The position numbers and the translations under genes are program-made. 64,000 nt of DNA from Enchytraeus crypticus. Lineage: Eukaryota > Annelida > Clitellata > Enchytraeida > Enchytraeidae. The notes beneath the pieces are model-generated. The model did not search any database, was not told the origin of the DNA, and saw nothing but the letters and a program-made list of their open reading frames with translations. The stretch lies in assembly GCA_905160935.1 (NCBI GenBank), contig CAJHZI010000510.1, positions 574,001 to 638,000 of the forward strand, read 5' to 3'. Shown piece after piece: positions 1 through 64,000 of this stretch. Position 1 is the stretch's first letter. The number at the start of each line of letters is the position of its first letter.

Positions 1-1335
1 CTGGCCGGTAAAGGTTTAGTGAAAGGTAAAGATCTGGGTAAAACGAAATCTTCCGATGCTTCAGCAGGTGATGTGAAGTCAGGCCAGACAGTGTCCTCAA
101 AGTCTGAAGACGTTGCGACGACTCTTTCGACTGATGATTCAACGAGACTGGATGAGACGCCTCTTTCCGATGTGGTAACTGATGGTGCTGATGAGGGTGG
201 TGTGGAAGCTCGTGGAAGTGGTAGAGCTGTGGAAGATGAAGGAACACTGGAGAATGTTCAGTTGTCTGGTAGAAGCCATGTTGCTGGAGTGAGCCAAACC
301 TTTAGCCAGACTCCTGACAGCAGTCAAACGTCTGAAAGCAGTCAAACCTTCGAAAGCGGCCAAACATCTGAGAGTATCCATACGTCCGAAGGCAATCAGA
401 CCTCGGAGAGCAGTCAGTCCAACAACAGTCCTCAGTTGTCTGTGGATAACAAAGAAGCTAGTCAGGATTCCGTGGCCTCTCTGTCCGGGATAGCTTCACA
501 GCGCTCAGAAGATTTACCCAAGTCTGATCCTCCCTGCAGACCCACTCATCTCGCCACTTTGGAACAACTGGCTAGTTACCGAAAGACTTCCAGTCAGTTC
601 AAAGTGAGAGACAAATCGAAGGGCGATACGACAAAACATTCTAAGATTAAAACAAGCGATAGTAAGGCTTCAGAGGATACGGGCAAGAGATTGATCGATT
701 CAGCAAAATCTGTGAACATATCCAGTTCAGAACCCAGTCTGGTTTCAGCGTCCCAGGTCGCAGTGTCGAGTGAGGTCAGACAAGAACCTGCAGTGGATAA
801 GCCTTGCTCTTCCTCTGCACAGAGAGGTTCCTCAACAGTCACCCAGCCCACCCCCTCCACTTTACTCAGCGTCCTCTCGTGGGACTCCTTCATCTCTCCA
901 CGTCACCGGTCCAGCGTCCATGACAACGTCGAGAACTTCCATAACATTCACAAGTCTGACACTTGTCTCTCGTACAATCTCGAACGTCACGAACAAATTA
1001 GCAGTTCCGTCAAACTGCATTCTGATTGGCTGCCCTGTGAACAGGTTCGACCAATCAGAAGAAGCCTGAGCGCTCCTTTGTTAGACACGGCCACCACGCA
1101 GTCGCCGTTGATTGGACGGGACGTGCTGTCGCCTGCCTGGTCGGACAGCGGCAGGAGGAAGCCTTGCAGGCGCTCGTCACAGGGTGGGCGGAGACGTCAG
1201 AGACAGCTGCTGCTGGGGGGAGTATGTTACGACAACGCTCTGGAGGTTTTTGAACGTGGTAACACTGGAGAAAATAGACATGATTTATCACGGGTTGAGC
1301 GTGTGCATAGAGTGACGTACGAGTCTTCAGTGTAA
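1..1335 (+). CDS. C-terminal part of an unrecognised Ser/Thr/Gln-rich protein (5' partial)
   Basis: The reading frame is open from base 1 and ends at TAA 1333-1335, so this is the terminal coding part of a gene that begins outside the window. About 444 residues are visible. The first third is Ser/Thr/Asp-rich. Around 300-420 there is a degenerate 7-8-residue repeat of the type SQTSESSQTFESGQTSE. The C-terminal quarter is more ordered and basic, with RRSLSAPLL (a phosphosite-like RxxSxP context) and an Arg-rich RRKPCRRSSQGGRRRQRQ stretch. Codon use is balanced and the composition is unlike the AT-rich flanks, which supports real coding. I see no known domain. It reads in the same direction as the TTLL4-like gene but is separated from it by a stop and 6.6 kb, so I treat it as an independent gene. 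Function not assigned. Confidence 0.6.
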   Translation: MAGKGLVKGKDLGKTKSSDASAGDVKSGQTVSSKSEDVATTLSTDDSTRLDETPLSDVVTDGADEGGVEARGSGRAVEDEGTLENVQLSGRSHVAGVSQTFSQTPDSSQTSESSQTFESGQTSESIHTSEGNQTSESSQSNNSPQLSVDNKEASQDSVASLSGIASQRSEDLPKSDPPCRPTHLATLEQLASYRKTSSQFKVRDKSKGDTTKHSKIKTSDSKASEDTGKRLIDSAKSVNISSSEPSLVSASQVAVSSEVRQEPAVDKPCSSSAQRGSSTVTQPTPSTLLSVLSWDSFISPRHRSSVHDNVENFHNIHKSDTCLSYNLERHEQISSSVKLHSDWLPCEQVRPIRRSLSAPLLDTATTQSPLIGRDVLSPAWSDSGRRKPCRRSSQGGRRRQRQLLLGGVCYDNALEVFERGNTGENRHDLSRVERVHRVTYESSV

Positions 1336-2510
1336 TAATAATAATAATAACAATAACCTCCGACAATTTCTATAGCTGTGTCATGGCCGATGTCCGGTCT
1401 TTGAGACCGCTTTACAAATTCCTGGCAGGTTATTATTAATGCTTTCCATATAGTATGTTGTCATTATGGTGTAAGTGTGTTTACTAAACAGTAAATAGAT
1501 TACGTGTTATCTTTTTTACATCACCAGAATCTCAAGTCATGCGTGTCAATGCTAATAATAATAATGAAAGTACTGATGTAAATTTTACTCAATAATCAAT
1601 TCTATAGTATATTTTAATGTAATAGTAATAATGTGTAGTATATAGTACAGTATACTAAATCTGTGTAGCTATTATACTTATACTATACTTATACTATACT
1701 TATACTATACTTGTACTAGTATATTTAATGAAATGAATACGAATTGTCTGAGTTTTTTCCGTGCGGTACAAAAGAATCTGCGCAGAAGTTGTAATATATT
1801 CTTAGAATGATTTTAAATGGTAATTTCACGTTGCCAAAGTGACGGCATTACTTTAGTATTGTATTCATGGCCTGTTGGACAAGTTTTTGTTCTATAGTTT
1901 AGTTAACATATTATAGTTAACTTAGTTAATATACTATAGTTAAAATGCTCTTTAAGTTGTTTATCATCAATCTTTAGTGTACACATTGTGCTCGTTCAAA
2001 GGATTATGTTAATTATTTGATGTAACTTGTGTTATCAGATCTCTTCAAATCTGGTCGTTTGTATGTGTGTAGGTGTGACGGTGATTTGTGTATCTATTTG
2101 TGAGTGTGTCACTATGTGTTTATTTGCGAGTGTGTATGTGAAGCAGCATTTGCGTTAGATACCATCTCAATAGAGAGCAAAGAGTTTACTTCATTCTCTT
2201 TTTTGTTTACGAGAGCAAATTTTTAAGATCATAATTATAAGATAATTACAAAATATTTAAATAATTATAAGATAGTTACAAAATATTTAAATCACAGTTT
2301 CCCTAACAAATTTGGTGCAGATAGTCGTGTACATTTGAAAGAAGTTAAAACATAACCTTTGCCTTCTACGGGATAAATTTTTATTTTCACGTGTATTTTT
2401 GACAGTAAATAATATCTGTGCTTGTCTTTCAATATGTTAGCGTGTTAATAGGCAGTTACGTCACGTGTACTCCTGCCTGTAATTATTGACGTACTCGACC
2501 GATGGAGTTG

Positions 2511-2835
2511 TAATAAGAAGCGTTCTCTCCTATCGTGACACCATGTAGATTTCTCAGTGTTATGTAATAAGAAGCGTTCTCACTTATTGTGACACCGTGT
2601 AGATATCTCATTGTTATATAATAAGAAGGGTTCTCTCTTATTGTGACACCGTGTAGATTTCTCAGTGTTATGTAATAAGAATCGTTCTCACTTATTGTGA
2701 CACCGTGTAGATTTCTCATTGTTATGTAATAAGAAGGGTTCTCTCTTATTGTGACACCGTGTAGATTTCTCAGTGTTATGTAATAAGAATCCTTCTCTGG
2801 TATCGTGACACCGTGTAGATTTCTCAGTGTGATAC
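2511..2835. repeat. 54-bp minisatellite, about 6 copies
   Basis: Direct repeats with a 54-bp period carry TAATAAGAAGCGTTCTC and GTGACACCGTGTAGATTTC. Copies differ by a few substitutions. A 78-codon minus-strand open frame over it is a by-product of the repeat. No splice site is known here. Confidence 0.85.
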
Positions 2836-3364
2836 ATCGTGATAATTGTGCCGTGTCCGTTTCGTTTTGTGCTAATTTATTTATTTTTCTTAAATCGTCA
2901 TTAAAACTGTTTATTCAATAACGTCGTCGTAATGGTAACGTGACGTGTGATGTTGTTAATCGTTGTCTTGATGCACTGCTGTTGCATTCATAGCAGTTGC
3001 CGTAGCGTCAGTAAGTTATCAGTACCTTGTATATGACTATATCTAATTACTAGAACTCGCTTCCTGTTGTTGTTGTGGTTGTCAGATGTAAAAGACTTTA
3101 AATCTGATGGTGTTTCGTCGTGAAAACTAACCATAAAATATTTAACTTTGAAAGAACATTAGGTATCTGGTGATTTAATTTTAGCACATTGGGATCAACC
3201 CTTTCTAGATTACTGTGACCTGACCTCATTTGTGACCTCCTTTCTAGATTACTGTGGCTTGACCTCATTTGTGACCACCTTCTTGTTTTATTGTAACTAA
3301 ATTTTTAATTAGGCTTAAGAGTTATGTCTTACTAGACTATGATGCCCTGCGGACTCATCATTGT

Positions 3365-3470
3365 AAAAGGTAAAGCTGGTAAAGCTGATGTTAACGTCAG
3401 TTTCCTCGCTAGAAGGCGATGTCAGTGACGAGCGAGCCCAGGATTTGAACCCCGCACATACTGATCATAC
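3365..3470 (-). repeat. tRNA-derived SINE (family A), minus strand
   Basis: The minus strand reads box-B-like GGTTCAAATCC followed by CACTGACATCGC and a GAGGAAACTGACGTTAA core, ending in an AGCTTTACCAGCTTT tail. The copy is diverged at its 5' side. Confidence 0.75.
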
Positions 3471-3726
3471 TCATGTAGCGAGAGCTTCATTGCTGTGTGC
3501 TTTGCATGGTAACTGTGTGTGTGTTTAACTATTTTGTTATTGTTTTATCAGCAGCAGTGTGACATCGCTTTATAATGCTTCGCGAATATACCAAGTTGTT
3601 GAATATCTTATTTGTATCATATTTTAATCTCTTGTTGAATTTATATGTGGCGTCGTTTTATAGTTACAATATTTTTATAAAGATTATTTTTGATGGTACT
3701 GAACTGCAATTCTAAACAGTGCTCTT

Positions 3727-4000
3727 TCAGTTGGTTGCTCCTAGGCAAACATTGGAACATAATGTGCAACAATAAATAGCTGAATAGATATCATTTGAGA
3801 GACACGTCTTCAACAACATCGCAAAAAGCTCTTTTCTTTGAGAGATATAATGGCTTCTGAGGTGGTTTTTCGTTGCCTTCCTCTGCAGCTGCGTGAATCT
3901 ATTGTTAAAAAGCGGTTCTGGTTGTCCCAGATTATCTCTAAGACAGATTGCGAGTAATGTTGACTGCTTATTTATCCATAGAGTTTCAGGTAATATCATG
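3727..4000 (-). repeat. dispersed repeat fragment, probably retrotransposon
   Basis: The segment around ATGGCTTCTGAGGTGGTTTT recurs near 29530 and 61350, so this is an interspersed element. The 90-codon minus-strand frame over it is best explained as element debris. Confidence 0.45.
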
Positions 4001-4844
4001 AGAGGTACAGAGGTAGACCATATGCTAATTTTCTGCTAGATCAAATAATCAAATAAAATGAAATAAGACTCATGTAAACTATTAACTCAAGAAAATGAAT
4101 CTTGTACTATCCTAAATATTTATTAAACATTTTGTCTTAGAGATAGATTAAAGTTATTTCCTAATTTTGATGCATTTAATAGAACTGACTTTTGATGTGT
4201 AGCAGTATATTGCCATAGGAGATATTTCCACACCTATAGATACCATTTCAGTGTAGCTCTTTTATGACAGTTTAAAAGTAATCAAGCGTTGACTACTTTA
4301 ACAACGTTAACGTTTTTAATTTTAATTTTATCTTAAAAAGATAAAATTACACCATCACTGCAGTGTAGCAATGATTGTTCTATTAGTGAAATATGTATAT
4401 CGTATGGAATGAATATAACAGAGTACTCATTTGATTGCTTAGGATTTAATTGCGCATGCATGAAACCCAACACTGCTTAATCTATCTTTCTATTCAACTG
4501 GCAACACAAAATCTGCACGTTGTCGCTTCGACCTATGTTTTTAATTGCTATTTTGATCAAATCAGTTTTCTGAAACATTTATTTTATTACGTTGCGTTGT
4601 AGGTAATCAGGTTTCTCCTGTTGTTTGCTATTTTGCAACCTTCTCCTCATTCGACTGCAACAAAACTGGGCATTATCAGTCAACCATTGTAAAATTCGTT
4701 GGTTTGTTTTTAAGGAGATTTCCCTTCGTGCGCAAACTGGTAACTAAAAGTTCCTAACTAAAAGTTTAGCCACTTGTAAACAGTTAGTGCTAGTCTATAA
4801 ACTATTGTGGATCTTTTATACTAACTTTGGTCTAACAAAGATTA

Positions 4845-5010
4845 TGACTCACTCTCTCGCTCTCTCTCTCTCTCGCTCTCTCTTAGTGCACTGCCTACTG
4901 GCAGGTCCACGGTATATAACGCCTCCACTCTTCTCTGTCTTCCGCTTTCCTCTTCATGTCCACATATGAGTGGGTATTTAAATCATCTAATATACCTAAT
5001 CTCGGCCTCA
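4845..5010 (-). repeat. LINE C-terminal remnant with (AG)n tail, minus strand
   Basis: On the minus strand this is a degraded copy of a segment that elsewhere (39809-39985) translates as GRMEGRRGRGRPR...DDLKTHSYVDMKKKAEDREE. The C-terminal region is followed by an AG-repeat tail. Related copies lie at 14565, 30470, 39809, 51640, 63585 and 63855. Confidence 0.6.
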
Positions 5011-5049
5011 TGATTATGAATGACTATGACTATGACTAGCGTGTAGATA

Positions 5050-5130
5050 TATTAACGTGCCTGACATTGCCTTAAGGCGAGGAACCGGACGTTAACTTCT
5101 TATTGATTGATTGATTAATTGATTAAATCA
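5050..5130 (+). repeat. LINE/SINE 3' end with (TTGA)n tail
   Basis: The sequence is CTGACATTGCCTTAAGGCG, then AGGAACCGGACGTTAA, then TTCTTATTGATTGATTG. It matches the 3' end of the LINE fragment at 60340-60890 and the copies at 36870 and 45222. Confidence 0.65.
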
Positions 5131-5608
5131 GTTGTCTAGTTCTATGGAGTCGCCTGATTTAGGTAGCACCTATTTAAAACTGTTCTGTTTGATTTTGAAC
5201 GCCTGAGATTAGACAGTCAACGGCTGCGCATGTCCTGCTGCGGCTACTAACCCAGATATATAATGTGGAAGGCATCGAAAAAACACCTCAGATCGTAAAA
5301 GTTTAGCCTGTGACTTTTTCAAGCTGACGTTATACGTTCAAACTTTAGTCTAAACTCTGGAGTGAAGTAGCTTTAAAAGTTAGTCAGCCAACTTGCGCAG
5401 CTTGTGTGCATGTGAGAGATTAATTTAGGATTGCATTTTACAATGTCACTGTGGTGCTGTAGTCTAATTAATTGTTTAATTAATTGATGCTGTATTGTTC
5501 ATTTACCTCAGTAATATTGATGTAGTGTAGAACGTGAACGTGAAATCGTGCCAAGTAAAATAAAGTTATCAGAGTACAGTGCAGAGTCGTTAGTGTTAGT
5601 CATTACAC

Positions 5609-6003
5609 GAATAATAATTTAATAATAACAACAATTAGAGTGCTAAAGTCGTCCATGACACAACATCGAGCGCTATTGAGACAATAATAAAACTCTAATT
5701 GTTGTTATATTATATATTACACAACTAACTTTACCTTAAGTATTACCTTATAAAAAGCTGGTAAAGCTAATGTTAACGTCAACTTCCTGACTCGACAGCG
5801 ATGTCAGTGACAGGCGAGCCCAGTATTTGAACCCCGCACATACTGATCCGCGGCGAGTATCTTACCGAATTCGCCACTGGCTTCAGCCAGTACTCTTTAT
5901 ACCCTTTTTAATAATAACAGCAATTAGAGTGCTACTGTCGTCCATGACAACATCGAGCGCTATTGAGACAAATCCATGCCAGTGAGCAAAAAGAAGGTCC
6001 AAA
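5609..6003 (+). repeat. dispersed repeat (AACAACAATTAGAGTGCTA family)
   Basis: Two related copies (5609-5700 and 5905-6003) share AACAATTAGAGTGCTA, CATGACA, CATCGAGCGCTATTGAGACA and AAGAAGGTCCAAAA. Further copies are at 24618-24690 (plus) and 29828-29940 (minus). Non-coding, family unknown. Confidence 0.6.
5752..5890 (-). repeat. tRNA-derived SINE (family A), minus strand
   Basis: This is a full-length-like copy. Reading the minus strand it has a GGCGAATTCGGTAAGA box-A region, GGTTCAAATAC at box B, the GACATCGC core, and the GACGTTAACATTAGC tail. It sits between two pieces of another dispersed repeat. Confidence 0.75.
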
Positions 6004-6839
6004 ACCCAAAAAATCTGTTAAGATAAAGGAAATTAACGAAAAGGAGGTTTGACTTTGATGTAACTTCCATTTAATGGATTAATAGTTAGCCATTAAACTC
6101 AAGGGGGGAGGGTTAGAAAGAGAGAGAGAGAGATATATAGAGAGATAGAGGGAGAGAGTGAGAGAGATAAAGTTAGAAAGAGAGAGATAGACAGAGAGAG
6201 GGTGAGGGAAAGAGGCTGTTATATATATATGTAATATATTATCAGTACGATCATTAATGTAATGATTAAATTATAATACTAATCAATTCTAATTAAATAT
6301 TTCTGAATAACTTTAGGATATTCAAGATCATTCGTCATGGACGACTGGTATCGCCTGATTGGGAATCTTCGGAATCGAATCCTAACCTTATACCCACACA
6401 CAATGCCAGAGTCTCACAATTTCCTAACGCTTAGCTCGAATATCGGCGTCAAACTAAGTTTAATAGATTCAGCAATACAAATACAAAGCTACGTCCGTCC
6501 ATGACAACCTGTAGCACTATGAAATTATAATCAAACCGAAGTACAGAATGTAAGATACAATAAACGGTGCTATCCAAATGAGAAAAATGAAAATTTTACA
6601 CAGTAAGACATCTCGCTCAGCAAGAGAGCACTTCATTGGTGATATAGCTTAGGGTGCCATGAAAATATTCTGCAAAAACAGCATAAGACCATGAGCATGC
6701 GTGAGGCAGATCTGAGATATTTTTGTGCATAATCAAGAGTGATCGGAGATGCTAATTATCCATAATTATACTACATGTACACTTGCATATCATTATACTG
6801 TAATTTGACATAATTATACACACATGTAATTATGCAGAT

Positions 6840-6905
6840 AAAAATAATAAAGGTTTAACGTCCGTTTCCTCATCCAGGGTTGATGTCAGGGGCGTCGGGA
6901 TGATG
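6840..6905 (-). repeat. SINE/LINE 3' tail, ATT type (family B)
   Basis: Reading minus: GACATCAACCCTGGATGAGG, AAACGGACGTTAAACC, then an ATTATT tail. Similar ends lie at 17690, 29660, 41800, 52965 and 58010. Confidence 0.55.
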
Positions 6906-7969
6906 TCAGGGATGTCAATATATCAGCAATGAACAATATAATTATGCAAAAATGGAGCGTACTACATATCTCTGTTTACTCTCGATTATGTACATCACTA
7001 GATCTGACCCTATTCGTTTTGATAACTGGTTGCTTGATCCACACGGTATAGATTCCATCGCAAGTTTCAATATTGGGTATTAGAGCTGTCGTATTGGCTA
7101 GATAATACACGGAAATGTCAAAATTTAAAATACAGCAAACCAGTCCAAATGAGATTGTAACGATTAAATAAAATACTCATTGCTGCTATTGTTGCTCTTG
7201 AAAAATTGTATTGTTTATAATATTCTGTGCACTGCAAGAGAGAAAACCTTTGATGGTAACTCGACTATTGTAAACGTCGCCATAGTAACTGTATTTAGAA
7301 CACCAAACCATACGAGAAGAGTATAATAGACTGAAATTTATTTTAACTTTCACAAACATCGAACAAAGGAATTTATGTTTACCATGATGGCGAACAATTT
7401 TGAGCTACCGCGATGACTTCGATCACCTTCAACATATTAGGTCCAATTTTTTTCCAAAATCTATCATGCCATTTGTATGGATTGAAACCTTTCCAGTATG
7501 AATTTTTGTTTATTTTTTGGTTCTGCTCTAGATTGCCAAATATTTTCATGGATAATAAATCTACTTGTACCTTTAGTTCTACTTCTGCTCAATAATGCTT
7601 TTTCATTTCTTGCTAGATTATATTACAGCTTGGTCTTTTAACGGTAACCTGTTTTTCTCTGCAGTGGGCTGCAAGCATGCCGCGAGCGTGAGACTTGTTT
7701 ACAATTAACAATATTATAATATCTATCTCAATCAAAAACAGACTTTATTTTCAGACCATCTGCAGGCAATGAAATGCGAATATTAGCTTAATCTCTGTAA
7801 CAGTAGCTTTAACTCTTTAGAAAAGGACTGTTTGTACATTGCCTAGTTTAGTTAGCATAATCATTGGATTACTATTAAATAACTGGAAATTAGTTGATAT
7901 CTGAAGCGATTATGAGATTGGACTGTAAGCAGGGTTAGAGTTGTCTAGTTGTCTGAGTTGTTGAAGTCG

Positions 7970-10098
7970 ATGGCTCAGAATATCAACGATCACTATAAAA
8001 TTCCTCCAGCGGCTCCAAAATGGCCTTCTGCGTCTCCTGGAAACTTCACGTCTCCCATCATGAATTCAAGCTTTTCCATGTCTGCTAACTCTGCTTTCTA
8101 TCCTAAGCCGTACTCATTCAGCTATCATGACAAACAAGAACACATGTATCCTAATTCCTTTCAAAGTGGACCTGCACCAGCAGTAGCGTACTATAACCAT
8201 GAACAGGCACAATCAGGTACCCCTTCAGGGGGATCCAAGCCCCTGAGAACCCACCAGAATGCCAATCTAGACGGGATGGCTATTCGGGGTCATTCTGCTA
8301 AGAGAATATCTGCTCTAGAAACCAGTTCTCTCCAGTCTGCTGGTGATAGCAGAAATAAAGAAACAAGTCAAAACCGGTTTAGCAGTCATTCAGCCGGTTT
8401 TAGACCCACTGCTGCATTGATGCCTCGAAGTTGTGACTATTGCGGCTGCGCCGTTTGCGGTTGTGGAATGGATAGTAGCTCAAAAAAGAGTGGCAACACT
8501 TTCGGAGATGAAACGCAACAATCTCAAGCTTTTCATATATCTGCCACTCCAGTTAATACATCCAACGTAACGCAGGTCGGCAACGATTATGTCAATACTT
8601 CGTACAATGCTCATTATAAAATGCCGCAGTATAGTGATAATGAAATGCTCGGTCGGTCCTATTCAGATGGTACGGCAACCACTGCACAAACGTCCGCAGA
8701 TATGCAGCATAATGTCTGGAATCAAAGAGCTAACTATACCACAGGACACCCTGCTCCATCCACCTATCACAAATGCTTTCATGCCGAGTTCGATCCTTAT
8801 CATAATCTAAGACTGCAACCTCATCTGTATCATCCCGCTACAAATCCTGTCGGCCATTTTCTGCCACCATCGAGTCAGCAAGAGATATTCCCGAGACAAA
8901 ATCAGCTGACTGCCTTGAATAAAACAGGAAATAAAACAGACAGATTTTTACCTCGAGGAGCGAGAACAGTCACGTTAGATCCAGTTGATCAAGTTGGTTG
9001 CTGTAGCGAGCAGCACGGTGTTTCGGGTGGGAAAGAATTTGACCATGATGATTTGTTAGAAAGCTTGGGTACTTGTCGATCAACGAAGAAATCATTTGTC
9101 GCTGAGACGCAGCTGATTTCTGGCAAAGCTGCGAGTAACATCAACGCCTCTGCTGGTCACGATACTTACGGGGAAAACCCTTCCGGCAAGGGAAGATTCA
9201 GCAGTGGAACTCTTACCCAACGATGTGAAGCTTCGGCAAAATCGCTGAGAGCTGCGAAAGGCTCGGCCGGCAGGCGACTGCAGAAGGCTGCTTCAAAAAA
9301 TTCGTTAGAGAGCAGAGAGGGCGATTTGAAAATCGGTGAATTTGCTAGTGAAACAGTTAAGGCATCTGGTAATGAAGATCTATCTGTCGGACCTTGTGGT
9401 AGTTCTTTGGGTATAACGAAAGCCCATGTCACATTTGAGGCAGATAAAGAGAGCGGGGTCAAGGTGCTGGAGAAGACTCAGAAATTTTCGGCATCAGTAA
9501 ATGCCCATGGCTCATTGCCAGATTTTCCTGTCACTGCGATGAAGAGACTTTCGCTCGGTTCTCAAAATCTCTCCAATCAATCTGCTCAGCGTCAGAGGGT
9601 TCTGAGAAGAGATATAGATCAAAACAGTCTGCCCATCAGTCAGCCGCTGCATCGAACCACTTCGAATGCTGAAACCAAATCTGATTCAAATGCAGCCAAT
9701 AGTTGTGGCATCACCCGTGGGAGCAGCGGATTGGTCAACTGTAAAACAGTTGCTGCCGGCAACAATGGTACGAACACCAGTAGCAGCAACAGTAGTAGAC
9801 CACCGAGCAGAAGAACTAAGACCATCTCACTCGCTGCTAGACAATCCGTTCAGTCTGCGGGTTCTGTAACAATCAGAGGGAATCAGGAAGCGCTGCGGAA
9901 GACGTTGACTAAAAGCAACAGTCTGGATGCGGCAAGCAATGTCGCCACCTCAGCTGTTAGGCGACCGCAGTCTGCGGGAAGTAAGAATAAGGGTGATGAG
10001 GTCAAGGTGAAATCTGGTCAGAAAGGTTTGTCACGTGGTAGCAGCCTGAATGTTGAAGATGAGGAGAACAAGAGTGGGGAGGTCGAAAATGCAAATTT
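7970..10098 (+). CDS. TTLL4: TTLL4-like exon 1 (coding)
   Basis: Encodes residues 1-709, Ser/Asn/Gly-rich and low in predicted structure. A compact Cys cluster CDYCGCAVCGCG lies near residue 155-166. It ends at TT|GTAAGT (phase 2); the open frame stops two bases later inside the donor. A 5' non-coding exon may exist upstream. Confidence 0.85.
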
Positions 10099-12003
10099 GT
10101 AAGTTGATTTTTTACAGCATTGGCTTCTGTTTCTTAGTTTAATTTCTCCAGTATTTATTCTACCATACTTCATACTTTACAAATGTACTCATTTATGGAA
10201 TGGAATTTTAAGTTTAGCTGAAAGATGTTTTATATTCTGCTAGAGCCGTGCTTGATAGCATTAGTTGAGGTGTAGTTGATTAGTCTTTAGTTGTTAATCT
10301 GATTGATTGATTCAGTAACTGACTGACTATTGAACTGCTGTATGATTGACTAACTGATTATGTTATTGATTGATCTTTTGATCTGTCCTTATCTATTGCT
10401 CAATTTTTTTGCTTCTATTGATTTACTAATAGATTGGTTGATTGACAAACTGACATATTGATTGATTGACTGATATGACTGAATGATTAACTGATCAAGT
10501 AATTAGTTAATTGATTGATTTATTAATGGATATATTGACTCATTGACTCATATTTGATAGATTGATTGATTGAGTAATTACTTTATTAATTTATTTACTG
10601 ATGACTGATTAATTGATTATTGATCGACTGATATTGATAGATTTATTGATTGATTGATCGATATATGAATTGATTGATTTTTAGTTTATTGATTTATTAT
10701 CTGACGACTGATTGATTTTCTTACCTATCGCATGTTCGACTGATACTAAATCTCTGATATTTCAGTGAAGAGGCGGAGTTTAGCAGCCTGTCAGAGAATG
10801 ATGATGATGATGATGATGATGACAAACCTTCAGATGATGATGATGAGCCTCAGTCTGATGATAACACAGGTAATCTGATGATAACACAGGTAATCTGATG
10901 ATAACACAGGTAATCTGATGATAACAGAGGTAATCTGATGATAACACAGGTAATCTGATGATAATGCAGGTTATCTGATGATAACACAGGTAATCTGATG
11001 ATAACACAGGTAATCTGATGATAACACAGGTAATCTGATGATAACACAGGTAATCTGATGATAACACGGGCAATCTGATGATAACACAGGTAATCTGATT
11101 GGTAATCGATTGATTGATTCACTGCTCGATTAATTGATTGCTTAATTAATTGATTAACTGATTGATTGATATATGACTGTTACATTTACAGTTGTAACTA
11201 GTTAATTAACGAATGATCGATCGATTTATTGATTAACTGCTGGATTAATTGATTGCTGAATTGATTGATTAACTGATTGATTGATACATGGCTGGTGTAT
11301 TGACAGTTAATTAACAAATGATTGGTCGATTTTCTGATTGATTAATTGATATATTAACTGCTGGATCGATTGATTGATTAACTGATTGATTACTTGATAT
11401 ATTAACTGCTCAATCAATTGAAATATTAACTGTTCGATCAATTGATATATTAACTTATTGATATGGTAGGTGTATCGACAGTAATGACTAATATTAACCG
11501 ATTGATTAATTTATATATAAACTGCTTGATTACTTGATATATTAACTGTTCGATCAATTGACATATTAACTGATTGACACGGCAGGTGTATCGACAGCTA
11601 TGACTAGCAGCACAGGCAGACCAGCCACGCTGTCAGCTGTCAGTAGGCCTAGGAAACCTCTCAGTCGTCTCTCCACCCCCACCTCCTCCCCTGCTTCTCC
11701 CCTCAGGTCAGCCTCTCAGACCCAAGTCCCTGCCCGACCAGCGCTGGGCAGGACAGCGAGCTGTAAGGGGGCCAAGGCAAAGAAAGTCGAGCCGAAGCGA
11801 CGAGCGGCCTCAGAGACCAGACGGGCTTCCACCTCATCGTCGTCATCGGGTGTTGAGGCAGGGGAATCGCCACTCTGGAACAGTCTCTTCTCCAATGTGC
11901 CTCCGACCATCAGCTTCTTCGAGCCAGGAGTTAAAGGTAAATGGAGATTATTTGAGAATTTTAGTCGCCGTCGTCGTCGTTATCATCGTCGTCGATGTCG
12001 TCG

Positions 12004-12038
<35 letters not shown>

Positions 12039-15000
12039 TTCATCATCGTCATCATCATCATCATCATCATCAGCTTCATCATCATCATCATCATCATCAG
12101 CTTCATCATCATCATCATCTTTCCTTGAATCTCAGCTTAACTAGGGTTGGGATTATAACATATTGTAGCAGTTTCTGGAGCCTAGGCGCTCACCCACCAA
12201 ATGCCTTTTCTGATGTTGTCTTGGATATCAATGCTTGGTCGCCTTTTACGACACATACACTGTACAGTTCACGGTATAGTTCAGAAGCTGCCGTGGTCTC
12301 TATGTGTTGTTGTTGTTGTGGTACAATTCAGAAGCTGCCGTGGTCTCTATGTGTTGTTGGTGTTGTGGTACAGTTCAAAAGCTGTCGTGATCTCTATGTG
12401 TTGTTGTTGTTGTGGTACAGTTCAAAAGCTGTCGTGATCTCTATGTGTTGTTGTTGTTGTGGTACAGTTCAGAAGCTGCCGTGGTCTCAGCGTAAGATGT
12501 TAAAATGGAGAATGAGTCCAATCACACCCAATGTCGTCAAGCTGTGCATCGCGAGGTCAGGATTCAGGACAACAGATAGTAAGATCCTATGCTGTTGTTA
12601 ACTATTTATGAAATAATAGCAGTTATAAATGTTAGATGAATTTAGCAATGGCATATAAAGTTGGTAAAAAAGCTAAGGTTAACGTCAGTTTCCTCACTCG
12701 AAAGTGATGTCAGTGACGGGCGATCCCAGGATTTGAACCCGCACATACTGATCCATGGTTCTGTGTATTATCGACGTCTGTAAGATATTCGTTTATTAAC
12801 GTATCACTTGATGTTTTTATCCAGAGATGACTCATTGGTTGGGGACCTGGGGCCGGCATATGAAGCCTGCAGCCTACAAGTACATCAGAGAATATCAAAA
12901 GGTTGGTAACGTACTGAAACCTAATGTGTGTAACATTTTAATTCCATTTACGTTATGTAGTAACATAACAGTAAATCTAAATGGTTTGTTGTAGAGCTCA
13001 TCGTCACACACTAACAAACTATATAAGGAAATTTTTGGACCGTTTATTTTAATCTTGTGAAATCAATAACATACGATAAATATGCTACTGGTATATGCTA
13101 CTGGTATATGCTACTGGTATATGCTACTGGTATATGCTACTGGTATATGCTACTGGTATATGCTACTGGTATATGCTACTGGTATATGCTACATTTATAT
13201 GATACTGGTATATGACACTGGTGTATGCTACAGGTATATGCTACTGATATATGTTACTGGTATATGCTACTGGTATATGCTACATGTATATGATACTGGT
13301 ATATGACACTGGTGTATGCTACAGGTATATGCTACTGATATATGTTACTGGTATATGCTACTGGTATATGCTACATGTATATGATACTGGTATATGACAC
13401 TGGTGTATGCTACAGGTATATGCTACTGATATATGCTACTGATATATGCTACTGGTATATGCTACTGGTGCTTTATGTTTCTAACTTTTTCAGTAAGATA
13501 TTCGACCGCCGATCAGTATGTGCGGGGTTCAAATCCTGGGCTCTCCCGTCACTGACATCGCTTTCGAGTGAGGAAACTGACAATGACATTAGCTTTACCA
13601 GCTTTTAACAGTATAACTGTGCCATTTTTCAGATAAACCATTTTCCAGGAACTTTCCAGTTAGGGAGGAAGGATCGACTGTGGAGAAATCTTTCCAAGAT
13701 GGCGGCGTATCATTCTAAGAAGGAATTCAACTTCTTCCCAATGACCTACGTGTTACCAGCAGACCTTCAGTCTCTCAAAGTAGCCTGGGACGAGGGGCCT
13801 GCCAAACAACAGTGGATCATTAAACCGGTGTCTAGTCTATAAATCAATCATATCCTTAGTTCTAAATCAATCAGTCAATCAGTCAGTCTTATCTAAGTTT
13901 TATAGTTTATATATGATGACGACGACGATGATGCTGATGATGATGATGATGATAATGATAATGATGATGGCGACGACAATGACGATGACGATAAAGACGA
14001 CGATGATGCTGATGATGATGATGATGATAATGATAATGATGATGGCGACGACAATGACGATGACGATAAAGACGACGATGATGCTGATGATGATGATGAT
14101 GATAATGATAATGATGATGGCGACGACAATGACGATGACGATAAAGACGACGATGATGCTGATGATGATGATGATGATAATGATAATGATGATGATAATG
14201 ATAATGGTGATAACGACGACGATGATTGACTTGAAATAATTTAATTATAATTAGCCCGCAGCAGCGCGTGGTATAGGAGTGCGAGTGATATCTAAGTGGG
14301 CTGATGTGCCTAAGAAGCGACCAATCGTAGTACAGCGCTACATCTCACGACCTCTGCTCATCAATGGTAACAAGTTTGACCTGAGGATCTATGTCTACGT
14401 GACTAGCTACGACCCCCTCAGAGTCTACATCTACGAGAAAGGCCTGGCTAGATTCGCTTCCGTCAAGTTAGTCCTCTCTCTCTCTCTCTCTCTCTGTTTC
14501 TCTGTGTCTTTCTCCTCCATTTCTCTCTCTCTCTTTCTCTCTCGATCTTTCTCTCTCTATGAGTGAGTCTTTAAATCACCTAACCTACCTAATCTCGGCC
14601 TGCCCCTGCCTCTTTTTCCTTCAATTCCACCTTCTATGACCTCTTTTAATAGACCTTCTCCCCTTAGAATATGGCCTATCCAACTCTTCTTCCTGTTTCT
14701 TAATACGTTTATCAACTGTCTATCTGTGCCAACTCTCTCTAGGACTTACTTTATATTAATATTTATTAAGCATTAGCATGCATTTAATGTTAGGTACTCG
14801 TACTCATGCAGGAATCTAAACAACAAGTTCATGCACTTATTGTTAGGTACTCATGCACTTATTGTTAGGTACTCATGCACTTATTGTTAGGTACTCATGC
14901 ACTTATTGTTAGGTACTCATGCACTTATTGTTAGGTACTCATACACTTATTGTTAGGTGCTCATGCACTTATTGTTAGGTACTCATGCACTTATTGTTAT

Positions 15001-17285
15001 GTACTCATGCACTTATTGTTAGGTACTCATGCACTTATTGTTAGGTGCTCATACACTTATTGTTAGGTACTCATGCACTTATTGTTAGGTACTCATGCAC
15101 TTATTGTTAGGTACTCATGCACTTATTGTTAGGTGCTCATACACTTATTGTTAGGTACTCATGCACTTATTGTTAGGTACTCATGCACTTATTGTTAGGT
15201 ACTCGCACTCATGCAGGAATCTAAACAACAAATTCATGCACCTGACGAACTACAGCGTCAACAAGGAGAACACTGGCTACATTCCTAATGGCGAGGAACA
15301 TGAGGCCTGTGGGCACAAGTGGTAGGTGCACCTGTGTTATAGGGCAATTTGAAGTTATTTATTTATTTACTCTTAAAACATTTAATAATGAACAAATTTG
15401 AACAAATAAGTAGTTCTACAGAGAAACAATATCCTTACAATACGGTAAATAAACAGTCTGTATCAATCTTTTGGTTGGAGCCAGTGGCGAAGTCGGTAAG
15501 ACACTCGACCGCGGATCAGTATGTGCGGGGTTCAAATCCTGGGCTCGCCCGTCACTGACATCGCTTTCGATTGAGGAAACGGACGTTATCCTTAGATTTT
15601 ACCTTTTAAATAAATTTAATTGACATTCGAGAGTCCCAGTCCGCTCCCACATCCATCATCAGTCACCCCTCCCTCTTGATCTTGCTGTTTTTCTTAAGAA
15701 TTAACCTTGCACTTCCTCTGTTCACTTCCTTCCTCTCTCCACTTGTTCTGAGCATGAAGCACCTTCTCATCTATTAACAAATACTGTATTATATATGCGT
15801 CTTTATTTCACCAAAAATATGGTAGTATAAGTACAATAAGTACACAATATAAAGTACACTATACACAGTGAAATCATGTTCAGCGAAACAGAGCAAAGAG
15901 ATAAAGTGTTCGAAACGAAAAGAACATGACAGGTATATGGTGGGAAGAGATGTGTTTTCAACCTACAACGGAAAGTGGAAGTAGCAGTTTATATTATCTA
16001 CTTCTATAATCTGCACCTATGTGTTGTGTTAACTAATGCTATAATCTGTCTCAATGTGTTATGTTAACTAATATAGCCTGTCTCAATGTGTTATGTTAAC
16101 GTTGCGAGGTCTCTGCAGACACTGTGGGATCATTTGAAGGAGGAAGGCGTCAACACAGCTCTGATATGGGACAGCATTAGAGACATCGTCATCAAAACTA
16201 TCGTCAGGCAAGATTTTACTAACGTTTAGTATCGCTAATCTATGCAAGTGCTCGGTATTTGCATGGACGACAGCGGTATTCCATTGTTTGCAGTTCATTT
16301 ATCGTCCAAGGACGTAATTTTAGTACTTTGATCTGAGTCTACTATGTTACGTTAATGGCTCTTTGAAATGGCTTCCTTTTGTGAAACTTTATGATTATTA
16401 AAGAACACTATTAAGTAAACCGCTGCCCAGGAGCTATCTTTTCTCTCAATCTCTCTCTCTCTCTCTTTCTCGTGATTTGCCAAGCAGCAAGTGCAAGGTA
16501 CATATTTCTACTCACATGCTGCCTTTTACGCTCCATAAAGAGAACACCATCAATTAACGAGCATCAATTAACACACATTAATTAACATAATCGATTAATC
16601 CCTACACAAATGGCTATGCCTTATCCACACCTTAATGAAGCCTATGGATCCACGCAGCTTGGACAATCTCACACACTGACACCTGTAATATGAAATGGTT
16701 AAATACTCTCTATTATTAGCTCAGTTAATTGCTCTATTATTAGCTCAGTTAACTGCTCTCTATTAATAGCTCAGTTAAATGCTCTCTACTAATTGCTCAG
16801 TTAACTGCTCTCTACTAATTGCTCAGTTAACTGCTCTCTACTAATTGCTCAGTTAACTGCTCTCTACTAATACCTCAGTTAACTTCTCTCTATTAATAGC
16901 TCAGTTAGCTGCTCTCTACTAATAGCTCTCTTAAATGCTATTTAATAGCTCATTTAAAATGCTCTCTATTAATAGCTCAGTGAACTGCTCTCTACTAATA
17001 GCTCTGTTAACTGCTTTCTATTAATAGCTCAGTGAACTGCTCTCTCTTAATAGCTCAGTTAACTGCTCTCTATTAATAGCTCAGTTAAATGCTCTCTATT
17101 AACAGCTCTGAGTCGATCATCAACACGTACATGACGGCTCACGTAAGGAGACGTTACTGCGTGCATGAGCTCTTTGGATTCGATATCATGCTGGATGAGA
17201 AATACAAAGCTTGGCTAATAGAGGTCAACATATCTCCTAGGTATCCAGTCTTATTTATATAGATCTCTCTCTCTCTCTATTTATA

Positions 17286-17358
<73 letters not shown>

Positions 17359-20300
17359 CTTTCTATTTTCGTTTACCATCTCTCCCTGTCTCTCTCTTTA
17401 TCCTCCTATCTCTCTCTCTCTCTCTTCTCACCCGAAGTTATCTAGGTTATCCACTGATCGTGGGGGATTTATCATTTTTATCATGAAAGTAGTAGGATTT
17501 CACTATTTATTTTGCTGCTTAAATAGTTTATGTTTGAGTATTTACACGCACAGGTTGAATGGCCCAATGGATAGAGCTCTTGCCTGAGAATCATGAGGTG
17601 ATCAGTTCAAATCTCAACCCGACTGTCTCTGACAGTACCCCTTGTGATACTGAAACAGACGTTAAACTTGACTTTATGGCTTTATATGGACGTCTCTGAT
17701 ATCATCCTGTACGTCCCTGACATAATCCTTGTGTGAGGAGACGGCCGCTAAACCTTTATTGTTATTATTATTTTTTTTTTTTTTTTTACCCCGGTGTAAA
17801 GAACCTGGGGTTTGATAAAAACGATTCGAGCAATACGTGCTGAATCGCCGCCCGGCTACTCGAGGTCATCAATCGGCTTAAAAGAATTGTTGAAGCAGAC
17901 TGCATTAAATCTTTGCAAAGTCATGGAAAGCCTTTGCCAAAGAAAAGATGTCTCTCGCTTATCGCCGGTTTGCTCTGCAATAAGTCTGCCTATGCCATTA
18001 ATAAAGTCAACTCCTTCGGGATTCATCGGGCCCATGGTTTCAATAGCCACCGGAACAACTTCATATCCTAAGGACAGATCACGGTATTTATCCAACTTCC
18101 TAGAGGCGGCATGAACAGCAATACACTTTCAATATCCTGAAGGCCAAGCACCCACCCGCAGCTAGTAGCAGTATAATGGCACCCCTTCCGGACTCAATGG
18201 AGACTCCGCCCATTCAAGTCTCAGAGCAGGATGTTGTCAAAGCTGTACGTAGCTTTCCAGCAGGCTCAGCAGGTGGTCCTGATGGCCTTCGCCCTCAGCA
18301 TCTTCTGGAGCTTGTGACTTGTAGAGAGTCGGCTGGGACATTTTTGACCGCTTTGACTTCTTTCGTGAATCTCCTTCTTAGAGGTGTTTGCCCCCCTGAG
18401 GTCCAACCGGTGCTGTTTGGTGGTAAACTCTTCGCACTCAATAAGAAATCTGGCGGCATTCGCCCCATTGCAGTGGGTTACACTTGGCGTCGTTTAGCCG
18501 CTAAATGCGCAAATCGCTATGCAGTGTCTGCTCTCAGCGAATACTTGAGCCCAATTCAACTTGGAGCTGGTATTCCAGGTGGCTGTGAGGCAGCTGTTCA
18601 CGCTACTCGCCGTTTCGCTGAGTCAATGCCAGCTGATCACTTCGTGGTAAAGCTAGACTTCTGTAATGCTTTTAATTGCTTGAGTAGATCACGAATGCTC
18701 AGCGAAATACATCACAGGATACCAGAGCTGTATAGTTTCTGCCATCTAGCTTACTCAAGCCCTTCGTGGTTGAAGTTCGGAGACTGGTGCATTGAGTCAC
18801 AGGAAGGAGTCCAACAAGGGGATCCCTTAGGGCCCATGCTGTTTTGCTTGACTATTCACCCTCTCCTTACTTCTCTCTCTAGCGATCTCACGGTGGGATA
18901 CCTTGATGACATTACTCTAGGTGGTTGCGAGTCGTCGATTGCAAATGATGTACGGACTATCATCGACAGAGGCCAAGAATTTGGGCTTCAGTTGAATCGT
19001 ACCAAGTGCGAAGTCATATCATCAGTTTGCAAATCTCCGGGCAACTCAGTTTTGTCATCATTTGTGCCAATGTGCCTATCCCATAGTTCTCTACTCGGCG
19101 CGCCACTCTCTGGAGAAGAAGCTACTACCACCGCTTTATCCAGTCGCCTTGAAGACCTCAAACGTACAGCATCGCGCTTGAAGTCGCTAGCCGCTCATGA
19201 TGCTTTAACAATCCTTCGCTTTTCTTTAAGTGCACCTAAACTTATGCACGTTCTGCGCTCTAGTCCGAGCTTCTCTAATCCGCGGCTTTAGACTACGACG
19301 AGGCTCTTAGGCAATGCTTGTGCGCCGTTATCAACGCAGATTTGTCTGATTTGCAGTGGCAGCAAGCCAGTCTACCGGTGAGCATGGGTGGTCTTGGAAT
19401 TCGTCTTGTTTCCCATATCGCGCCTTCAGCCTTTTTGGCATCAGCGATGGGAACGAGGCAGTTGCAAGACGCCATCCTTCATAAGTGCTCCCTTTCTGCC
19501 GATAGTTCCATTGACGTTGCGTTGTCAGTTTGGTCCAAAAGCCTCACCTCCAGTGCTCCACCTTCTACCTCAGTCAGTAGCCAGAAATCATGGGACCGTC
19601 CTATAGTGGATCGGATTTATAACAGTCTGTTAGAATCCCAGTCCAATGCAGTAGACAGAGCACGACTCCTAGCTGTATCAACTAAAAGAAGCAGCGACTG
19701 GCTTCACGCTCTCCCTGTTGCTTCTTGTGGGCTATTTTTAGACAATGAGGCGATTCGAGTAGCTGTTAGTTTCCGTTTAGGGGCGAAAACTTGCGAGCCT
19801 CACATGTGCCCCTGCGGTCATGAAGTCGACGCTTTAGGTCTCCACGGTCTCTCCTGCAAACGAAGCTCAGGTAGAATGTCTCGCCATCACAATTTAAATG
19901 ACATAATATGGCGAGCACTTTCGAGAGCAGGCATCCCTTCCTCTAAGGAACCAAGTGGGTTGTCCAGATCAGACGGCAAGCGTCCGGACGGCTTGACTTT
20001 CATGCCCTGGTGCAACGGTAAATGTGCCGTATGGGACGTCACGGTCATTGACACTATGGCAAACTCCTACCTGAATACGACTTCAGTCACAGCCGGTGGT
20101 GCTGCTGCTTATTATTATTATTATTATTATTTTTTTTTTTTTTACCCCGGTGTAAAGAACCGGGGTAAAAATATAACTGGGGTTATTATTATTATTGTTA
20201 TTATTATTATTTATTTGATGTTCAATGTCTGCAGTCTACACTCTAACTCTAACCTAGACTTGAGCATAAAGGGTTTGCTGGTCAGAGACGTCCTCAACAT

Positions 20301-23300
20301 GGCGGGCTATATGATCCCAACCAGTGAGGATATAAATGCCGTATCCCAGTCTCATCCCATTGACTATAGGTCTGTAAAATAGTTAAATCCCTAATCCCAT
20401 AGACTATAGGTATGTATAATAGTTAAATCCCTCATCCCATAGACTATAGGTATGTATAATAGTTAAATCCCTCGTCCCATAGACTATAGGTATGTATAAT
20501 AGTTAAATCCCTCATCCCATAGACTATAGGTATGTATAATAGTTAAATCCCTCATCCCATAGACTATAGGTATGTATAATAGTTAAATCCCTCATCCCAT
20601 AGACTATAGGTATGTATAATAGTTAAATCCCTCATCCCATAGACTATAGGTATGTATAATAGTTAAATCCCTCATCCCATAGACTATAGGTATGTATAAT
20701 AGTTAAATCCCTCATCCCATAGACTATAGGTATGTATAATAGTTAAATCCCTCATCCCATAGACTATAGGTATGTATAATAGTTAAATCCCTCATCCCAT
20801 AGACTATAGGTATGTATAATAGTTAAATCCCTCATCCCATAGACTATAGGTATGTATAATAGTTAAATCCCTCATCCCATAGACTATAGGTATGTATAAT
20901 AGTTAAATCCCTCATCCCATAGACTATAGGTATGTATAATAGTTAAATCCCTCATCCCATAGACTATAGGTATTTATAATAGTTAAATCCCTCATCCCAT
21001 AGACTATAGGTATGTATAATAGTTAAATCCCTCATCCCATAGACTATAGGTATGTATAATAGTTAAATCCCTCGTCCCATAGACTATAGGTATGTATAAT
21101 AGTTAAATCCCTCATCCCATAGACTATAGGTATGTATAATAGTTAAATCCCTCATCCCATGGACTATAGGTATGTATAATAGTTAAATCCCTCATCCCAT
21201 AGATCGTATATCTATACTACAGGTAAGTTCATCTCATAGAAAATAAGTCTGTGTGGTGAACTGCATTTCAATATACGTGTATAAGTTCATTTTATTCTAT
21301 CTGATATCAGCAGAATTCAATTGTCGTTCTACGGCATATATCAATAAGTTGAGAAATTTGTATAATGTGAACAGATTTTAATTTAATGACTGTCTTGTAT
21401 ATCGATGATTTGATTTATTTGGTATTTGCCACTTGACTGCGAGTCTGAATGCTCGCTGATTAGCTGAATGATTGACTTACTGATTGCTTGATTATTTGAT
21501 TGACTGAATGCGTGCCCAATGAACTGATTGATAGATTTGACTAATTAATTAATTGATAAATAAATAATTTAATTATTGATCTGACTAACTAATTGGTTGA
21601 TTGATTGATTGATTGATTGATTGATCTGACCAATTGATTGGTTGGTTGATTGACTGACTGATTTATTAATTGATTGATAAATTTATTGATTGATTAATTG
21701 GTTCGATTGATTGATTGATTCGATTGATTTGATTGATTGATTATCAGTGAGGAGCCGAGCTGTGCGGATTGTATGGACAGAAGGCTGTGGACAGTAACGA
21801 AGAGTTCTGATGAGAAAGCTAAGCATATCTACTACTGTCAGAGACATACAGACACTGTATGATACACATACAAACACACATACAAACACACGTACACATA
21901 GCACATCTACTACTGTCAGAGACACACAGACGCTGTATGATATACGCACAAACACATAGCACATCTACTACTGTCAGAGACACACAGACACTGTTTGACA
22001 CGAATACAAACACACATACAAACACACAATGCGTACATATATGTAAACGTCAATGTACGATTCTACTAGAGGCATACTGATGCTGTAAGCTGTGTATACA
22101 GACACATACCCATATGAGTGCGCATATGCTTGCACATAAAATATGTTTTGGAGTAATTCGGTAATAAGTGACTTCAGTAATCATGACTGATTGATGCTGA
22201 TAAATCATGACTGATTGATGCTGATGAATCATGACTGATTGATGCTGATGAATCATGACTGATTGATGCTGATGAATCATGACTGATTGATGCTGATAAA
22301 TAATGACTGATTGCTGCTGATAAATCATGACTGATTGATGCTGATGAATCATGACTGATTGATGCAGATGAATCATGACTGATTGATGCTGATGAATCAT
22401 GACTGATTGATGCTTATGAGTAATGGCTGATTGATGCAGATGAATCATGACTGACTGATGCTGATAAATAATGACTGATTGATTGTCAGGGAATTATGCC
22501 CTGATATTTTGTATAGTAAGATTACTTATATTATTTATATATATGGAAAGTTATCTAATATTATTTTGATTGATTTTAGTATTTTTATTATTAGGGAGTT
22601 CAGAAGTTAGTTAAGCTTATGACGTCACGAGAGTGGGCGGAGCTAGAGGGTTTTTTGTTTGGTTTTAGAGAGGAGGAAGGTGAAGGTCATGAGAGGAGGT
22701 GGTAGATGAGATTCCACGTGTTAGTTTGAATAGAGGATTAGAAGGATCGAAAGAATTAGACTGTTATAGAACAGTGTTGGATAATCCTTAGGTGATATCC
22801 AAGAGTTGATCAATAGTTGATCAAAGGAAAGAATTCCCGAAATACGATTAAAGTAAACGCAGGTATTGAGGAATAATCAGTTAGCATTTCCATAGTGGAA
22901 TTTATGTTTTGACGTGTTAATTAGATAGAGCTAGGTATGGTATTTTCGTTGATCTTATATCAAGTAAAGTCGTTTTAGTGTTTCGAGTTAAACGTGTATA
23001 TGAATATTTCAGATTCATCATAAGGACTGTCAATTTAAACTTAGGCCTACTTGACTTTTTTTGTTGATGTTATACATTTGGATATTTCTTTATTTTCTTG
23101 ATCTGTATTAAATTCGCGTTTTAGTTTACATTAAAATAATTAAATATTAAATATGGTAGTCTGTCAGTTAATCTGTAGAAGGTCGGGGTCTTTAGATTAG
23201 TGTAGTTTAATTACGAGATCAGATGCAAAATCTATTTAAGTAGGACATTAAAGGATTTAGCGTCTGTTTCAGGTGAGGTTAGCCTTGGTGGGGTAGAACA

Positions 23301-25338
23301 CCACCTGACATTGATGCTGATAAATAATGACTGATTGATGCTGATAAATAATGACTGATTGCTGCTGATAAATCATGACTGATTGATACTGATGAATCAT
23401 GACTGATTGATGCTGATGAATCATGACTGATTGATGCAGATGAATCATGACTGATTGATGCAGATAAATCATGACTGATTGATGCAGACAGCTCAGGGCA
23501 GTATACTGAACACTCTCACACCGGATGATGTGCGCGTTCTGGTAGAGACGCTCGATGAATACAATAGGCGGGGCTTGTTTCAGCGGGTTTTCCCCGACCC
23601 GGGGGTTTCCTCTAAGTACTTCAAGTATTTTGAACAACCGAGATACTATAATCTTCTGCTGGAAGCTTTTGTCAACAAGTACCCTCCTCATTCTAATCAA
23701 GGTCTGACTCAACTGTAGAAATCATTTAAATCAATCATCTATGTACATACGAGCCACTGTAGAATAGACAAAACATTTGCGACTTTCTTCGTTAGAGGGA
23801 ATAACAGAGTAATAACAGAGGAAATGAATGGGAAACTCTCAAAAGCAAAATTTATTGAAAGTTAAAGGTTTAGGTTTGATAATTCTCATTAATTGCTGAG
23901 TCTTTATAGTTTACTAATTGATCAATGAAGTCCTCATGAAGTAGACTGAGAAATGTAGCAAGTATCCATAGGAACATGTGCCTTGGACACTTTAATTGAA
24001 CGTTTGAGAGAAATAGAGACTGCGGTAGTAGCTTCTATGTCAACAACTGCATAGTGCATATGATACCAAGTGAAATAGTAAATAAACATTTTTAATCAGT
24101 TCTGATCTCACCATGAGCACATTCGTTTGTCATACTTCACAAAAATCTGGTAGAAATCGTTTTAATTAATTAATCAATTTTTCTCTTGATTGATTCACTT
24201 GTGAGAGAAGTAAGGGGAAGATGTGAGTGGAAATTTGGAAGCTAATGTTTTAACCATCGTGATTGTAAATCTTACTGTATATTCCATTCACTCCATCATC
24301 TTCTCTATGCGTGACACTTGTGAATAACTCTGACTCAATAACATGTGGTTCATCTTATATCGAAATAATGATCTTTTGACGTTAGGTAGGGCTAATATTT
24401 GCTTAATCATGAACTTTAGTCATAAAAGAGACAAAAGAATAACTGGAGATTGTAAAGCCGCCTCTAAGACCAGTTACAGTCTTTACACGGTGGCAGAAAT
24501 CATCTTTCAAATAAATCTTAAGCATTTATCAGTTCTAATTAATGGCAGGTGTGGTTCTACAAGTTTGTTTAAATGTATTTTTCTTGCCTCTTTCTCTTAC
24601 ATCTACGGTCGACTAAAATAATAACAATAATAATAACAACAATTAGAGTGTTAAATTAATACGATATTGATAGCGCTAAGCTTCATCCTGTGTGGACGCC
24701 GACAGCAGGCAATATGTTGTTGTTGTTGTTGTTGTCTTATTTCTGATTTTATTTGGCAGGGATACCACTGCTGGAGAGTTACTGCTCTAAGAAGATTCAT
24801 CTAATCAGCCCGGCTTCTACTAATAGACGTCAGGTTAATTGCTTATCATAAAACCGCTACTGGTATCACTATTATCAATATTATCATTATTATCATTATT
24901 ATCACTATTATCATTATTATCATTATTATCATTATTATCATTATTATCATTATTATCATTATTATCATTATTATCATTATTATCATTATTATCTTTATTA
25001 TCATTATTATCTTTATTATCATTATTATCATTATTATCATTATTATCATTATTATCATTATTATCATTATTATCATTATTATCATTATTATCTTTATTTA
25101 TCACTACATATCAATCTTCAGATAATTGCATAAATTTTATATACTCTGTCTTTTATATACTTTTCTTCAGACTCCTTCACTTCCCACATCGGTAGCTTTC
25201 AGCTGCTTGAGTGATCTTGTAGTGTCTGACCCACTGGGTAACAGACCAAACGTATACTGCACAGAATTTAGGAGGCGACTAAACGAGACTCGTTCAGGTT
25301 TTTGTAAAGGCATTGTTTTCCGTGCAGAGTTCTTTTAA
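7970..25338 (+). CDS. TTLL4: TTLL4-like tubulin polyglutamylase (15 exons, spliced)
   Basis: Predicted 1405-residue enzyme that adds glutamate side chains to tubulin tails (TTLL family, ATP-grasp fold). The first ~740 residues are a Ser-rich, disordered-looking N-terminal region. The TTL domain runs from about residue 870 to 1195. It shows NVPPTISFFEPG, QKLPWSQRKMLKWRMSPITP, INHFPGTFQLGRKDRLWRN, the ATP-binding WIIKPPAAARGIG, VVQRYISRPLLINGNKFDLR with IYVYVTSYDPLRVYIY, NNKFMHLTNYSVNK, and the metal-binding FDIMLDE...LIEVNISPSL. The part after the domain (TPDDVRVLVETLDEYNRRG, YFEQPRYYNLL) also matches TTLL4 as I know it rather than other TTLLs. Exons sum to 4218 nt with every phase compatible. 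ATG 7970 is chosen because an in-frame TAG lies at 7946 and no ATG lies between. Human TTLL4 is about 1200 residues, so this one has a longer N-terminus. It lies tail-to-tail with the polycystin-like gene. Nothing seen suggests inactivation. Confidence 0.88.
10766..10869 (+). CDS. TTLL4: TTLL4-like exon 2
   Basis: Acceptor TATTTCAG, donor ACAG|GTAATC, phases 2 to 1. It encodes an acidic segment EEAEFSSLSEN followed by nine Asp, KPS and four Asp, then EPQSDDNT, so a GAT microsatellite is translated. Its 3' end is repeated about 12 times in the following intron. Confidence 0.75.
10854..11099 (+). repeat. 20-bp minisatellite made of the exon 2 donor
   Basis: About 12 copies of TCTGATGATAACACAGGTAA. 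Each holds the exon 2 coding end (SDDNT) and an AG|GTAA donor. The first copy is the real exon end at 10869. Confidence 0.9.
11586..11936 (+). CDS. TTLL4: TTLL4-like exon 3
   Basis: Phase 1 to 1. It is Ser/Pro/Arg-rich and ends with SLFSNVPPTISFFEPGVK, which matches the start of the conserved TTLL4 core. An alternative acceptor 12 nt further in (11598) would drop four residues in frame. Confidence 0.75.
11965..12122 (+). repeat. (CGT/CAT)n trinucleotide tract
   Basis: A long ATC/CAT run in the intron between exons 3 and 4, followed by a degraded copy of the GAT-tailed dispersed repeat (12122-12245). Open frames in it are low-complexity artefacts. Confidence 0.85.
12280..12490 (+). repeat. 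47-bp minisatellite made of the exon 4 acceptor
   Basis: TTCAGAAGCTGCCGTGGTCTC or close variants start at 12280, 12327, 12374, 12421 and 12468. The last is exon 4. Each is preceded by a GT-rich stretch and a GTACAG-like acceptor. Confidence 0.92.
12468..12578 (+). CDS. TTLL4: TTLL4-like exon 4
   Basis: Acceptor GTGGTACAG, donor GATA|GTAAGA. Encodes VQKLPWSQRKMLKWRMSPIT and PNVVKLCIARSGFRTTD, a conserved TTLL4 block. The acceptor plus exon start is repeated four more times upstream at a 47-bp period. Confidence 0.85.
12655..12770 (-). repeat. tRNA-derived SINE (family A), minus strand
   Basis: Minus strand carries GATCAGTATGTGCGGGTTCA, then CACTGACATCAC and a GAGGAAACTGACGTTAAC tail. Confidence 0.7.
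12825..12901 (+). CDS. TTLL4: TTLL4-like exon 5
   Basis: Encodes KMTHWLGTWGRHMKPAAYK and YIREYQK; donor AAAAG|GTTGGT, phases 1 to 0. Matches the WLG.WG.HMK block of TTLL4. Confidence 0.88.
13082..13470 (+). repeat. 13-bp minisatellite with 91-bp higher-order period
   Basis: Units of TATGCTACTGGTA. From about 13195 a seven-unit block with the same variants (GCTACAGGTATATGC) recurs at 13227, 13318 and 13409, a 91-bp higher-order repeat. Confidence 0.88.
13490..13608 (+). repeat. tRNA-derived SINE (family A), plus strand
   Basis: GATCAGTATGTGCGGGGTTC then AAATCCTGGGCTC, CACTGACATCGCTTTCGAG, TGAGGAAACTGAC and TTAGCTTTACCAGCTTTT. It ends 24 nt before exon 6. Confidence 0.75.
13633..13827 (+). 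CDS. TTLL4: TTLL4-like exon 6
   Basis: Encodes INHFPGTFQLGRKDRLWRNL, KKEFNFFPMTYVLPADLQSL and QQWIIKP. The last Lys is the start of the ATP-binding motif. Acceptor TTTTTCAG, donor CCG|GTGTCT, phase 0 to 0. Confidence 0.92.
13921..14215 (+). repeat. 75-bp minisatellite, 4 copies
   Basis: GACGACGATGATGCTGATG recurs at 13921, 13996, 14071 and 14146. GAT/GAC-rich unit. The long Met/Ile and Ser open frames over it are not genes. Confidence 0.9.
14255..14466 (+). CDS. TTLL4: TTLL4-like exon 7
   Basis: Encodes PAAARGIGVRVISKWADVPK, RPIVVQRYISRPLLINGNKF and DLRIYVYVTSYDPLRVYIY, the catalytic centre of the TTL domain. Donor GTCAA|GTTAGT (phase 2). Confidence 0.93.
14565..14720 (-). repeat. LINE C-terminal remnant, minus strand
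   Basis: Contains AATCTCGGCCTGCCCCTGCC and CTTTTAATAGACC, the same segment seen at 30470 and (inverted) 39809. The neighbouring CT-rich tract (14470-14560) is its reversed AG tail. Confidence 0.6.
14805..15216 (+). repeat. 22-bp minisatellite at the exon 8 acceptor
   Basis: About 17 units of GCACTTATTGTTAGGTACTC plus AT. It is bounded on both sides by the same acceptor-plus-exon-start (GCAGGAATCTAAACAACAA); the right one is exon 8. Confidence 0.9.
15217..15321 (+). CDS. TTLL4: TTLL4-like exon 8
   Basis: Encodes NLNNKFMHLTNYSVNKENTG and GEEHEACGHKW, the KFMHLTNYS signature. Acceptor CTCATGCAG. The first ~24 nt of the exon with its acceptor also occur at 14805-14835 on the far side of a 22-bp minisatellite. 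Confidence 0.92.
15468..15600 (+). repeat. tRNA-derived SINE (family A), plus strand
   Basis: The clearest copy. Box A is TGGCGAAGTCGG, box B is GGTTCAAATCC, followed by a CACTGACATCGC core and GAGGAAACGGACGTTA. The tRNA-like head supports Pol III origin. Confidence 0.82.
16109..16207 (+). CDS. TTLL4: TTLL4-like exon 9 (GC donor)
   Basis: Encodes SLQTLWDHLKEEGVNTALIW and DSIRDIVIKTIVS. It ends at GTCAG|GCAAGA, so the next intron is GC-AG. The phase (2) matches exon 10 only with this cut. Confidence 0.85.
16480..16690. repeat. dispersed repeat fragment
   Basis: CAAGTGCAAGGTACATATTT, TGGCTATGCCTTATCCACAC and TGAAGCCTATGGATC recur around 61210-61350 and in part at 26940-27050. Element type unknown. 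Confidence 0.45.
16690..17110 (+). repeat. about 26-bp minisatellite ending at the exon 10 acceptor
   Basis: About 16 degenerate units of CTCTCTATTAATAGCTCAGT plus TAAATG. The last unit (TCTATTAACAG|CTCTGAG) is the acceptor of exon 10. Confidence 0.88.
17106..17240 (+). CDS. TTLL4: TTLL4-like exon 10
   Basis: Encodes SESIINTYMTAHVRRRYCVH, ELFGFDIMLDEKYKAWLIEV and NISP. It contains the Asp and the Glu-x-Asn that hold metal in ATP-grasp ligases. Donor CCTAG|GTATCC. Confidence 0.92.
17262..17352 (+). repeat. (CT)n then (TA)n microsatellite
   Basis: Long CT run merging into a TA run about 20 nt after the exon 10 donor. Confidence 0.9.
17545..17768 (+). repeat. tRNA-derived SINE (family B), plus strand
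   Basis: A different tRNA head (GGCCCAATGGATAGAGCTC as box A, AGTTCAAATCTCAACCC as box B), then GACGTCCCTGACATAATCC-like core, TGAGGAGACGGCCGCTAAAC and an ATT tail. Confidence 0.75.
17856..18108 (-). pseudogene. C-terminal end of the same LINE ORF, inverted
   Basis: The minus strand encodes LDKYRDLSLGYEVVPVAIET, MGPMNPEGVDFINGIGRLIA and ends DDLE stop. It is nearly identical to the plus-strand copy at 38766-39020, which is preceded by the sequence found at 20000-20106. Confidence 0.85.
18176..20108 (+). pseudogene. LINE reverse transcriptase ORF, frameshifted and truncated
   Basis: RT motifs in order: PAGSAGGPDGLRPQHL (fingers), KKSGGIRPIAVGYTWRRLAA, VVKLDFCNAFN (motif A), QEGVQQGDPLGPMLF (motif B), VGYLDDITLGG (motif C with YLDD). 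The frame breaks near 19290 (TAG) and resumes in another frame from about 19290 to 20106 with thumb and C-terminal sequence including a C-rich ETCEPHMCPCGHE-like zinc-knuckle segment. The last part of the protein is on the other strand at 17856-18108. Clade not assigned. Non-functional here. Confidence 0.85.
20108..20230 (-). repeat. extra LINE 3' terminal hairpin copy with T run
   Basis: After an ATT run and T run there is ACCCCGGTGTAAAGAACC then GGGGT, the reversed 3' end of the same LINE family. It can pair with itself through 8 bp (ACCCCGGT / ACCGGGGT). Confidence 0.6.
20235..20369 (+). CDS. TTLL4: TTLL4-like exon 11
   Basis: Encodes LHSNSNLDLSIKGLLVRDVL and NMAGYMIPTSEDINAV. Acceptor TGTCTGCAG, donor TATAG|GTCTGT. 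The donor region is repeated about 20 times at 40-bp intervals downstream. Confidence 0.9.
20351..21205 (+). repeat. 40-bp minisatellite made of the exon 11 donor, about 21 copies
   Basis: Nearly identical units CTCATCCCATAGACTATAGG / TATGTATAATAGTTAAATCC. The first is the coding end of exon 11 (CTCATCCCATTGACTATAG|GTCTGT); later ones have the stronger donor GTATGT. No spacers, so not CRISPR-like. Confidence 0.95.
21470..21745 (+). repeat. TTGA/TGAT-rich tract
   Basis: Degenerate (ATTGATTG)n running up to the exon 12 acceptor. The unit equals the LINE 3' tail. Confidence 0.8.
21748..21856 (+). CDS. TTLL4: TTLL4-like exon 12
   Basis: Encodes SEEPSCADCMDRRLWTVTKS and SDEKAKHIYYCQRHTDT, phases 2 to 0, donor ACACT|GTATGA. 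The DEKAKH-YY piece fits the linker after the TTL domain in TTLL4. Short copies of the exon's 3' part (CTACTACTGTCAGAGACA) recur just downstream at 21905 and 21966. Confidence 0.78.
22175..22483 (+). repeat. 24-bp minisatellite, left part
   Basis: Units of GATGCTGATGAATCATGACT plus GATT. It is the same array as 23311-23487, split by the solo LTR. Confidence 0.9.
22484..23310 (+). mobile_element. solo LTR (827 bp) of an LTR retrotransposon
   Basis: Starts TGTCAGG and ends CCTGACA (7-bp inverted ends with TG...CA termini). It is flanked by the 5-bp direct repeat TTGAT (22479-22483 and 23311-23315) and interrupts a uniform 24-bp minisatellite whose units continue on the other side. No coding region inside. 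Superfamily not assigned; a DNA transposon remnant is the alternative, but TG..CA with a 5-bp duplication favours an LTR. Confidence 0.8.
23311..23487 (+). repeat. 24-bp minisatellite, right part, ending in the exon 13 acceptor
   Basis: The last units change CTG to CAG (TTGATGCAGATGAATC, TTGATGCAGATAAATC). The final TTGATGCAG is used as acceptor of exon 13. Confidence 0.9.
23488..23701 (+). CDS. TTLL4: TTLL4-like exon 13
   Basis: Encodes TAQGSILNTLTPDDVRVLVE, TLDEYNRRGLFQRVFPDPGV and KYFEQPRYYNLLLEAFVNKY, the TTLL4-specific post-TTL region. Acceptor GATTGATGCAG is itself a unit of the upstream 24-bp minisatellite. Confidence 0.92.
24618..24690 (+). repeat. dispersed repeat (AACAACAATTAGAGTG family)
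   Basis: AACAACAATTAGAGTGTTA and TGATAGCGCTA match the copies at 5609 and 5905. Confidence 0.5.
24760..24833 (+). CDS. TTLL4: TTLL4-like exon 14
   Basis: Encodes GIPLLESYCSKKIHLISPAS and TNRRQ; acceptor TTTGGCAG, donor CGTCAG|GTTAAT, phases 1 to 0. Confidence 0.75.
24870..25095 (+). repeat. 9-bp microsatellite (ATTATTATC)n
   Basis: About 25 units in the last intron of the TTLL4-like gene. It gives long Leu-Ser, Asn-Asp and Ile-Met frames that are not genes. Confidence 0.95.
25171..25338 (+). CDS. TTLL4: TTLL4-like exon 15 (terminal, part repeat-derived)
   Basis: Acceptor TTTTCTTCAG, phase 0, stop TAA 25336-25338. It encodes TPSLPTSVAFSCLSDLVVSD followed by a Arg/Asn-rich end. The second half (from 25240) resembles an intergenic repeat at 31436-31590 (AACAGACCAAACGT, AGGAGGCGACTAAA), so the C-terminus appears to run into a repeat. 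Confidence 0.6.
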   Translation, partial: TPSLPTSVAFSCLSDLVVSDPLGNRPNVYCTEFRRRLNETRSGFCKGIVFRAEFF

Positions 25339-25399
25339 GCTCGTGTGACCAGACTTTGAGTAAAAATTTATGTCGTGAACCTTCCATTGAGAAATCATT

Positions 25400-25444
<45 letters not shown>

Positions 25445-26034
25445 TATATATACTGTATATACAAAGTGCAGAAAGAGCGATTAGTTTCATAAATTATTAG
25501 GTAGAGTATTTTGTATATATTGAGCCGCTTATTGTTACATTTTGCAAGAAAACCGCTTTTTATGATGTTAAACCGACTAAATGGAGTTCGATTAGCTAAG
25601 TAAGTTAGGTATTTGAAGCCTATTATTGCTATTAGTATTATTCGAGAAATTATAAAATGTTAATTATTCTTATCTCATTAACTCGTTAATTGATTTCTAT
25701 TTGACGACTTATTGATTGATTGATTGATTAATTGATTGATTGATTGATGCTATAGTGGCAGGCTCCCGGTTCAACTATGAGGGAGTCGCCAGCAGGTTCT
25801 AAACAATCACCTTTGCTCAGTGCTAGAACTAGGTCAGGCTGAATCGTAATTAATTAATCTACTACAATCACTAATCTACTTCAATAATCATTACAATTCA
25901 TTATTTTATGCATAATATTATCTCGTAATGTAATTAATTCGTCAATCAATTGGAATCAATTAGCTAGTTAATGAAATTCTAATTCATATCGATTAGCGAC
26001 GCTTTCGATGTAGATAAGACTGGTTTAGACTGCG

Positions 26035-26245
26035 CACACACTCTATAGTAGACTGGTTCAGACTGGTTTAGATTGGTTCAGACTAGGCCTGCACGCTATA
26101 GTGGACTGGTTTAAACTGGTTTAGATTGGTTCAGACTAGGCCCGCACGCTATAGTAGATTGGCTGAGACTGGTTTAGAATAGGCACGCAAGCTATAATGG
26201 ACTGGTTTAGATTGGTTTAAACTGGTTTAGACTAGACACATACCC
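26035..26245 (+). repeat. minisatellite of GACTGGTTTAGATTGGTTCA units
   Basis: Four to five degenerate units of about 47-55 bp containing GACTGGTTTAGA and GCACGCTATAGT. Confidence 0.75.
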
Positions 26246-26881
26246 GATAGTAATCACCGCTGAAATCGTTTCCAAAGTTTTTTATGAACCATTGTTCCAT
26301 AAATAATCAAGCATTCGTTTATCTCTTAGTGTAAATGTATTGTATATTATAATTCTCGAGAAATGCTAATTGTGTGCAGAGCAAGTAACAATAGTTAAAA
26401 TATTCTGCTATTCAGTTTCTGGCTTTTTCTATTGAAATATTATCATTGTACTGTGACCGATATCGGTCATTAACAATATAGTATCTGCTGTGATATTTGT
26501 AGTTGAGTGTCAGTATCATAACCATTATTATTATTATCATCTATCATCGTCATTTTAAAATAACGCTGTCTTTCATTTAATCAATTCTGTTATTTGCAGT
26601 TTGGTGGAGTCTGCGTTATCGACAGCAAAATGAGACTAATGGAATAAGATCATCATCATCATCATTGCTCTGTTGACATGCGGTGCTTTCAGTTTAAATC
26701 GTCTTTCATGTTTGCTATTGATCATCATGTAGGAAGAGAACTACATCGCTTTACGTGCTTTAAAGAATTTTCCTAAACGTTACAGATTACAAAACTTTAT
26801 ATATATATATATATCTATTTTGATGGTTTCACTTATCTATGTAGGCCTATCTCTTTAGCACGCTTGAAAAAAAGCGGTGTA

Positions 26882-26928
<47 letters not shown>

Positions 26929-28079
26929 GTCTGACTGGTGTTCAATCAGGTGGCAGGTTTAAGATACATATTTACACACATCTTTCAATCCTGCTCGTCT
27001 GTATTCCAACGAACAAAACGTTTATTTCGTCACTAAGGCTATGCCTTTGATACTTTTCTACGCTTATTATGATCTCTTTAGCAAAATTAATATGGCTTTT
27101 GAGAGGCTTTCCTTTTACCTTATCAGTATATGCGCTGATAAACTCTGATGAACTCTTATGTACCTACTACTGTTTCGATTGCGCTATTTTAAAATATAAG
27201 GCTTGAAATTTAAAACCATTTAAATGTCATATTGAAAGTTATCTAAATTGGCAGTGAAATTAAATAATATTAGAGTTTGGGAAGCACGTATAGCAATGTT
27301 CTGTTGTGAAATGTTAAATTTATGCGCTTTCTATCTCTTTATGGAAATCGTTGTAATTGCTGTGACACGAAGATACCGACCATCTCACCTTACTTATATT
27401 GTTGTTAATGTTTCATTTGACTTTTACCGCTTTTGCGACTCCATATTATAGTCCACCGATCAAGTAAAGATTAGATATTAAGTTTATTTTATAGAATTTA
27501 TATCTTGGACCACTAGATGAAGCTGTGTTTAACTCAATGAGCACTGAACAGATTGCCTGTCGGGTTGTTGTAATATCAACACATGTTGATATTAATATTA
27601 ATATGCTAGGGATAATTTTCTGTGTTTTATTTTACTTTTTATTTGTATCTTAGAGCTTATTCATTCAGTCTGCGGTACGTTTAGCGACTAGCCTATTGAA
27701 TTACACGTCGGGTAGAATATTGAGATTATACAGGATTTATTAGCAGTTACTTGTGTTGAATATATCTTGTCTATTTATTTATACGACACATCATTTGCCG
27801 ACGGTACAGACGTAAAGTTCGTATAGAAACAAATTGGTAGATTTTAAACGTTTTCAAGCAAATACTGCACAGTTCATTATTAAGTTTTACTTACTCATTG
27901 TTTACTCATTGTTTTTGTTTATTCATTTTTCACTATGAGTATGTTTTCGCTATAATACCAATTTTTATTGTTTGCTTGGTATAGTTGATAAGTTTTCAGA
28001 TCTGATTCGTATTTTCAGCTGTGAGGGTGTGTGCATTTGTTAATAGCGCAGAACACAGCGGGATGACTTTGGGCGTCTT

Positions 28080-28270
28080 TAGGTGTCTTACTAGGTGTCC
28101 TAAAAGGTGTCTTTCTAGGTGTCTCACTAGGTGTCTAACTAGATATCATACTAGGTGTCTTACTAGGTGTCTCACTAGGTGTCTCACTAGATATCATACT
28201 AGGTGCCTTACAAGATGTCTTACTAGGTGTCTTACTAGATATCATACTAGGTGTCTTACTAGGTGTCTTC
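28080..28270 (+). repeat. 10-12-bp minisatellite CTAGGTGTCTTA
   Basis: About 16 units with a higher-order pattern including CTAGATATCATA every 3-4 units. Confidence 0.8.
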
Positions 28271-28864
28271 TCTCTGTTGAGACTATTAACGTTCAGCTGG
28301 AACCTTTAAGACATCTGAGCTCTTATAATTCAAGTCCATTAATTGAATGAAATGTGTATGTTGAGCTAATAATTTAATATCGAAATCAATTATGAACATC
28401 TTCAATGGAACATTTAAAAATTTTTGAGTTTTTACAGTTTTAAGATCTATTTGATTAAAGTGACCATAATTTATATAGAAAATTTAACAACCTGCGTTGT
28501 AGCCGAAATGGGCCTTCTAGCGTAGTTTACTGTACATTTCATTACAATTAGTATTGATTTAACGATTAGTATTGATTTAACGATTAGTATTGATTAAACA
28601 AATAGTATTGATTAAACAATTAGTATTGATTTAACAAGATTTACAATATATCTGTATTCACCAGGCGCCTGATTACTGTTGAGTTTTGAGGGTCTCCTGG
28701 TTTTTGTTTGGAAGGTCACTTACCGTCACGTCCACATAGGCTACTGTTAATTTATCCTGCAGTGAATTTAAAGAAATAAATCCTGAAGTTAAATCAAATA
28801 GAACATAAGGAAGCATACGACTTGAATATTCTTTCTCAGGATTAGAGAATCAGAAGAGTTCATT

Positions 28865-29160
28865 ACTCCACAACCAGTTCATACAGTTCATTGCTTCACC
28901 ATCATACTTACAGTTCATTGTTCCACTACCAGCTCTTACAGTGCACTGTTTCACCAGCAGTTCTTCTTATAGTTCACGGTTCTACCACCAGTTCCTACAG
29001 TTCATTGTTCTACCACCAGTTCTTACAGTTCATTGCTCCACACCAGTTTTTCTTATAGCTCATTGCCTCACCACCAGTTCTTCTTATAGTGGATTGCTCC
29101 ACCATCACTAACTGTTTTCTGTTCTTCTTATAGTTAACTGTTCCATCGCCAGCTGTTTTA
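28865..29160 (+). repeat. minisatellite of ACCAGTTCTTACAGTTCATT units
   Basis: About ten degenerate units of 25-32 bp. Confidence 0.75.
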
Positions 29161-29659
29161 ACTGTTCTAACTGATTTGTTGTAACGTATACAACTTACAA
29201 ATCCTCACATTACAGCTTTAGAACAGCATATGAAGTGTCGCACTTATTCTGACCAATCATAGCGCTCCTGCTACTTCCTTGTAAGTCTGTAATAGCAGAG
29301 ATACCAGCTAACCAATGCGGGGAGGCGTGTTCATGTCGCTATATTTAATGATATTATTGTTCAATTTTCTCTCGCGCTATGTTTAGTGGCAGGTCCATGG
29401 TATTTATTACTATAGAGTTTCGTATGTCACTCACTAGGAGTGTTCCACTTTTCTGGAAGTTACTCCATGATCGCTAAGGTCATTTCAAGCCCATTTAATA
29501 TGTAACCTATTTCGTTGAACAATACAGCTTCTGATGTGGTTTTTCATTGTCTTCTGTATTTCCTTCTTAGGCGCTTGTTATGACACGGACAGTTAACGGG
29601 TGGACTATTCTGTATTAGCGCGCACACAACACGGGTAGTAGTTCAATAAAAAATTAGTA

Positions 29660-29740
29660 TTAGTTGACGTCCCTGCCATCATCCCTGGATGAGGAAACGG
29701 ACGTTAAACCCGTATTATTTATTATTTATTTAAGTGTCCT
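29660..29740 (+). repeat. SINE/LINE 3' tail (family B)
   Basis: TTGACGTCCCTGCCATCATC, CTGGATGAGGAAACGGACG, TTAAACC then ATT tail. Confidence 0.6.
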
Positions 29741-29827
29741 TCTTCATAACTACCTCAAGTTTTTATTTCAACGAGATGTCTTGCCATGGACTTGTTACTA
29801 CATGTAACTAGTGAAATTTTTGGAATT

Positions 29828-29940
29828 TGCACCGTTTTTGGACCTTCTTTTTGCTCGCTGGCTTGATTTTGTCTCAATAGTGCATGATGTTGTCACTGAT
29901 GAGTGTAGCACTCTAATTGTTGTTATTATTAGTGAATGTT
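29828..29940 (-). repeat. dispersed repeat (AACAATTAGAGTGCTA family), minus strand
   Basis: The minus strand reads AACAACAATTAGAGTGCTAC, then GCACTATTGAGACAAAATC, then GCAAAAAGAAGGTCC, matching 5905-6003. Confidence 0.6.
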
Positions 29941-30469
29941 TCTCATTTCTCTTCCTGAAGTCGTGAACCAAATGTTTGAATGAAATGAGTTGATGGCAGT
30001 TTGACTACTGCTTGAATAGTAAAATATTTAATAGTTAAATATTTCATAATTAAAAGGTTTCAAAGGGAACTGATATTGTAGAGGTATAATGCTAAGATAT
30101 GAGCATTTTGTTAAAATCTTGACGCTTACATCCTCACTACTGGCTGTAATTTTTTCATATAACTAATTTTCCGCAACTACATAACTAGAATTTAACGTCA
30201 GTGCCGTCATCTGACAGAGATGTGAATGACTGTGCTAATTAAAATATTGATTAAAATATTTGTATTATTAATAAAATATTTATTTATATTATAAATTGCT
30301 AATTGAAATGCTATATTGCTGCACACAGTATTCATGTTTGTTATACTCTGCAAAGAGGGGGGGGAGGGTGGCGCAAAGTTTCCGCAAACCCTTTTCAAAT
30401 GAGAACGAGAAGCTTCTCGAAAGGAATGATTACTTGACTTTATAAAGAATTTAAATTATCTCTTGCCTA

Positions 30470-30700
30470 TCTCTCTCTTAGTACACTGCCTACTGGCAGA
30501 TCCATGGTATATAACGCCCTCCACTCTTCTCTGTCTTCCGCTTTCCTCTTCATTTCCACATATGAGTGGGTATTTAAATCATCTAACATACCTAATCTCG
30601 GCCTGCCCCTGCCTCTTTTTCCTTCCATTCTACCTTCTGTGACTTCTTTTAATAGACCCCCCCGCTTAGAATGTGTCCTATCCTCTTGCCTATCACTTAT
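30470..30700 (-). repeat. LINE C-terminal remnant with AG tail, minus strand
   Basis: Longest minus-oriented copy. CTCTTAGTACACTGCCTACT through CTTTTAATAGACC covers the RGRGRPR...DREEW coding end seen in the right orientation at 39809. Confidence 0.65.
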
Positions 30701-31196
30701 AATAACACTAGAATGTTTTATCGTAACTAGTCACCGTTGAGTTAAAATTTTATTTTAGGAGACAATCTAATTCATCATGACATGGGAATCATAACTCGGC
30801 TGTGGATTTTTTGAAAAGCCGATTAATTGTATGAATACATGCAGTAGGTAAATAATGTTTATTGTTCTCACGAGTGTATATTTTTCGATTTGTAACTAGG
30901 CCTACGTTTTTATATTTTTGGTTCATTTTTAATATTACGAAAATTTGCATGCTGTAGTGTTTTACTTATATTACATCTGCGTATTTTGCTTTTATATATT
31001 AAAAGGAACTAGGAAGACATAATACTAGCCGTTGAAATGTACGAGTAATATGATAATAGAATGGGAAATTATATATTTATTCACGGTGAAGTATTAATGG
31101 TGTTATCTGTGAACATTTAGCTTGTTGAGCCAATTTATTATTTTTGGATTGTAAGTTAATTATTTTTTAATATGCTAAAACCGTATTATAAATACT

Positions 31197-31312
31197 TAAA
31201 CTGTTTGCCTTGTGTGAAATAATTATGCTGCAACATTTACGCTATGAAATTGAATATTTAAAGTTAATTTCATCACATAAATGCTGCAGCATAATTGTTT
31301 CACACCGGCAAA
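31197..31312. repeat. imperfect palindrome, MITE-like
   Basis: The left arm (TAAACTGTTTGCC... AATTATGCTGCA...) and right arm (...TGCAGCATAATT... GGCAAACAGTTTA) are inverted copies of about 50 nt around a short centre. No coding. Likely a miniature inverted-repeat element. Confidence 0.65.
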
Positions 31313-31435
31313 CAGTTTACGTCTCATTATAATAAGCCATACAGTAAGATTAAAGACTTCATTGATTGATAGTTAATTATATTATTTCAATAATTAAACC
31401 GACTAGTAGCATTGTCAGAGCTAGTTACTATTGAA

Positions 31436-31590
31436 CAGACCAAACGTCAACTGCACATATCGCAGGAGGAGACTAAAGCGGGAGCTGAGACGGCACTTGT
31501 CTGTGGAGAGTTCCTACTGATCGAGTGTGAGAACAGACCATGAACAGGAATATGTACCTTGGACCTGTGACTTGACAGAATTTAAGAGTG
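31436..31590 (+). repeat. dispersed repeat related to TTLL4-like exon 15
   Basis: AACAGACCAAACGTCAACTG, AGGAGGAGACTAAAGCG and AGAGTTCCTACTGATCGAG resemble 25240-25345. The AGGCGACTAAA motif also recurs at 33695 in another element. Confidence 0.5.
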
Positions 31591-32244
31591 ATAGTGGTAG
31601 ATCATAGTGTTAATTAAATTTCTTATATTAATTTAACTAAATTAAAGTTTAACAAAATTATAATTAACAAATATTTAGTTGACTAAAACTATACAAACAT
31701 TTAGTTGACTTAAACTATAAGGAAGTGGTCATAACTGGAACGGTTTAAATATGCCATGGTTTATTATATAACATTCATCATTCATTCTTTGCAAGATTCA
31801 CTATCCATCCTCTGCAACATTCACCATTTATTCATTGAAACATTCGCAATTTATTCATCACAACATTCACCATTTTCTCAATTAAAATTATAAAATCTAT
31901 TCAGAGTTTAGAGATAATCCTCTCTCTGTCTTTCTCTCCTTCTCTCTCCCTCCCTCTCTCTCTCTCTATCTATCTCTCTCTCTCTCTCTCTCTCTGTCTG
32001 TCTTTGTACCGAAAAATACCGAATCAAACAAACACAGTAACAGCTCTTAACGAATGACTATAACTAATTAATAATTTCTACTTAATTAGACAATACCAGC
32101 TATACAATCTAGTTCAGCAGTTCAACAAAACACATTTTAAATATTTATATTCAACTTCTTGCTCTCCACCCTCCCCCCTCCCTCAAATTTGCGCAAATAT
32201 ATGAATAATCGGACGACATATTCCGGTGACGTAGGATCAATTGG

Positions 32245-32494
32245 CTAAACGCCCAATTCTGCCCTGTTTATGGGACGACTTCTTCTTCTTCTTCTTGCCT
32301 CCTTTACGTTAAAATCCACTGAACCAGACAACAACTTCATTTCTCTTCTTTCCTCTTTCTCTACAACTTCTGCTTCAGCAGCAGTTTTATCCTTAGGTAG
32401 TTTTTCGTTGCCTTCACTTAGCTCGTCGTGTTGCTCGATGTTGTCATGTTGACCCTGACCTTGAGCTGCTTCGGTTCTTCTGCATCTGCAGCAA
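32245..32494 (-). CDS. polycystin-like terminal exon
   Basis: Cytoplasmic tail: CCRCRRTEAAQGQGQHDNIE, an acidic/basic region (AEAEVVEKEERREMK) and RRRRRSRPINRAELGV with stop at 32245-32247. Phase 2 fits the preceding 83-nt exon. Charged, possibly coiled-coil. Confidence 0.75.
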
Positions 32495-33899
32495 CTACAA
32501 CACAGATGATATACGTAAGAAACTGCGACCATTCAATTCATAGCATGTCAATCAATCAATTCACTACATCAATCATTCAATTCAATCACTCAATCAATTC
32601 ACCACGAGATCAATCAATACTTGGAAAAATTAACCATAGATCAATCAATCAATTCACCACAGATCAATCAATACATCGAAAAATTCACCATAGATTAATC
32701 AATCAATCAATCAATCAATTCATCGTAGATTAATCATTTCATCAGTCAATTCACCTCAGATCAATAAACTCCTCAATCAATTCACCAGAGATCAATCAGT
32801 CAGTCAATTCACCACAGATCAATTCATCACTCAATTTAACACAGATCAATCAATTCATCAATGAATTGATTGATAAATTCATTGATCAATTACACACACA
32901 CTCATACAGGGTATGCGTGCGTGTGTATGTGTGTGTATGTGTGTCACAATATGTGTTTGTGTCGGTCACAGTGTGTGTTTGTGTTTGTGAACTTATGCGT
33001 CAACCAATCAGCACACCTTCACTTGCAGCAGACAGCACAAACACAACATCCAAACGTAATTGCTTGAAAGATCTATATGCCATGGCCTTAAGAAACGCAC
33101 TGAAGAAGAGTGAGAGTGAGTGAATGAGTGAATGAACGAGCGAGTGAGTGGACGAATGGGCGAGTGAAAGATAATAAATGAACGACTATTCACGACACGT
33201 TGCACACGGCATATCTACGAATGAAAGTGCCCACCAATCAGAACACTTGCGGACTTACATAGAGAGACAGCGTCGTGTAAATCTCTTCCAGATGACTCTC
33301 ATGAACTGAGCGCTGTCTGCCTTCCAGTGAACCCGGGTCACCTGAACAAACAGTCCAAGTGTTGTTACAAAGTCACTTACTGGTTAGCTCTATCTGGTCA
33401 TCAAATTAGTCATCGTTATCGTCATCTTCTCTTAAATCCCCGTTAACCAGGGTCGGGATACGAATAGACTTTCTCCGGTCCTCTCTGTCCCACACCAAAT
33501 CATCAGTCAATTCCCTATTTTTCATGTCCCTCTTAATTACCGCATCCCACGTCAATTGTGGTCTGCCGCTCTCTTATTTTTCTGATTTAAAAAAATTATT
33601 AATTATAATTATTTTTCAGTTATCTAACATGTACAGATTTCCCGCGTTGTGTCCGGGGCTTTTGAAGAGTTGACCAACCGGTGACTACACGTGTCGTAGA
33701 AGGCGACTAAAGCACTAAGATCCTCACCAACGTCAGGAAGGGCATTCGGTTGGTGAGCGCTTAGGTTCCAAAAATTGCTACTAAAAATTTAAACGAATGG
33801 AAAAGTCTCAAATAGGGGATTGGCTGGTGGTGTGGTGTAGGACAGAGAGGATTTGAGACAGTCTATTTGTATCCCGACCCTGGTTAAACTGGGATTCAG

Positions 33900-33933
<34 letters not shown>

Positions 33934-36900
33934 TTAATTACCAACATCTTCCATCTACCTCTACAGATAAATAAAACCCTAATTACTTTTAATCATTCAT
34001 CTGATTAAAAAAATTATAAATTATAATTATTTATCAGTGATCTAACCTGCCACACGTCACCGAGTACCCCGAGGGCTAGCCCCCTCAGTAGCCCCACGGA
34101 GACTAGCAGGGAGCCCCCCAGAAACACCCCGGTGACCTCGAGGGGGTCGTGGGGCAGCTCCAGGTATTCCTCCAGCCTCACGCCCTTCGTCACCGCCGAG
34201 AACATCTGCAGGAAGGAGTCTGTGAAGGTCGAAAACTCCCGGATGTACTTGTGCCAGAAGAGATTCACTCCGGCAGACCACATGGCGACGATGAGGAGAG
34301 AGATGAGGATGAAGATGAGGAGGTAGGGTGAGGCCAGTTCAAAGGCTACGATAATTCGATTGATTGATTTCACGAAGCGCAGGATTCGAATGTATCTGTC
34401 AGTAATCAATAGATCGATGACTAATAACACGGGCACAAAAATTAGAATAAACGTCTAGTTAAAAATCGATTCGGTTGATGATCCTAGTTTGTACAGTGCT
34501 TGATTAGTTATGCTTAATAAGGAATCTTTTGCGTTGGTATTATTATTATTACAGTGTACATGACCATAGCCTAACTGTATAGTTATACAGTTAGGCTATG
34601 GTCATGTATACTGTATAGTTATACAGTTCATGTAGGTACATACATAACCAAGCTGGTCCATAACAAGAATAGCACCAGTTACACACGAATGAACTAGATA
34701 ATAATTTCATTTATCTATTCTACAGTAGACTAATCCTCTTTCTTCTTTATACACTGGCCTACTCTTCGGTATTTAACTTTGTTTGGCAGTTCTACAACGT
34801 TTTTGAACATACAACAGTTTTAATCGCTTATTCAGCTTCAGACGTTCCTGACATCACCATCGCTCAACAAAACGGACTTTAAATCTTCATTGTATTATCA
34901 ACACAATTGCGCTGTATTTCTCATCTAAAAAATCAATCAATCAATCAAAATTTAACCTGACTATAACCAGAGTACCGAGCAGCCCGAGCATGGCGGTGAG
35001 CTGAAAGTTGAGTTCTTGAATTCTCTCAAACACGAACTTCTTCTTCGTGTTCAGCTCGTACACTGCCTTGGCGAGCTCAGTATAGTAAATGACGACGAGC
35101 ACCCCTGCCGCCAGGGCGCTGCCGATGATTCCTACCTCCAGCCAGTTCCACGGGCTCCTCAAATACTCCCTCAACCCAACCCGAAACACCTCTCCCAGCA
35201 ACCTTATCGCAACGCCCATCGTGTAGATTACTGCAATAGCCTCTATCACGTTTATGATTATATCAAGCGGTTTGTCGTAGGTTACCAGTCTTATGGAGTG
35301 GACGGTACGGACGTTTGTGCTGAAGGTAGCTTCACGCGTGGGACGTATGAAGGATATGTGGAAGTAGGTGATAGCATCGACGCTTGCCGTGTAGATAGAG
35401 CACGTGACCACTATTCGTGTGACGTTTATGTTGACCCAGTTAGACCGGTAAAGTCTCTCAAATGCGAGGAGAGCCTTCGACCAGCTCTCATCCAGCATAA
35501 TCGTGTCATCTACCGGCTTCCGGAATAGAGGATCTTCTCTTGTAGCTGATTGATAAACGCAGATTACGTATATAATCAATCAATCAATAAATCAATCAGT
35601 TATTCAGTCATTTAATCATTTAACAATTAAGCAAAAATCAATCAATCTGTCAGTCATTTAATCAGACAATAAATTAATCAGTCGGTACGACAGTTAATAA
35701 ATTTATTAATCAGTAAATCAAGCGTAAAATGTTAAACTCTTTGATAAATATAACTCTTTAATAGAAGAGACTCTTTTGTACAGATTACGGACCAAATCCA
35801 TTGATCTTCATGTTCTGTTCGCAAGATACATCGGATAGGCTGTGCCTCCCGAAGAGACCAGGAATCTAACTCGGCAGTACGGGTCCAATCAATCAATCAA
35901 TAAATCTAAGTCATGTCCTCACCCTGTTTGATCATGATTCTGCTAATGTTGACAGGCTCCAGCCTGACTGACAACAGGCTGCCCGTGTAGTTGTCGAAAC
36001 CGGGGTTCGAACTATTTCCAGCGTAGAAACAGTCGATCAAAGCTCCGCCCAACCAAGACATGAACTGCTCGTCAGTCTTCATCTGTAAGACATAACGAAC
36101 AGTTGAAATACTAGAGGTAGCTGCGCCTATCAGACAAAACGTTTTACAAAAGGTTGTAAACGTTGTGTTATTATCTTACAAAACCGGTTTGAACTGGTAA
36201 ACTGTGTATTATTTTACAAACCTATTTGAGCTGGTATAATTATTTTTCTAAACGTGTTTGAACTGGTAAACGTTGTATAATTATTTTAAACTTTTAACCG
36301 ACCGGTTTGAGATGGTATGCATTGTATTATCATCTTGCTAAACCAGTTTGAGCTGGTAAGCGCTGTAATATTATATTACTAAACCAGTTTGAACTGGTAG
36401 ACGTTGTATTATTATCTCGCTAAACCTATTTGAGCTAGTAAACGCTGAATTATCATCTTACTAAACCAGTTTGAGCTGATAAATGTTGTATTATCATCTC
36501 GATAAACCTGTTTAAACTGGTCAGTGAAGAGCCGCTGAGAGTAGTGGCTGTTGAGCCAGTAGAAGTTGGGCTGACTGCGCAGCACGAGCAGCACAGCGAG
36601 AACGACGATGAAACCGCTGTAGACGAGAAGCTCTGAGAGAACCTTGCGGATCTTCAGCTCCCACACAGTGTTCAGCCTCTCGACGTGGATGAAGGCCTTG
36701 GAGGGCGGGGTGTAGTGGGGGTGGGAGCGCAGCTCATTGATGGACGTCCGGTGACTGTTAGTGGCCAACTGCAGGGCTGATCAACAGTAGATTTTATTTA
36801 TTTATTAGTGCAATTTAGGTATAAAAACCCTTTTACGTTTAGGCTTAGTGACTCATGTACATTTAGGCATGACGTCCCTAACATTGCCTTATGGCAAGGA

Positions 36901-38579
36901 ACCGGTCGTTAAATTCTTATTGATTGATTGATTGATAATGACCTATATACATGTACATTAGAAGCTACATTAAATATACATTAGGCACACGTACAAAAAT
37001 AGCAGTCCGTCAAAAAGAACAACAAGCATGACATAATAAAAGAGCAGCAGGGATAAATTATTAGGTATCTAACCAGCGCTAGACCCACAAAACACTTCAA
37101 TAGGTTAGTCCACCAAAAGATTTAACTAGACTTTAAAGAAAATAGTTTATAACTTTATATCAAGTGCGGATATAAAGGCAAAACACACTGATGCTCGGGA
37201 CAAAACTTGACCTGCAGCCTAAAGTTTAACAGCCGTTCTACGCTACTCAATAATTGTAAAATGTTAGAGTCGAAGCTTCACTTTTATGCCTAGAAAATAT
37301 ATCAGTTCTATGAGAGATCCAGATTTTACATCGACAACCTCGCTTGAGCTGTTATCACTGCTAAGAACTCTCATCACTGATATGAACTCTTATCACTGAT
37401 ATAAACTCTTATCACTGATATAAACTTTTATCACTGATGAGAACTCTTATCACTGATATGAACTCCTATCACTGATAAGAACTCTTATCACTGATATGAA
37501 CTCTTATCACTGATAAGAACTCTTATCACTGATATACGGACCAGACAGACTCTGAGCGCCGATGAGATCTAGCTGAGTGACTGTGACTTCTTTGGGAGAT
37601 TTGAAGATGAAGACGAGAGCGAGGGTGACCGCTATCATCTTGAGAGGCTCCTGAATGAACGTTCCTGTTAGGAACCTGATAGCAACAACAACAACAACAC
37701 GAGAGTGTGAAGTCATCACCAGGAACGTTCCTGTCAGGAACCTGAGAGCAACAACAACAGCAGGAGAATGTGAGCATTCGGTTGGTGAGCGCCTAAGCTC
37801 CAGAAATTGTTACAAAATTTTCTAAAAAGAAAGGAAAAGTTTAAGGAATGTATTCGTATCCCGACATGAATGAAATGTCGTGTAATGAAACTGGAATTCA
37901 AGGGAAGATGATGATGATAATGACGATGATGATGATGATGATTGTTTGATTGAATTATTGATTGATCGATCGATTGACTGATCGATTGACTGATTGATTG
38001 CTTTATTGAATTACAGATCGATTGATTGATAGATGGATTGATTGCTTTAATGATTGATCGATTTATTGACCGATTGATCGACTGATTTATCTCCTGATTT
38101 ATCGATTGATTGATTGATCACCTGATTAATCGATTAATTTACTCATTGATTGATTAAACCCTACTCTCTCAAGGGGCACTCACGTCAGTATGACGGCCAT
38201 CATCCACTGCATTGCCTTGTCATAACCGTACTCGAACGTGTATAGAATGGTGAAGAAGATGAAGGCCAGTGAGGCTGCGACCAGTATAAACCAGGCGAGG
38301 TAGATACACCTCCAGGGCAGTCCCTGCTTGTCGGGCTCCGTGTCACTTTCGAACGCCGAGTGGTACCACGTGACCGCGCTAGCCGTAGATTTCACTAGCG
38401 CTCAATCAATCAATTAACGTATCAGTCGATAAATCAATATATCAAGCAGCGCAGTAATGAATAAACGTAATAAAAGTGGTAATCGATAATTACTAGTAAT
38501 AATAATAATAATAATAATAATAAAAATAATAGTAATAAAAGCTGGTAAAGCTATAAGGTTAGCGTCAGTTTCCTCACTC

Positions 38580-38616
<37 letters not shown>

Positions 38617-41600
38617 CATATATTAATAATAATAGTCCGGACGGCATGACTTTAGTGCCCTGGTGCAACGGTAAATGTGCCGTATGGGACGTCACGGTCA
38701 TTGACACTATGGCAAACTCCTACCTTAATACGACTTAAGTCACAGCCGGTGGAGCTGCTGTTCATGCCGCATCTAGGAAGTTGGATAAATACCGTGATCT
38801 GTCCTCAGGATATGAAGTTGTTCCGGTGGCCATTGAAACCATGGGCCCGATGAATCCCGAAGGAGCTGACTTTATTAATGGCATAGGCAGACTTATTGCA
38901 GAGCAAACCGGCGATAAGCGAGAGACATCTTTTCTTTGGCAAAGGCTTTCCATGACTTTGCAAAGATTTCATGCAGTCTGCTTCAACAATTCTTTTAAGC
39001 CATTTGATGACCTCGAGTAGCCGGGCAGCGTTTCAGCACGTATTGCTTGAATCGATTTTATCAAACCCCAGGTTCTTTACACCTGGCTAAAAAATATAAT
39101 TAAAAAAAATAATAATACTAAAGTTTTAACGTCCGTTCCCTAATACAAGGATGAAGTTAGGGACAATATATCAATAAGTCAATATATAAAGCAGTGAAGT
39201 AATGAATGAATTAGCAGCAAATCATTAGCAGCAATTCAGTCTAGCACTCAATTGAATGAATGAATGGATAAATGAGCGAATGAATGAATCAACGACAAAA
39301 CCAATCAATCGATCGATCAGTCCTATTAGCAAACAATTAGATTAAATTTATCAATTAAACTAAACTACATTAAATTAGGTCAATATGAATTAGGTCATCT
39401 CCGCTAGACTTACCCCCAGCCTGTGCCGCTGATCCACGTCTTATCCCAAAGGGCCAGCGTCGTTCTTTGTCTCCCCTCCCTCCCTCACTGCGCGCCCTAG
39501 TCTGACCCCACGATGACGTCACCGGCTGCTGTGATGTCACGAGTGTATCGGAGAGAGAAGATAGAGTGGAGAGAGAGATTTCTGAAGGACGGTCACCGAA
39601 CACGGACTGAAACTCTCCGCTGTCGATGATAGTCGGGGGAGGACCTCCGCGATCAATGCTCGATCTTTTAGCCTGCTCTGTGGCTGTAATAGATTATCAT
39701 AAGTCAGAAATGATTCAGAGAGATGGTCATGTGATGAGGGTATTACCGATTGTTTAAAAGATATACTCTATACAACTATTGCTTTTAAATATAATTAAGG
39801 GGTAAGTTCTATTAATGGAGGTCATAGAAGGTAGAATGGAAGGAAGAAGAGGCAGGGGCAGGCCGAGATAAGATATGTTAGATGATTTAAAGACCCACTC
39901 ATATGTGGACATGAAGAAGAAGGCGGAAGACAGAGAAGAGTGCAGGCTTTATATACCACGGCCCTGTCAGTATGCATTACAATAAGAGAGAGATATACAT
40001 TGTATAATTAAAGCTATTTCTATTTCATACAGCACACTTTTAGTATTCGCGTCTAATGGAGAGTGGTTGTAATTTCAACATCCAATACATCAGCTTTACA
40101 ATGCCACTTAGAAAATACACTGTACATCTACCATAAGCATCACGACGAAGTGACAAATAGATTGAATGAAATGACGAAATTAGGAGGAAAGATTTCCATT
40201 GCATTCAGATTTATACAATGTTACTGAATAGACATCTTATTGAATTTCAATGCGTTGCCTTTTAGCCTTCTGTTTTTATTGTCGCGAGTCTCGTAAACTT
40301 GCTTAGACTTAGATTCAGGTTTGCTCTCCTTAGTTGTCCTTCCTATGAATCAAAGGAAACAATTTGGTAAAGCTAATGTTAACGTCAGTTTCCTCACTCG
40401 AAAGCGATGTCAGTGACGGGCGAGTCCAGGATTTGAACCCCGCACATACTGATCCACGATCGAATATCTTACCGACATCGCCACTGTCTACAGCTGATCT
40501 AAATGTACTGAGTTGATTTACAACAACGGTTCTTGGCAGAAATTGTGAAACACGCGCAACATATTACCACGAGTTATTCCAACCTTCCGCTATCCTGGGA
40601 TCCTTGTCAACACTAGACTGAACAGAGTACGCCATCTTTGATTCAACACCCTCGCTGGCGTTCTTATTCCAATTCTTTACCGCGGATCTCTGCGAGTCAT
40701 TTGTATCCTGGAATCCACTTGATCCAGTCTGACGCAGCATCGCTTGGGCCGGACTCAGCTCATCTATCTCTGCCCGTGGGGCTCGGGACTTGGGCCCTAG
40801 CTCAGGCAGCCTGATCCAATCTATGAGGATCTTCTGCTCGGTGGGTTTACGACGTACACTGCGGAACAGCAGCGCCACCACCAGAGTGACGGGCATCATT
40901 ATCAGCACGCACTCCACAGCTACAACAGTGCAGTCAACGATTACACCGTCCACGACAACATAGACTATTCGACAGCTACAACAGTCAACAGCCTCATAGC
41001 ACCGTCCACAACAACATAGATTATTTCACTGCTACAACAGTCAACAGCCACAGAGCACCGTCCACGACAACATCCAGAATTTAGACTTAAAATTATCCAC
41101 TGCTGAAGCGGTTAAAGTTAAAAATTTCGAAGGGAGGTGGGGAGCGGGGGGAGGGGGTTATATGGTTGCCGATGGGGAGGGGTTATCAGGGTTTTGTAGT
41201 AGGGGTAGGTTATAAAGGGTTTGGAATTTTAGCAGGGGAGAGAGAGAAGTTTATTAGAACCAAAGTAAAAATTATAAGAGAAATCACAGCACACACAAAC
41301 ATTATGCAAACATCGTATCAATGACCAAATAAATAAATGTAAAAGGGGGTCATACATCTTCCATGGACAAACATAACAACATCTTCTATGACAACATCGA
41401 ACAGAATAGCAATCTCTTATAATAAGTTGCTCACAACTATGTCAAACATCGAAGCAATCTTAAGAGCTACAGATTTAAATTATACAAGTAATATTAAATG
41501 AACGTTTACAAACTTTTATTTGGTGTGACCAAGTCGGTAAGATTTTGTGTTCTTTTCGGTATAGCAGACTTTACCAAAAAGAACTTAAAATTTTACCGAT

Positions 41601-42813
41601 CCGGGAAATATACATGTAGAAATGTACATGTATGGATTTGATCTGCCATTGGGTAACATAATGAAAGACTTAATGTTTGGGTTCAAGTTTGACAAATCAC
41701 CTATCAAGTTATATGACCCTTTAAAACTATAAAGCACACACTGTAGGTACAAACATTTGAAGATTAGATAAAAACAATAATAATAATAATAAAAATAATA
41801 ATAAAGGATTAAAGTCCGTTTCCTCATCCAAGGATATGTCAGGGACGTCCCCACAGCACACATCACTACAGATCAATTCATCCAGGCCAATATTCAAAAG
41901 AAATGTGATAAAAAGCATACTATAGGCACAGTGCATCACAAAACATTCGACAGACCGGCTCTAAAGCGATCACTTGAAGAAGCCAATGGTTTCATGCGGG
42001 TGACGGGCCAGCAGTGGATTTGAACCCTGCACATACTGATCAGCTGTCGTTCGACTCACCGATACGCTGCAGGCTCTGCTGGCATACAATTGACTATCAC
42101 GAAGAATAGGACCGTTCGGTCAGTACGTGGAGCACCTACCGTTACTATTAACTCTCACGAAGCATAGGACCGTTCGGTTAGTATGTGGAGTGCCTACCGA
42201 TGACAATCTGCCGAATTTTGACCTCCATCGGCCCGAATGCAGATTTCTGGGAGCTGTAGTAGTCGTTGAACCCTGGGTCTTTAGATAAGCATCTAAGCTC
42301 AACTGGTTTCTACGCATTCAACAGTCATCAGCAGCGGAAAATAGTTAATGATTAACGGGAAATAGTTAATGATTAACGGGAAATAGCTAATGATTAACGG
42401 GAAATAGTTAATGATTAACGGGAAATAGTTAATGATTAACGGGAAATAGCTAAAGATTAACGGGAAATAGTTAACGATTAACGGGAAATAGTTAACGATT
42501 AACGGGGAATAGTTACGGGAAGTAGCTAATGATTAACGGGAAATAGTTAATGAAGAGACTACTCTAGCGTCCATAAAGTGACGCTTTATACAGTTCGAAG
42601 GAAATATACAATATGATGTTCGTTCAAACTGAAAGAAATTTGCACTCTTGAGTAAGAGAGAGCGAGACAGAAAGAGGGAGATAGACAGAAAGACCAATAG
42701 AGCGATAGAGAGTGTGGAGGTGAGAGAGAGGGAGATAAGAGAGAGAGAGAGAGATAAATGGTGAGAGGGAGAAGAGATAGATAGAGAGATAGAGAGGGAG
42801 AGAGAGAGAGAGG

Positions 42814-42844
<31 letters not shown>

Positions 42845-44654
42845 TAGTTAACCTCGGGTTCAGGTTCGACGTTGAAGAACATGATGTTCGTGAAGAGGTA
42901 GCCGAACAGGAGTGTAAAACAACAAGCTAGGCGCTGACACCTAGTGAATGGACTGAGTGCTGGGCGACCATACACAGAAAACCACAAGTGTGAATCCTTC
43001 AAACCTCTGCAATCAATCAATCAATTATTCATTTCATCAGCAAGCATTCAGTCAAAAAGTAATGCATTCTATCCTAAGGCAACAAATCGATTAATCAAAC
43101 AATAACTCATTTCATCAGCAGACAGTCAAACTGCAATTTATTCTATAAGTCTAAATAAATGCAATAGTGTTTTAATTAACAATACATAGCCTACACGAAC
43201 AAACAATTGGTTTATTCAATACTTAAATTACTAATAAAATCACCCAATACATTAATTAATTAAATAAGTAATAATTAATACTTAAATGCAGTCAATAAAG
43301 CGGGTGTCAGTTTAAACAGTAATCGATCAATGAATCATTTGATGACGATGAAATGATTTAGAATTAGATGATTTCTCTTTTTAGTCATTAAATCAAGGAC
43401 TTTGCCTATTGAACTGTTAATATGCATCAGCCTGACTTGTTGATACGATACTTAATTGAAATCATTGTAAATTATTAAAAATAAATATTGATTTTTGTCT
43501 AGTTAGTTTTACTTATTTCATCTCTATCAATCAATCGATACCCACGTTAGAGTATTGATGATGACGAGGTTTTTAACGCTCATTACGTCCTGTGTAGATG
43601 ATATATAGAACGTCTCGTCGATGGTGTGTTGAGGGGCCTCTAGGTCCATCCAGCGCTTACATATGAAGTAGTACTTACAGCGAGCCTGTATGTCCAATAC
43701 CACCACTCTGCTCACGAACCTAGCAAATGCAATACGATACATTGCGATACAATACAATACAATACAATACGACCACCCTGCTGATGAACCAAGCAAATAC
43801 AATACAATACGATACAATACAATACAATATCACCACCCTGCTGACGAATCTAGCAACAAAGGTGATACAATACAATACAATACAATATAATACAATACAA
43901 TGCAATACGCTATGATACAATACAATACAATAACCAATACGATACAATAAGATACAATACAATACAATAAAATACAATGCAATACAGTACAGTACAATAG
44001 AATGCGATACAATCAATACAATGCGATACAATTAATACAATACAATACAGTACAATACAATACCACGACCCTGCTGATGATGATGAACCTAGCAAATACA
44101 ATACGATATAATACAATTCAACAAACCTGCTGATGAACCTAAGGAACACAATACGATAGGGCGATACGATCATTATTTATATGGTATTTAGCTACTAGGC
44201 CTGTCTCCTCCTGTCGAACGTCAAACAATCTCATAAATCAATCAAATTTTTGACGACTTTATAGTTACGACGATTAATAGTAAATTATTGATTGATTGAT
44301 TTATTGATCGATTTCTAACCATGAAGGATGTTTTCCGAGGTTGTAATGCCACAGCCTGATAGAGAAGAGCTTGCCCAATGGCACGACCGTTCTGATAATG
44401 AACAGATCTGCATTGTCCTTATCCAGTGTGGACACATCATAGGACACCAGTCGATGTGATCCACTGCTTCCAACCTCTCCTGCATCAATCAATCAATCAA
44501 TCAATCAATAAAATTAATAAGGATACAATAGATTCATAAAACTGATATCTAAAGATGGACAGAATAGATTGACAAAATAGGTAGATACAATAAATAGGTA
44601 AACTAGATAGATAAAATAGAGAGATAAATATATATATATATATACACTGTATAT

Positions 44655-44718
<64 letters not shown>

Positions 44719-44833
44719 ACTTCTTTATTCGTCATAACTTGACAGGACGAATAGTAACAGAACATCATAAACATAAACCAGGACACAAAATCAAACCACC
44801 ACCAAAAAGTAAATACGCATTATAGTGAATATA

Positions 44834-44892
<59 letters not shown>

Positions 44893-47800
44893 ATATATTA
44901 TAGTGAATAATCAACTATGATGGACAGAATAGATAGATAAAATAGATAGATAAAATAGATAGATAAAATAGATAGATAAAACAGATATATAAAATAGATA
45001 GATAAAATAGATAGATAAAATAGATAGATAAAACAGATATATAAAATACATAGATAAAATACTTAGATAAAATAGATAGATAAAATAGATAAAATAGGTA
45101 GATAAAATAGATAGAGATAATAAATAGATAAAATGGAGACACAAAATAGATATCTAAAAATGAACAGAATAGATAGATAAAATAAGTAGATACAATAAAT
45201 AGGTAAAAAAGATAGATAACATTGACGTCCCTGAAATTGTTTTACGGCGAGGAACCGGATGTTAAATTCTTATTGATTGATTGTAATAGATTAGTTATTT
45301 TTCAATTTGTAAAATAGAGGGGTTGTCAACTAGATAGGTTACTTTTGACCTCTTTGACGGCCATGTTTGTGTATGTCACTGTATATTTTGAATGTATCAA
45401 AATAAGCATAGTTCTCTCTCTCTCTCTCCTCTCTCTCCGATTGATTGATTAATAGAAGAGATAGACAAGCAGAAACCGTTAAGACGTATGTAGACGTCAG
45501 TGGAGGAGCCAGAGAAGGGTCTGGAGCCTGTGTAGACAGTGACCACGTAGATGTAGCGAGCGTTCACGCTGTTGTCCCCCAGGTCTACGGGCATCGCCTG
45601 GGCCAGCAACAACAACACTCAATAGACCGAGATGTAATACTGTCCGAGATAAGTCACTGTAGTGTTGAATAAAACCCTATATTTCTTTACCTCTATCTCA
45701 TTTTATCTCTCTTTCTCTATCTTCTTTTTTCTCTATCTCTCTCTTTCTCACTTCTCTCTCTCTCTGTCTCGCACTCACACACTCCCACTCTTCAAAACAC
45801 TTCGGAATGGCAAGCAGACACACAACAATACAAACCAATACGGACAGATATAAGCAGACACACACGCAGCCGGTCTCTAAGATCAGCAAGTCTGGTGATC
45901 AGAACAATACAATCAGATACAAACAGATACAGAAAGATACAAGCAGACATACACGCAGCCGGTCTCTAAGATCAGCACGCCTGATGATCAGAACAATACA
46001 ATCAGAGACGGACAGATACAAGCAAACATACATCAGAACAATACAAACAGATACAAACAGATAAAAGCAAACATACACCAGAACAATACAAACAGATACA
46101 TACAGATACAAGCAGACACACAACAAAACAAACAGATACAGACAGATATATGCAGACATACACGCAGCCCGTCTCTCAGATCAATGCAAACAGATACAGA
46201 AAGATACAAGCAGACATATACGCAGCCTATCTCTAAGATCAGCTCGTCTGATGATCAGAACCATACAAACAGATCCAAACAGATACAAACAGATACAAGC
46301 AGACATACATAAGAACAATACAAACAGGTACAGACAGATACAGACAGATACAAGCACACATACACGCAGCCTATCTCTCAGATCAGCACGTCTGACGATC
46401 AGCAGAAGGATGATGAAGAGGATGACGAGCACGCAGACCATTGCCACGCCCACTGGGTTGTCTGCTATGTGCAGGAAGCCTAGGAGGGCGTTGCCAATGT
46501 TCAGCTTGTTGGGTGGCACAAAGAAGGAACTGGCAGCGAAGTGAGACATGTGTTTACATTGACAGTGGACTACTGCCGGGAGCTCGTTCAGCTTGGCTGG
46601 GTTTAACTGAAAGAAGTAGAAACAAATAAAGCTGGTCAAGCAAAGGTTAACGTCAGTTTCCTCACTGGAAAGCGATGTCAGTGACGGGCGAGCCAGGATT
46701 TAAACCCCGCACATACTGATCCGCGGTCTAGTATCTTACTGACGTCGCCACTGGCTCCAGCCAGTGAATGAAAGTACACATTGGTCAACCCTTACAAACT
46801 GATAGCCTTACCCGAATATCGAGCCACGATTTCAGGAACAGAGAACTATGGCTCTATAATAATCATGTCAGCGATGATACTGAAAATAATGATAATAATA
46901 GTGATAGCAAAATAAAATTAGTCATATCCATATCGATGATGATGATGATAGTAGTGTTGATGCTAGACATGTAGTAGACTGATAAGATAGTACACTGATC
47001 AGAAGATAGACTGATAAGATAGTAGACTGATCAGAAGATAGACTGATAAGATAGTAGACTGATCAGAAGATAGACTGATAAGATAGTAGACTGATCAGAA
47101 GATAGACTGATAAGATAGTAGACTGATCAGAAGATAGACTGATAAGATAGTAGACTGATCAGAAGATAGACTGGTAAGATAGTAGACTGATCAGAAGATA
47201 GACTGATAAGATAGTAGACTGATCAGAAGATAGACTGATAAGATAGTAGCCTGATAAGATAATATAATAAGAAGATAATAGACTGATAAGCTAGTAGAGA
47301 CTGATAAGCTGGTAGACTGATAAGATAGTAGACTGATAGGACACTAGACTGATAAGATAGCAGACTGATAAGATGAGAGACTGATAAGCTAGTAGACTGA
47401 GAGATAGTAGACGGATAAGCTAGTAGACTAATAAGCTAGTAGACTGATAATATACTAGACTGATAAGATGAGAGACTGATAAGATAGCAGACTGATGAGA
47501 GACTGATAAGCTAGTAGACTGATAAGCTAGTAGACTGATAAGCTAGTAGACTGATAAGCTAGTAGACTGATAAGCTAGTAGACTGATAAGCTAGTAGACT
47601 GATAAGCTAGTAGACTGATAAGCTAGTAGACTGATAAGCTAGTAGACTGATAAGCTAGTAGACTGATAAGCTAGTAGACTGATAAGCTGGTAGACTGATA
47701 AGATAGTAGACTGATAAGATAGCAGACTGATAAGCAAGTATACTGATAAGCTAGTATACTCATAAGTTAGTACACTGATAAGCTAGTACACTAATAAGCT

Positions 47801-48852
47801 AGTAATCTAATAAGCTGGTAGACTGATAAGCTAGTAGACTGATAGTAGACTGCTAAGCTAGTAGAGACTGATAAGCCGGTAGAACCCTGCAGTATCTAGT
47901 GCTCCAGTCGTAGATGGAGGGGTCCCAGTAGCTGCAGGACATCTGATAGAGAAGGATCTTCACCTCGGCGCTAACGTTCCGCCTGTGGTAGAACCTCAGT
48001 GCCACCTGACGAGAGGGGTACTCACCAGGGTCTATAGTCAACTCCTTCTCATCCGTCGAGTTCTCTCCAACCCTGCTCAATCAATCAATCAATCAGTCAA
48101 TCAATAAATCAATAAATCAAGCAATTAATTAATTAACCAAGCAAGCAAACAATCAAGCAATCAATCAATCCATCAATCAATCAAATAATTAATTAATTAA
48201 TCAGTCAATCAATTAATCAATTGCTCTCTCACCTATTTAATCATTTACTCACTCAATCACTCACTAAATCAGTCAATCAATCAAACTATCAATCTATCAA
48301 CCTCTAAGGCAATCAATTAGTCCATTATTCAATTATTTTGTGAATCAGTAATTTTTTTTAATATTCAATCAATTTATAAATGAATCAAATTATTAAATCA
48401 AATGACAATAATTGAGTATCATACAGGTTGTACGTAGACTAGTAGAGGACACAGACGAGTGCGTTGTTCAGCCGGTAAGTAGGGTCAATACCACGCACTG
48501 GAAGATGATGATGATTTTTAACGACACACATATCTTATTCTGATACATATATTCTCTGATATCAACTATAATTTGATTACCCACATTCTGTAACAGCAAA
48601 AACAAATCTAATACCCATATTCCACGATATCAAAACGAATTCTTGATATCGAATTAGAAATTACTCATACCCAGATTAACATACGTAAAGTATTGATAGT
48701 AATTTAAATTTCAAGCAGGCGAGCTGGCAGGTTTTAGTTAGAACGATTACAAGAATTGTCTGCACATTACGTTGCATAGTGTTTACCCGAGGCGAGTGTT
48801 CTATCATCGTCAGTTCTAAGTTAATTATTAGGTTTTATACATACATATACAC

Positions 48853-48941
<89 letters not shown>

Positions 48942-51900
48942 CATATATATATATCACCGTCAGTTCTAAGTTAACGTATCAGAAGGACCTGAAAATCTTA
49001 GTCCAGATGTTTCGATGATCCGAGGAATTGAGGAAACATTGCAGATCCTCCTTCACCAGGGATACAATCAGCTTTCCTTCCTCTTCCGGAGCATTCTGTA
49101 CGGATGCCGGACTCCTAGACTTGCGGGACAGACCTCCGGGTTCCTGGTGAAGACCTCCGAGTCCCTGGTTACCATGCAGCGCTCCACCCGTCCTATACAG
49201 GTTAGCCCTGCCGGTGATAACTTCCTCATCAACCCTCGTGATGGTTTCTGTGTTATCTCCGGTAAGTCTGGCCTTAACCGCCTCCTCGGTGCCTCTATCG
49301 CTCGACCTGGCCTTGACCTTCTCCCTGATGTTTCCATCGCGCAGCTTGACCTTGACCTTATCCTTGCTGTTTATATCACTCAGCTTGACCTTGACCTTAT
49401 CAGCGTCTCCATCGTTCACCCTGACCTTGACCTCATTATCGTCTCCATCGTTCACCCTGACCTTGACCTCATTAGCGTCTCCATCGTTCAGCCTGACCTT
49501 GATCAACATCTTCGTGTAGACGTTCTCTGAGCCCACATCGACGGGGTAGAGCGCTGATTGGTGGGGCTGAAGCACCGCCGTCACCTCCTGACCTGTCTGC
49601 GTGGTGTTGGTCGCCGAGCGGAATGAGAACTGGATCATCTGACTGTCCGAGAGGTCGTTTGAACCCACGCTCTTAGAGCCGAGGCTGAGCTTTATATCGA
49701 CGCTGCCAGTGTTGATTCTGTCGGCGCTCTTAGCGAACCAGAACGGGTTCTTCTCGAATGAGACAATCTTGTAAAGATAAAAACGACAAAAAAGATAATG
49801 TTAACGTCAGTTTCCTTACTCGAAAGAGATGTCGGTGACGGGCGAGCCCAGGATTTGAACCGCGTGCATACTGATCAGCGTTCGTGTATCCTATCGACTT
49901 CGCCACTGGCCCCAGCCGTCATATATGCAGTTATTTATTGATTTCGTTACATATTAAATAATTAAATAAATCACCACTGACGTGGGATGCGATGATTAAG
50001 AAGATCATGAAAACTAGGGGATTGGCTGATGATGTGGTGTTGGACAAATAGGATTGAAGGTCTATTTATTCGTATCTCGAATGATTATGATATAAGTTAA
50101 TAAATTAATAAACTAATGCTTTATTCCCTTTCCCTTTACCGAAATCACTACTAACTAATTCAATACAAATTTCTACGAATAATGTATTTTTAGTATAATG
50201 CACGTAGTTAGCACAAACCTCTACTTTGGTTTCCTTCTGACCATCCAATATTGGAAAGTTTCCTTCTATTCCTCCAACACCCGTCCAACCAATCTGCTTG
50301 ACGTTAAGGTCTTTTGGCTGTACCGTCTGAAAGTATGGAAAAGAGAGAGAAATATGGTTGTAAGATCCAAACACAGCATATACCATACAAAATGAAAACA
50401 GGCAACGGTAATAGTCAAATGGAATAGACAGCAAAATAATATAAAATAAAATTTGATAAACAGAAATATAACATCAATCAAAGAGAGATGCGAGACAAGC
50501 ATACAAGCAGACGTACCATTAGAGTGACATGAGGAGTAAGAGACAAGCATACAAGCAGACGTACCATTAGAGTGACAGAACGAGTGAGAGACAAGCATAC
50601 AAGTAGACGTACCATTAGAGTGACATGAGGAGTGAGAGACAAGCATACAAGCAGACGTACCATTAGAGTGACTTCCAGGCCTCCATCAGTCTCTATCTTA
50701 GTGGGCTGATTGCTGAGGAAGGTGTTCTTTATGAGACTCCCGGTCATCTTGTGTATAGCTTTCATTAGAATGGCTGACAGCTTAGGATCAGTCTGAAAAT
50801 CAATCAATCAGCCAATGAATCAACCGATCAATCAATCATTCATTCAGTCGGTTAGTCAATCAATCAATCAGTCTGCCAATCATTAACCAATCAAAAAAGC
50901 AGTCAGTCAATCAATCAACCCATCAGTCAAACAATCAATCAATCGATCACCCAATCAAGATAGTTTTTAGTTCCTGCAGAATCTAACTTATACTAATTAA
51001 AACACTTATATCATAATCATATGTGATATCAGTTTACAACCTCCTAAAATAAATACGCTTGTGTACATAAAAATATAATTTTAAACTATTGGACATTAAA
51101 TTTTATTGCAGTATTATAATGTTTATTTATTTGATATTATAATAATATCACTCACGGGACTTTGCGAATCTCTCGCAGATGACATCAGATTCTGCGCAGC
51201 GCCTATCATTGCTCTAAAATCAATCAATCTATAGATTAATTACTTAAACAAAAAGTAACAAGTTAAGCAACTCAAAAACAAATAGTAATTGGTTAAGCAC
51301 CTCCCGCAGATCACTGTAGAACATACTCTAAATCAATGTAAAACAGTTAATATAAGAGTCAGAAAATGAGAACTAAAAAGAAAGGAAATTAGAATAAAGA
51401 TATCCAGAGTAAGTTTGACTGAAAAGACTGCTTTTATTTACCAATTGATCGATGATGATGACGATGATTATTATTATTATTATTATTATTAACAACGAAC
51501 ATTTTTAAAATACGAAGGCTCTCAAAGTTTAGAATTACTAATACACATTGAAAATGAATCAGCTTAAAACTGCCCGTGTTTCAAAGAGACTACTTGAAAG
51601 AGACACGTGTAGAGGGAGAGAGAGAGTAATAATAAAATATTTGATTGATTGACAGAGGCCGAGATTAGGAATGTTAGATGATTTAAAGATCCACTCATAC
51701 GTTGGTATGAAGAGGAAAGCGGAAGGCAGAGAAGAGTAGAGGCGTTATATACCATGGACTTGCCAGTAGACAGTTCACTAAGAGAGAGAGAGAGAGAGAT
51801 ATATTGAGGTTGAGAGAGACAGAAAAATACGAAGTCTCTCACACCTTTATAATTACTAATACACTTTGAAAATGAACCAACTTAAAACTGCACGTGTTTG

Positions 51901-52848
51901 AAAGAGAAGACGTGATAGAGACAAAAAAAGAGAGAGAGAGAGAGAATAATACTAATAAAATGTTTGACTGATTGACACATCTCTCCACACACGTGTATCC
52001 ATCTCTTTTGATGGTGTCGCCCACCACATCGCTGTACACATTGATGTTAACCTCGAGACTGTCCACGAGATTATTGACGTTCAGAAGTTGGAGGATCTGT
52101 CTCGGGTCTATCTGATCTTTGTACGAGGTGAGAGCCTTGAGGGCGACCATCGTCTGCTGGAACACGGCCGGGTTACCCGAGGCTACACCCTCGTCCACCC
52201 CTGAGATCTGCGCTAGCTGCTGCGCCACCGCGGCTCTGTACTGAGGCCACAATCAGTAGTAAAAGATGGTAACGCTAAGGTTAACGTTAGTTTCCTCACT
52301 CGAAACCGATGTCAGTGACGGGAGAGCCCAGGATTTGAACCCGCACCTACTGATCCGCGGTCGAATACCTTACCGACTTCACCACTGGCTCCAGCCACTT
52401 CGCCACTGGCGCCAGCCGTAGTAGTAATAATATTAGTAATAGTAATAAAATTAATGATAGTAATAAACTCAATAATAGTAGTAAAATTAATAATAGCAAT
52501 AAAATTAATATAGTAATAAAATTGATAATAGTAATAAAATAAATAATAGTAATAAAATTAATAATAGTATTAAAATCAATAATAGCATTAAAATCAATAA
52601 TAGTAATAAAATAAATAACTGTAATAAAATCAATCTAGTAGTAAATATGATAATACAGAGAGTAAGAGAGACAAAGGGATAGAAAGAGAGACATAGAGAG
52701 AGAGAGAGAGGGAGAGAGAGTAAAAGAGGCATATAGATGAAGAGACACAGAGTAAGAGAGAGGAGATTTGTACTGAAGAAGGAGTGAGACAATGAGAGAT
52801 AGATATAAAATGAGATATTGAGAAGAGGTAAGACGGAGATCATCAAAC

Positions 52849-52896
<48 letters not shown>

Positions 52897-55800
52897 AAGA
52901 AAGACAGAGAGAGAATGAGAGAGAAATTTAGGGTGCGAGAGAGAGAGGGGTATGAAGGAAAGAATAAAAATAAATGTCTAGCGTCCCATTCCTCACCCAG
53001 AGATTGTGTCAGGGACGCCCCCACAACACACATCACTAACAATCGCCTCACCTGACTGCATCGATGTCGTAAGTGTCATCGAATGTGTTTTGAATTCTTT
53101 GTATACTGCGGTGGTCAGCTCGATAGAGTACTTTTTTGCATAGATGAAAAAAACGTTCTTACCAAAAATAAAAAACGTTAAAAAACGCGTTTTTTTCAAA
53201 AAAAATAAAAAACGTAAAAAACGTTAAAAAACGTTAGTAGCGTACACGTAGGCTTGCATATATATTACCATGCCTTCATTCCATAACGCTAAACAATTTT
53301 ATTACAACTAGACTTGATCTAAAGTTCTAAACTTCTAAAGTATGTCCATAGACTCCATAAAAAATATAACATTCAGATCACGGGCCAATAGAATAAAAAA
53401 ACGCGTTTTTTTACCAGATATAAAAAACGTAAAAAACGTATTTTTCATCTATGCTTTTTTGTCCTCTCTGATGGCCGTAGTAAACAAATTTTAGTTTCTG
53501 TTTGATGCTACATATGTTGATTCACACCTTTGACTGTTGATTTATCTGCTTTCACAATTATTTGTCGATCGATGCTTGATTAATTTTTAAATAACATATG
53601 TACTACTACTACAACTATTGCTCTTAAATACATGTATATTTAAAACTACATGTGTTTCTATTTCATACAGCACACTTCTAAAACTCACGTCTAATGGAGA
53701 GCGGTTGCAATTTCTACATCCAATACATCAGCTTTACAATACCACTTAGAAATACACTGTACATCTACCATAAGCATCACGACGAAGTGACAAATAGATT
53801 GAATGAAATGACAAAATTATGAGGACTGTGCATACGCTCTTGAGGGTTTTCTGGGAGGCGTCTATGTTCCCCTCTTTGAGCATGGAGTTGAGGGAGGACA
53901 CGGCCACACTGGCCCTACGGGCCGCGGAGATCATGTCACCCCTCCTCAAAATCTGCTGGGCGTCGATGTTGATATCAACGAATGCCGCTATCTTCAGCCT
54001 CCCGGGCGGGTCCACCTACACAGGAAAACCACTTCAGTGCCCTGGTCTTGCTGGCGTCTTAGACAATAATAGCACTCGGAGAGCTGCACGTGGTTTACAA
54101 AGAGCTGGCTAACACAGGTACGCCGTAACTCAAGGAAAATCGGTCTAGTAATGATGGGTGTCCCCTGGGCCTAACAGTAAAAATACTAACCGAGGCCGAT
54201 GTAGCTTAACTTCGATTAGTCATTGACGCGCAACTAAACCAAGTGCGCTAAATCCTGCCGTCGACGTCGATGGTGTGAAATATCACGTTCAAGCTTTCAG
54301 CTGTCCAATTGTATTTTACTGATTGAACGACAGAAATACTTTAACATAACATATCATAACATAACATAACATAACATAACACTACAGAGGAGGCACGAAG
54401 CAATTGCATGCTTGCTTATGACTCAAGAAAACTTAACTAACACTAATACTAATAATATTCAAAACTTCAACATATGACTGAGAACGACATTATATAAGTA
54501 CATTTACCAAAAACGCAAATTGACAACTATACCTATTTATATGAAATTTCTAAATTTATATTTCGATTTATAGTCCAATAGTTATAATTTTTTTATAATT
54601 TAGTTAAAATTGACTCTAAGATCCAGACCAATGTTAGAATGGGCGTTCGGTTGGTGAGTATCTTGGTTCCAAAACTTGCTACAAAAATTTAAACGAATGA
54701 AAAATCTCAAATAGGGGATTAACTGATGATATGATGTAGGACAGAGAGGATTTTAGAGAGTCTGTTCGTATACCGACCCCTGGTTAAACTGGCATTCAAG
54801 GGAAGATAATGGTGATGATGAGCTATACTAAGCAATACTTTCAATCTTTTTTTTGAAAGTCTCTCACCTTAAAGTTGATAGTCTGTAGAGACTCCGCCCC
54901 ATAGAAGTCTATGACTCTGAGCAGCATGTTAAGATTGCCGCCAGATATGTAGGGAAATATCAGGTCCACCATGATGGCGTCCAAGCCGTCGTATAGGATG
55001 CTCTCAACTGAGCGCAATCATAAAACAACAACAACAACAACAATTAGAGACCAATATAAACAACATAAAACAACAGTAATTGTGCTGATCAATGAGATGA
55101 AAAAGTAAAAAAGTAAACACGCATTATAGTGAAATGATCAACTATGTTGATATCTATCACATTTTAATTCCAAATGTTTAAACCGTTGGGCAATTTAGAC
55201 TATTTTCCATATAACCAGTCCAGTGAATGTCCGAGATTTTACGCTCAGATCAGCGCGGCTGGGATTCGAACCCGCGAGGATTCAATTCATTTCAGAATCT
55301 GTCATTTAAAACTTCATGACGTTTCCTCTACGGTATTGAGACATTCAAAACAACAGTAATTGTACAGGTTATTGAGATGAACGGTCGTTTGAGAGAAATG
55401 ATGCTGTTGCTGAGCGTATGCAATTGAATACAATTAGACCATGATGATAAATCATTAAATTATACAATTAATCAAAGGGGATCATGAAATAAGTGGTAAT
55501 CCATAAATTAATCAAAAGGGATCATAAAATATGTTATAATCAATCACTTAATTAAAAGGGTTCATAAAATAAGTTCAAATTATACAATTAATCAAAAAGG
55601 ATCATAAAATAAGTTCTAATAAATCAACAATTAATTAATAACAAGGAACCTTGTTTCATGGAGCTATCCGTGTATAGTTCTAGCTTGTATCTGAGCGGAA
55701 CGTGAATATCTTTGAAATCCTTGCAGCTCATGTTGAACCTGTCAGTGACGGCTGCGCCGCTAGGGGGTGTCAAGACACAGCTTCCTAGCGTCGGGCTAGA

Positions 55801-58006
55801 GTTGATCTTAATCGTGTAGGACAGCTTAGTGGTAATCGCCGACGTTGGTCCTCCTTTCAAATTAATAATTAGTAATTAATAATTAGCAATTAATTAAACT
55901 AATTAATTACTAATTTAATACCGCCATTAATATGTCAATATTAGATAAGTAAATAATTAATTTAATTAAGTAATTACTAATCAAACATTGACATATCAAT
56001 GTCAGAATTAATCACACCGCCACTGGCTGGCCAGTGGCGGTGTCGCCAAGTTATTCAACTGCGTATCAGTATGTGCAGGGTTCAAATCCTGGGCTGGCCA
56101 GTCACTGACATCGCTTTCGAGTGAGGAAACTGACGTTAACATTAGTTTTACCATTAGCTTTTCTTATAAAGAAGGCCTAGCTCTAGACACGTGGACTGGT
56201 TGCTGCTCTGAGCTCAGTGATCGGTAGTTGATGATCTAGTTAAGATCTCTGTCTCCGATAAGCTGTTGAGAGAGATGAAAATGACGCTAAACTTGGCTCA
56301 GCCTTTAGTATGACAGCAGGTGTATGCAGTGGTTAAAGTGGGAATTGAGATCTAGGGGAACGGCCAGAATTTTTCGGACACTCTATAATATATTTACAGG
56401 TCTCCAAGTATCTAGTATGGGCCCCAAGCAGCGGAACTCACCTTAGGAAAAACGAGAGCTAGGGGAACACAATTCCACTGCGTTCCACTACTCTAACCAC
56501 TGGCTGTATGTTACTAATCAGTAGTTTGCGCAATTGTTGATGTTTAAACACTTGATTATCTCACTAGTAACTACGGCCATGAGAGAGCCGACTTACCTTC
56601 CACTGTTATGTCGTATTTGTCGTTCAACTTGGCGTCCTTGAACGTGAGTGGCGGCAGCTCAAGAACAGGCAGGTTCGGCGCGTTGATGGTGACCGAAGGC
56701 ACTATGAACCAGGCGAAGTGCCAGGTGGCGCAGTTAGCGCATACCACTCTCAGCGCGGCGCGGCGCGAGGGATCGAACATGACGGCGCAATTGAGCAGAC
56801 AACGAAGCTCGAACGTGGCATCAGGGTCTTTAGAAACGTGCAGAACCTACGTGGAGGTTAAACGGTGAGGACAGGAGAAAACGGCGTGAAATTATAATAT
56901 TTATGAAATTAATGAACTTTGAGATAGTCAGATCAAGTCATAGAGTATCGGAGCTCGTAAAATGGTCAGTCAATCATTCAGTCGATCATTCAAATAATTA
57001 GTCAATCATTCAATCAGTCAGTCATTCAAATAATCAATCAATTAATCAATCAATAAATCAACTACTTATTCAATCAAGTACATCTATAGAGCAACGTTCT
57101 ATGTAGAATTGCACATTAGCGCTAGTAAAACGAAAGAAGTGAGAAAAAACTGTAGGGAAAATCAAACAATAAACAATTTATTTAATCAATCAGTAATCAA
57201 TCAGTCAATCCATCAATCAATTAAAGTGGCGAGAGGTGAAATTAGGGCAAAATCAAACAATCAACAAATTATTTAATAAATCAGTAAATCAATCAGTCAA
57301 TTCATCAAACAACTAAAATCAAACAACCAACAAATCATTTAATCAATCAGTAAATAAATCAGTCAATCCATCAATCAATTACAGAAGCGAGAGGGACCTG
57401 TAGGACAAATCAAACCATCAACAAATCCTATAATCACTCAGTAAATCAATCAATCAGTCAATCAATCAATTAAGGATGAGAAGGGAACCTGTAGGGCAAA
57501 TCTAACAATAAACAAAACCTTTAATCAATCAGTAAATCAATCAATCCATCAATCAATCAATCAAGGATTAGAGAGGAACCTGTATGGCAGTATCACTGGT
57601 GCGACCTACAGCAGAGTACTCTACCATGAACGTGAAGATAGCAGGAAGAGTAGAATACTCCAGGTCAGTGGTGAGGAAACCAAGCTTACCATGTTGCTTC
57701 GGAATCCTATCCGGCTTAAAGCAGTTGCTTAGGGGATCTGAAATCAATCAAACGTCATCATCATCATCTTCCACTGAATCCCAATTTCACTAAGGTAGAG
57801 ATGCGAATAGATCTTCTCCTCTCCTCTCTGTTGCGCACACAATATCATCAGTCAATTTCGTATTTTTCATGTCCTTTATATAGTCAACGTGGGTTACTGT
57901 CCACGTCAGTCGTGGGCTACCAAAATTAATTTGTAAATTTGCATTTGTATTTTTGAGGTAACCAACTAGATGGCGCTAGTCGCTGTTTTGGTAGCCTCTA
58001 TTTCTG

Positions 58007-58047
<41 letters not shown>

Positions 58048-61000
58048 GGTTTAACGTCCGTTTCCTCATACAAGGATGATGTCAGGGACGTCAGGGATAA
58101 TAGAACTACTACCACGGATAGAAGAGACAAATTACTAATTATTTGCTGGTTATCTTTTTGAATGAAATATTTATTTTGATATGAATTCATGCTGTATATT
58201 AGTTTGGACTTTTTATAACTTGCATATAACATTGTAGTGGCGTGTGATTCTGAAATAAACTTCAACTCTCTCTCATCTTCCCTTAAATCCAAGTTTAACC
58301 AGGGTCGGGATACGAATAGACTGTCTCAATTCCTCTCTGTCCCACATCGTATCATTAGTCAATCCCCTAGTTGAGGCTTTTCCATTCGTTAACATTTTTT
58401 TAGCAAATATCTGGAGCCTAGGCGCTCACCAACCGATTCCCTTTCGGATGGTAAGCGCCTAGGCTCACCATCCGAAAAGGCAAGATAGATAGTTGGAGTA
58501 AACGATCAAATATACTACAAATATTTAATTTCATCTTCATCATCTTCCTTAACAATAATAAATTAAGTAATTATTATTCCCAACACGGGAAATAATAATT
58601 ACTTAATTTATTATTGATTAATTTAAGCCATCAATACCGTCGTCTTCCTTTGAATCCAAATTTGGCTAGTTTATATTGTTTAAATTAAATAATTAATTAA
58701 CTATGTAGGATTAAAGGACCAGTCAAATAATTAAAAATTAATAAATGTCAAATATTAAAATAGTACAATTAAAAAATAAAGTAGTAATTTTTTATTCATT
58801 ATATAGCCACACACATGACAACCGCATGTGTTTACAAAGTTTCCTTTCTGGTTGCTGTTTTGTAGTTTTCGTTATTTCCTTATTTCCCCTCCTTATTTAT
58901 TAGTCGCAGCCCTTTGTTGGCGCATCGATTGCAGCTAACGCGGATTTAAGAATAACCTTCCAACACTCTTGGGATTTTTTTTATTCAAAGCTGTCAACTC
59001 TGGAACTTAAAAAGTGGTCGCCCACAAAGTAATAACTTCGCGCAACGTGGCTTTACTTCGTTCAATTGACGCGCAGCTTAACCGAGTGCTTATATTAACC
59101 GAGTGCTTAACTTAACCGAGTGCTTAACTTAACCGAGTGCTTAAATTAACCGAGTGCTTAACTTAACCGAGTGCTTAAATTAACCGAGTGCTTAACTTAA
59201 CCGAGTGCTTAACTTAACCGAGTGCTTAAATTAACCGAGTGCTTAACTTAACCGAGTGGTTAAACTTAACAGAGCTGAATCCCCTCTCTAAACTAATAAA
59301 TAGTCCAATAAAAATCAATAAATTAATAAAATATTAAATTTATAATAATTAATAAATAAAATAGTAATTAATAAAATTATAAATCAAATCACTAGAGTAA
59401 TGGTCTTGCCTCACCTGTCGACTTGTCGACGGTTTTGTGCTCTCCAACCTTGCAGAACCAGTTGTAGATTTCGTCCTCCACCTCTAGTGTATTGTCAGGG
59501 TCTATCGATGCCAATGCATTCAGAACCACCCGAGTGCCAGTGGGCGATCCACCTAAACGGAAAAATTGAAGTTGGATAACACTGTTGATTACACATCAAT
59601 CTGTTGATTTTCCACTGCGTTTCGTTATTTCATTCGTTTTATCGATTATATGAGGATTTTATACTATATCACTTAAACCTACTTTCCGCTACCGTCTGTT
59701 GGATATTTCTGCAATTCTATTCTTCAATTACTAGATTATTTGGACTTTTAAAGAAAGTAATATAGAGGTTTCAGTGCGGATTTTGATCCTTATCGTTTCT
59801 ACATTATAATATTGTTCTCACCTGTAGCTGATCGCCTGAATTCTATGTCAACAAATCAATCCTAAGGGGGTTAGGTCATTTCTACTCTTCACGCTAGAAT
59901 AGTTACATTCTCCCAAACTCTCCATACAGGCCTACTATCTAAGGTCATTGTAAAATGAAATATGTTACATCAATAGAAATTCTAAGCAATCTAGCGTCTG
60001 CTTAGATAAAACCATCTTGAAACCTGTGAAAAGGTTAAACAAAAAATCATTCCGCCTCATCCAATAAACTGCGGAATCTGTCACCAGGCATTCAGCAAGG
60101 AACTTCAGTGTTTTATATGCTCAAACACGGTTCACCTGATATGCGTCGGCATAAGCAATGTGAGCACTGTCCTGGCGCTACAACTAATAAGTGTCCAACT
60201 ACGCGAACGGTACTGACCTACACTTCGGGAGGCACCCCCCTGTATTTTTGCTTGCAGAGGGGTTTCGATCATCCTGAAAAACATTTGGGTTCCCTCCGAC
60301 TTCATCACTGGGTTACCCGGAAAAGATATCTGTCCATCATTAAATCAATCAATCAATCCATCAATCAATAAGAATTTAACGTCCAGTTCCTCGGCATGAG
60401 ACAATGTCAGGGACGATTCTTGCAGATTCTACACAAACAGGCGCCAAAATACCACACGATGACGACTGAGTACACAGAGACCACAAGAGAAAGCGAGATC
60501 AAAAGAGTGCAAGTCCAAGATCCAAGGCAAGCGGGTCAAAAGTTAGACCTATGGCGAAAAGAGATGGGTTTTTAGCTTGCCAAGGAAAGTGTCAATACAA
60601 TTACAAGATCGAAGATCTTGTGGCAGAGAGTTCCATATTGTCGGAGCAGAAAACATGAAGGAGAGTCTGCCTATGGCAGATTTAATATTTGGTACAGTGA
60701 GAAGGTTTTTACTTGAGGAACGAAGATTACGAGAGGGTTGACAGATTGATAAAAGATCATATAGATAGGATGGCTTACCATAATTTAAACTTTTGAAGGT
60801 CAATGATTCTATCTTGAATTTTATTCTTTAGGCCAAAGACTAAAAGACTTGGTTGGAGACTGGTAGCCAGTGTAGTTTCCTAAGAAGAGAAGACGTGTGA
60901 GATTTTATTATAGTATTTTACATAACAGCCGACTCGAGAAAGAGAATTTTGTACGTGATGGATACGAATTAGAGAGGTTTTCGGGAGATAATTCAGCCTG

Positions 61001-62865
61001 GAGCTACAGTAATCTAGTTAAGAATGGACAAGCGCAATTGCTAATTCTGTGGTGGAATTCATATAAAGGGACTTACGAATTCGACGTAATTAGCGGATAT
61101 GGATAAAAGGAGAACGACAGACTGCCGAAATATGAGTTTCAAAGTTTAGATTTAAATCAAAAATTACACCAAAGTTACGTGCTAAATTACGTTCAAATTC
61201 AGTGCACTGCCAAGTGGCAGGTTCAAGGTACATATTATTACTCAAAGTCTGCTTTCTCGGTCCTTAAAAGCACTCCTTAGATCAACAAATTAATCCCTTC
61301 AAAAAGACTATGCTTTATCCATACCTTATGAAGCCTATAGATTGGGAAAAGTATGGCTTCCGAGGTGGTTTCCCGATGCCTTCCTCAATTAGATGGATTA
61401 ATTACCATTTAATCCTGAGGAAAAATATTTCATGGTGAGGTGGGTCCTCTCTTGCCATCCTCAGCTTCTGCCTTAGTCTCCTCTTACGTACACGCAGCAG
61501 ATTGTTTGCGGTTGCTCTATTCTGCAGTGGTCCAACCACACCCGAGCACAATACGGGGAATATTTACTACTGAGATAATCAACTGTTTAAACATCAACCT
61601 TTGTATAAACTCCTATTTAGTCAACATATGATATCCTTTAATAATGCGTAGCTGAGAGCCCCTTTTTCGGACGTTTACACCGCTAACCAATTAATTAAGA
61701 CATAATATTCTAGTCCTATTAACGAAGTAAGCTAATTGGTCGATCAGTATGAAAGACAGCGCTGTCATTGGCTGAGTGACATCATTTTGACGGTTGACCT
61801 TGTGGTTATTAACCACGCAACATTTATTAGTGAATAGCTAAATTAAACAGTTGTTTAACCCACAACAGATGTGCAAGTGATCTGTTGATCATGTCGAGTG
61901 TAGTATTAAGTTGAAGTGTACATAATAGACGTGATCACATTGTATTAGATCAGCAATCTTTTAGAATGAATAACAATAAGATAATAATAATAATAAGATA
62001 GGTGATTTAGCATCGTATCCTAAACCTCTAGATTAAATCACTTCTCAGATAAGATCAATAACCTATAATAGAGTAAAACACCTATCAGAGAATATCAATT
62101 ACCTCTAGATTAAATCACCTATCAGATACGATCTATAACCTATAGATTAAATCACCTATCTGCTAAGATCAATAACCTATACAGATTAAATCACCAATCA
62201 GATAAGATCAATGACCTCAGTATTAAACCACCTATCTGTTATTATCAATAACCTATTGAATAAACCACCTATCTGCTAAGATCAATAACCTCAAGACTAA
62301 ATCACCTATCAGATAAGATCAATAACCTATAATAGATTAAACCACCTATCAGAGAAGATCAATACCTCAGTATTAAATAACCTATCTGCTAAGATCAATA
62401 ACCTATGGATTAAATCACTTATTTGCTAAGATCAATAACCTCAAGATTAAATCACCTATCAGATAAGATCAATAACCTCAAGACTAAACCAATACAATAT
62501 ACCTATCAGATAATATCAATCATCTATAAATTAAATCACTTAACGGATGAGATAAAAAGCTCCACCTACCAAGATTCCGATCACGTAGTCTCCATACGTG
62601 ATCTCATCGTAATTATAAAACCTGAGCACACATCGCAGCGAGGTTTGGCCCTCAAACAGCATTCGAGGACCGATAGGTTGCGGTTTTGGCCCGGTAAGGT
62701 TGAGCAGACGGACGAGCCATTCGACTTTTATGTTACTGTTGAGCTGGCAGCCCTTCTTTATCCACATCTGTCCCTCCAGGATTATCGTCTCGCTCTTCTT
62801 GTAGATCGCTGGATTTTTGAAGTCGGAGCTCGCTCCGAGCATAACCATCTTACTTGCCTTACATA
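32245..62865 (-). CDS. polycystin-1-family protein (REJ-GPS-PLAT-polycystin channel), 5' partial, 30 exons
   Basis: C-terminal ~2190 codons of a large membrane receptor/channel subunit. From N to C: REJ-type region (exons 62865 to about 53000); GAIN region with a 14-residue tandem insert; GPS CSYWDPSIYDW...CQCKHMSHFAASSFFVPPN; TM1 VCVLVILFIILLLIVRRADL; PLAT domain ARYIYVVTVYTGSRPFSG...IRLWHYNLGKHPSW; further TMs (ACCFTLLFGYLFTNIMFFNV, VECVLIMMPVTLVVALLFR, IYLAWFILVAASLAFIFFT); then the polycystin extracellular and channel region RSPWNWLEVGIIGSALAA...YIRILRFVKSINRI; and a charged tail ending RAELGV. Phases agree along the chain if the TIR element at 53138-53454 is removed; two junctions (37542, 40584) needed an alternative donor. 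PKD1, PKD1L and PKDREJ share this layout, so I give no symbol. N-terminal PKD, LRR or lectin parts lie outside the window. Confidence 0.88.
33259..33341 (-). CDS. polycystin-like exon 29
   Basis: Acceptor TTGTTCAG, donor CTAT|GTAAGT. Encodes VTRVHWKADSAQFMRVIWKR and FTRRCLS. Length 83 nt closes the frame between its neighbours. Confidence 0.75.
34047..34395 (-). CDS. polycystin-like exon 28 (channel region, last TMs)
   Basis: Starts YIRILRFVKSINRIIVAFEL (the LRF motif after TM10 of polycystins), then a TM (ILISLLIVAMWSAGVNLFW), a pore-like FTDSFLQMFSAVTKG and a last TM. Acceptor TACTGACAG gives phase 2; the longer open frame to 34436 is intronic. Confidence 0.9.
34557..34608. repeat. perfect 25-bp inverted repeat (hairpin)
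   Basis: TACATGACCATAGCCTAACT-GTATA is followed after 2 nt by its exact reverse complement. In the intron between exons 27 and 28. Confidence 0.9.
34957..35545 (-). CDS. polycystin-like exon 27 (TOP domain end and TMs)
   Basis: Encodes REDPLFRKPVDDTIMLDESW, RSNWVNINVTRIVVTCSIYT, VTYDKPLDIIINVIEAIAVI, LREYLRSPWNWLEVGIIGSA and NFQLTAMLGLLGTLVIVR. Typical of the polycystin family up to the TM before the LRF motif. Confidence 0.92.
35923..36082 (-). CDS. polycystin-like exon 26
   Basis: Encodes MKTDEQFMSWLGGALIDCFY, AGNSSNPGFDNYTGSLLSVR and LEPVNISRIMIKQ, part of the extracellular polycystin domain. Acceptor TCTTACAG, donor CAGG|GTGAGG. Confidence 0.88.
36180..36507 (-). repeat. about 40-bp minisatellite seeded at the exon 25 donor
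   Basis: Eight or so units with (minus) CAGTTTGAACTGGTTTAG and ATAATACAACGTTTACC. The exon end itself (CCAGTTTAAACAG|GTTTATC) is the terminal unit. Confidence 0.85.
36508..36776 (-). CDS. polycystin-like exon 25
   Basis: Encodes ATNSHRTSINELRSHPHYTP, AFIHVERLNTVWELKIRKVL, the TM LLVYSGFIVVLAVLLVL and NFYWLNSHYSQRLFTDQFKQ. An alternative acceptor at 36768 exists; phase favours 36776 together with donor 37542. Confidence 0.85.
36870..36945 (+). repeat. LINE 3' end with (TTGA)n tail
   Basis: CGTCCCTAACATTGCCTTAT, GGAACCGGTCGTTAAATTC and TTATTGATTGATTGATTGA. Confidence 0.65.
37362..37537 (-). repeat. 19-bp minisatellite abutting the exon 24 donor
   Basis: About nine units AACTCTTATCACTGATATG/AAG. 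The last unit merges with the putative donor GTATATCAGTGATAAGAG. Confidence 0.85.
37542..37675 (-). CDS. polycystin-like exon 24
   Basis: Encodes FLTGTFIQEPLKMIAVTLAL and VFIFKSPKEVTVTQLDLIGA, the TM equal to the PLK...A..FALVFK segment of polycystins. The donor is uncertain: GTCCGT at 37541 fits phase, while the better-looking GTATAT at 37537 does not. A duplicated acceptor lies 66 nt upstream. Confidence 0.78.
37655..37765 (-). repeat. 66-bp duplication of the exon 24 acceptor
   Basis: The minus-strand segment TTGTTGTTGCTMTCAGGTTC, CTRACAGGAACGTTC occurs twice (acceptors at 37676 and 37742). The spacing of 66 nt is a multiple of three and the intervening frame is open. Confidence 0.9.
37772..37945 (+). 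repeat. GAT-tailed dispersed repeat
   Basis: CATTCGGTTGGTGAGCGCCT, then GTATCCCGACATGAATG..., AAACTGGAATTCAAGGGAAG and a (GAT)n tail. Copies at 33643, 54640 and inverted at 33420, 57755, 58265. Confidence 0.65.
38184..38394 (-). CDS. polycystin-like exon 23
   Basis: Encodes VKSTASAVTWYHSAFESDTE, LPWRCIYLAWFILVAASLAF, IFFTILYTFEYGYDKAMQWM. Strong match to the LPPW..YIAW...FFT..YGF.FG segment of polycystin-1 proteins. Confidence 0.92.
38535..38580 (-). repeat. SINE (family A) 3' fragment
   Basis: AAAGCTGGTAAAGCTATAAG and GTCAGTTTCCTCACTCG only; truncated by an ATT/AAT run. Confidence 0.55.
38637..39090 (+). mobile_element. LINE 3' fragment, uninverted copy
   Basis: Encodes GMTLVPWCNGKCAVWDVTVI, then (after a T-to-A stop in TTTAAG) HAASRKLDKYRDLSSGYEVV to DDLE stop. 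The 3' end folds as CCAGGT TCTTTAC ACCTGG followed by an A-rich tail. It gives the reference for the rearranged copy at 17769-20108. Confidence 0.85.
39414..39683 (-). CDS. polycystin-like exon 22 (cytoplasmic loop)
   Basis: Encodes TEQAKRSSIDRGGPPPTIID, SGEFQSVFGDRPSEISLSTL, SDTLVTSQQPVTSSWGQTRA and RRWPFGIRRGSAAQAG; donor GGGG|GTAAGT. Ser-rich, hydrophilic, with no domain. Confidence 0.8.
39800..39985 (+). repeat. LINE C-terminal remnant with AG tail, plus strand
   Basis: Translates as MEVIEGRMEGRRGRGRPR, stop, DMLDDLKTHSYVDMKKKAED and REE, then (AG)n. Reference copy for this family in the window. Confidence 0.7.
40023..40190 (+). repeat. dispersed repeat shared with 53656-53822
   Basis: The two copies are about 95% alike by eye over ~165 nt, for example ACATCCAATACATCAGCTTT and CATCACGACGAAGTGACAAA. 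Both lie in introns of the polycystin-like gene. Confidence 0.85.
40365..40490 (-). repeat. tRNA-derived SINE (family A), minus strand
   Basis: Minus strand: GTGGCGATGTCGGTAAGATA, GGGGTTCAAATCCTGGACTC, CACTGACATCGCTTTCGAG, then the GACGTTAACATTAGC tail. Confidence 0.78.
40584..40919 (-). CDS. polycystin-like exon 21
   Basis: Encodes TM VECVLIMMPVTLVVALLFR, then RRKPTEQKILIDWIRLPELG and a long Ser/Asp-rich cytoplasmic stretch. Acceptor GTTGTAG. The donor is ambiguous: GTTGGA after 40584 fits the phase of the next exon, while GTAATA after 40568 does not. Confidence 0.82.
41800..41880 (-). repeat. SINE/LINE 3' tail (family B), minus strand
   Basis: GATATGTCAGGGACGTCCCC preceded by GTCCGTTTCCTCATCC and an AAT run. 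Confidence 0.55.
41940..42085 (-). repeat. diverged tRNA-derived SINE, minus strand
   Basis: Contains ATTTGAACCCTGCACATACT (box B side) and GTCGTTCGACTCACCGATAC (box A side), with a different downstream body from family A. Confidence 0.5.
42108..42205 (-). repeat. about 58-bp duplication of the exon 20 donor
   Basis: AGGACCGTTCGGT...GTACGTGGAGCACCTACCG and AGGACCGTTCGGT...GTATGTGGAGTGCCTACCG. The second contains the real donor (GTCATCG|GTAGGC). Confidence 0.85.
42198..42309 (-). CDS. polycystin-like exon 20
   Basis: Encodes KPVELRCLSKDPGFNDYYSS and QKSAFGPMEVKIRQIVI, phases 0 to 1. The IRQIVI-A junction leads into the next TM. A longer minus frame here is in the wrong phase. Confidence 0.8.
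42337..42550 (-). repeat. 20-21-bp minisatellite next to the exon 20 acceptor
   Basis: About ten units of GGGAAATAGTTAATGATTAAC, beginning about 28 nt from the acceptor. Confidence 0.9.
42660..42845 (+). repeat. (GA)n-rich tract
   Basis: GAGAGA/GATAGA runs ending eight bases from the exon 19 donor, forming the intron start region. Confidence 0.85.
42853..43006 (-). CDS. polycystin-like exon 19
   Basis: Encodes GLKDSHLWFSVYGRPALSPF, TRCQRLACCFTLLFGYLFTN and IMFFNVEPEPE. This is the H.W.SVF.RP..S.FTR.QRL.CC...L...LTN.MF block between PLAT and TM2 of polycystin-1 proteins. Confidence 0.94.
43546..43719 (-). CDS. polycystin-like exon 18 (PLAT C-terminal half)
   Basis: Encodes FVSRVVVLDIQARCKYYFIC, KRWMDLEAPQHTIDETFYIS and VKNLVIINTLT. 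Donor AAC|GTGGGT fixed by phase 2. Confidence 0.9.
43720..44150 (-). repeat. (AATAC)n pentanucleotide with 4 ectopic copies of the exon 18 start
   Basis: Pieces at about 43771, 43831, 44064 and 44122 read on the minus strand as GCTAG|GTTCATCAGCAGGGTGG and variants, like the exon start CTAG|GTTCGTGAGCAGAGTGG. The spaces are filled by AATAC repeats. Confidence 0.88.
44320..44479 (-). CDS. polycystin-like exon 17 (PLAT middle)
   Basis: Encodes GEVGSSGSHRLVSYDVSTLD, FIIRTVVPLGKLFSIRLWHY and NLGKHPSW. Typical PLAT/LH2 LG.L..I.LWHD..G..PSW. Confidence 0.93.
44630..44880 (+). repeat. two (TA)n microsatellites
   Basis: TA runs at 44630-44716 and 44836-44876 around a short unique piece. Confidence 0.9.
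44925..45215 (+). repeat. (GATAGATAAAATA)n tract
   Basis: Units of about 13-14 bp (AATAGATAGATAA). Phe/Tyr/Ile-rich minus frames are artefacts. Confidence 0.85.
45222..45290 (+). repeat. LINE 3' end with TTGA tail
   Basis: TTGACGTCCCTGAAATTG, GCGAGGAACCGGATGTTAAA and TTCTTATTGATTGATTG. Confidence 0.6.
45477..45597 (-). CDS. polycystin-like exon 16 (PLAT start)
   Basis: Encodes AMPVDLGDNSVNARYIYVVT, VYTGSRPFSGSSTDVYIRLN, the first strands of PLAT right after TM1. Acceptor TGGCCCAG, donor AACG|GTTTCT. Confidence 0.9.
45868..46363 (-). repeat. array of copies of the exon 15 donor end
   Basis: Copies at 45868-45900, 45957-45990, 46165-46185 (short) and 46226-46260 reproduce the exon end encoding LIVRRADLRDRLR and the donor. 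Between them lie CAGATACAAACAGATACA-type units. Confidence 0.9.
46364..46606 (-). CDS. polycystin-like exon 15 (GPS and TM1)
   Basis: Encodes LNPAKLNELPAVVHCQCKHM, SHFAASSFFVPPNKLNIGNA, then TM1 GVAMVCVLVILFIILLLIV and RRADLRDRLR. The C-x-C-x-H-M-S motif is the autoproteolysis site region of GAIN domains. Donor CTGCGT|GTATGT, phase 0. Confidence 0.95.
46625..46768 (-). repeat. tRNA-derived SINE (family A), minus strand
   Basis: Near full length: CTGGAGCCAGTGGCGACGTC, then AGTAAGATAC, GTATGTGCGGGGTTTAAATC, CACTGACATCGCTTTCC, GACGTTAACCTTTGC. Confidence 0.8.
46978..47880 (-). repeat. 16/32-bp minisatellite abutting the exon 14 donor
   Basis: About nine 32-bp units (GACTGATAAGATAGTA / GACTGATCAGAAGATA) followed by about 35 16-bp units (GACTGATAAGCTAGTA). 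The array stops within 10 nt of the exon end at 47886. Confidence 0.92.
47886..48072 (-). CDS. polycystin-like exon 14 (GAIN)
   Basis: Encodes VGENSTDEKELTIDPGEYPS, RQVALRFYHRRNVSAEVKIL and MSCSYWDPSIYDWSTRYCR. The CxYWDxxxxxWxxxxC pattern is the first half of the GPS. Confidence 0.92.
48060..48415 (+). repeat. (AATC)n-rich tract
   Basis: Degenerate ATCAATCAATCA with AATTAATTAATT interruptions; same unit as the LINE tail, reversed. Confidence 0.8.
48849..48960 (+). repeat. (CA)n then (TA)n microsatellite
   Basis: CA run 48849-48902 followed by TA run to about 48938. It is flanked on both sides by CAGTTCTAAGTTAA (48811 and 48961), suggesting a local duplication. Confidence 0.92.
48989..49767 (-). 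CDS. polycystin-like exon 13 (GAIN, with tandem coding repeat)
   Basis: At 779 nt it is the longest exon. Begins IVSFEKNPFWFAKSADRINT, GSVDIKLSLGSKSVGSNDLS and QSALYPVDVGSENVYTKMLI, as in the GAIN region of polycystins. Then come about six charged ~14-residue repeats (NEVKVRVNDGDD, DKVKVKLSDINS, EKVKARSSDRGT) at about 49290-49510. It ends LIVSLVKEDLQCFLN...IFR; donor TTTTCAG|GTCCTT. Confidence 0.88.
49790..49915 (-). repeat. tRNA-derived SINE (family A), minus strand
   Basis: GTGGCGAAGTCGATAGGATA, GCGGTTCAAATCCTGGGCTC, CACCGACATCTCTTTCGAG, then GACGTTAACATTATC. Confidence 0.75.
50219..50326 (-). CDS. polycystin-like exon 12
   Basis: Encodes TVQPKDLNVKQIGWTGVGGI and EGNFPILDGQKETKVE, phase 0 to 0, acceptor ACTTTCAG. 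Confidence 0.8.
50490..50660 (-). repeat. 48-bp minisatellite made of the exon 11 donor
   Basis: GTACCATTAGAGTGAC at 50513, 50561, 50609 and 50657. The last is the real exon end (CTCTAATG|GTACGT). 48 is a multiple of 3. Confidence 0.92.
50661..50792 (-). CDS. polycystin-like exon 11
   Basis: Encodes TDPKLSAILMKAIHKMTGSL, IKNTFLSNQPTKIETDGGLE and VTLM, phase 0 to 0. Confidence 0.85.
51156..51213 (-). CDS. polycystin-like exon 10 (58 nt)
   Basis: Encodes AMIGAAQNLMSSARDSQSP with acceptor ATTTTAG and donor CCC|GTGAGT. Small, but both phases fit. Confidence 0.75.
51640..51800 (+). repeat. LINE C-terminal remnant with AG tail, plus strand
   Basis: ACAGAGGCCGAGATTAGGAA, GATGATTTAAAGATCCACTC and GAAGGCAGAGAAGAGTAGAG, then (AG)n. 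Confidence 0.6.
51993..52235 (-). CDS. polycystin-like exon 9
   Basis: Encodes AAVAQQLAQISGVDEGVASG, QTMVALKALTSYKDQIDPRQ and LEVNINVYSDVVGDTIKRDG. Acceptor CAGTACAG gives the required phase 2; an alternative at 52241 does not. Confidence 0.87.
52258..52415 (-). repeat. tRNA-derived SINE (family A), minus strand
   Basis: Carries a doubled head: GCCAGTGGCGAAGTGGCTGG then GAGCCAGTGGTGAAGTCGGT, box B GGTTCAAATCC, and the GACGTTAACCTTAGC end. It lies in the intron just upstream of the exon 9 acceptor. Confidence 0.8.
52425..52910 (+). repeat. (TAATAG)n and (GA)n tracts
   Basis: AATAATAGTAATAAAATTAA units to about 52640, then GA-rich sequence to 52910, then a family B tail (52960-53045). Confidence 0.8.
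53052..53463 (-). pseudogene. polycystin-like exon 8, interrupted by a TIR element
   Basis: Coding pieces 53461-53463 and 53052-53137 make an 89-nt exon encoding DKKVLYRADHRSIQRIQNTF and DDTYDIDAVR once the 317-nt insert and one copy of TTTTTT are ignored. Only then do its phases (0 and 2) match both neighbours. As assembled, the insert shifts the frame (323 extra nt). The acceptor (CAGAGAG|GAC) is a weak call. Confidence 0.55.
53138..53454. mobile_element. MITE-like element with terminal inverted repeats
   Basis: Both ends begin GCATAGATGAAAAA (inverted), followed by similar AAAAACGT-rich arms reaching ACGCGTTTTTTT about 50 nt in. It is flanked by TTTTTT on both sides (53132-53137, 53455-53460). 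No ORF. Superfamily unknown. Confidence 0.8.
53656..53822 (+). repeat. dispersed repeat shared with 40023-40190
   Basis: Same order and near-identical sequence; it ends about 14 nt from the exon 7 donor. Confidence 0.85.
53836..54015 (-). CDS. polycystin-like exon 7 (REJ region)
   Basis: Encodes VDPPGRLKIAAFVDINIDAQ, QILRRGDMISAARRASVAVS and SLNSMLKEGNIDASQKTLKS; donor GAGC|GTATGC. Confidence 0.87.
54640..54815 (+). repeat. GAT-tailed dispersed repeat
   Basis: GGGCGTTCGGTTGGTGAGTA, AAATAGGGGATTAACTGATG, GACCCCTGGTTAAACTGGC, then a GAT tail. Confidence 0.7.
54868..55007 (-). CDS. polycystin-like exon 6 (REJ region)
   Basis: Encodes VESILYDGLDAIMVDLIFPY, ISGGNLNMLLRVIDFYGAES and LQTINFK; donor AAG|GTGAGA. 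Confidence 0.87.
55430..55620 (-). repeat. about 42-bp minisatellite near the exon 5 donor
   Basis: Four units with AATTAATCAAAAGGGATCAT and AAAATAAGTT, ending about 30 nt from the exon end. Confidence 0.8.
55650..55853 (-). CDS. polycystin-like exon 5 (REJ domain core)
   Basis: Encodes GGPTSAITTKLSYTIKINSS, PTLGSCVLTPPSGAAVTDRF and NMSCKDFKDIHVPLRYKLEL. The P..GSC...P..G.A.TD.F...C..F.D...PL.Y pattern is the REJ signature. Confidence 0.93.
56020..56165 (+). repeat. tRNA-derived SINE (family A), plus strand, with 14-bp hairpin at 5' end
   Basis: ACACCGCCACTGGC/GCCAGTGGCGGTGT hairpin, then GTATCAGTATGTGCAGGGTT, CAAATCCTGGGCTG, CACTGACATCGCTTTCGAG and GACGTTAACATTAG. Confidence 0.75.
56597..56846 (-). 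CDS. polycystin-like exon 4 (REJ region)
   Basis: Encodes VLHVSKDPDATFELRCLLNC, RRAALRVVCANCATWHFAWF, IVPSVTINAPNLPVLELPPL and DKYDITVEG; donor GAAG|GTAAGT. Confidence 0.9.
57000..57579 (-). repeat. about 85-110-bp repeats carrying the exon 3 donor, with AATC filler
   Basis: GGAACCTGTAGGGCAAATC-like pieces at about 57130, 57225, 57380 and 57475 copy the exon end (minus CCATACAG|GTTCCTCTC) in degraded form; TCAATCAATC filler lies between. Confidence 0.82.
57580..57737 (-). CDS. polycystin-like exon 3 (REJ region)
   Basis: Encodes PLSNCFKPDRIPKQHGKLGF, LTTDLEYSTLPAIFTFMVEY and SAVGRTSDTAIQ; phases 1 to 0. Confidence 0.88.
57755..58460 (-). repeat. two inverted GAT-tailed repeats and a family B tail
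   Basis: 57755-57925 and 58265-58460 carry the CACTAAGGTAGAGATGCGAA / AACCAGGTCGGGATACG-type body in reverse. 58005-58105 is an AAT run with CGTCCGTTTCCTCATACAAG. Confidence 0.65.
58554..58615. repeat. 28-bp inverted repeat (hairpin)
   Basis: AATAATAAATTAAGTAATTA-TTATTCCC and its inverse, one base different, around AACAC. Confidence 0.88.
59082..59265 (+). repeat. 17-bp minisatellite, about 10 copies
   Basis: TTAACCGAGTGCTTAAC / TTAACCGAGTGCTTAAA in the intron between exons 2 and 3. Confidence 0.92.
59415..59552 (-). CDS. polycystin-like exon 2 of this window (REJ region)
   Basis: Encodes GSPTGTRVVLNALASIDPDN, TLEVEDEIYNWFCKVGEHKT and VDKST. S.DP......Y.W.C is the typical start of REJ-type Ig-like units. 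Donor ACAG|GTGAGG. Confidence 0.88.
60037..60190 (+). pseudogene. PHD-finger-like fragment, probably LINE ORF1 debris
   Basis: The frame reads PINCGICHQAFSKELQCFIC then SNTVHLICVGIS, giving C-x2-C-x10-C-x2-C-x4-H-x2-C, like the PHD finger of some LINE ORF1 proteins. The frame ends soon after; no exon structure is visible. Confidence 0.45.
60340..60890 (-). mobile_element. LINE (CR1/L2-like) RT C-terminus and 3' UTR
   Basis: The minus strand encodes YLYDLLSICQPSRNLRSSSK, FSAPTIWNSLPQDLRSCNCI and FLGKLKTHLFSP stop. This is the AP..WN.LP...R......FK..LKTHLF ending of CR1/L2-type RTs. About 190 nt later it ends CTGACATTGTCTCATGCCG, AGGAACTGGACGTTAAATTC and a TTATTGATTGATTG tail. Confidence 0.8.
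61200..61385. repeat. dispersed repeat fragment
   Basis: AGTGCACTGCCAAGTGGCAG, ACTATGCTTTATCCATACC and ATGGCTTCCGAGGTGGTTTC, related to 16480 and 3830. Confidence 0.5.
61985..62560 (-). repeat. about 37-bp minisatellite adjoining the exon 1 donor
   Basis: About 15 units of AGATAAGATCAATAACCTAT with AGATTAAATCACCTATC. On the minus strand each unit holds ATAG|GTGATT, resembling the real exon end GTAG|GTGGAG. Confidence 0.88.
62566..62865 (-). CDS. polycystin-like first exon in the window
   Basis: Encodes CKASKMVMLGASSDFKNPAI, YKKSETIILEGQMWIKKGCQ, KVEWLVRLLNLTGPKPQPIG and LRCVLRFYNYDEITYGDYVI. Phase requires donor GTAG|GTGGAG; the stronger GTAGGT four bases earlier does not fit. The acceptor (GCCCAG|TATGT) is approximate. 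Confidence 0.8.
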
Positions 62866-64000
62866 CTGGGCAAATTGCAGAGAAGCACAATCAAATCAAT
62901 GCCAGAAAACAACGCCATTGTTAAAGTTACGAATATTTTATTAGCATTAAGAAAAATGTTGTCATCGTCATCACCATCAACATCATCAATATCTTAATCA
63001 TCATAATCATCATCATCATCATCATCATCATCTTCATCTTCTTCTTCTTCTTCTCCCTGAATTCCAGTTTAACTAGGGTCGGAAATAACTGGGGTAGGTG
63101 TAGGATCTCATTATTGGCAATGGCTTTAGACAAAACAGCAGTGAAAAGTCCCTTAGCAGTGTCATAGACATAATCGATCTTCGAATGGGCTTTACAGAAA
63201 AAGTATGCAAGCCTAAAATTAGAAATGAATTGGTTTCAACTAATTATAGTATTAATTAATAAAATAAAATATAATAAATATTCTTATAACTGAAAAGTGA
63301 TTTCATTTCGTATTCCATTCAATTCTTTTCATTGTGCATATTTATTTAGACTGGTAGACAGACGGACAGACAGACAGACGGACATACAGACAGACATACA
63401 TACATACAGACATATACACAGTCAAAGTTAAGATGAGCTTCATTCGTCACGCATAAATACAGGATCATTGAATAATAAATTATATCTCACTAGAAGTAAT
63501 CAATTATATCTCTATATGATTTGTTATTAGTATTTGTGAAATACATGTGCTGAATGATAAATGGTACCTCAGCCACCAGGGGAATTATGTAGAGGATTTA
63601 ACGATTCCCTCGCATGTGGACGTGAAGAGGAAAATCCAAGATATAGAAAAGTCGAAGCTTTAGATGTCATAGACCTGCGGGTGAGCAATGCACTGAGAGA
63701 GAGAGAGAGAGAGAGAGAGTGAGAGAAGCAAGAAAATATACAGTACAGTAGATGTAGGCTTACGTGCGTAGAATAGAGCCGAACAAGATAATTGAGAATA
63801 AACAATACATGTGTCTAATGACAGCATTCGAGTAAAATCAGTATATATCTCTCTCTCTCTCTCTCTTAGTGCACTGCCTATTGGGAGGTTCATGGCATAT
63901 ACATGTAACTTCTCCACATCTCTTTCTATCTACTGCTTTTCTCTTCATATCAACATACGAATTAGTTATCAAACCAACCAGCATCCAAAGTCTCGGTCTT
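62866..64000. other. upstream intron or flank of the polycystin-like gene
   Basis: Holds a CAT/TCA and CTT tract (62960-63055), a possible but unproven minus exon at about 63085-63217 (frame AYFFCKAHSKIDYVYDTAKG; no good donor), a CAGA/CATA tract (63360-63420), two LINE C-terminal remnants (63585-63715 plus, 63855-64000 minus) with AG/CT tails, and otherwise AT-rich sequence. Confidence 0.5.

Follow-up and report, generated by a model that had tools for sequence, protein, structure and literature searches.

Do exon–intron borders attract tandem duplication, and how does splicing select among tandem copies of its own signals? A single genome makes both questions testable. The case is a 64,000-nucleotide stretch of genomic DNA (the window), part of contig C417 of an assembly of 524 Mb in 802 contigs, in which two genes on opposite strands carry minisatellites that contain or adjoin their splice sites. 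These arrays are "mirages", a kind already known from amphioxus; the name was reportedly coined by Canestro et al. in 2002. What is new here is the host lineage, the density of the arrays and a measured test against chance, the kind itself being known.

Two genes with arrays at their splice junctions

The first gene encodes a TTLL4-like tubulin glutamylase (7970–24833, plus strand; TTL domain, E = 2e-96) and was modelled with 14 exons and an open 3′ end, while the second encodes a polycystin-1-like protein with REJ, GPS, PLAT and channel domains by Pfam (32245–62865, minus strand) and was modelled with 29 exons and an open 5′ end. Both exon chains, read by hand, keep a single open frame across their 14 and 29 exons, respectively, and the two models give 41 introns and 82 junctions in total. 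A protein-to-genome spliced aligner, with the Lineus TTLL4 protein as query, reproduced 21 of the 22 tested TTLL4 boundaries exactly; at the sole discordant boundary it placed the acceptor at 15199 and the hand reading at 15217, 18 nt apart and in frame. This comparison covered the TTLL4 boundaries, and those of the polycystin rest on hand reading. The TTLL4 intron 16208–17105 (plus strand) is of the GC-AG type, with the donor CAG|GCAAGA, and here the aligner agrees. Ab initio gene finding, considered for a bigger sample, was dropped with ~42–57% of its junctions in the window false.

In the TTLL4-like gene (all arrays on the plus strand), three arrays include a donor together with coding sequence: 12 copies of a 20-nt unit at 10854–11099 (donor 10869 and 16 nt of exon), 21 copies of a 40-nt unit, 98% identical, at 20351–21203 (donor 20369 and 19 nt of exon) and a 58-nt array at 21815–22014 (donor 21856 and ~40 nt of exon). 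Acceptors are included in a 116-nt unit present twice at 11377–11606 (acceptor 11598, 9 nt of exon) and in 4.6 copies of a 47-nt unit at 12273–12488 (acceptor 12468, 21 nt of exon), while the 16 copies of a 26-nt unit at 16698–17108, each unit a whole 3′ splice site, reach acceptor 17106 of the GC-AG intron. Three further arrays stop just short of an acceptor. The 17 copies of a 22-nt unit at 14829–15204 end 12 nt before acceptor 15217, with a further copy of the junction at the far end (~14811); 2.9 copies of a 32–35-nt unit at 16004–16100 end 8 nt before acceptor 16109, and seven copies of a 24-nt unit at 23310–23485 end 2 nt before acceptor 23488. The last array shares an identical 24-nt unit with one at 22179–22483 (plus strand), 826 nt away in the same intron, and the two look as if one array had been split by an insertion.

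The polycystin gene (all arrays on the minus strand) shows the same anatomy. Donor arrays comprise a 41-nt array at 36156–36521 (donor 36508 and 14 nt of exon), two copies of a 58-nt unit at 42085–42207 (donor 42198), a 45–89-nt array at 45828–46364 that reaches donor 46364 and whose inner copies carry ~36 nt of exon, 3.8 copies of a 48-nt unit at 50492–50672 (donor 50661 and 12 nt of exon) and a 91-nt array at 57158–57589 (donor 57580 and ~10 nt of exon). On the acceptor side there are a 66-nt duplication in two copies at 37647–37776 (acceptor 37675 and 26–29 nt of exon), 2.9 copies of a 56-nt unit at 40913–41073 that reach acceptor 40919, and a ~60-nt array at 43692–44160 (acceptor 43719 and 27–29 nt of exon). 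When four inner copies each were aligned at acceptor 43719 and donor 46364, the exon and intron parts were seen to repeat jointly; repeat units that join exon with the adjoining intron sequence are thus a feature of the window, and they also occur in the EEF1A, GAPDH and enolase genes discussed below. Tandem repeats also occur within coding sequence, in exon 12 of the polycystin (49297–49502, minus strand), with units of 36 and 39 nt, both multiples of three.

A preliminary description of the window, made from its letters, had listed seven donor-type arrays (10854, 20351, 36180, 42108, 45868, 50490 and 57000) and six acceptor-type arrays (12280, 14805, 16690, 23311, 37655 and 43720). All seven donor-type arrays are real, the one placed at 57000 carrying a shifted coordinate for 57158–57589, as are all six acceptor-type arrays, each of which contains or touches the splice site. 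Four arrays had been said only to abut a junction. This is accurate for the one listed at 37362 (9.7 copies of a 19-nt unit at 37352–37535, 6 nt from donor 37542) and loosely so for those at 42337 (21-nt unit, 42335–42553, 25 nt from acceptor 42309) and 46978 (55 copies of a 16-nt unit at 46972–47844, which lie 41 nt from donor 47886 by Tandem Repeats Finder (TRF) and 0–13 nt by similarity, 0–41 nt overall); that at 61985 begins 77 nt from donor 62566 and is not near a junction. Four junction arrays had been overlooked, at donor 21856, at acceptors 11598 and 40919 and near 16109.

In most tests, arrays lie at exon borders more often than expected

For the main count, overlapping TRF rows were merged, the smallest good period was taken and each array was counted once. 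Arrays with a smallest good period below 9 or with less than 30% intron overlap were dropped, and an array was called near if it lay at most 12 nt from a junction or crossed it. With a smallest TRF period of 5, the array at 43719 falls outside this count, as does the duplication at 37675, which TRF did not report. By this measure 16 of 40 merged arrays are near a junction, nine on the donor and seven on the acceptor side, as compared to 5.4–5.5 expected under random placement in the same introns (0 of 20,000 shuffles reached 16). Eight merged arrays cross a junction by at least 4 nt (3.3–3.4 expected, P = 0.01). The excess is carried mainly by the TTLL4-like gene, in which 9 of 15 arrays are near (1.8 expected); the polycystin gene shows a weak bias (7 of 25 near, 3.6 expected, P = 0.048). 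If the expectation is instead taken from the array density in the other noncoding DNA of the window, after removal of arrays with more than 70% of their length in exons and of a coding stretch at 1–1335, only 2.7–3.0 near arrays should be seen (P = 2e-8 to 1e-7). Arrays defined by similarity behave alike, with 13 of 42 crossing a junction (4.8 expected, P = 1e-4), and among the most homogeneous arrays (at least 93%) 7 of 11 are near (1.8 expected).

The event-wise outcome varies with the way in which arrays are merged. A refined event count gave P values of 0.001 to 0.12 depending on settings. Two cruder counts, both of which relied on inflated periods, gave no significant excess: 6 of 69 unmerged TRF rows cross a junction by at least 4 nt (6.6 expected), and the first similarity-based event count found 11–16 events (9.6–12.0 expected). 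In the unmerged rows the excess of array edges within 15 nt of a junction is marginal (15 against 10 expected, P = 0.05). Base by base, there is no excess over positions inside introns. Sequence in 30-nt intervals centred on the junction is locally duplicated at 12 of 82 junctions, as compared to 27% in intron interiors and 3% in exon interiors, and duplicated DNA straddles 17 of 82 junctions but 34 of 82 positions shifted 40 nt intronward and 1 of 77 shifted exonward. Repeat coverage climbs gradually on the way from the exon across the junction into the intron, and the junctions are not peaks. The proposal that repeats overlap true junctions more than shifted ones fails in this base-wise form for shifts into introns. 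We hold, however, that this control is weak for the question of an edge bias, because many arrays run over hundreds of bases and reach only a short way into exons. Thus, the claim that placement is better than random stands in most event-wise tests, but neither in the two cruder event tests nor base-wise; in the event-wise tests of the two gene sets, arrays are ~2.4–5 times as frequent at exon edges as elsewhere in noncoding DNA, the size of the excess depending on the null.

Junction arrays recur in further genes, mostly in introns that predate them

The pattern had been suggested to be a genome-wide habit. We examined nine further genes picked by homology and blind to arrays, namely RABGGTB, three EEF1A, two enolase and three GAPDH genes, which were located with human reference proteins as queries. 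RABGGTB lies on the same contig as the window, in the flanking sequence, and the EEF1A, enolase and GAPDH copies are on eight other contigs (used below to name them). All 47 of 47 introns were kept; the enolase and some of the GAPDH models are without their N-terminal part, and a RABGGTB array overlapping the point at which the last aligned exon ends, where no intron is modelled, was left uncounted. The habit does extend beyond the two window genes, as 11 of 30 arrays in these genes are near junctions, as compared to 4.6 expected by placement (P = 0.001) and 3.1–3.4 by the noncoding density of the window (P = 3e-4 to 8e-4). Six arrays cross a junction, which is only just significant (2.8 expected, P = 0.045). 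The near arrays belong to five of the nine genes (three each in EEF1A C730, enolase C475 and RABGGTB, one each in enolase C628 and GAPDH C625); none was found in EEF1A C402 and C637 or in GAPDH C380 and C225. Coding sequence is repeated along with the acceptor in EEF1A C730 (~40 nt) and along with the donor in GAPDH C625 (22 nt).

The paralogues allow the age of the introns to be assessed. Intron positions 48.0, 164.0, 257.1 and 343.0 are common to the three EEF1A copies and 108.0 to two, while only C730 has junction arrays, which lie at 108.0, 164.0 and 257.1. Likewise, all eight intron positions found in the enolases are common to both copies, with arrays at 203.1, 270.0, 316.2 and 392.0 in C475 and at 316.2 in C628. 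An array-free paralogue therefore has an intron at six of the eight array-bearing positions (EEF1A 108.0, 164.0 and 257.1; enolase 203.1, 270.0 and 392.0), and because the intron is found there without an array, these six positions predate their arrays. Enolase 316.2, with arrays in both copies, is uninformative on order. For the GAPDH intron at 78.2, which carries an array, neither of the other two copies showed a counterpart, although the C380 model says little on this point, as it begins only at residue 73. Paralogous introns at the same positions but without arrays are 0.5–1.3 kb long.

The earlier suggestion that such duplications are a route to intron gain and growth is accordingly borne out in one half only: duplication at junctions lengthens introns, but paralogues keep the same introns without arrays. 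Consistent with this, the flanks of donor and acceptor of one intron, the likeness of which would be a signature of gain, are no more alike than flanks taken across introns (41 window introns, P = 0.25–0.56). The process seen is the lengthening of introns, not their gain.

A proposed mechanism and its rivals

We consider it somewhat probable that the arrays arise by duplication at the borders of existing introns and that the cause is a mutational preference. A segment of ~20–90 nt that spans or touches an exon–intron border would be duplicated in tandem inside a pre-existing intron and would grow into an array with the anatomy described above. That the intron is older than the array was found at six of eight positions in the paralogue set and presumably holds for the window as well. 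The outermost copy would stay joined to the exon, probably kept there by coding selection, while the inner copies would turn into intron, drift and lengthen it. The preference itself would be one for tandem duplication at exon borders, donors and acceptors alike, with growth then proceeding on whichever side tolerates it. Polymerase slippage in general is a possible cause.

The main rival needs no preference. Here, duplication would be frequent and uniform, introns would once have been short and selection would have purged arrays from exons, leaving the remainder at the edges. Assuming 150 free nt per intron at seeding raises the expectation to 14.9 near arrays, and the 16 seen are then no longer in excess; counting only the non-repetitive intron sequence present today, 10.9 are expected (P = 0.026). 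The smooth climb of base-wise coverage described above also fits uniform duplication, as do the similar array densities of intron interiors (0.82 per kb) and DNA outside genes (0.97 per kb; 0.56 and 0.98 per kb, respectively, with a stricter score) and the presence of arrays inside one coding exon, with periods divisible by three. Against it, the most homogeneous and presumably young arrays are already biased to the borders (7 of 11), array-free paralogous introns at the same positions are 0.5–1.3 kb long rather than short, and the density-based expectation, which is independent of intron length, is 2.7–3.0 near arrays as compared to 16. On balance we regard uniform duplication as unlikely, though it deserves to be taken seriously.

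Selective retention is improbable. On this account arrays would arise everywhere but those at edges would be lost less often, as their deletion would remove a splice site. By reasoning, such retention follows from selection acting on junctions; its protection, however, would be one-sided and could thus enrich edge arrays at most ~twofold, and the young arrays are biased already. Very unlikely, in turn, is the idea that the arrays mark introns born when an AG|GT site within an exon was duplicated in tandem, as has been proposed for amphioxus globins, in passages of PMC3087553, and for Drosophila. The GAPDH intron at 78.2 would suit it, but the six array-bearing positions shared with array-free paralogues and the dissimilar donor and acceptor flanks do not. 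An assembly artefact, in which the assembler inflated or invented the arrays, could be suspected from the 98–100% identity of some of them, but with diverged units in many arrays and the same pattern on several contigs it has hardly any probability, even if assembled copy numbers may be wrong.

Two further candidate causes found no support. The preliminary description had named reverse-transcribed splicing intermediates, yet the repeat units are unspliced exon|intron sequence. Among the 41 exon–exon 24-mers of the window genes the best match was 20/24 (mean 17.3), as compared to 18 (mean 16.3) for shuffled sequences, a small excess that may arise because each half matches the exon from which it was taken; as spliced copies were not found, reverse transcription of intermediates gains no support. 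A step in base composition was likewise not supported as the cause of the edge bias, since non-junction arrays lie at GC steps no larger than those of random noncoding sites (P = 0.07–0.50) and the steps at junctions with arrays are, if anything, smaller than at junctions without (P = 0.06–0.10).

Spare splice sites within the arrays

Duplication at borders multiplies splice signals. In 15 arrays scored with generic splice matrices, 71 inner splice-site copies are kept and 26 of these outscore the authentic site (one tie, at printed precision); 19 of the 26 belong to the array at 20351–21203, in which 19 of 20 inner donor copies are stronger than the authentic donor. Use of the 71 inner sites is predicted to lead to a stop codon in 62 cases, a frameshift in five and an in-frame change in four. 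Because most would bring a stop codon, the spare sites are probably mostly unused, and splicing would mostly have to pick the edge copy, as otherwise much message from both genes would be lost. The 48-nt donor array after exon 10 of the polycystin (50492–50672, minus strand) is without an in-frame stop, and its inner donors, if used, would add 16 residues per copy to the protein. In amphioxus, according to passages of PMC3087553 on the Adh3 and globin genes, the copies seem not to disturb splicing.

Relation to amphioxus mirages and the lineage of the host

Amphioxus mirages have been described in Branchiostoma for Adh3, globin genes, TnC and PGBD5, and passages of the same two papers report on their splicing, length polymorphism and somatic instability (PMC3087553, PMC3902484). 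As described there, units span exon–intron borders at 5′ and 3′ splice sites, measure 10–160 bp, much as here, and often keep AG/GT in the inner copies. The present arrays differ in coming from another lineage, by a one-gene tree, and in number: where the passages on amphioxus present single cases, gene by gene and with no test against chance, mirages here touch ~1 in 5–6 junctions of the two window genes and recur in EEF1A, enolase, GAPDH and RABGGTB, that is, in five of nine others, and both the excess over chance and, through paralogues, the age of the introns were examined.

Comparable repeats are known outside amphioxus. In human segmental duplications, ~30-bp minisatellites at exon–intron borders alter gene structure, and the sections of PMC2812944 concerned count 27 intron modifications from recent duplicates and read them as new introns, whereas the introns here are older. 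The potato RdRp case (PMC4974935) likewise involves tandem duplication of splice signals; here, by contrast, the introns already existed at six of the eight positions tested by paralogues, and there is no duplicated proto-splice signature. A literature search, in which subscription papers were mostly outside the scope, turned up no recognised report of mirages in another animal, the human boundary repeats aside.

The lineage was approached through the TTLL4 domain, which is 54–60% identical to the 31 sequences compared and 56% identical to that of Branchiostoma floridae; for comparison, the whole Branchiostoma TTLL4 protein is 56–59% identical to hemichordate, nemertean, cnidarian and fish proteins. 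In a 32-row tree the window gene grouped with molluscs, annelids and nemerteans (support 95/85), and its pairing with Branchiostoma was rejected (AU p = 0.0165). By this sequence comparison the host is likely a spiralian, a placement graded no higher because the tree is of one gene on a long branch, and it is more likely still that the host is not a cephalochordate. The polycystin, for which there are six distant homologues, fits this tree only in being far from its best match, from Branchiostoma (31% identity).

With hosts this far apart, it is conceivable, though we put it forward with some doubt, that exon–intron borders are birth hot spots of tandem duplication from amphioxus to spiralians, at which working splice sites multiply and introns lengthen from their edges, and where the spliceosome would have to pick the edge copy reliably from among as many as twenty competitors of equal or greater strength. 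For gene prediction and assembly, such borders call for caution.

Other repeats of the window

A second repeat is linked to junctions. Of the 41 window introns, 11 have sense-strand (TTGA)n octamers within their final 60 nt, as compared to 4.8 expected from random intervals (P = 2e-4), and one has antisense octamers there; in the nine other genes the counts are 12 of 47 introns (2.6 expected) and none, respectively. Examples at intron 3′ ends are 21592–21742 (plus strand), 48077–48300 and 50798–50958 (both minus strand). The branch-point motif is yUnAy, and the (TTGA)n unit reads as a repetition of such motifs. Judged from the letters, (TTGA)n may act as tandem branch points, and of the two repeat patterns linked to junctions it may be the more functional.

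ARAGORN (tRNA) and Rfam scans of the window reported nothing. By eye, a repeated tRNA-like element, a SINE in appearance, has a conserved end block and many copies in the window, for example at 15475–15590 (plus strand) and at 52300–52410, 49830–49910 and 40410–40490 (minus strand). A polycystin intron holds, again by eye, a fragment of a reverse-transcriptase element with matching flanks (~38680–39110, minus strand). Finally, a TTLL4 intron contains a reverse-transcriptase element in two overlapping frames (18104–20100, plus strand), the best database match of which is 77% identical.
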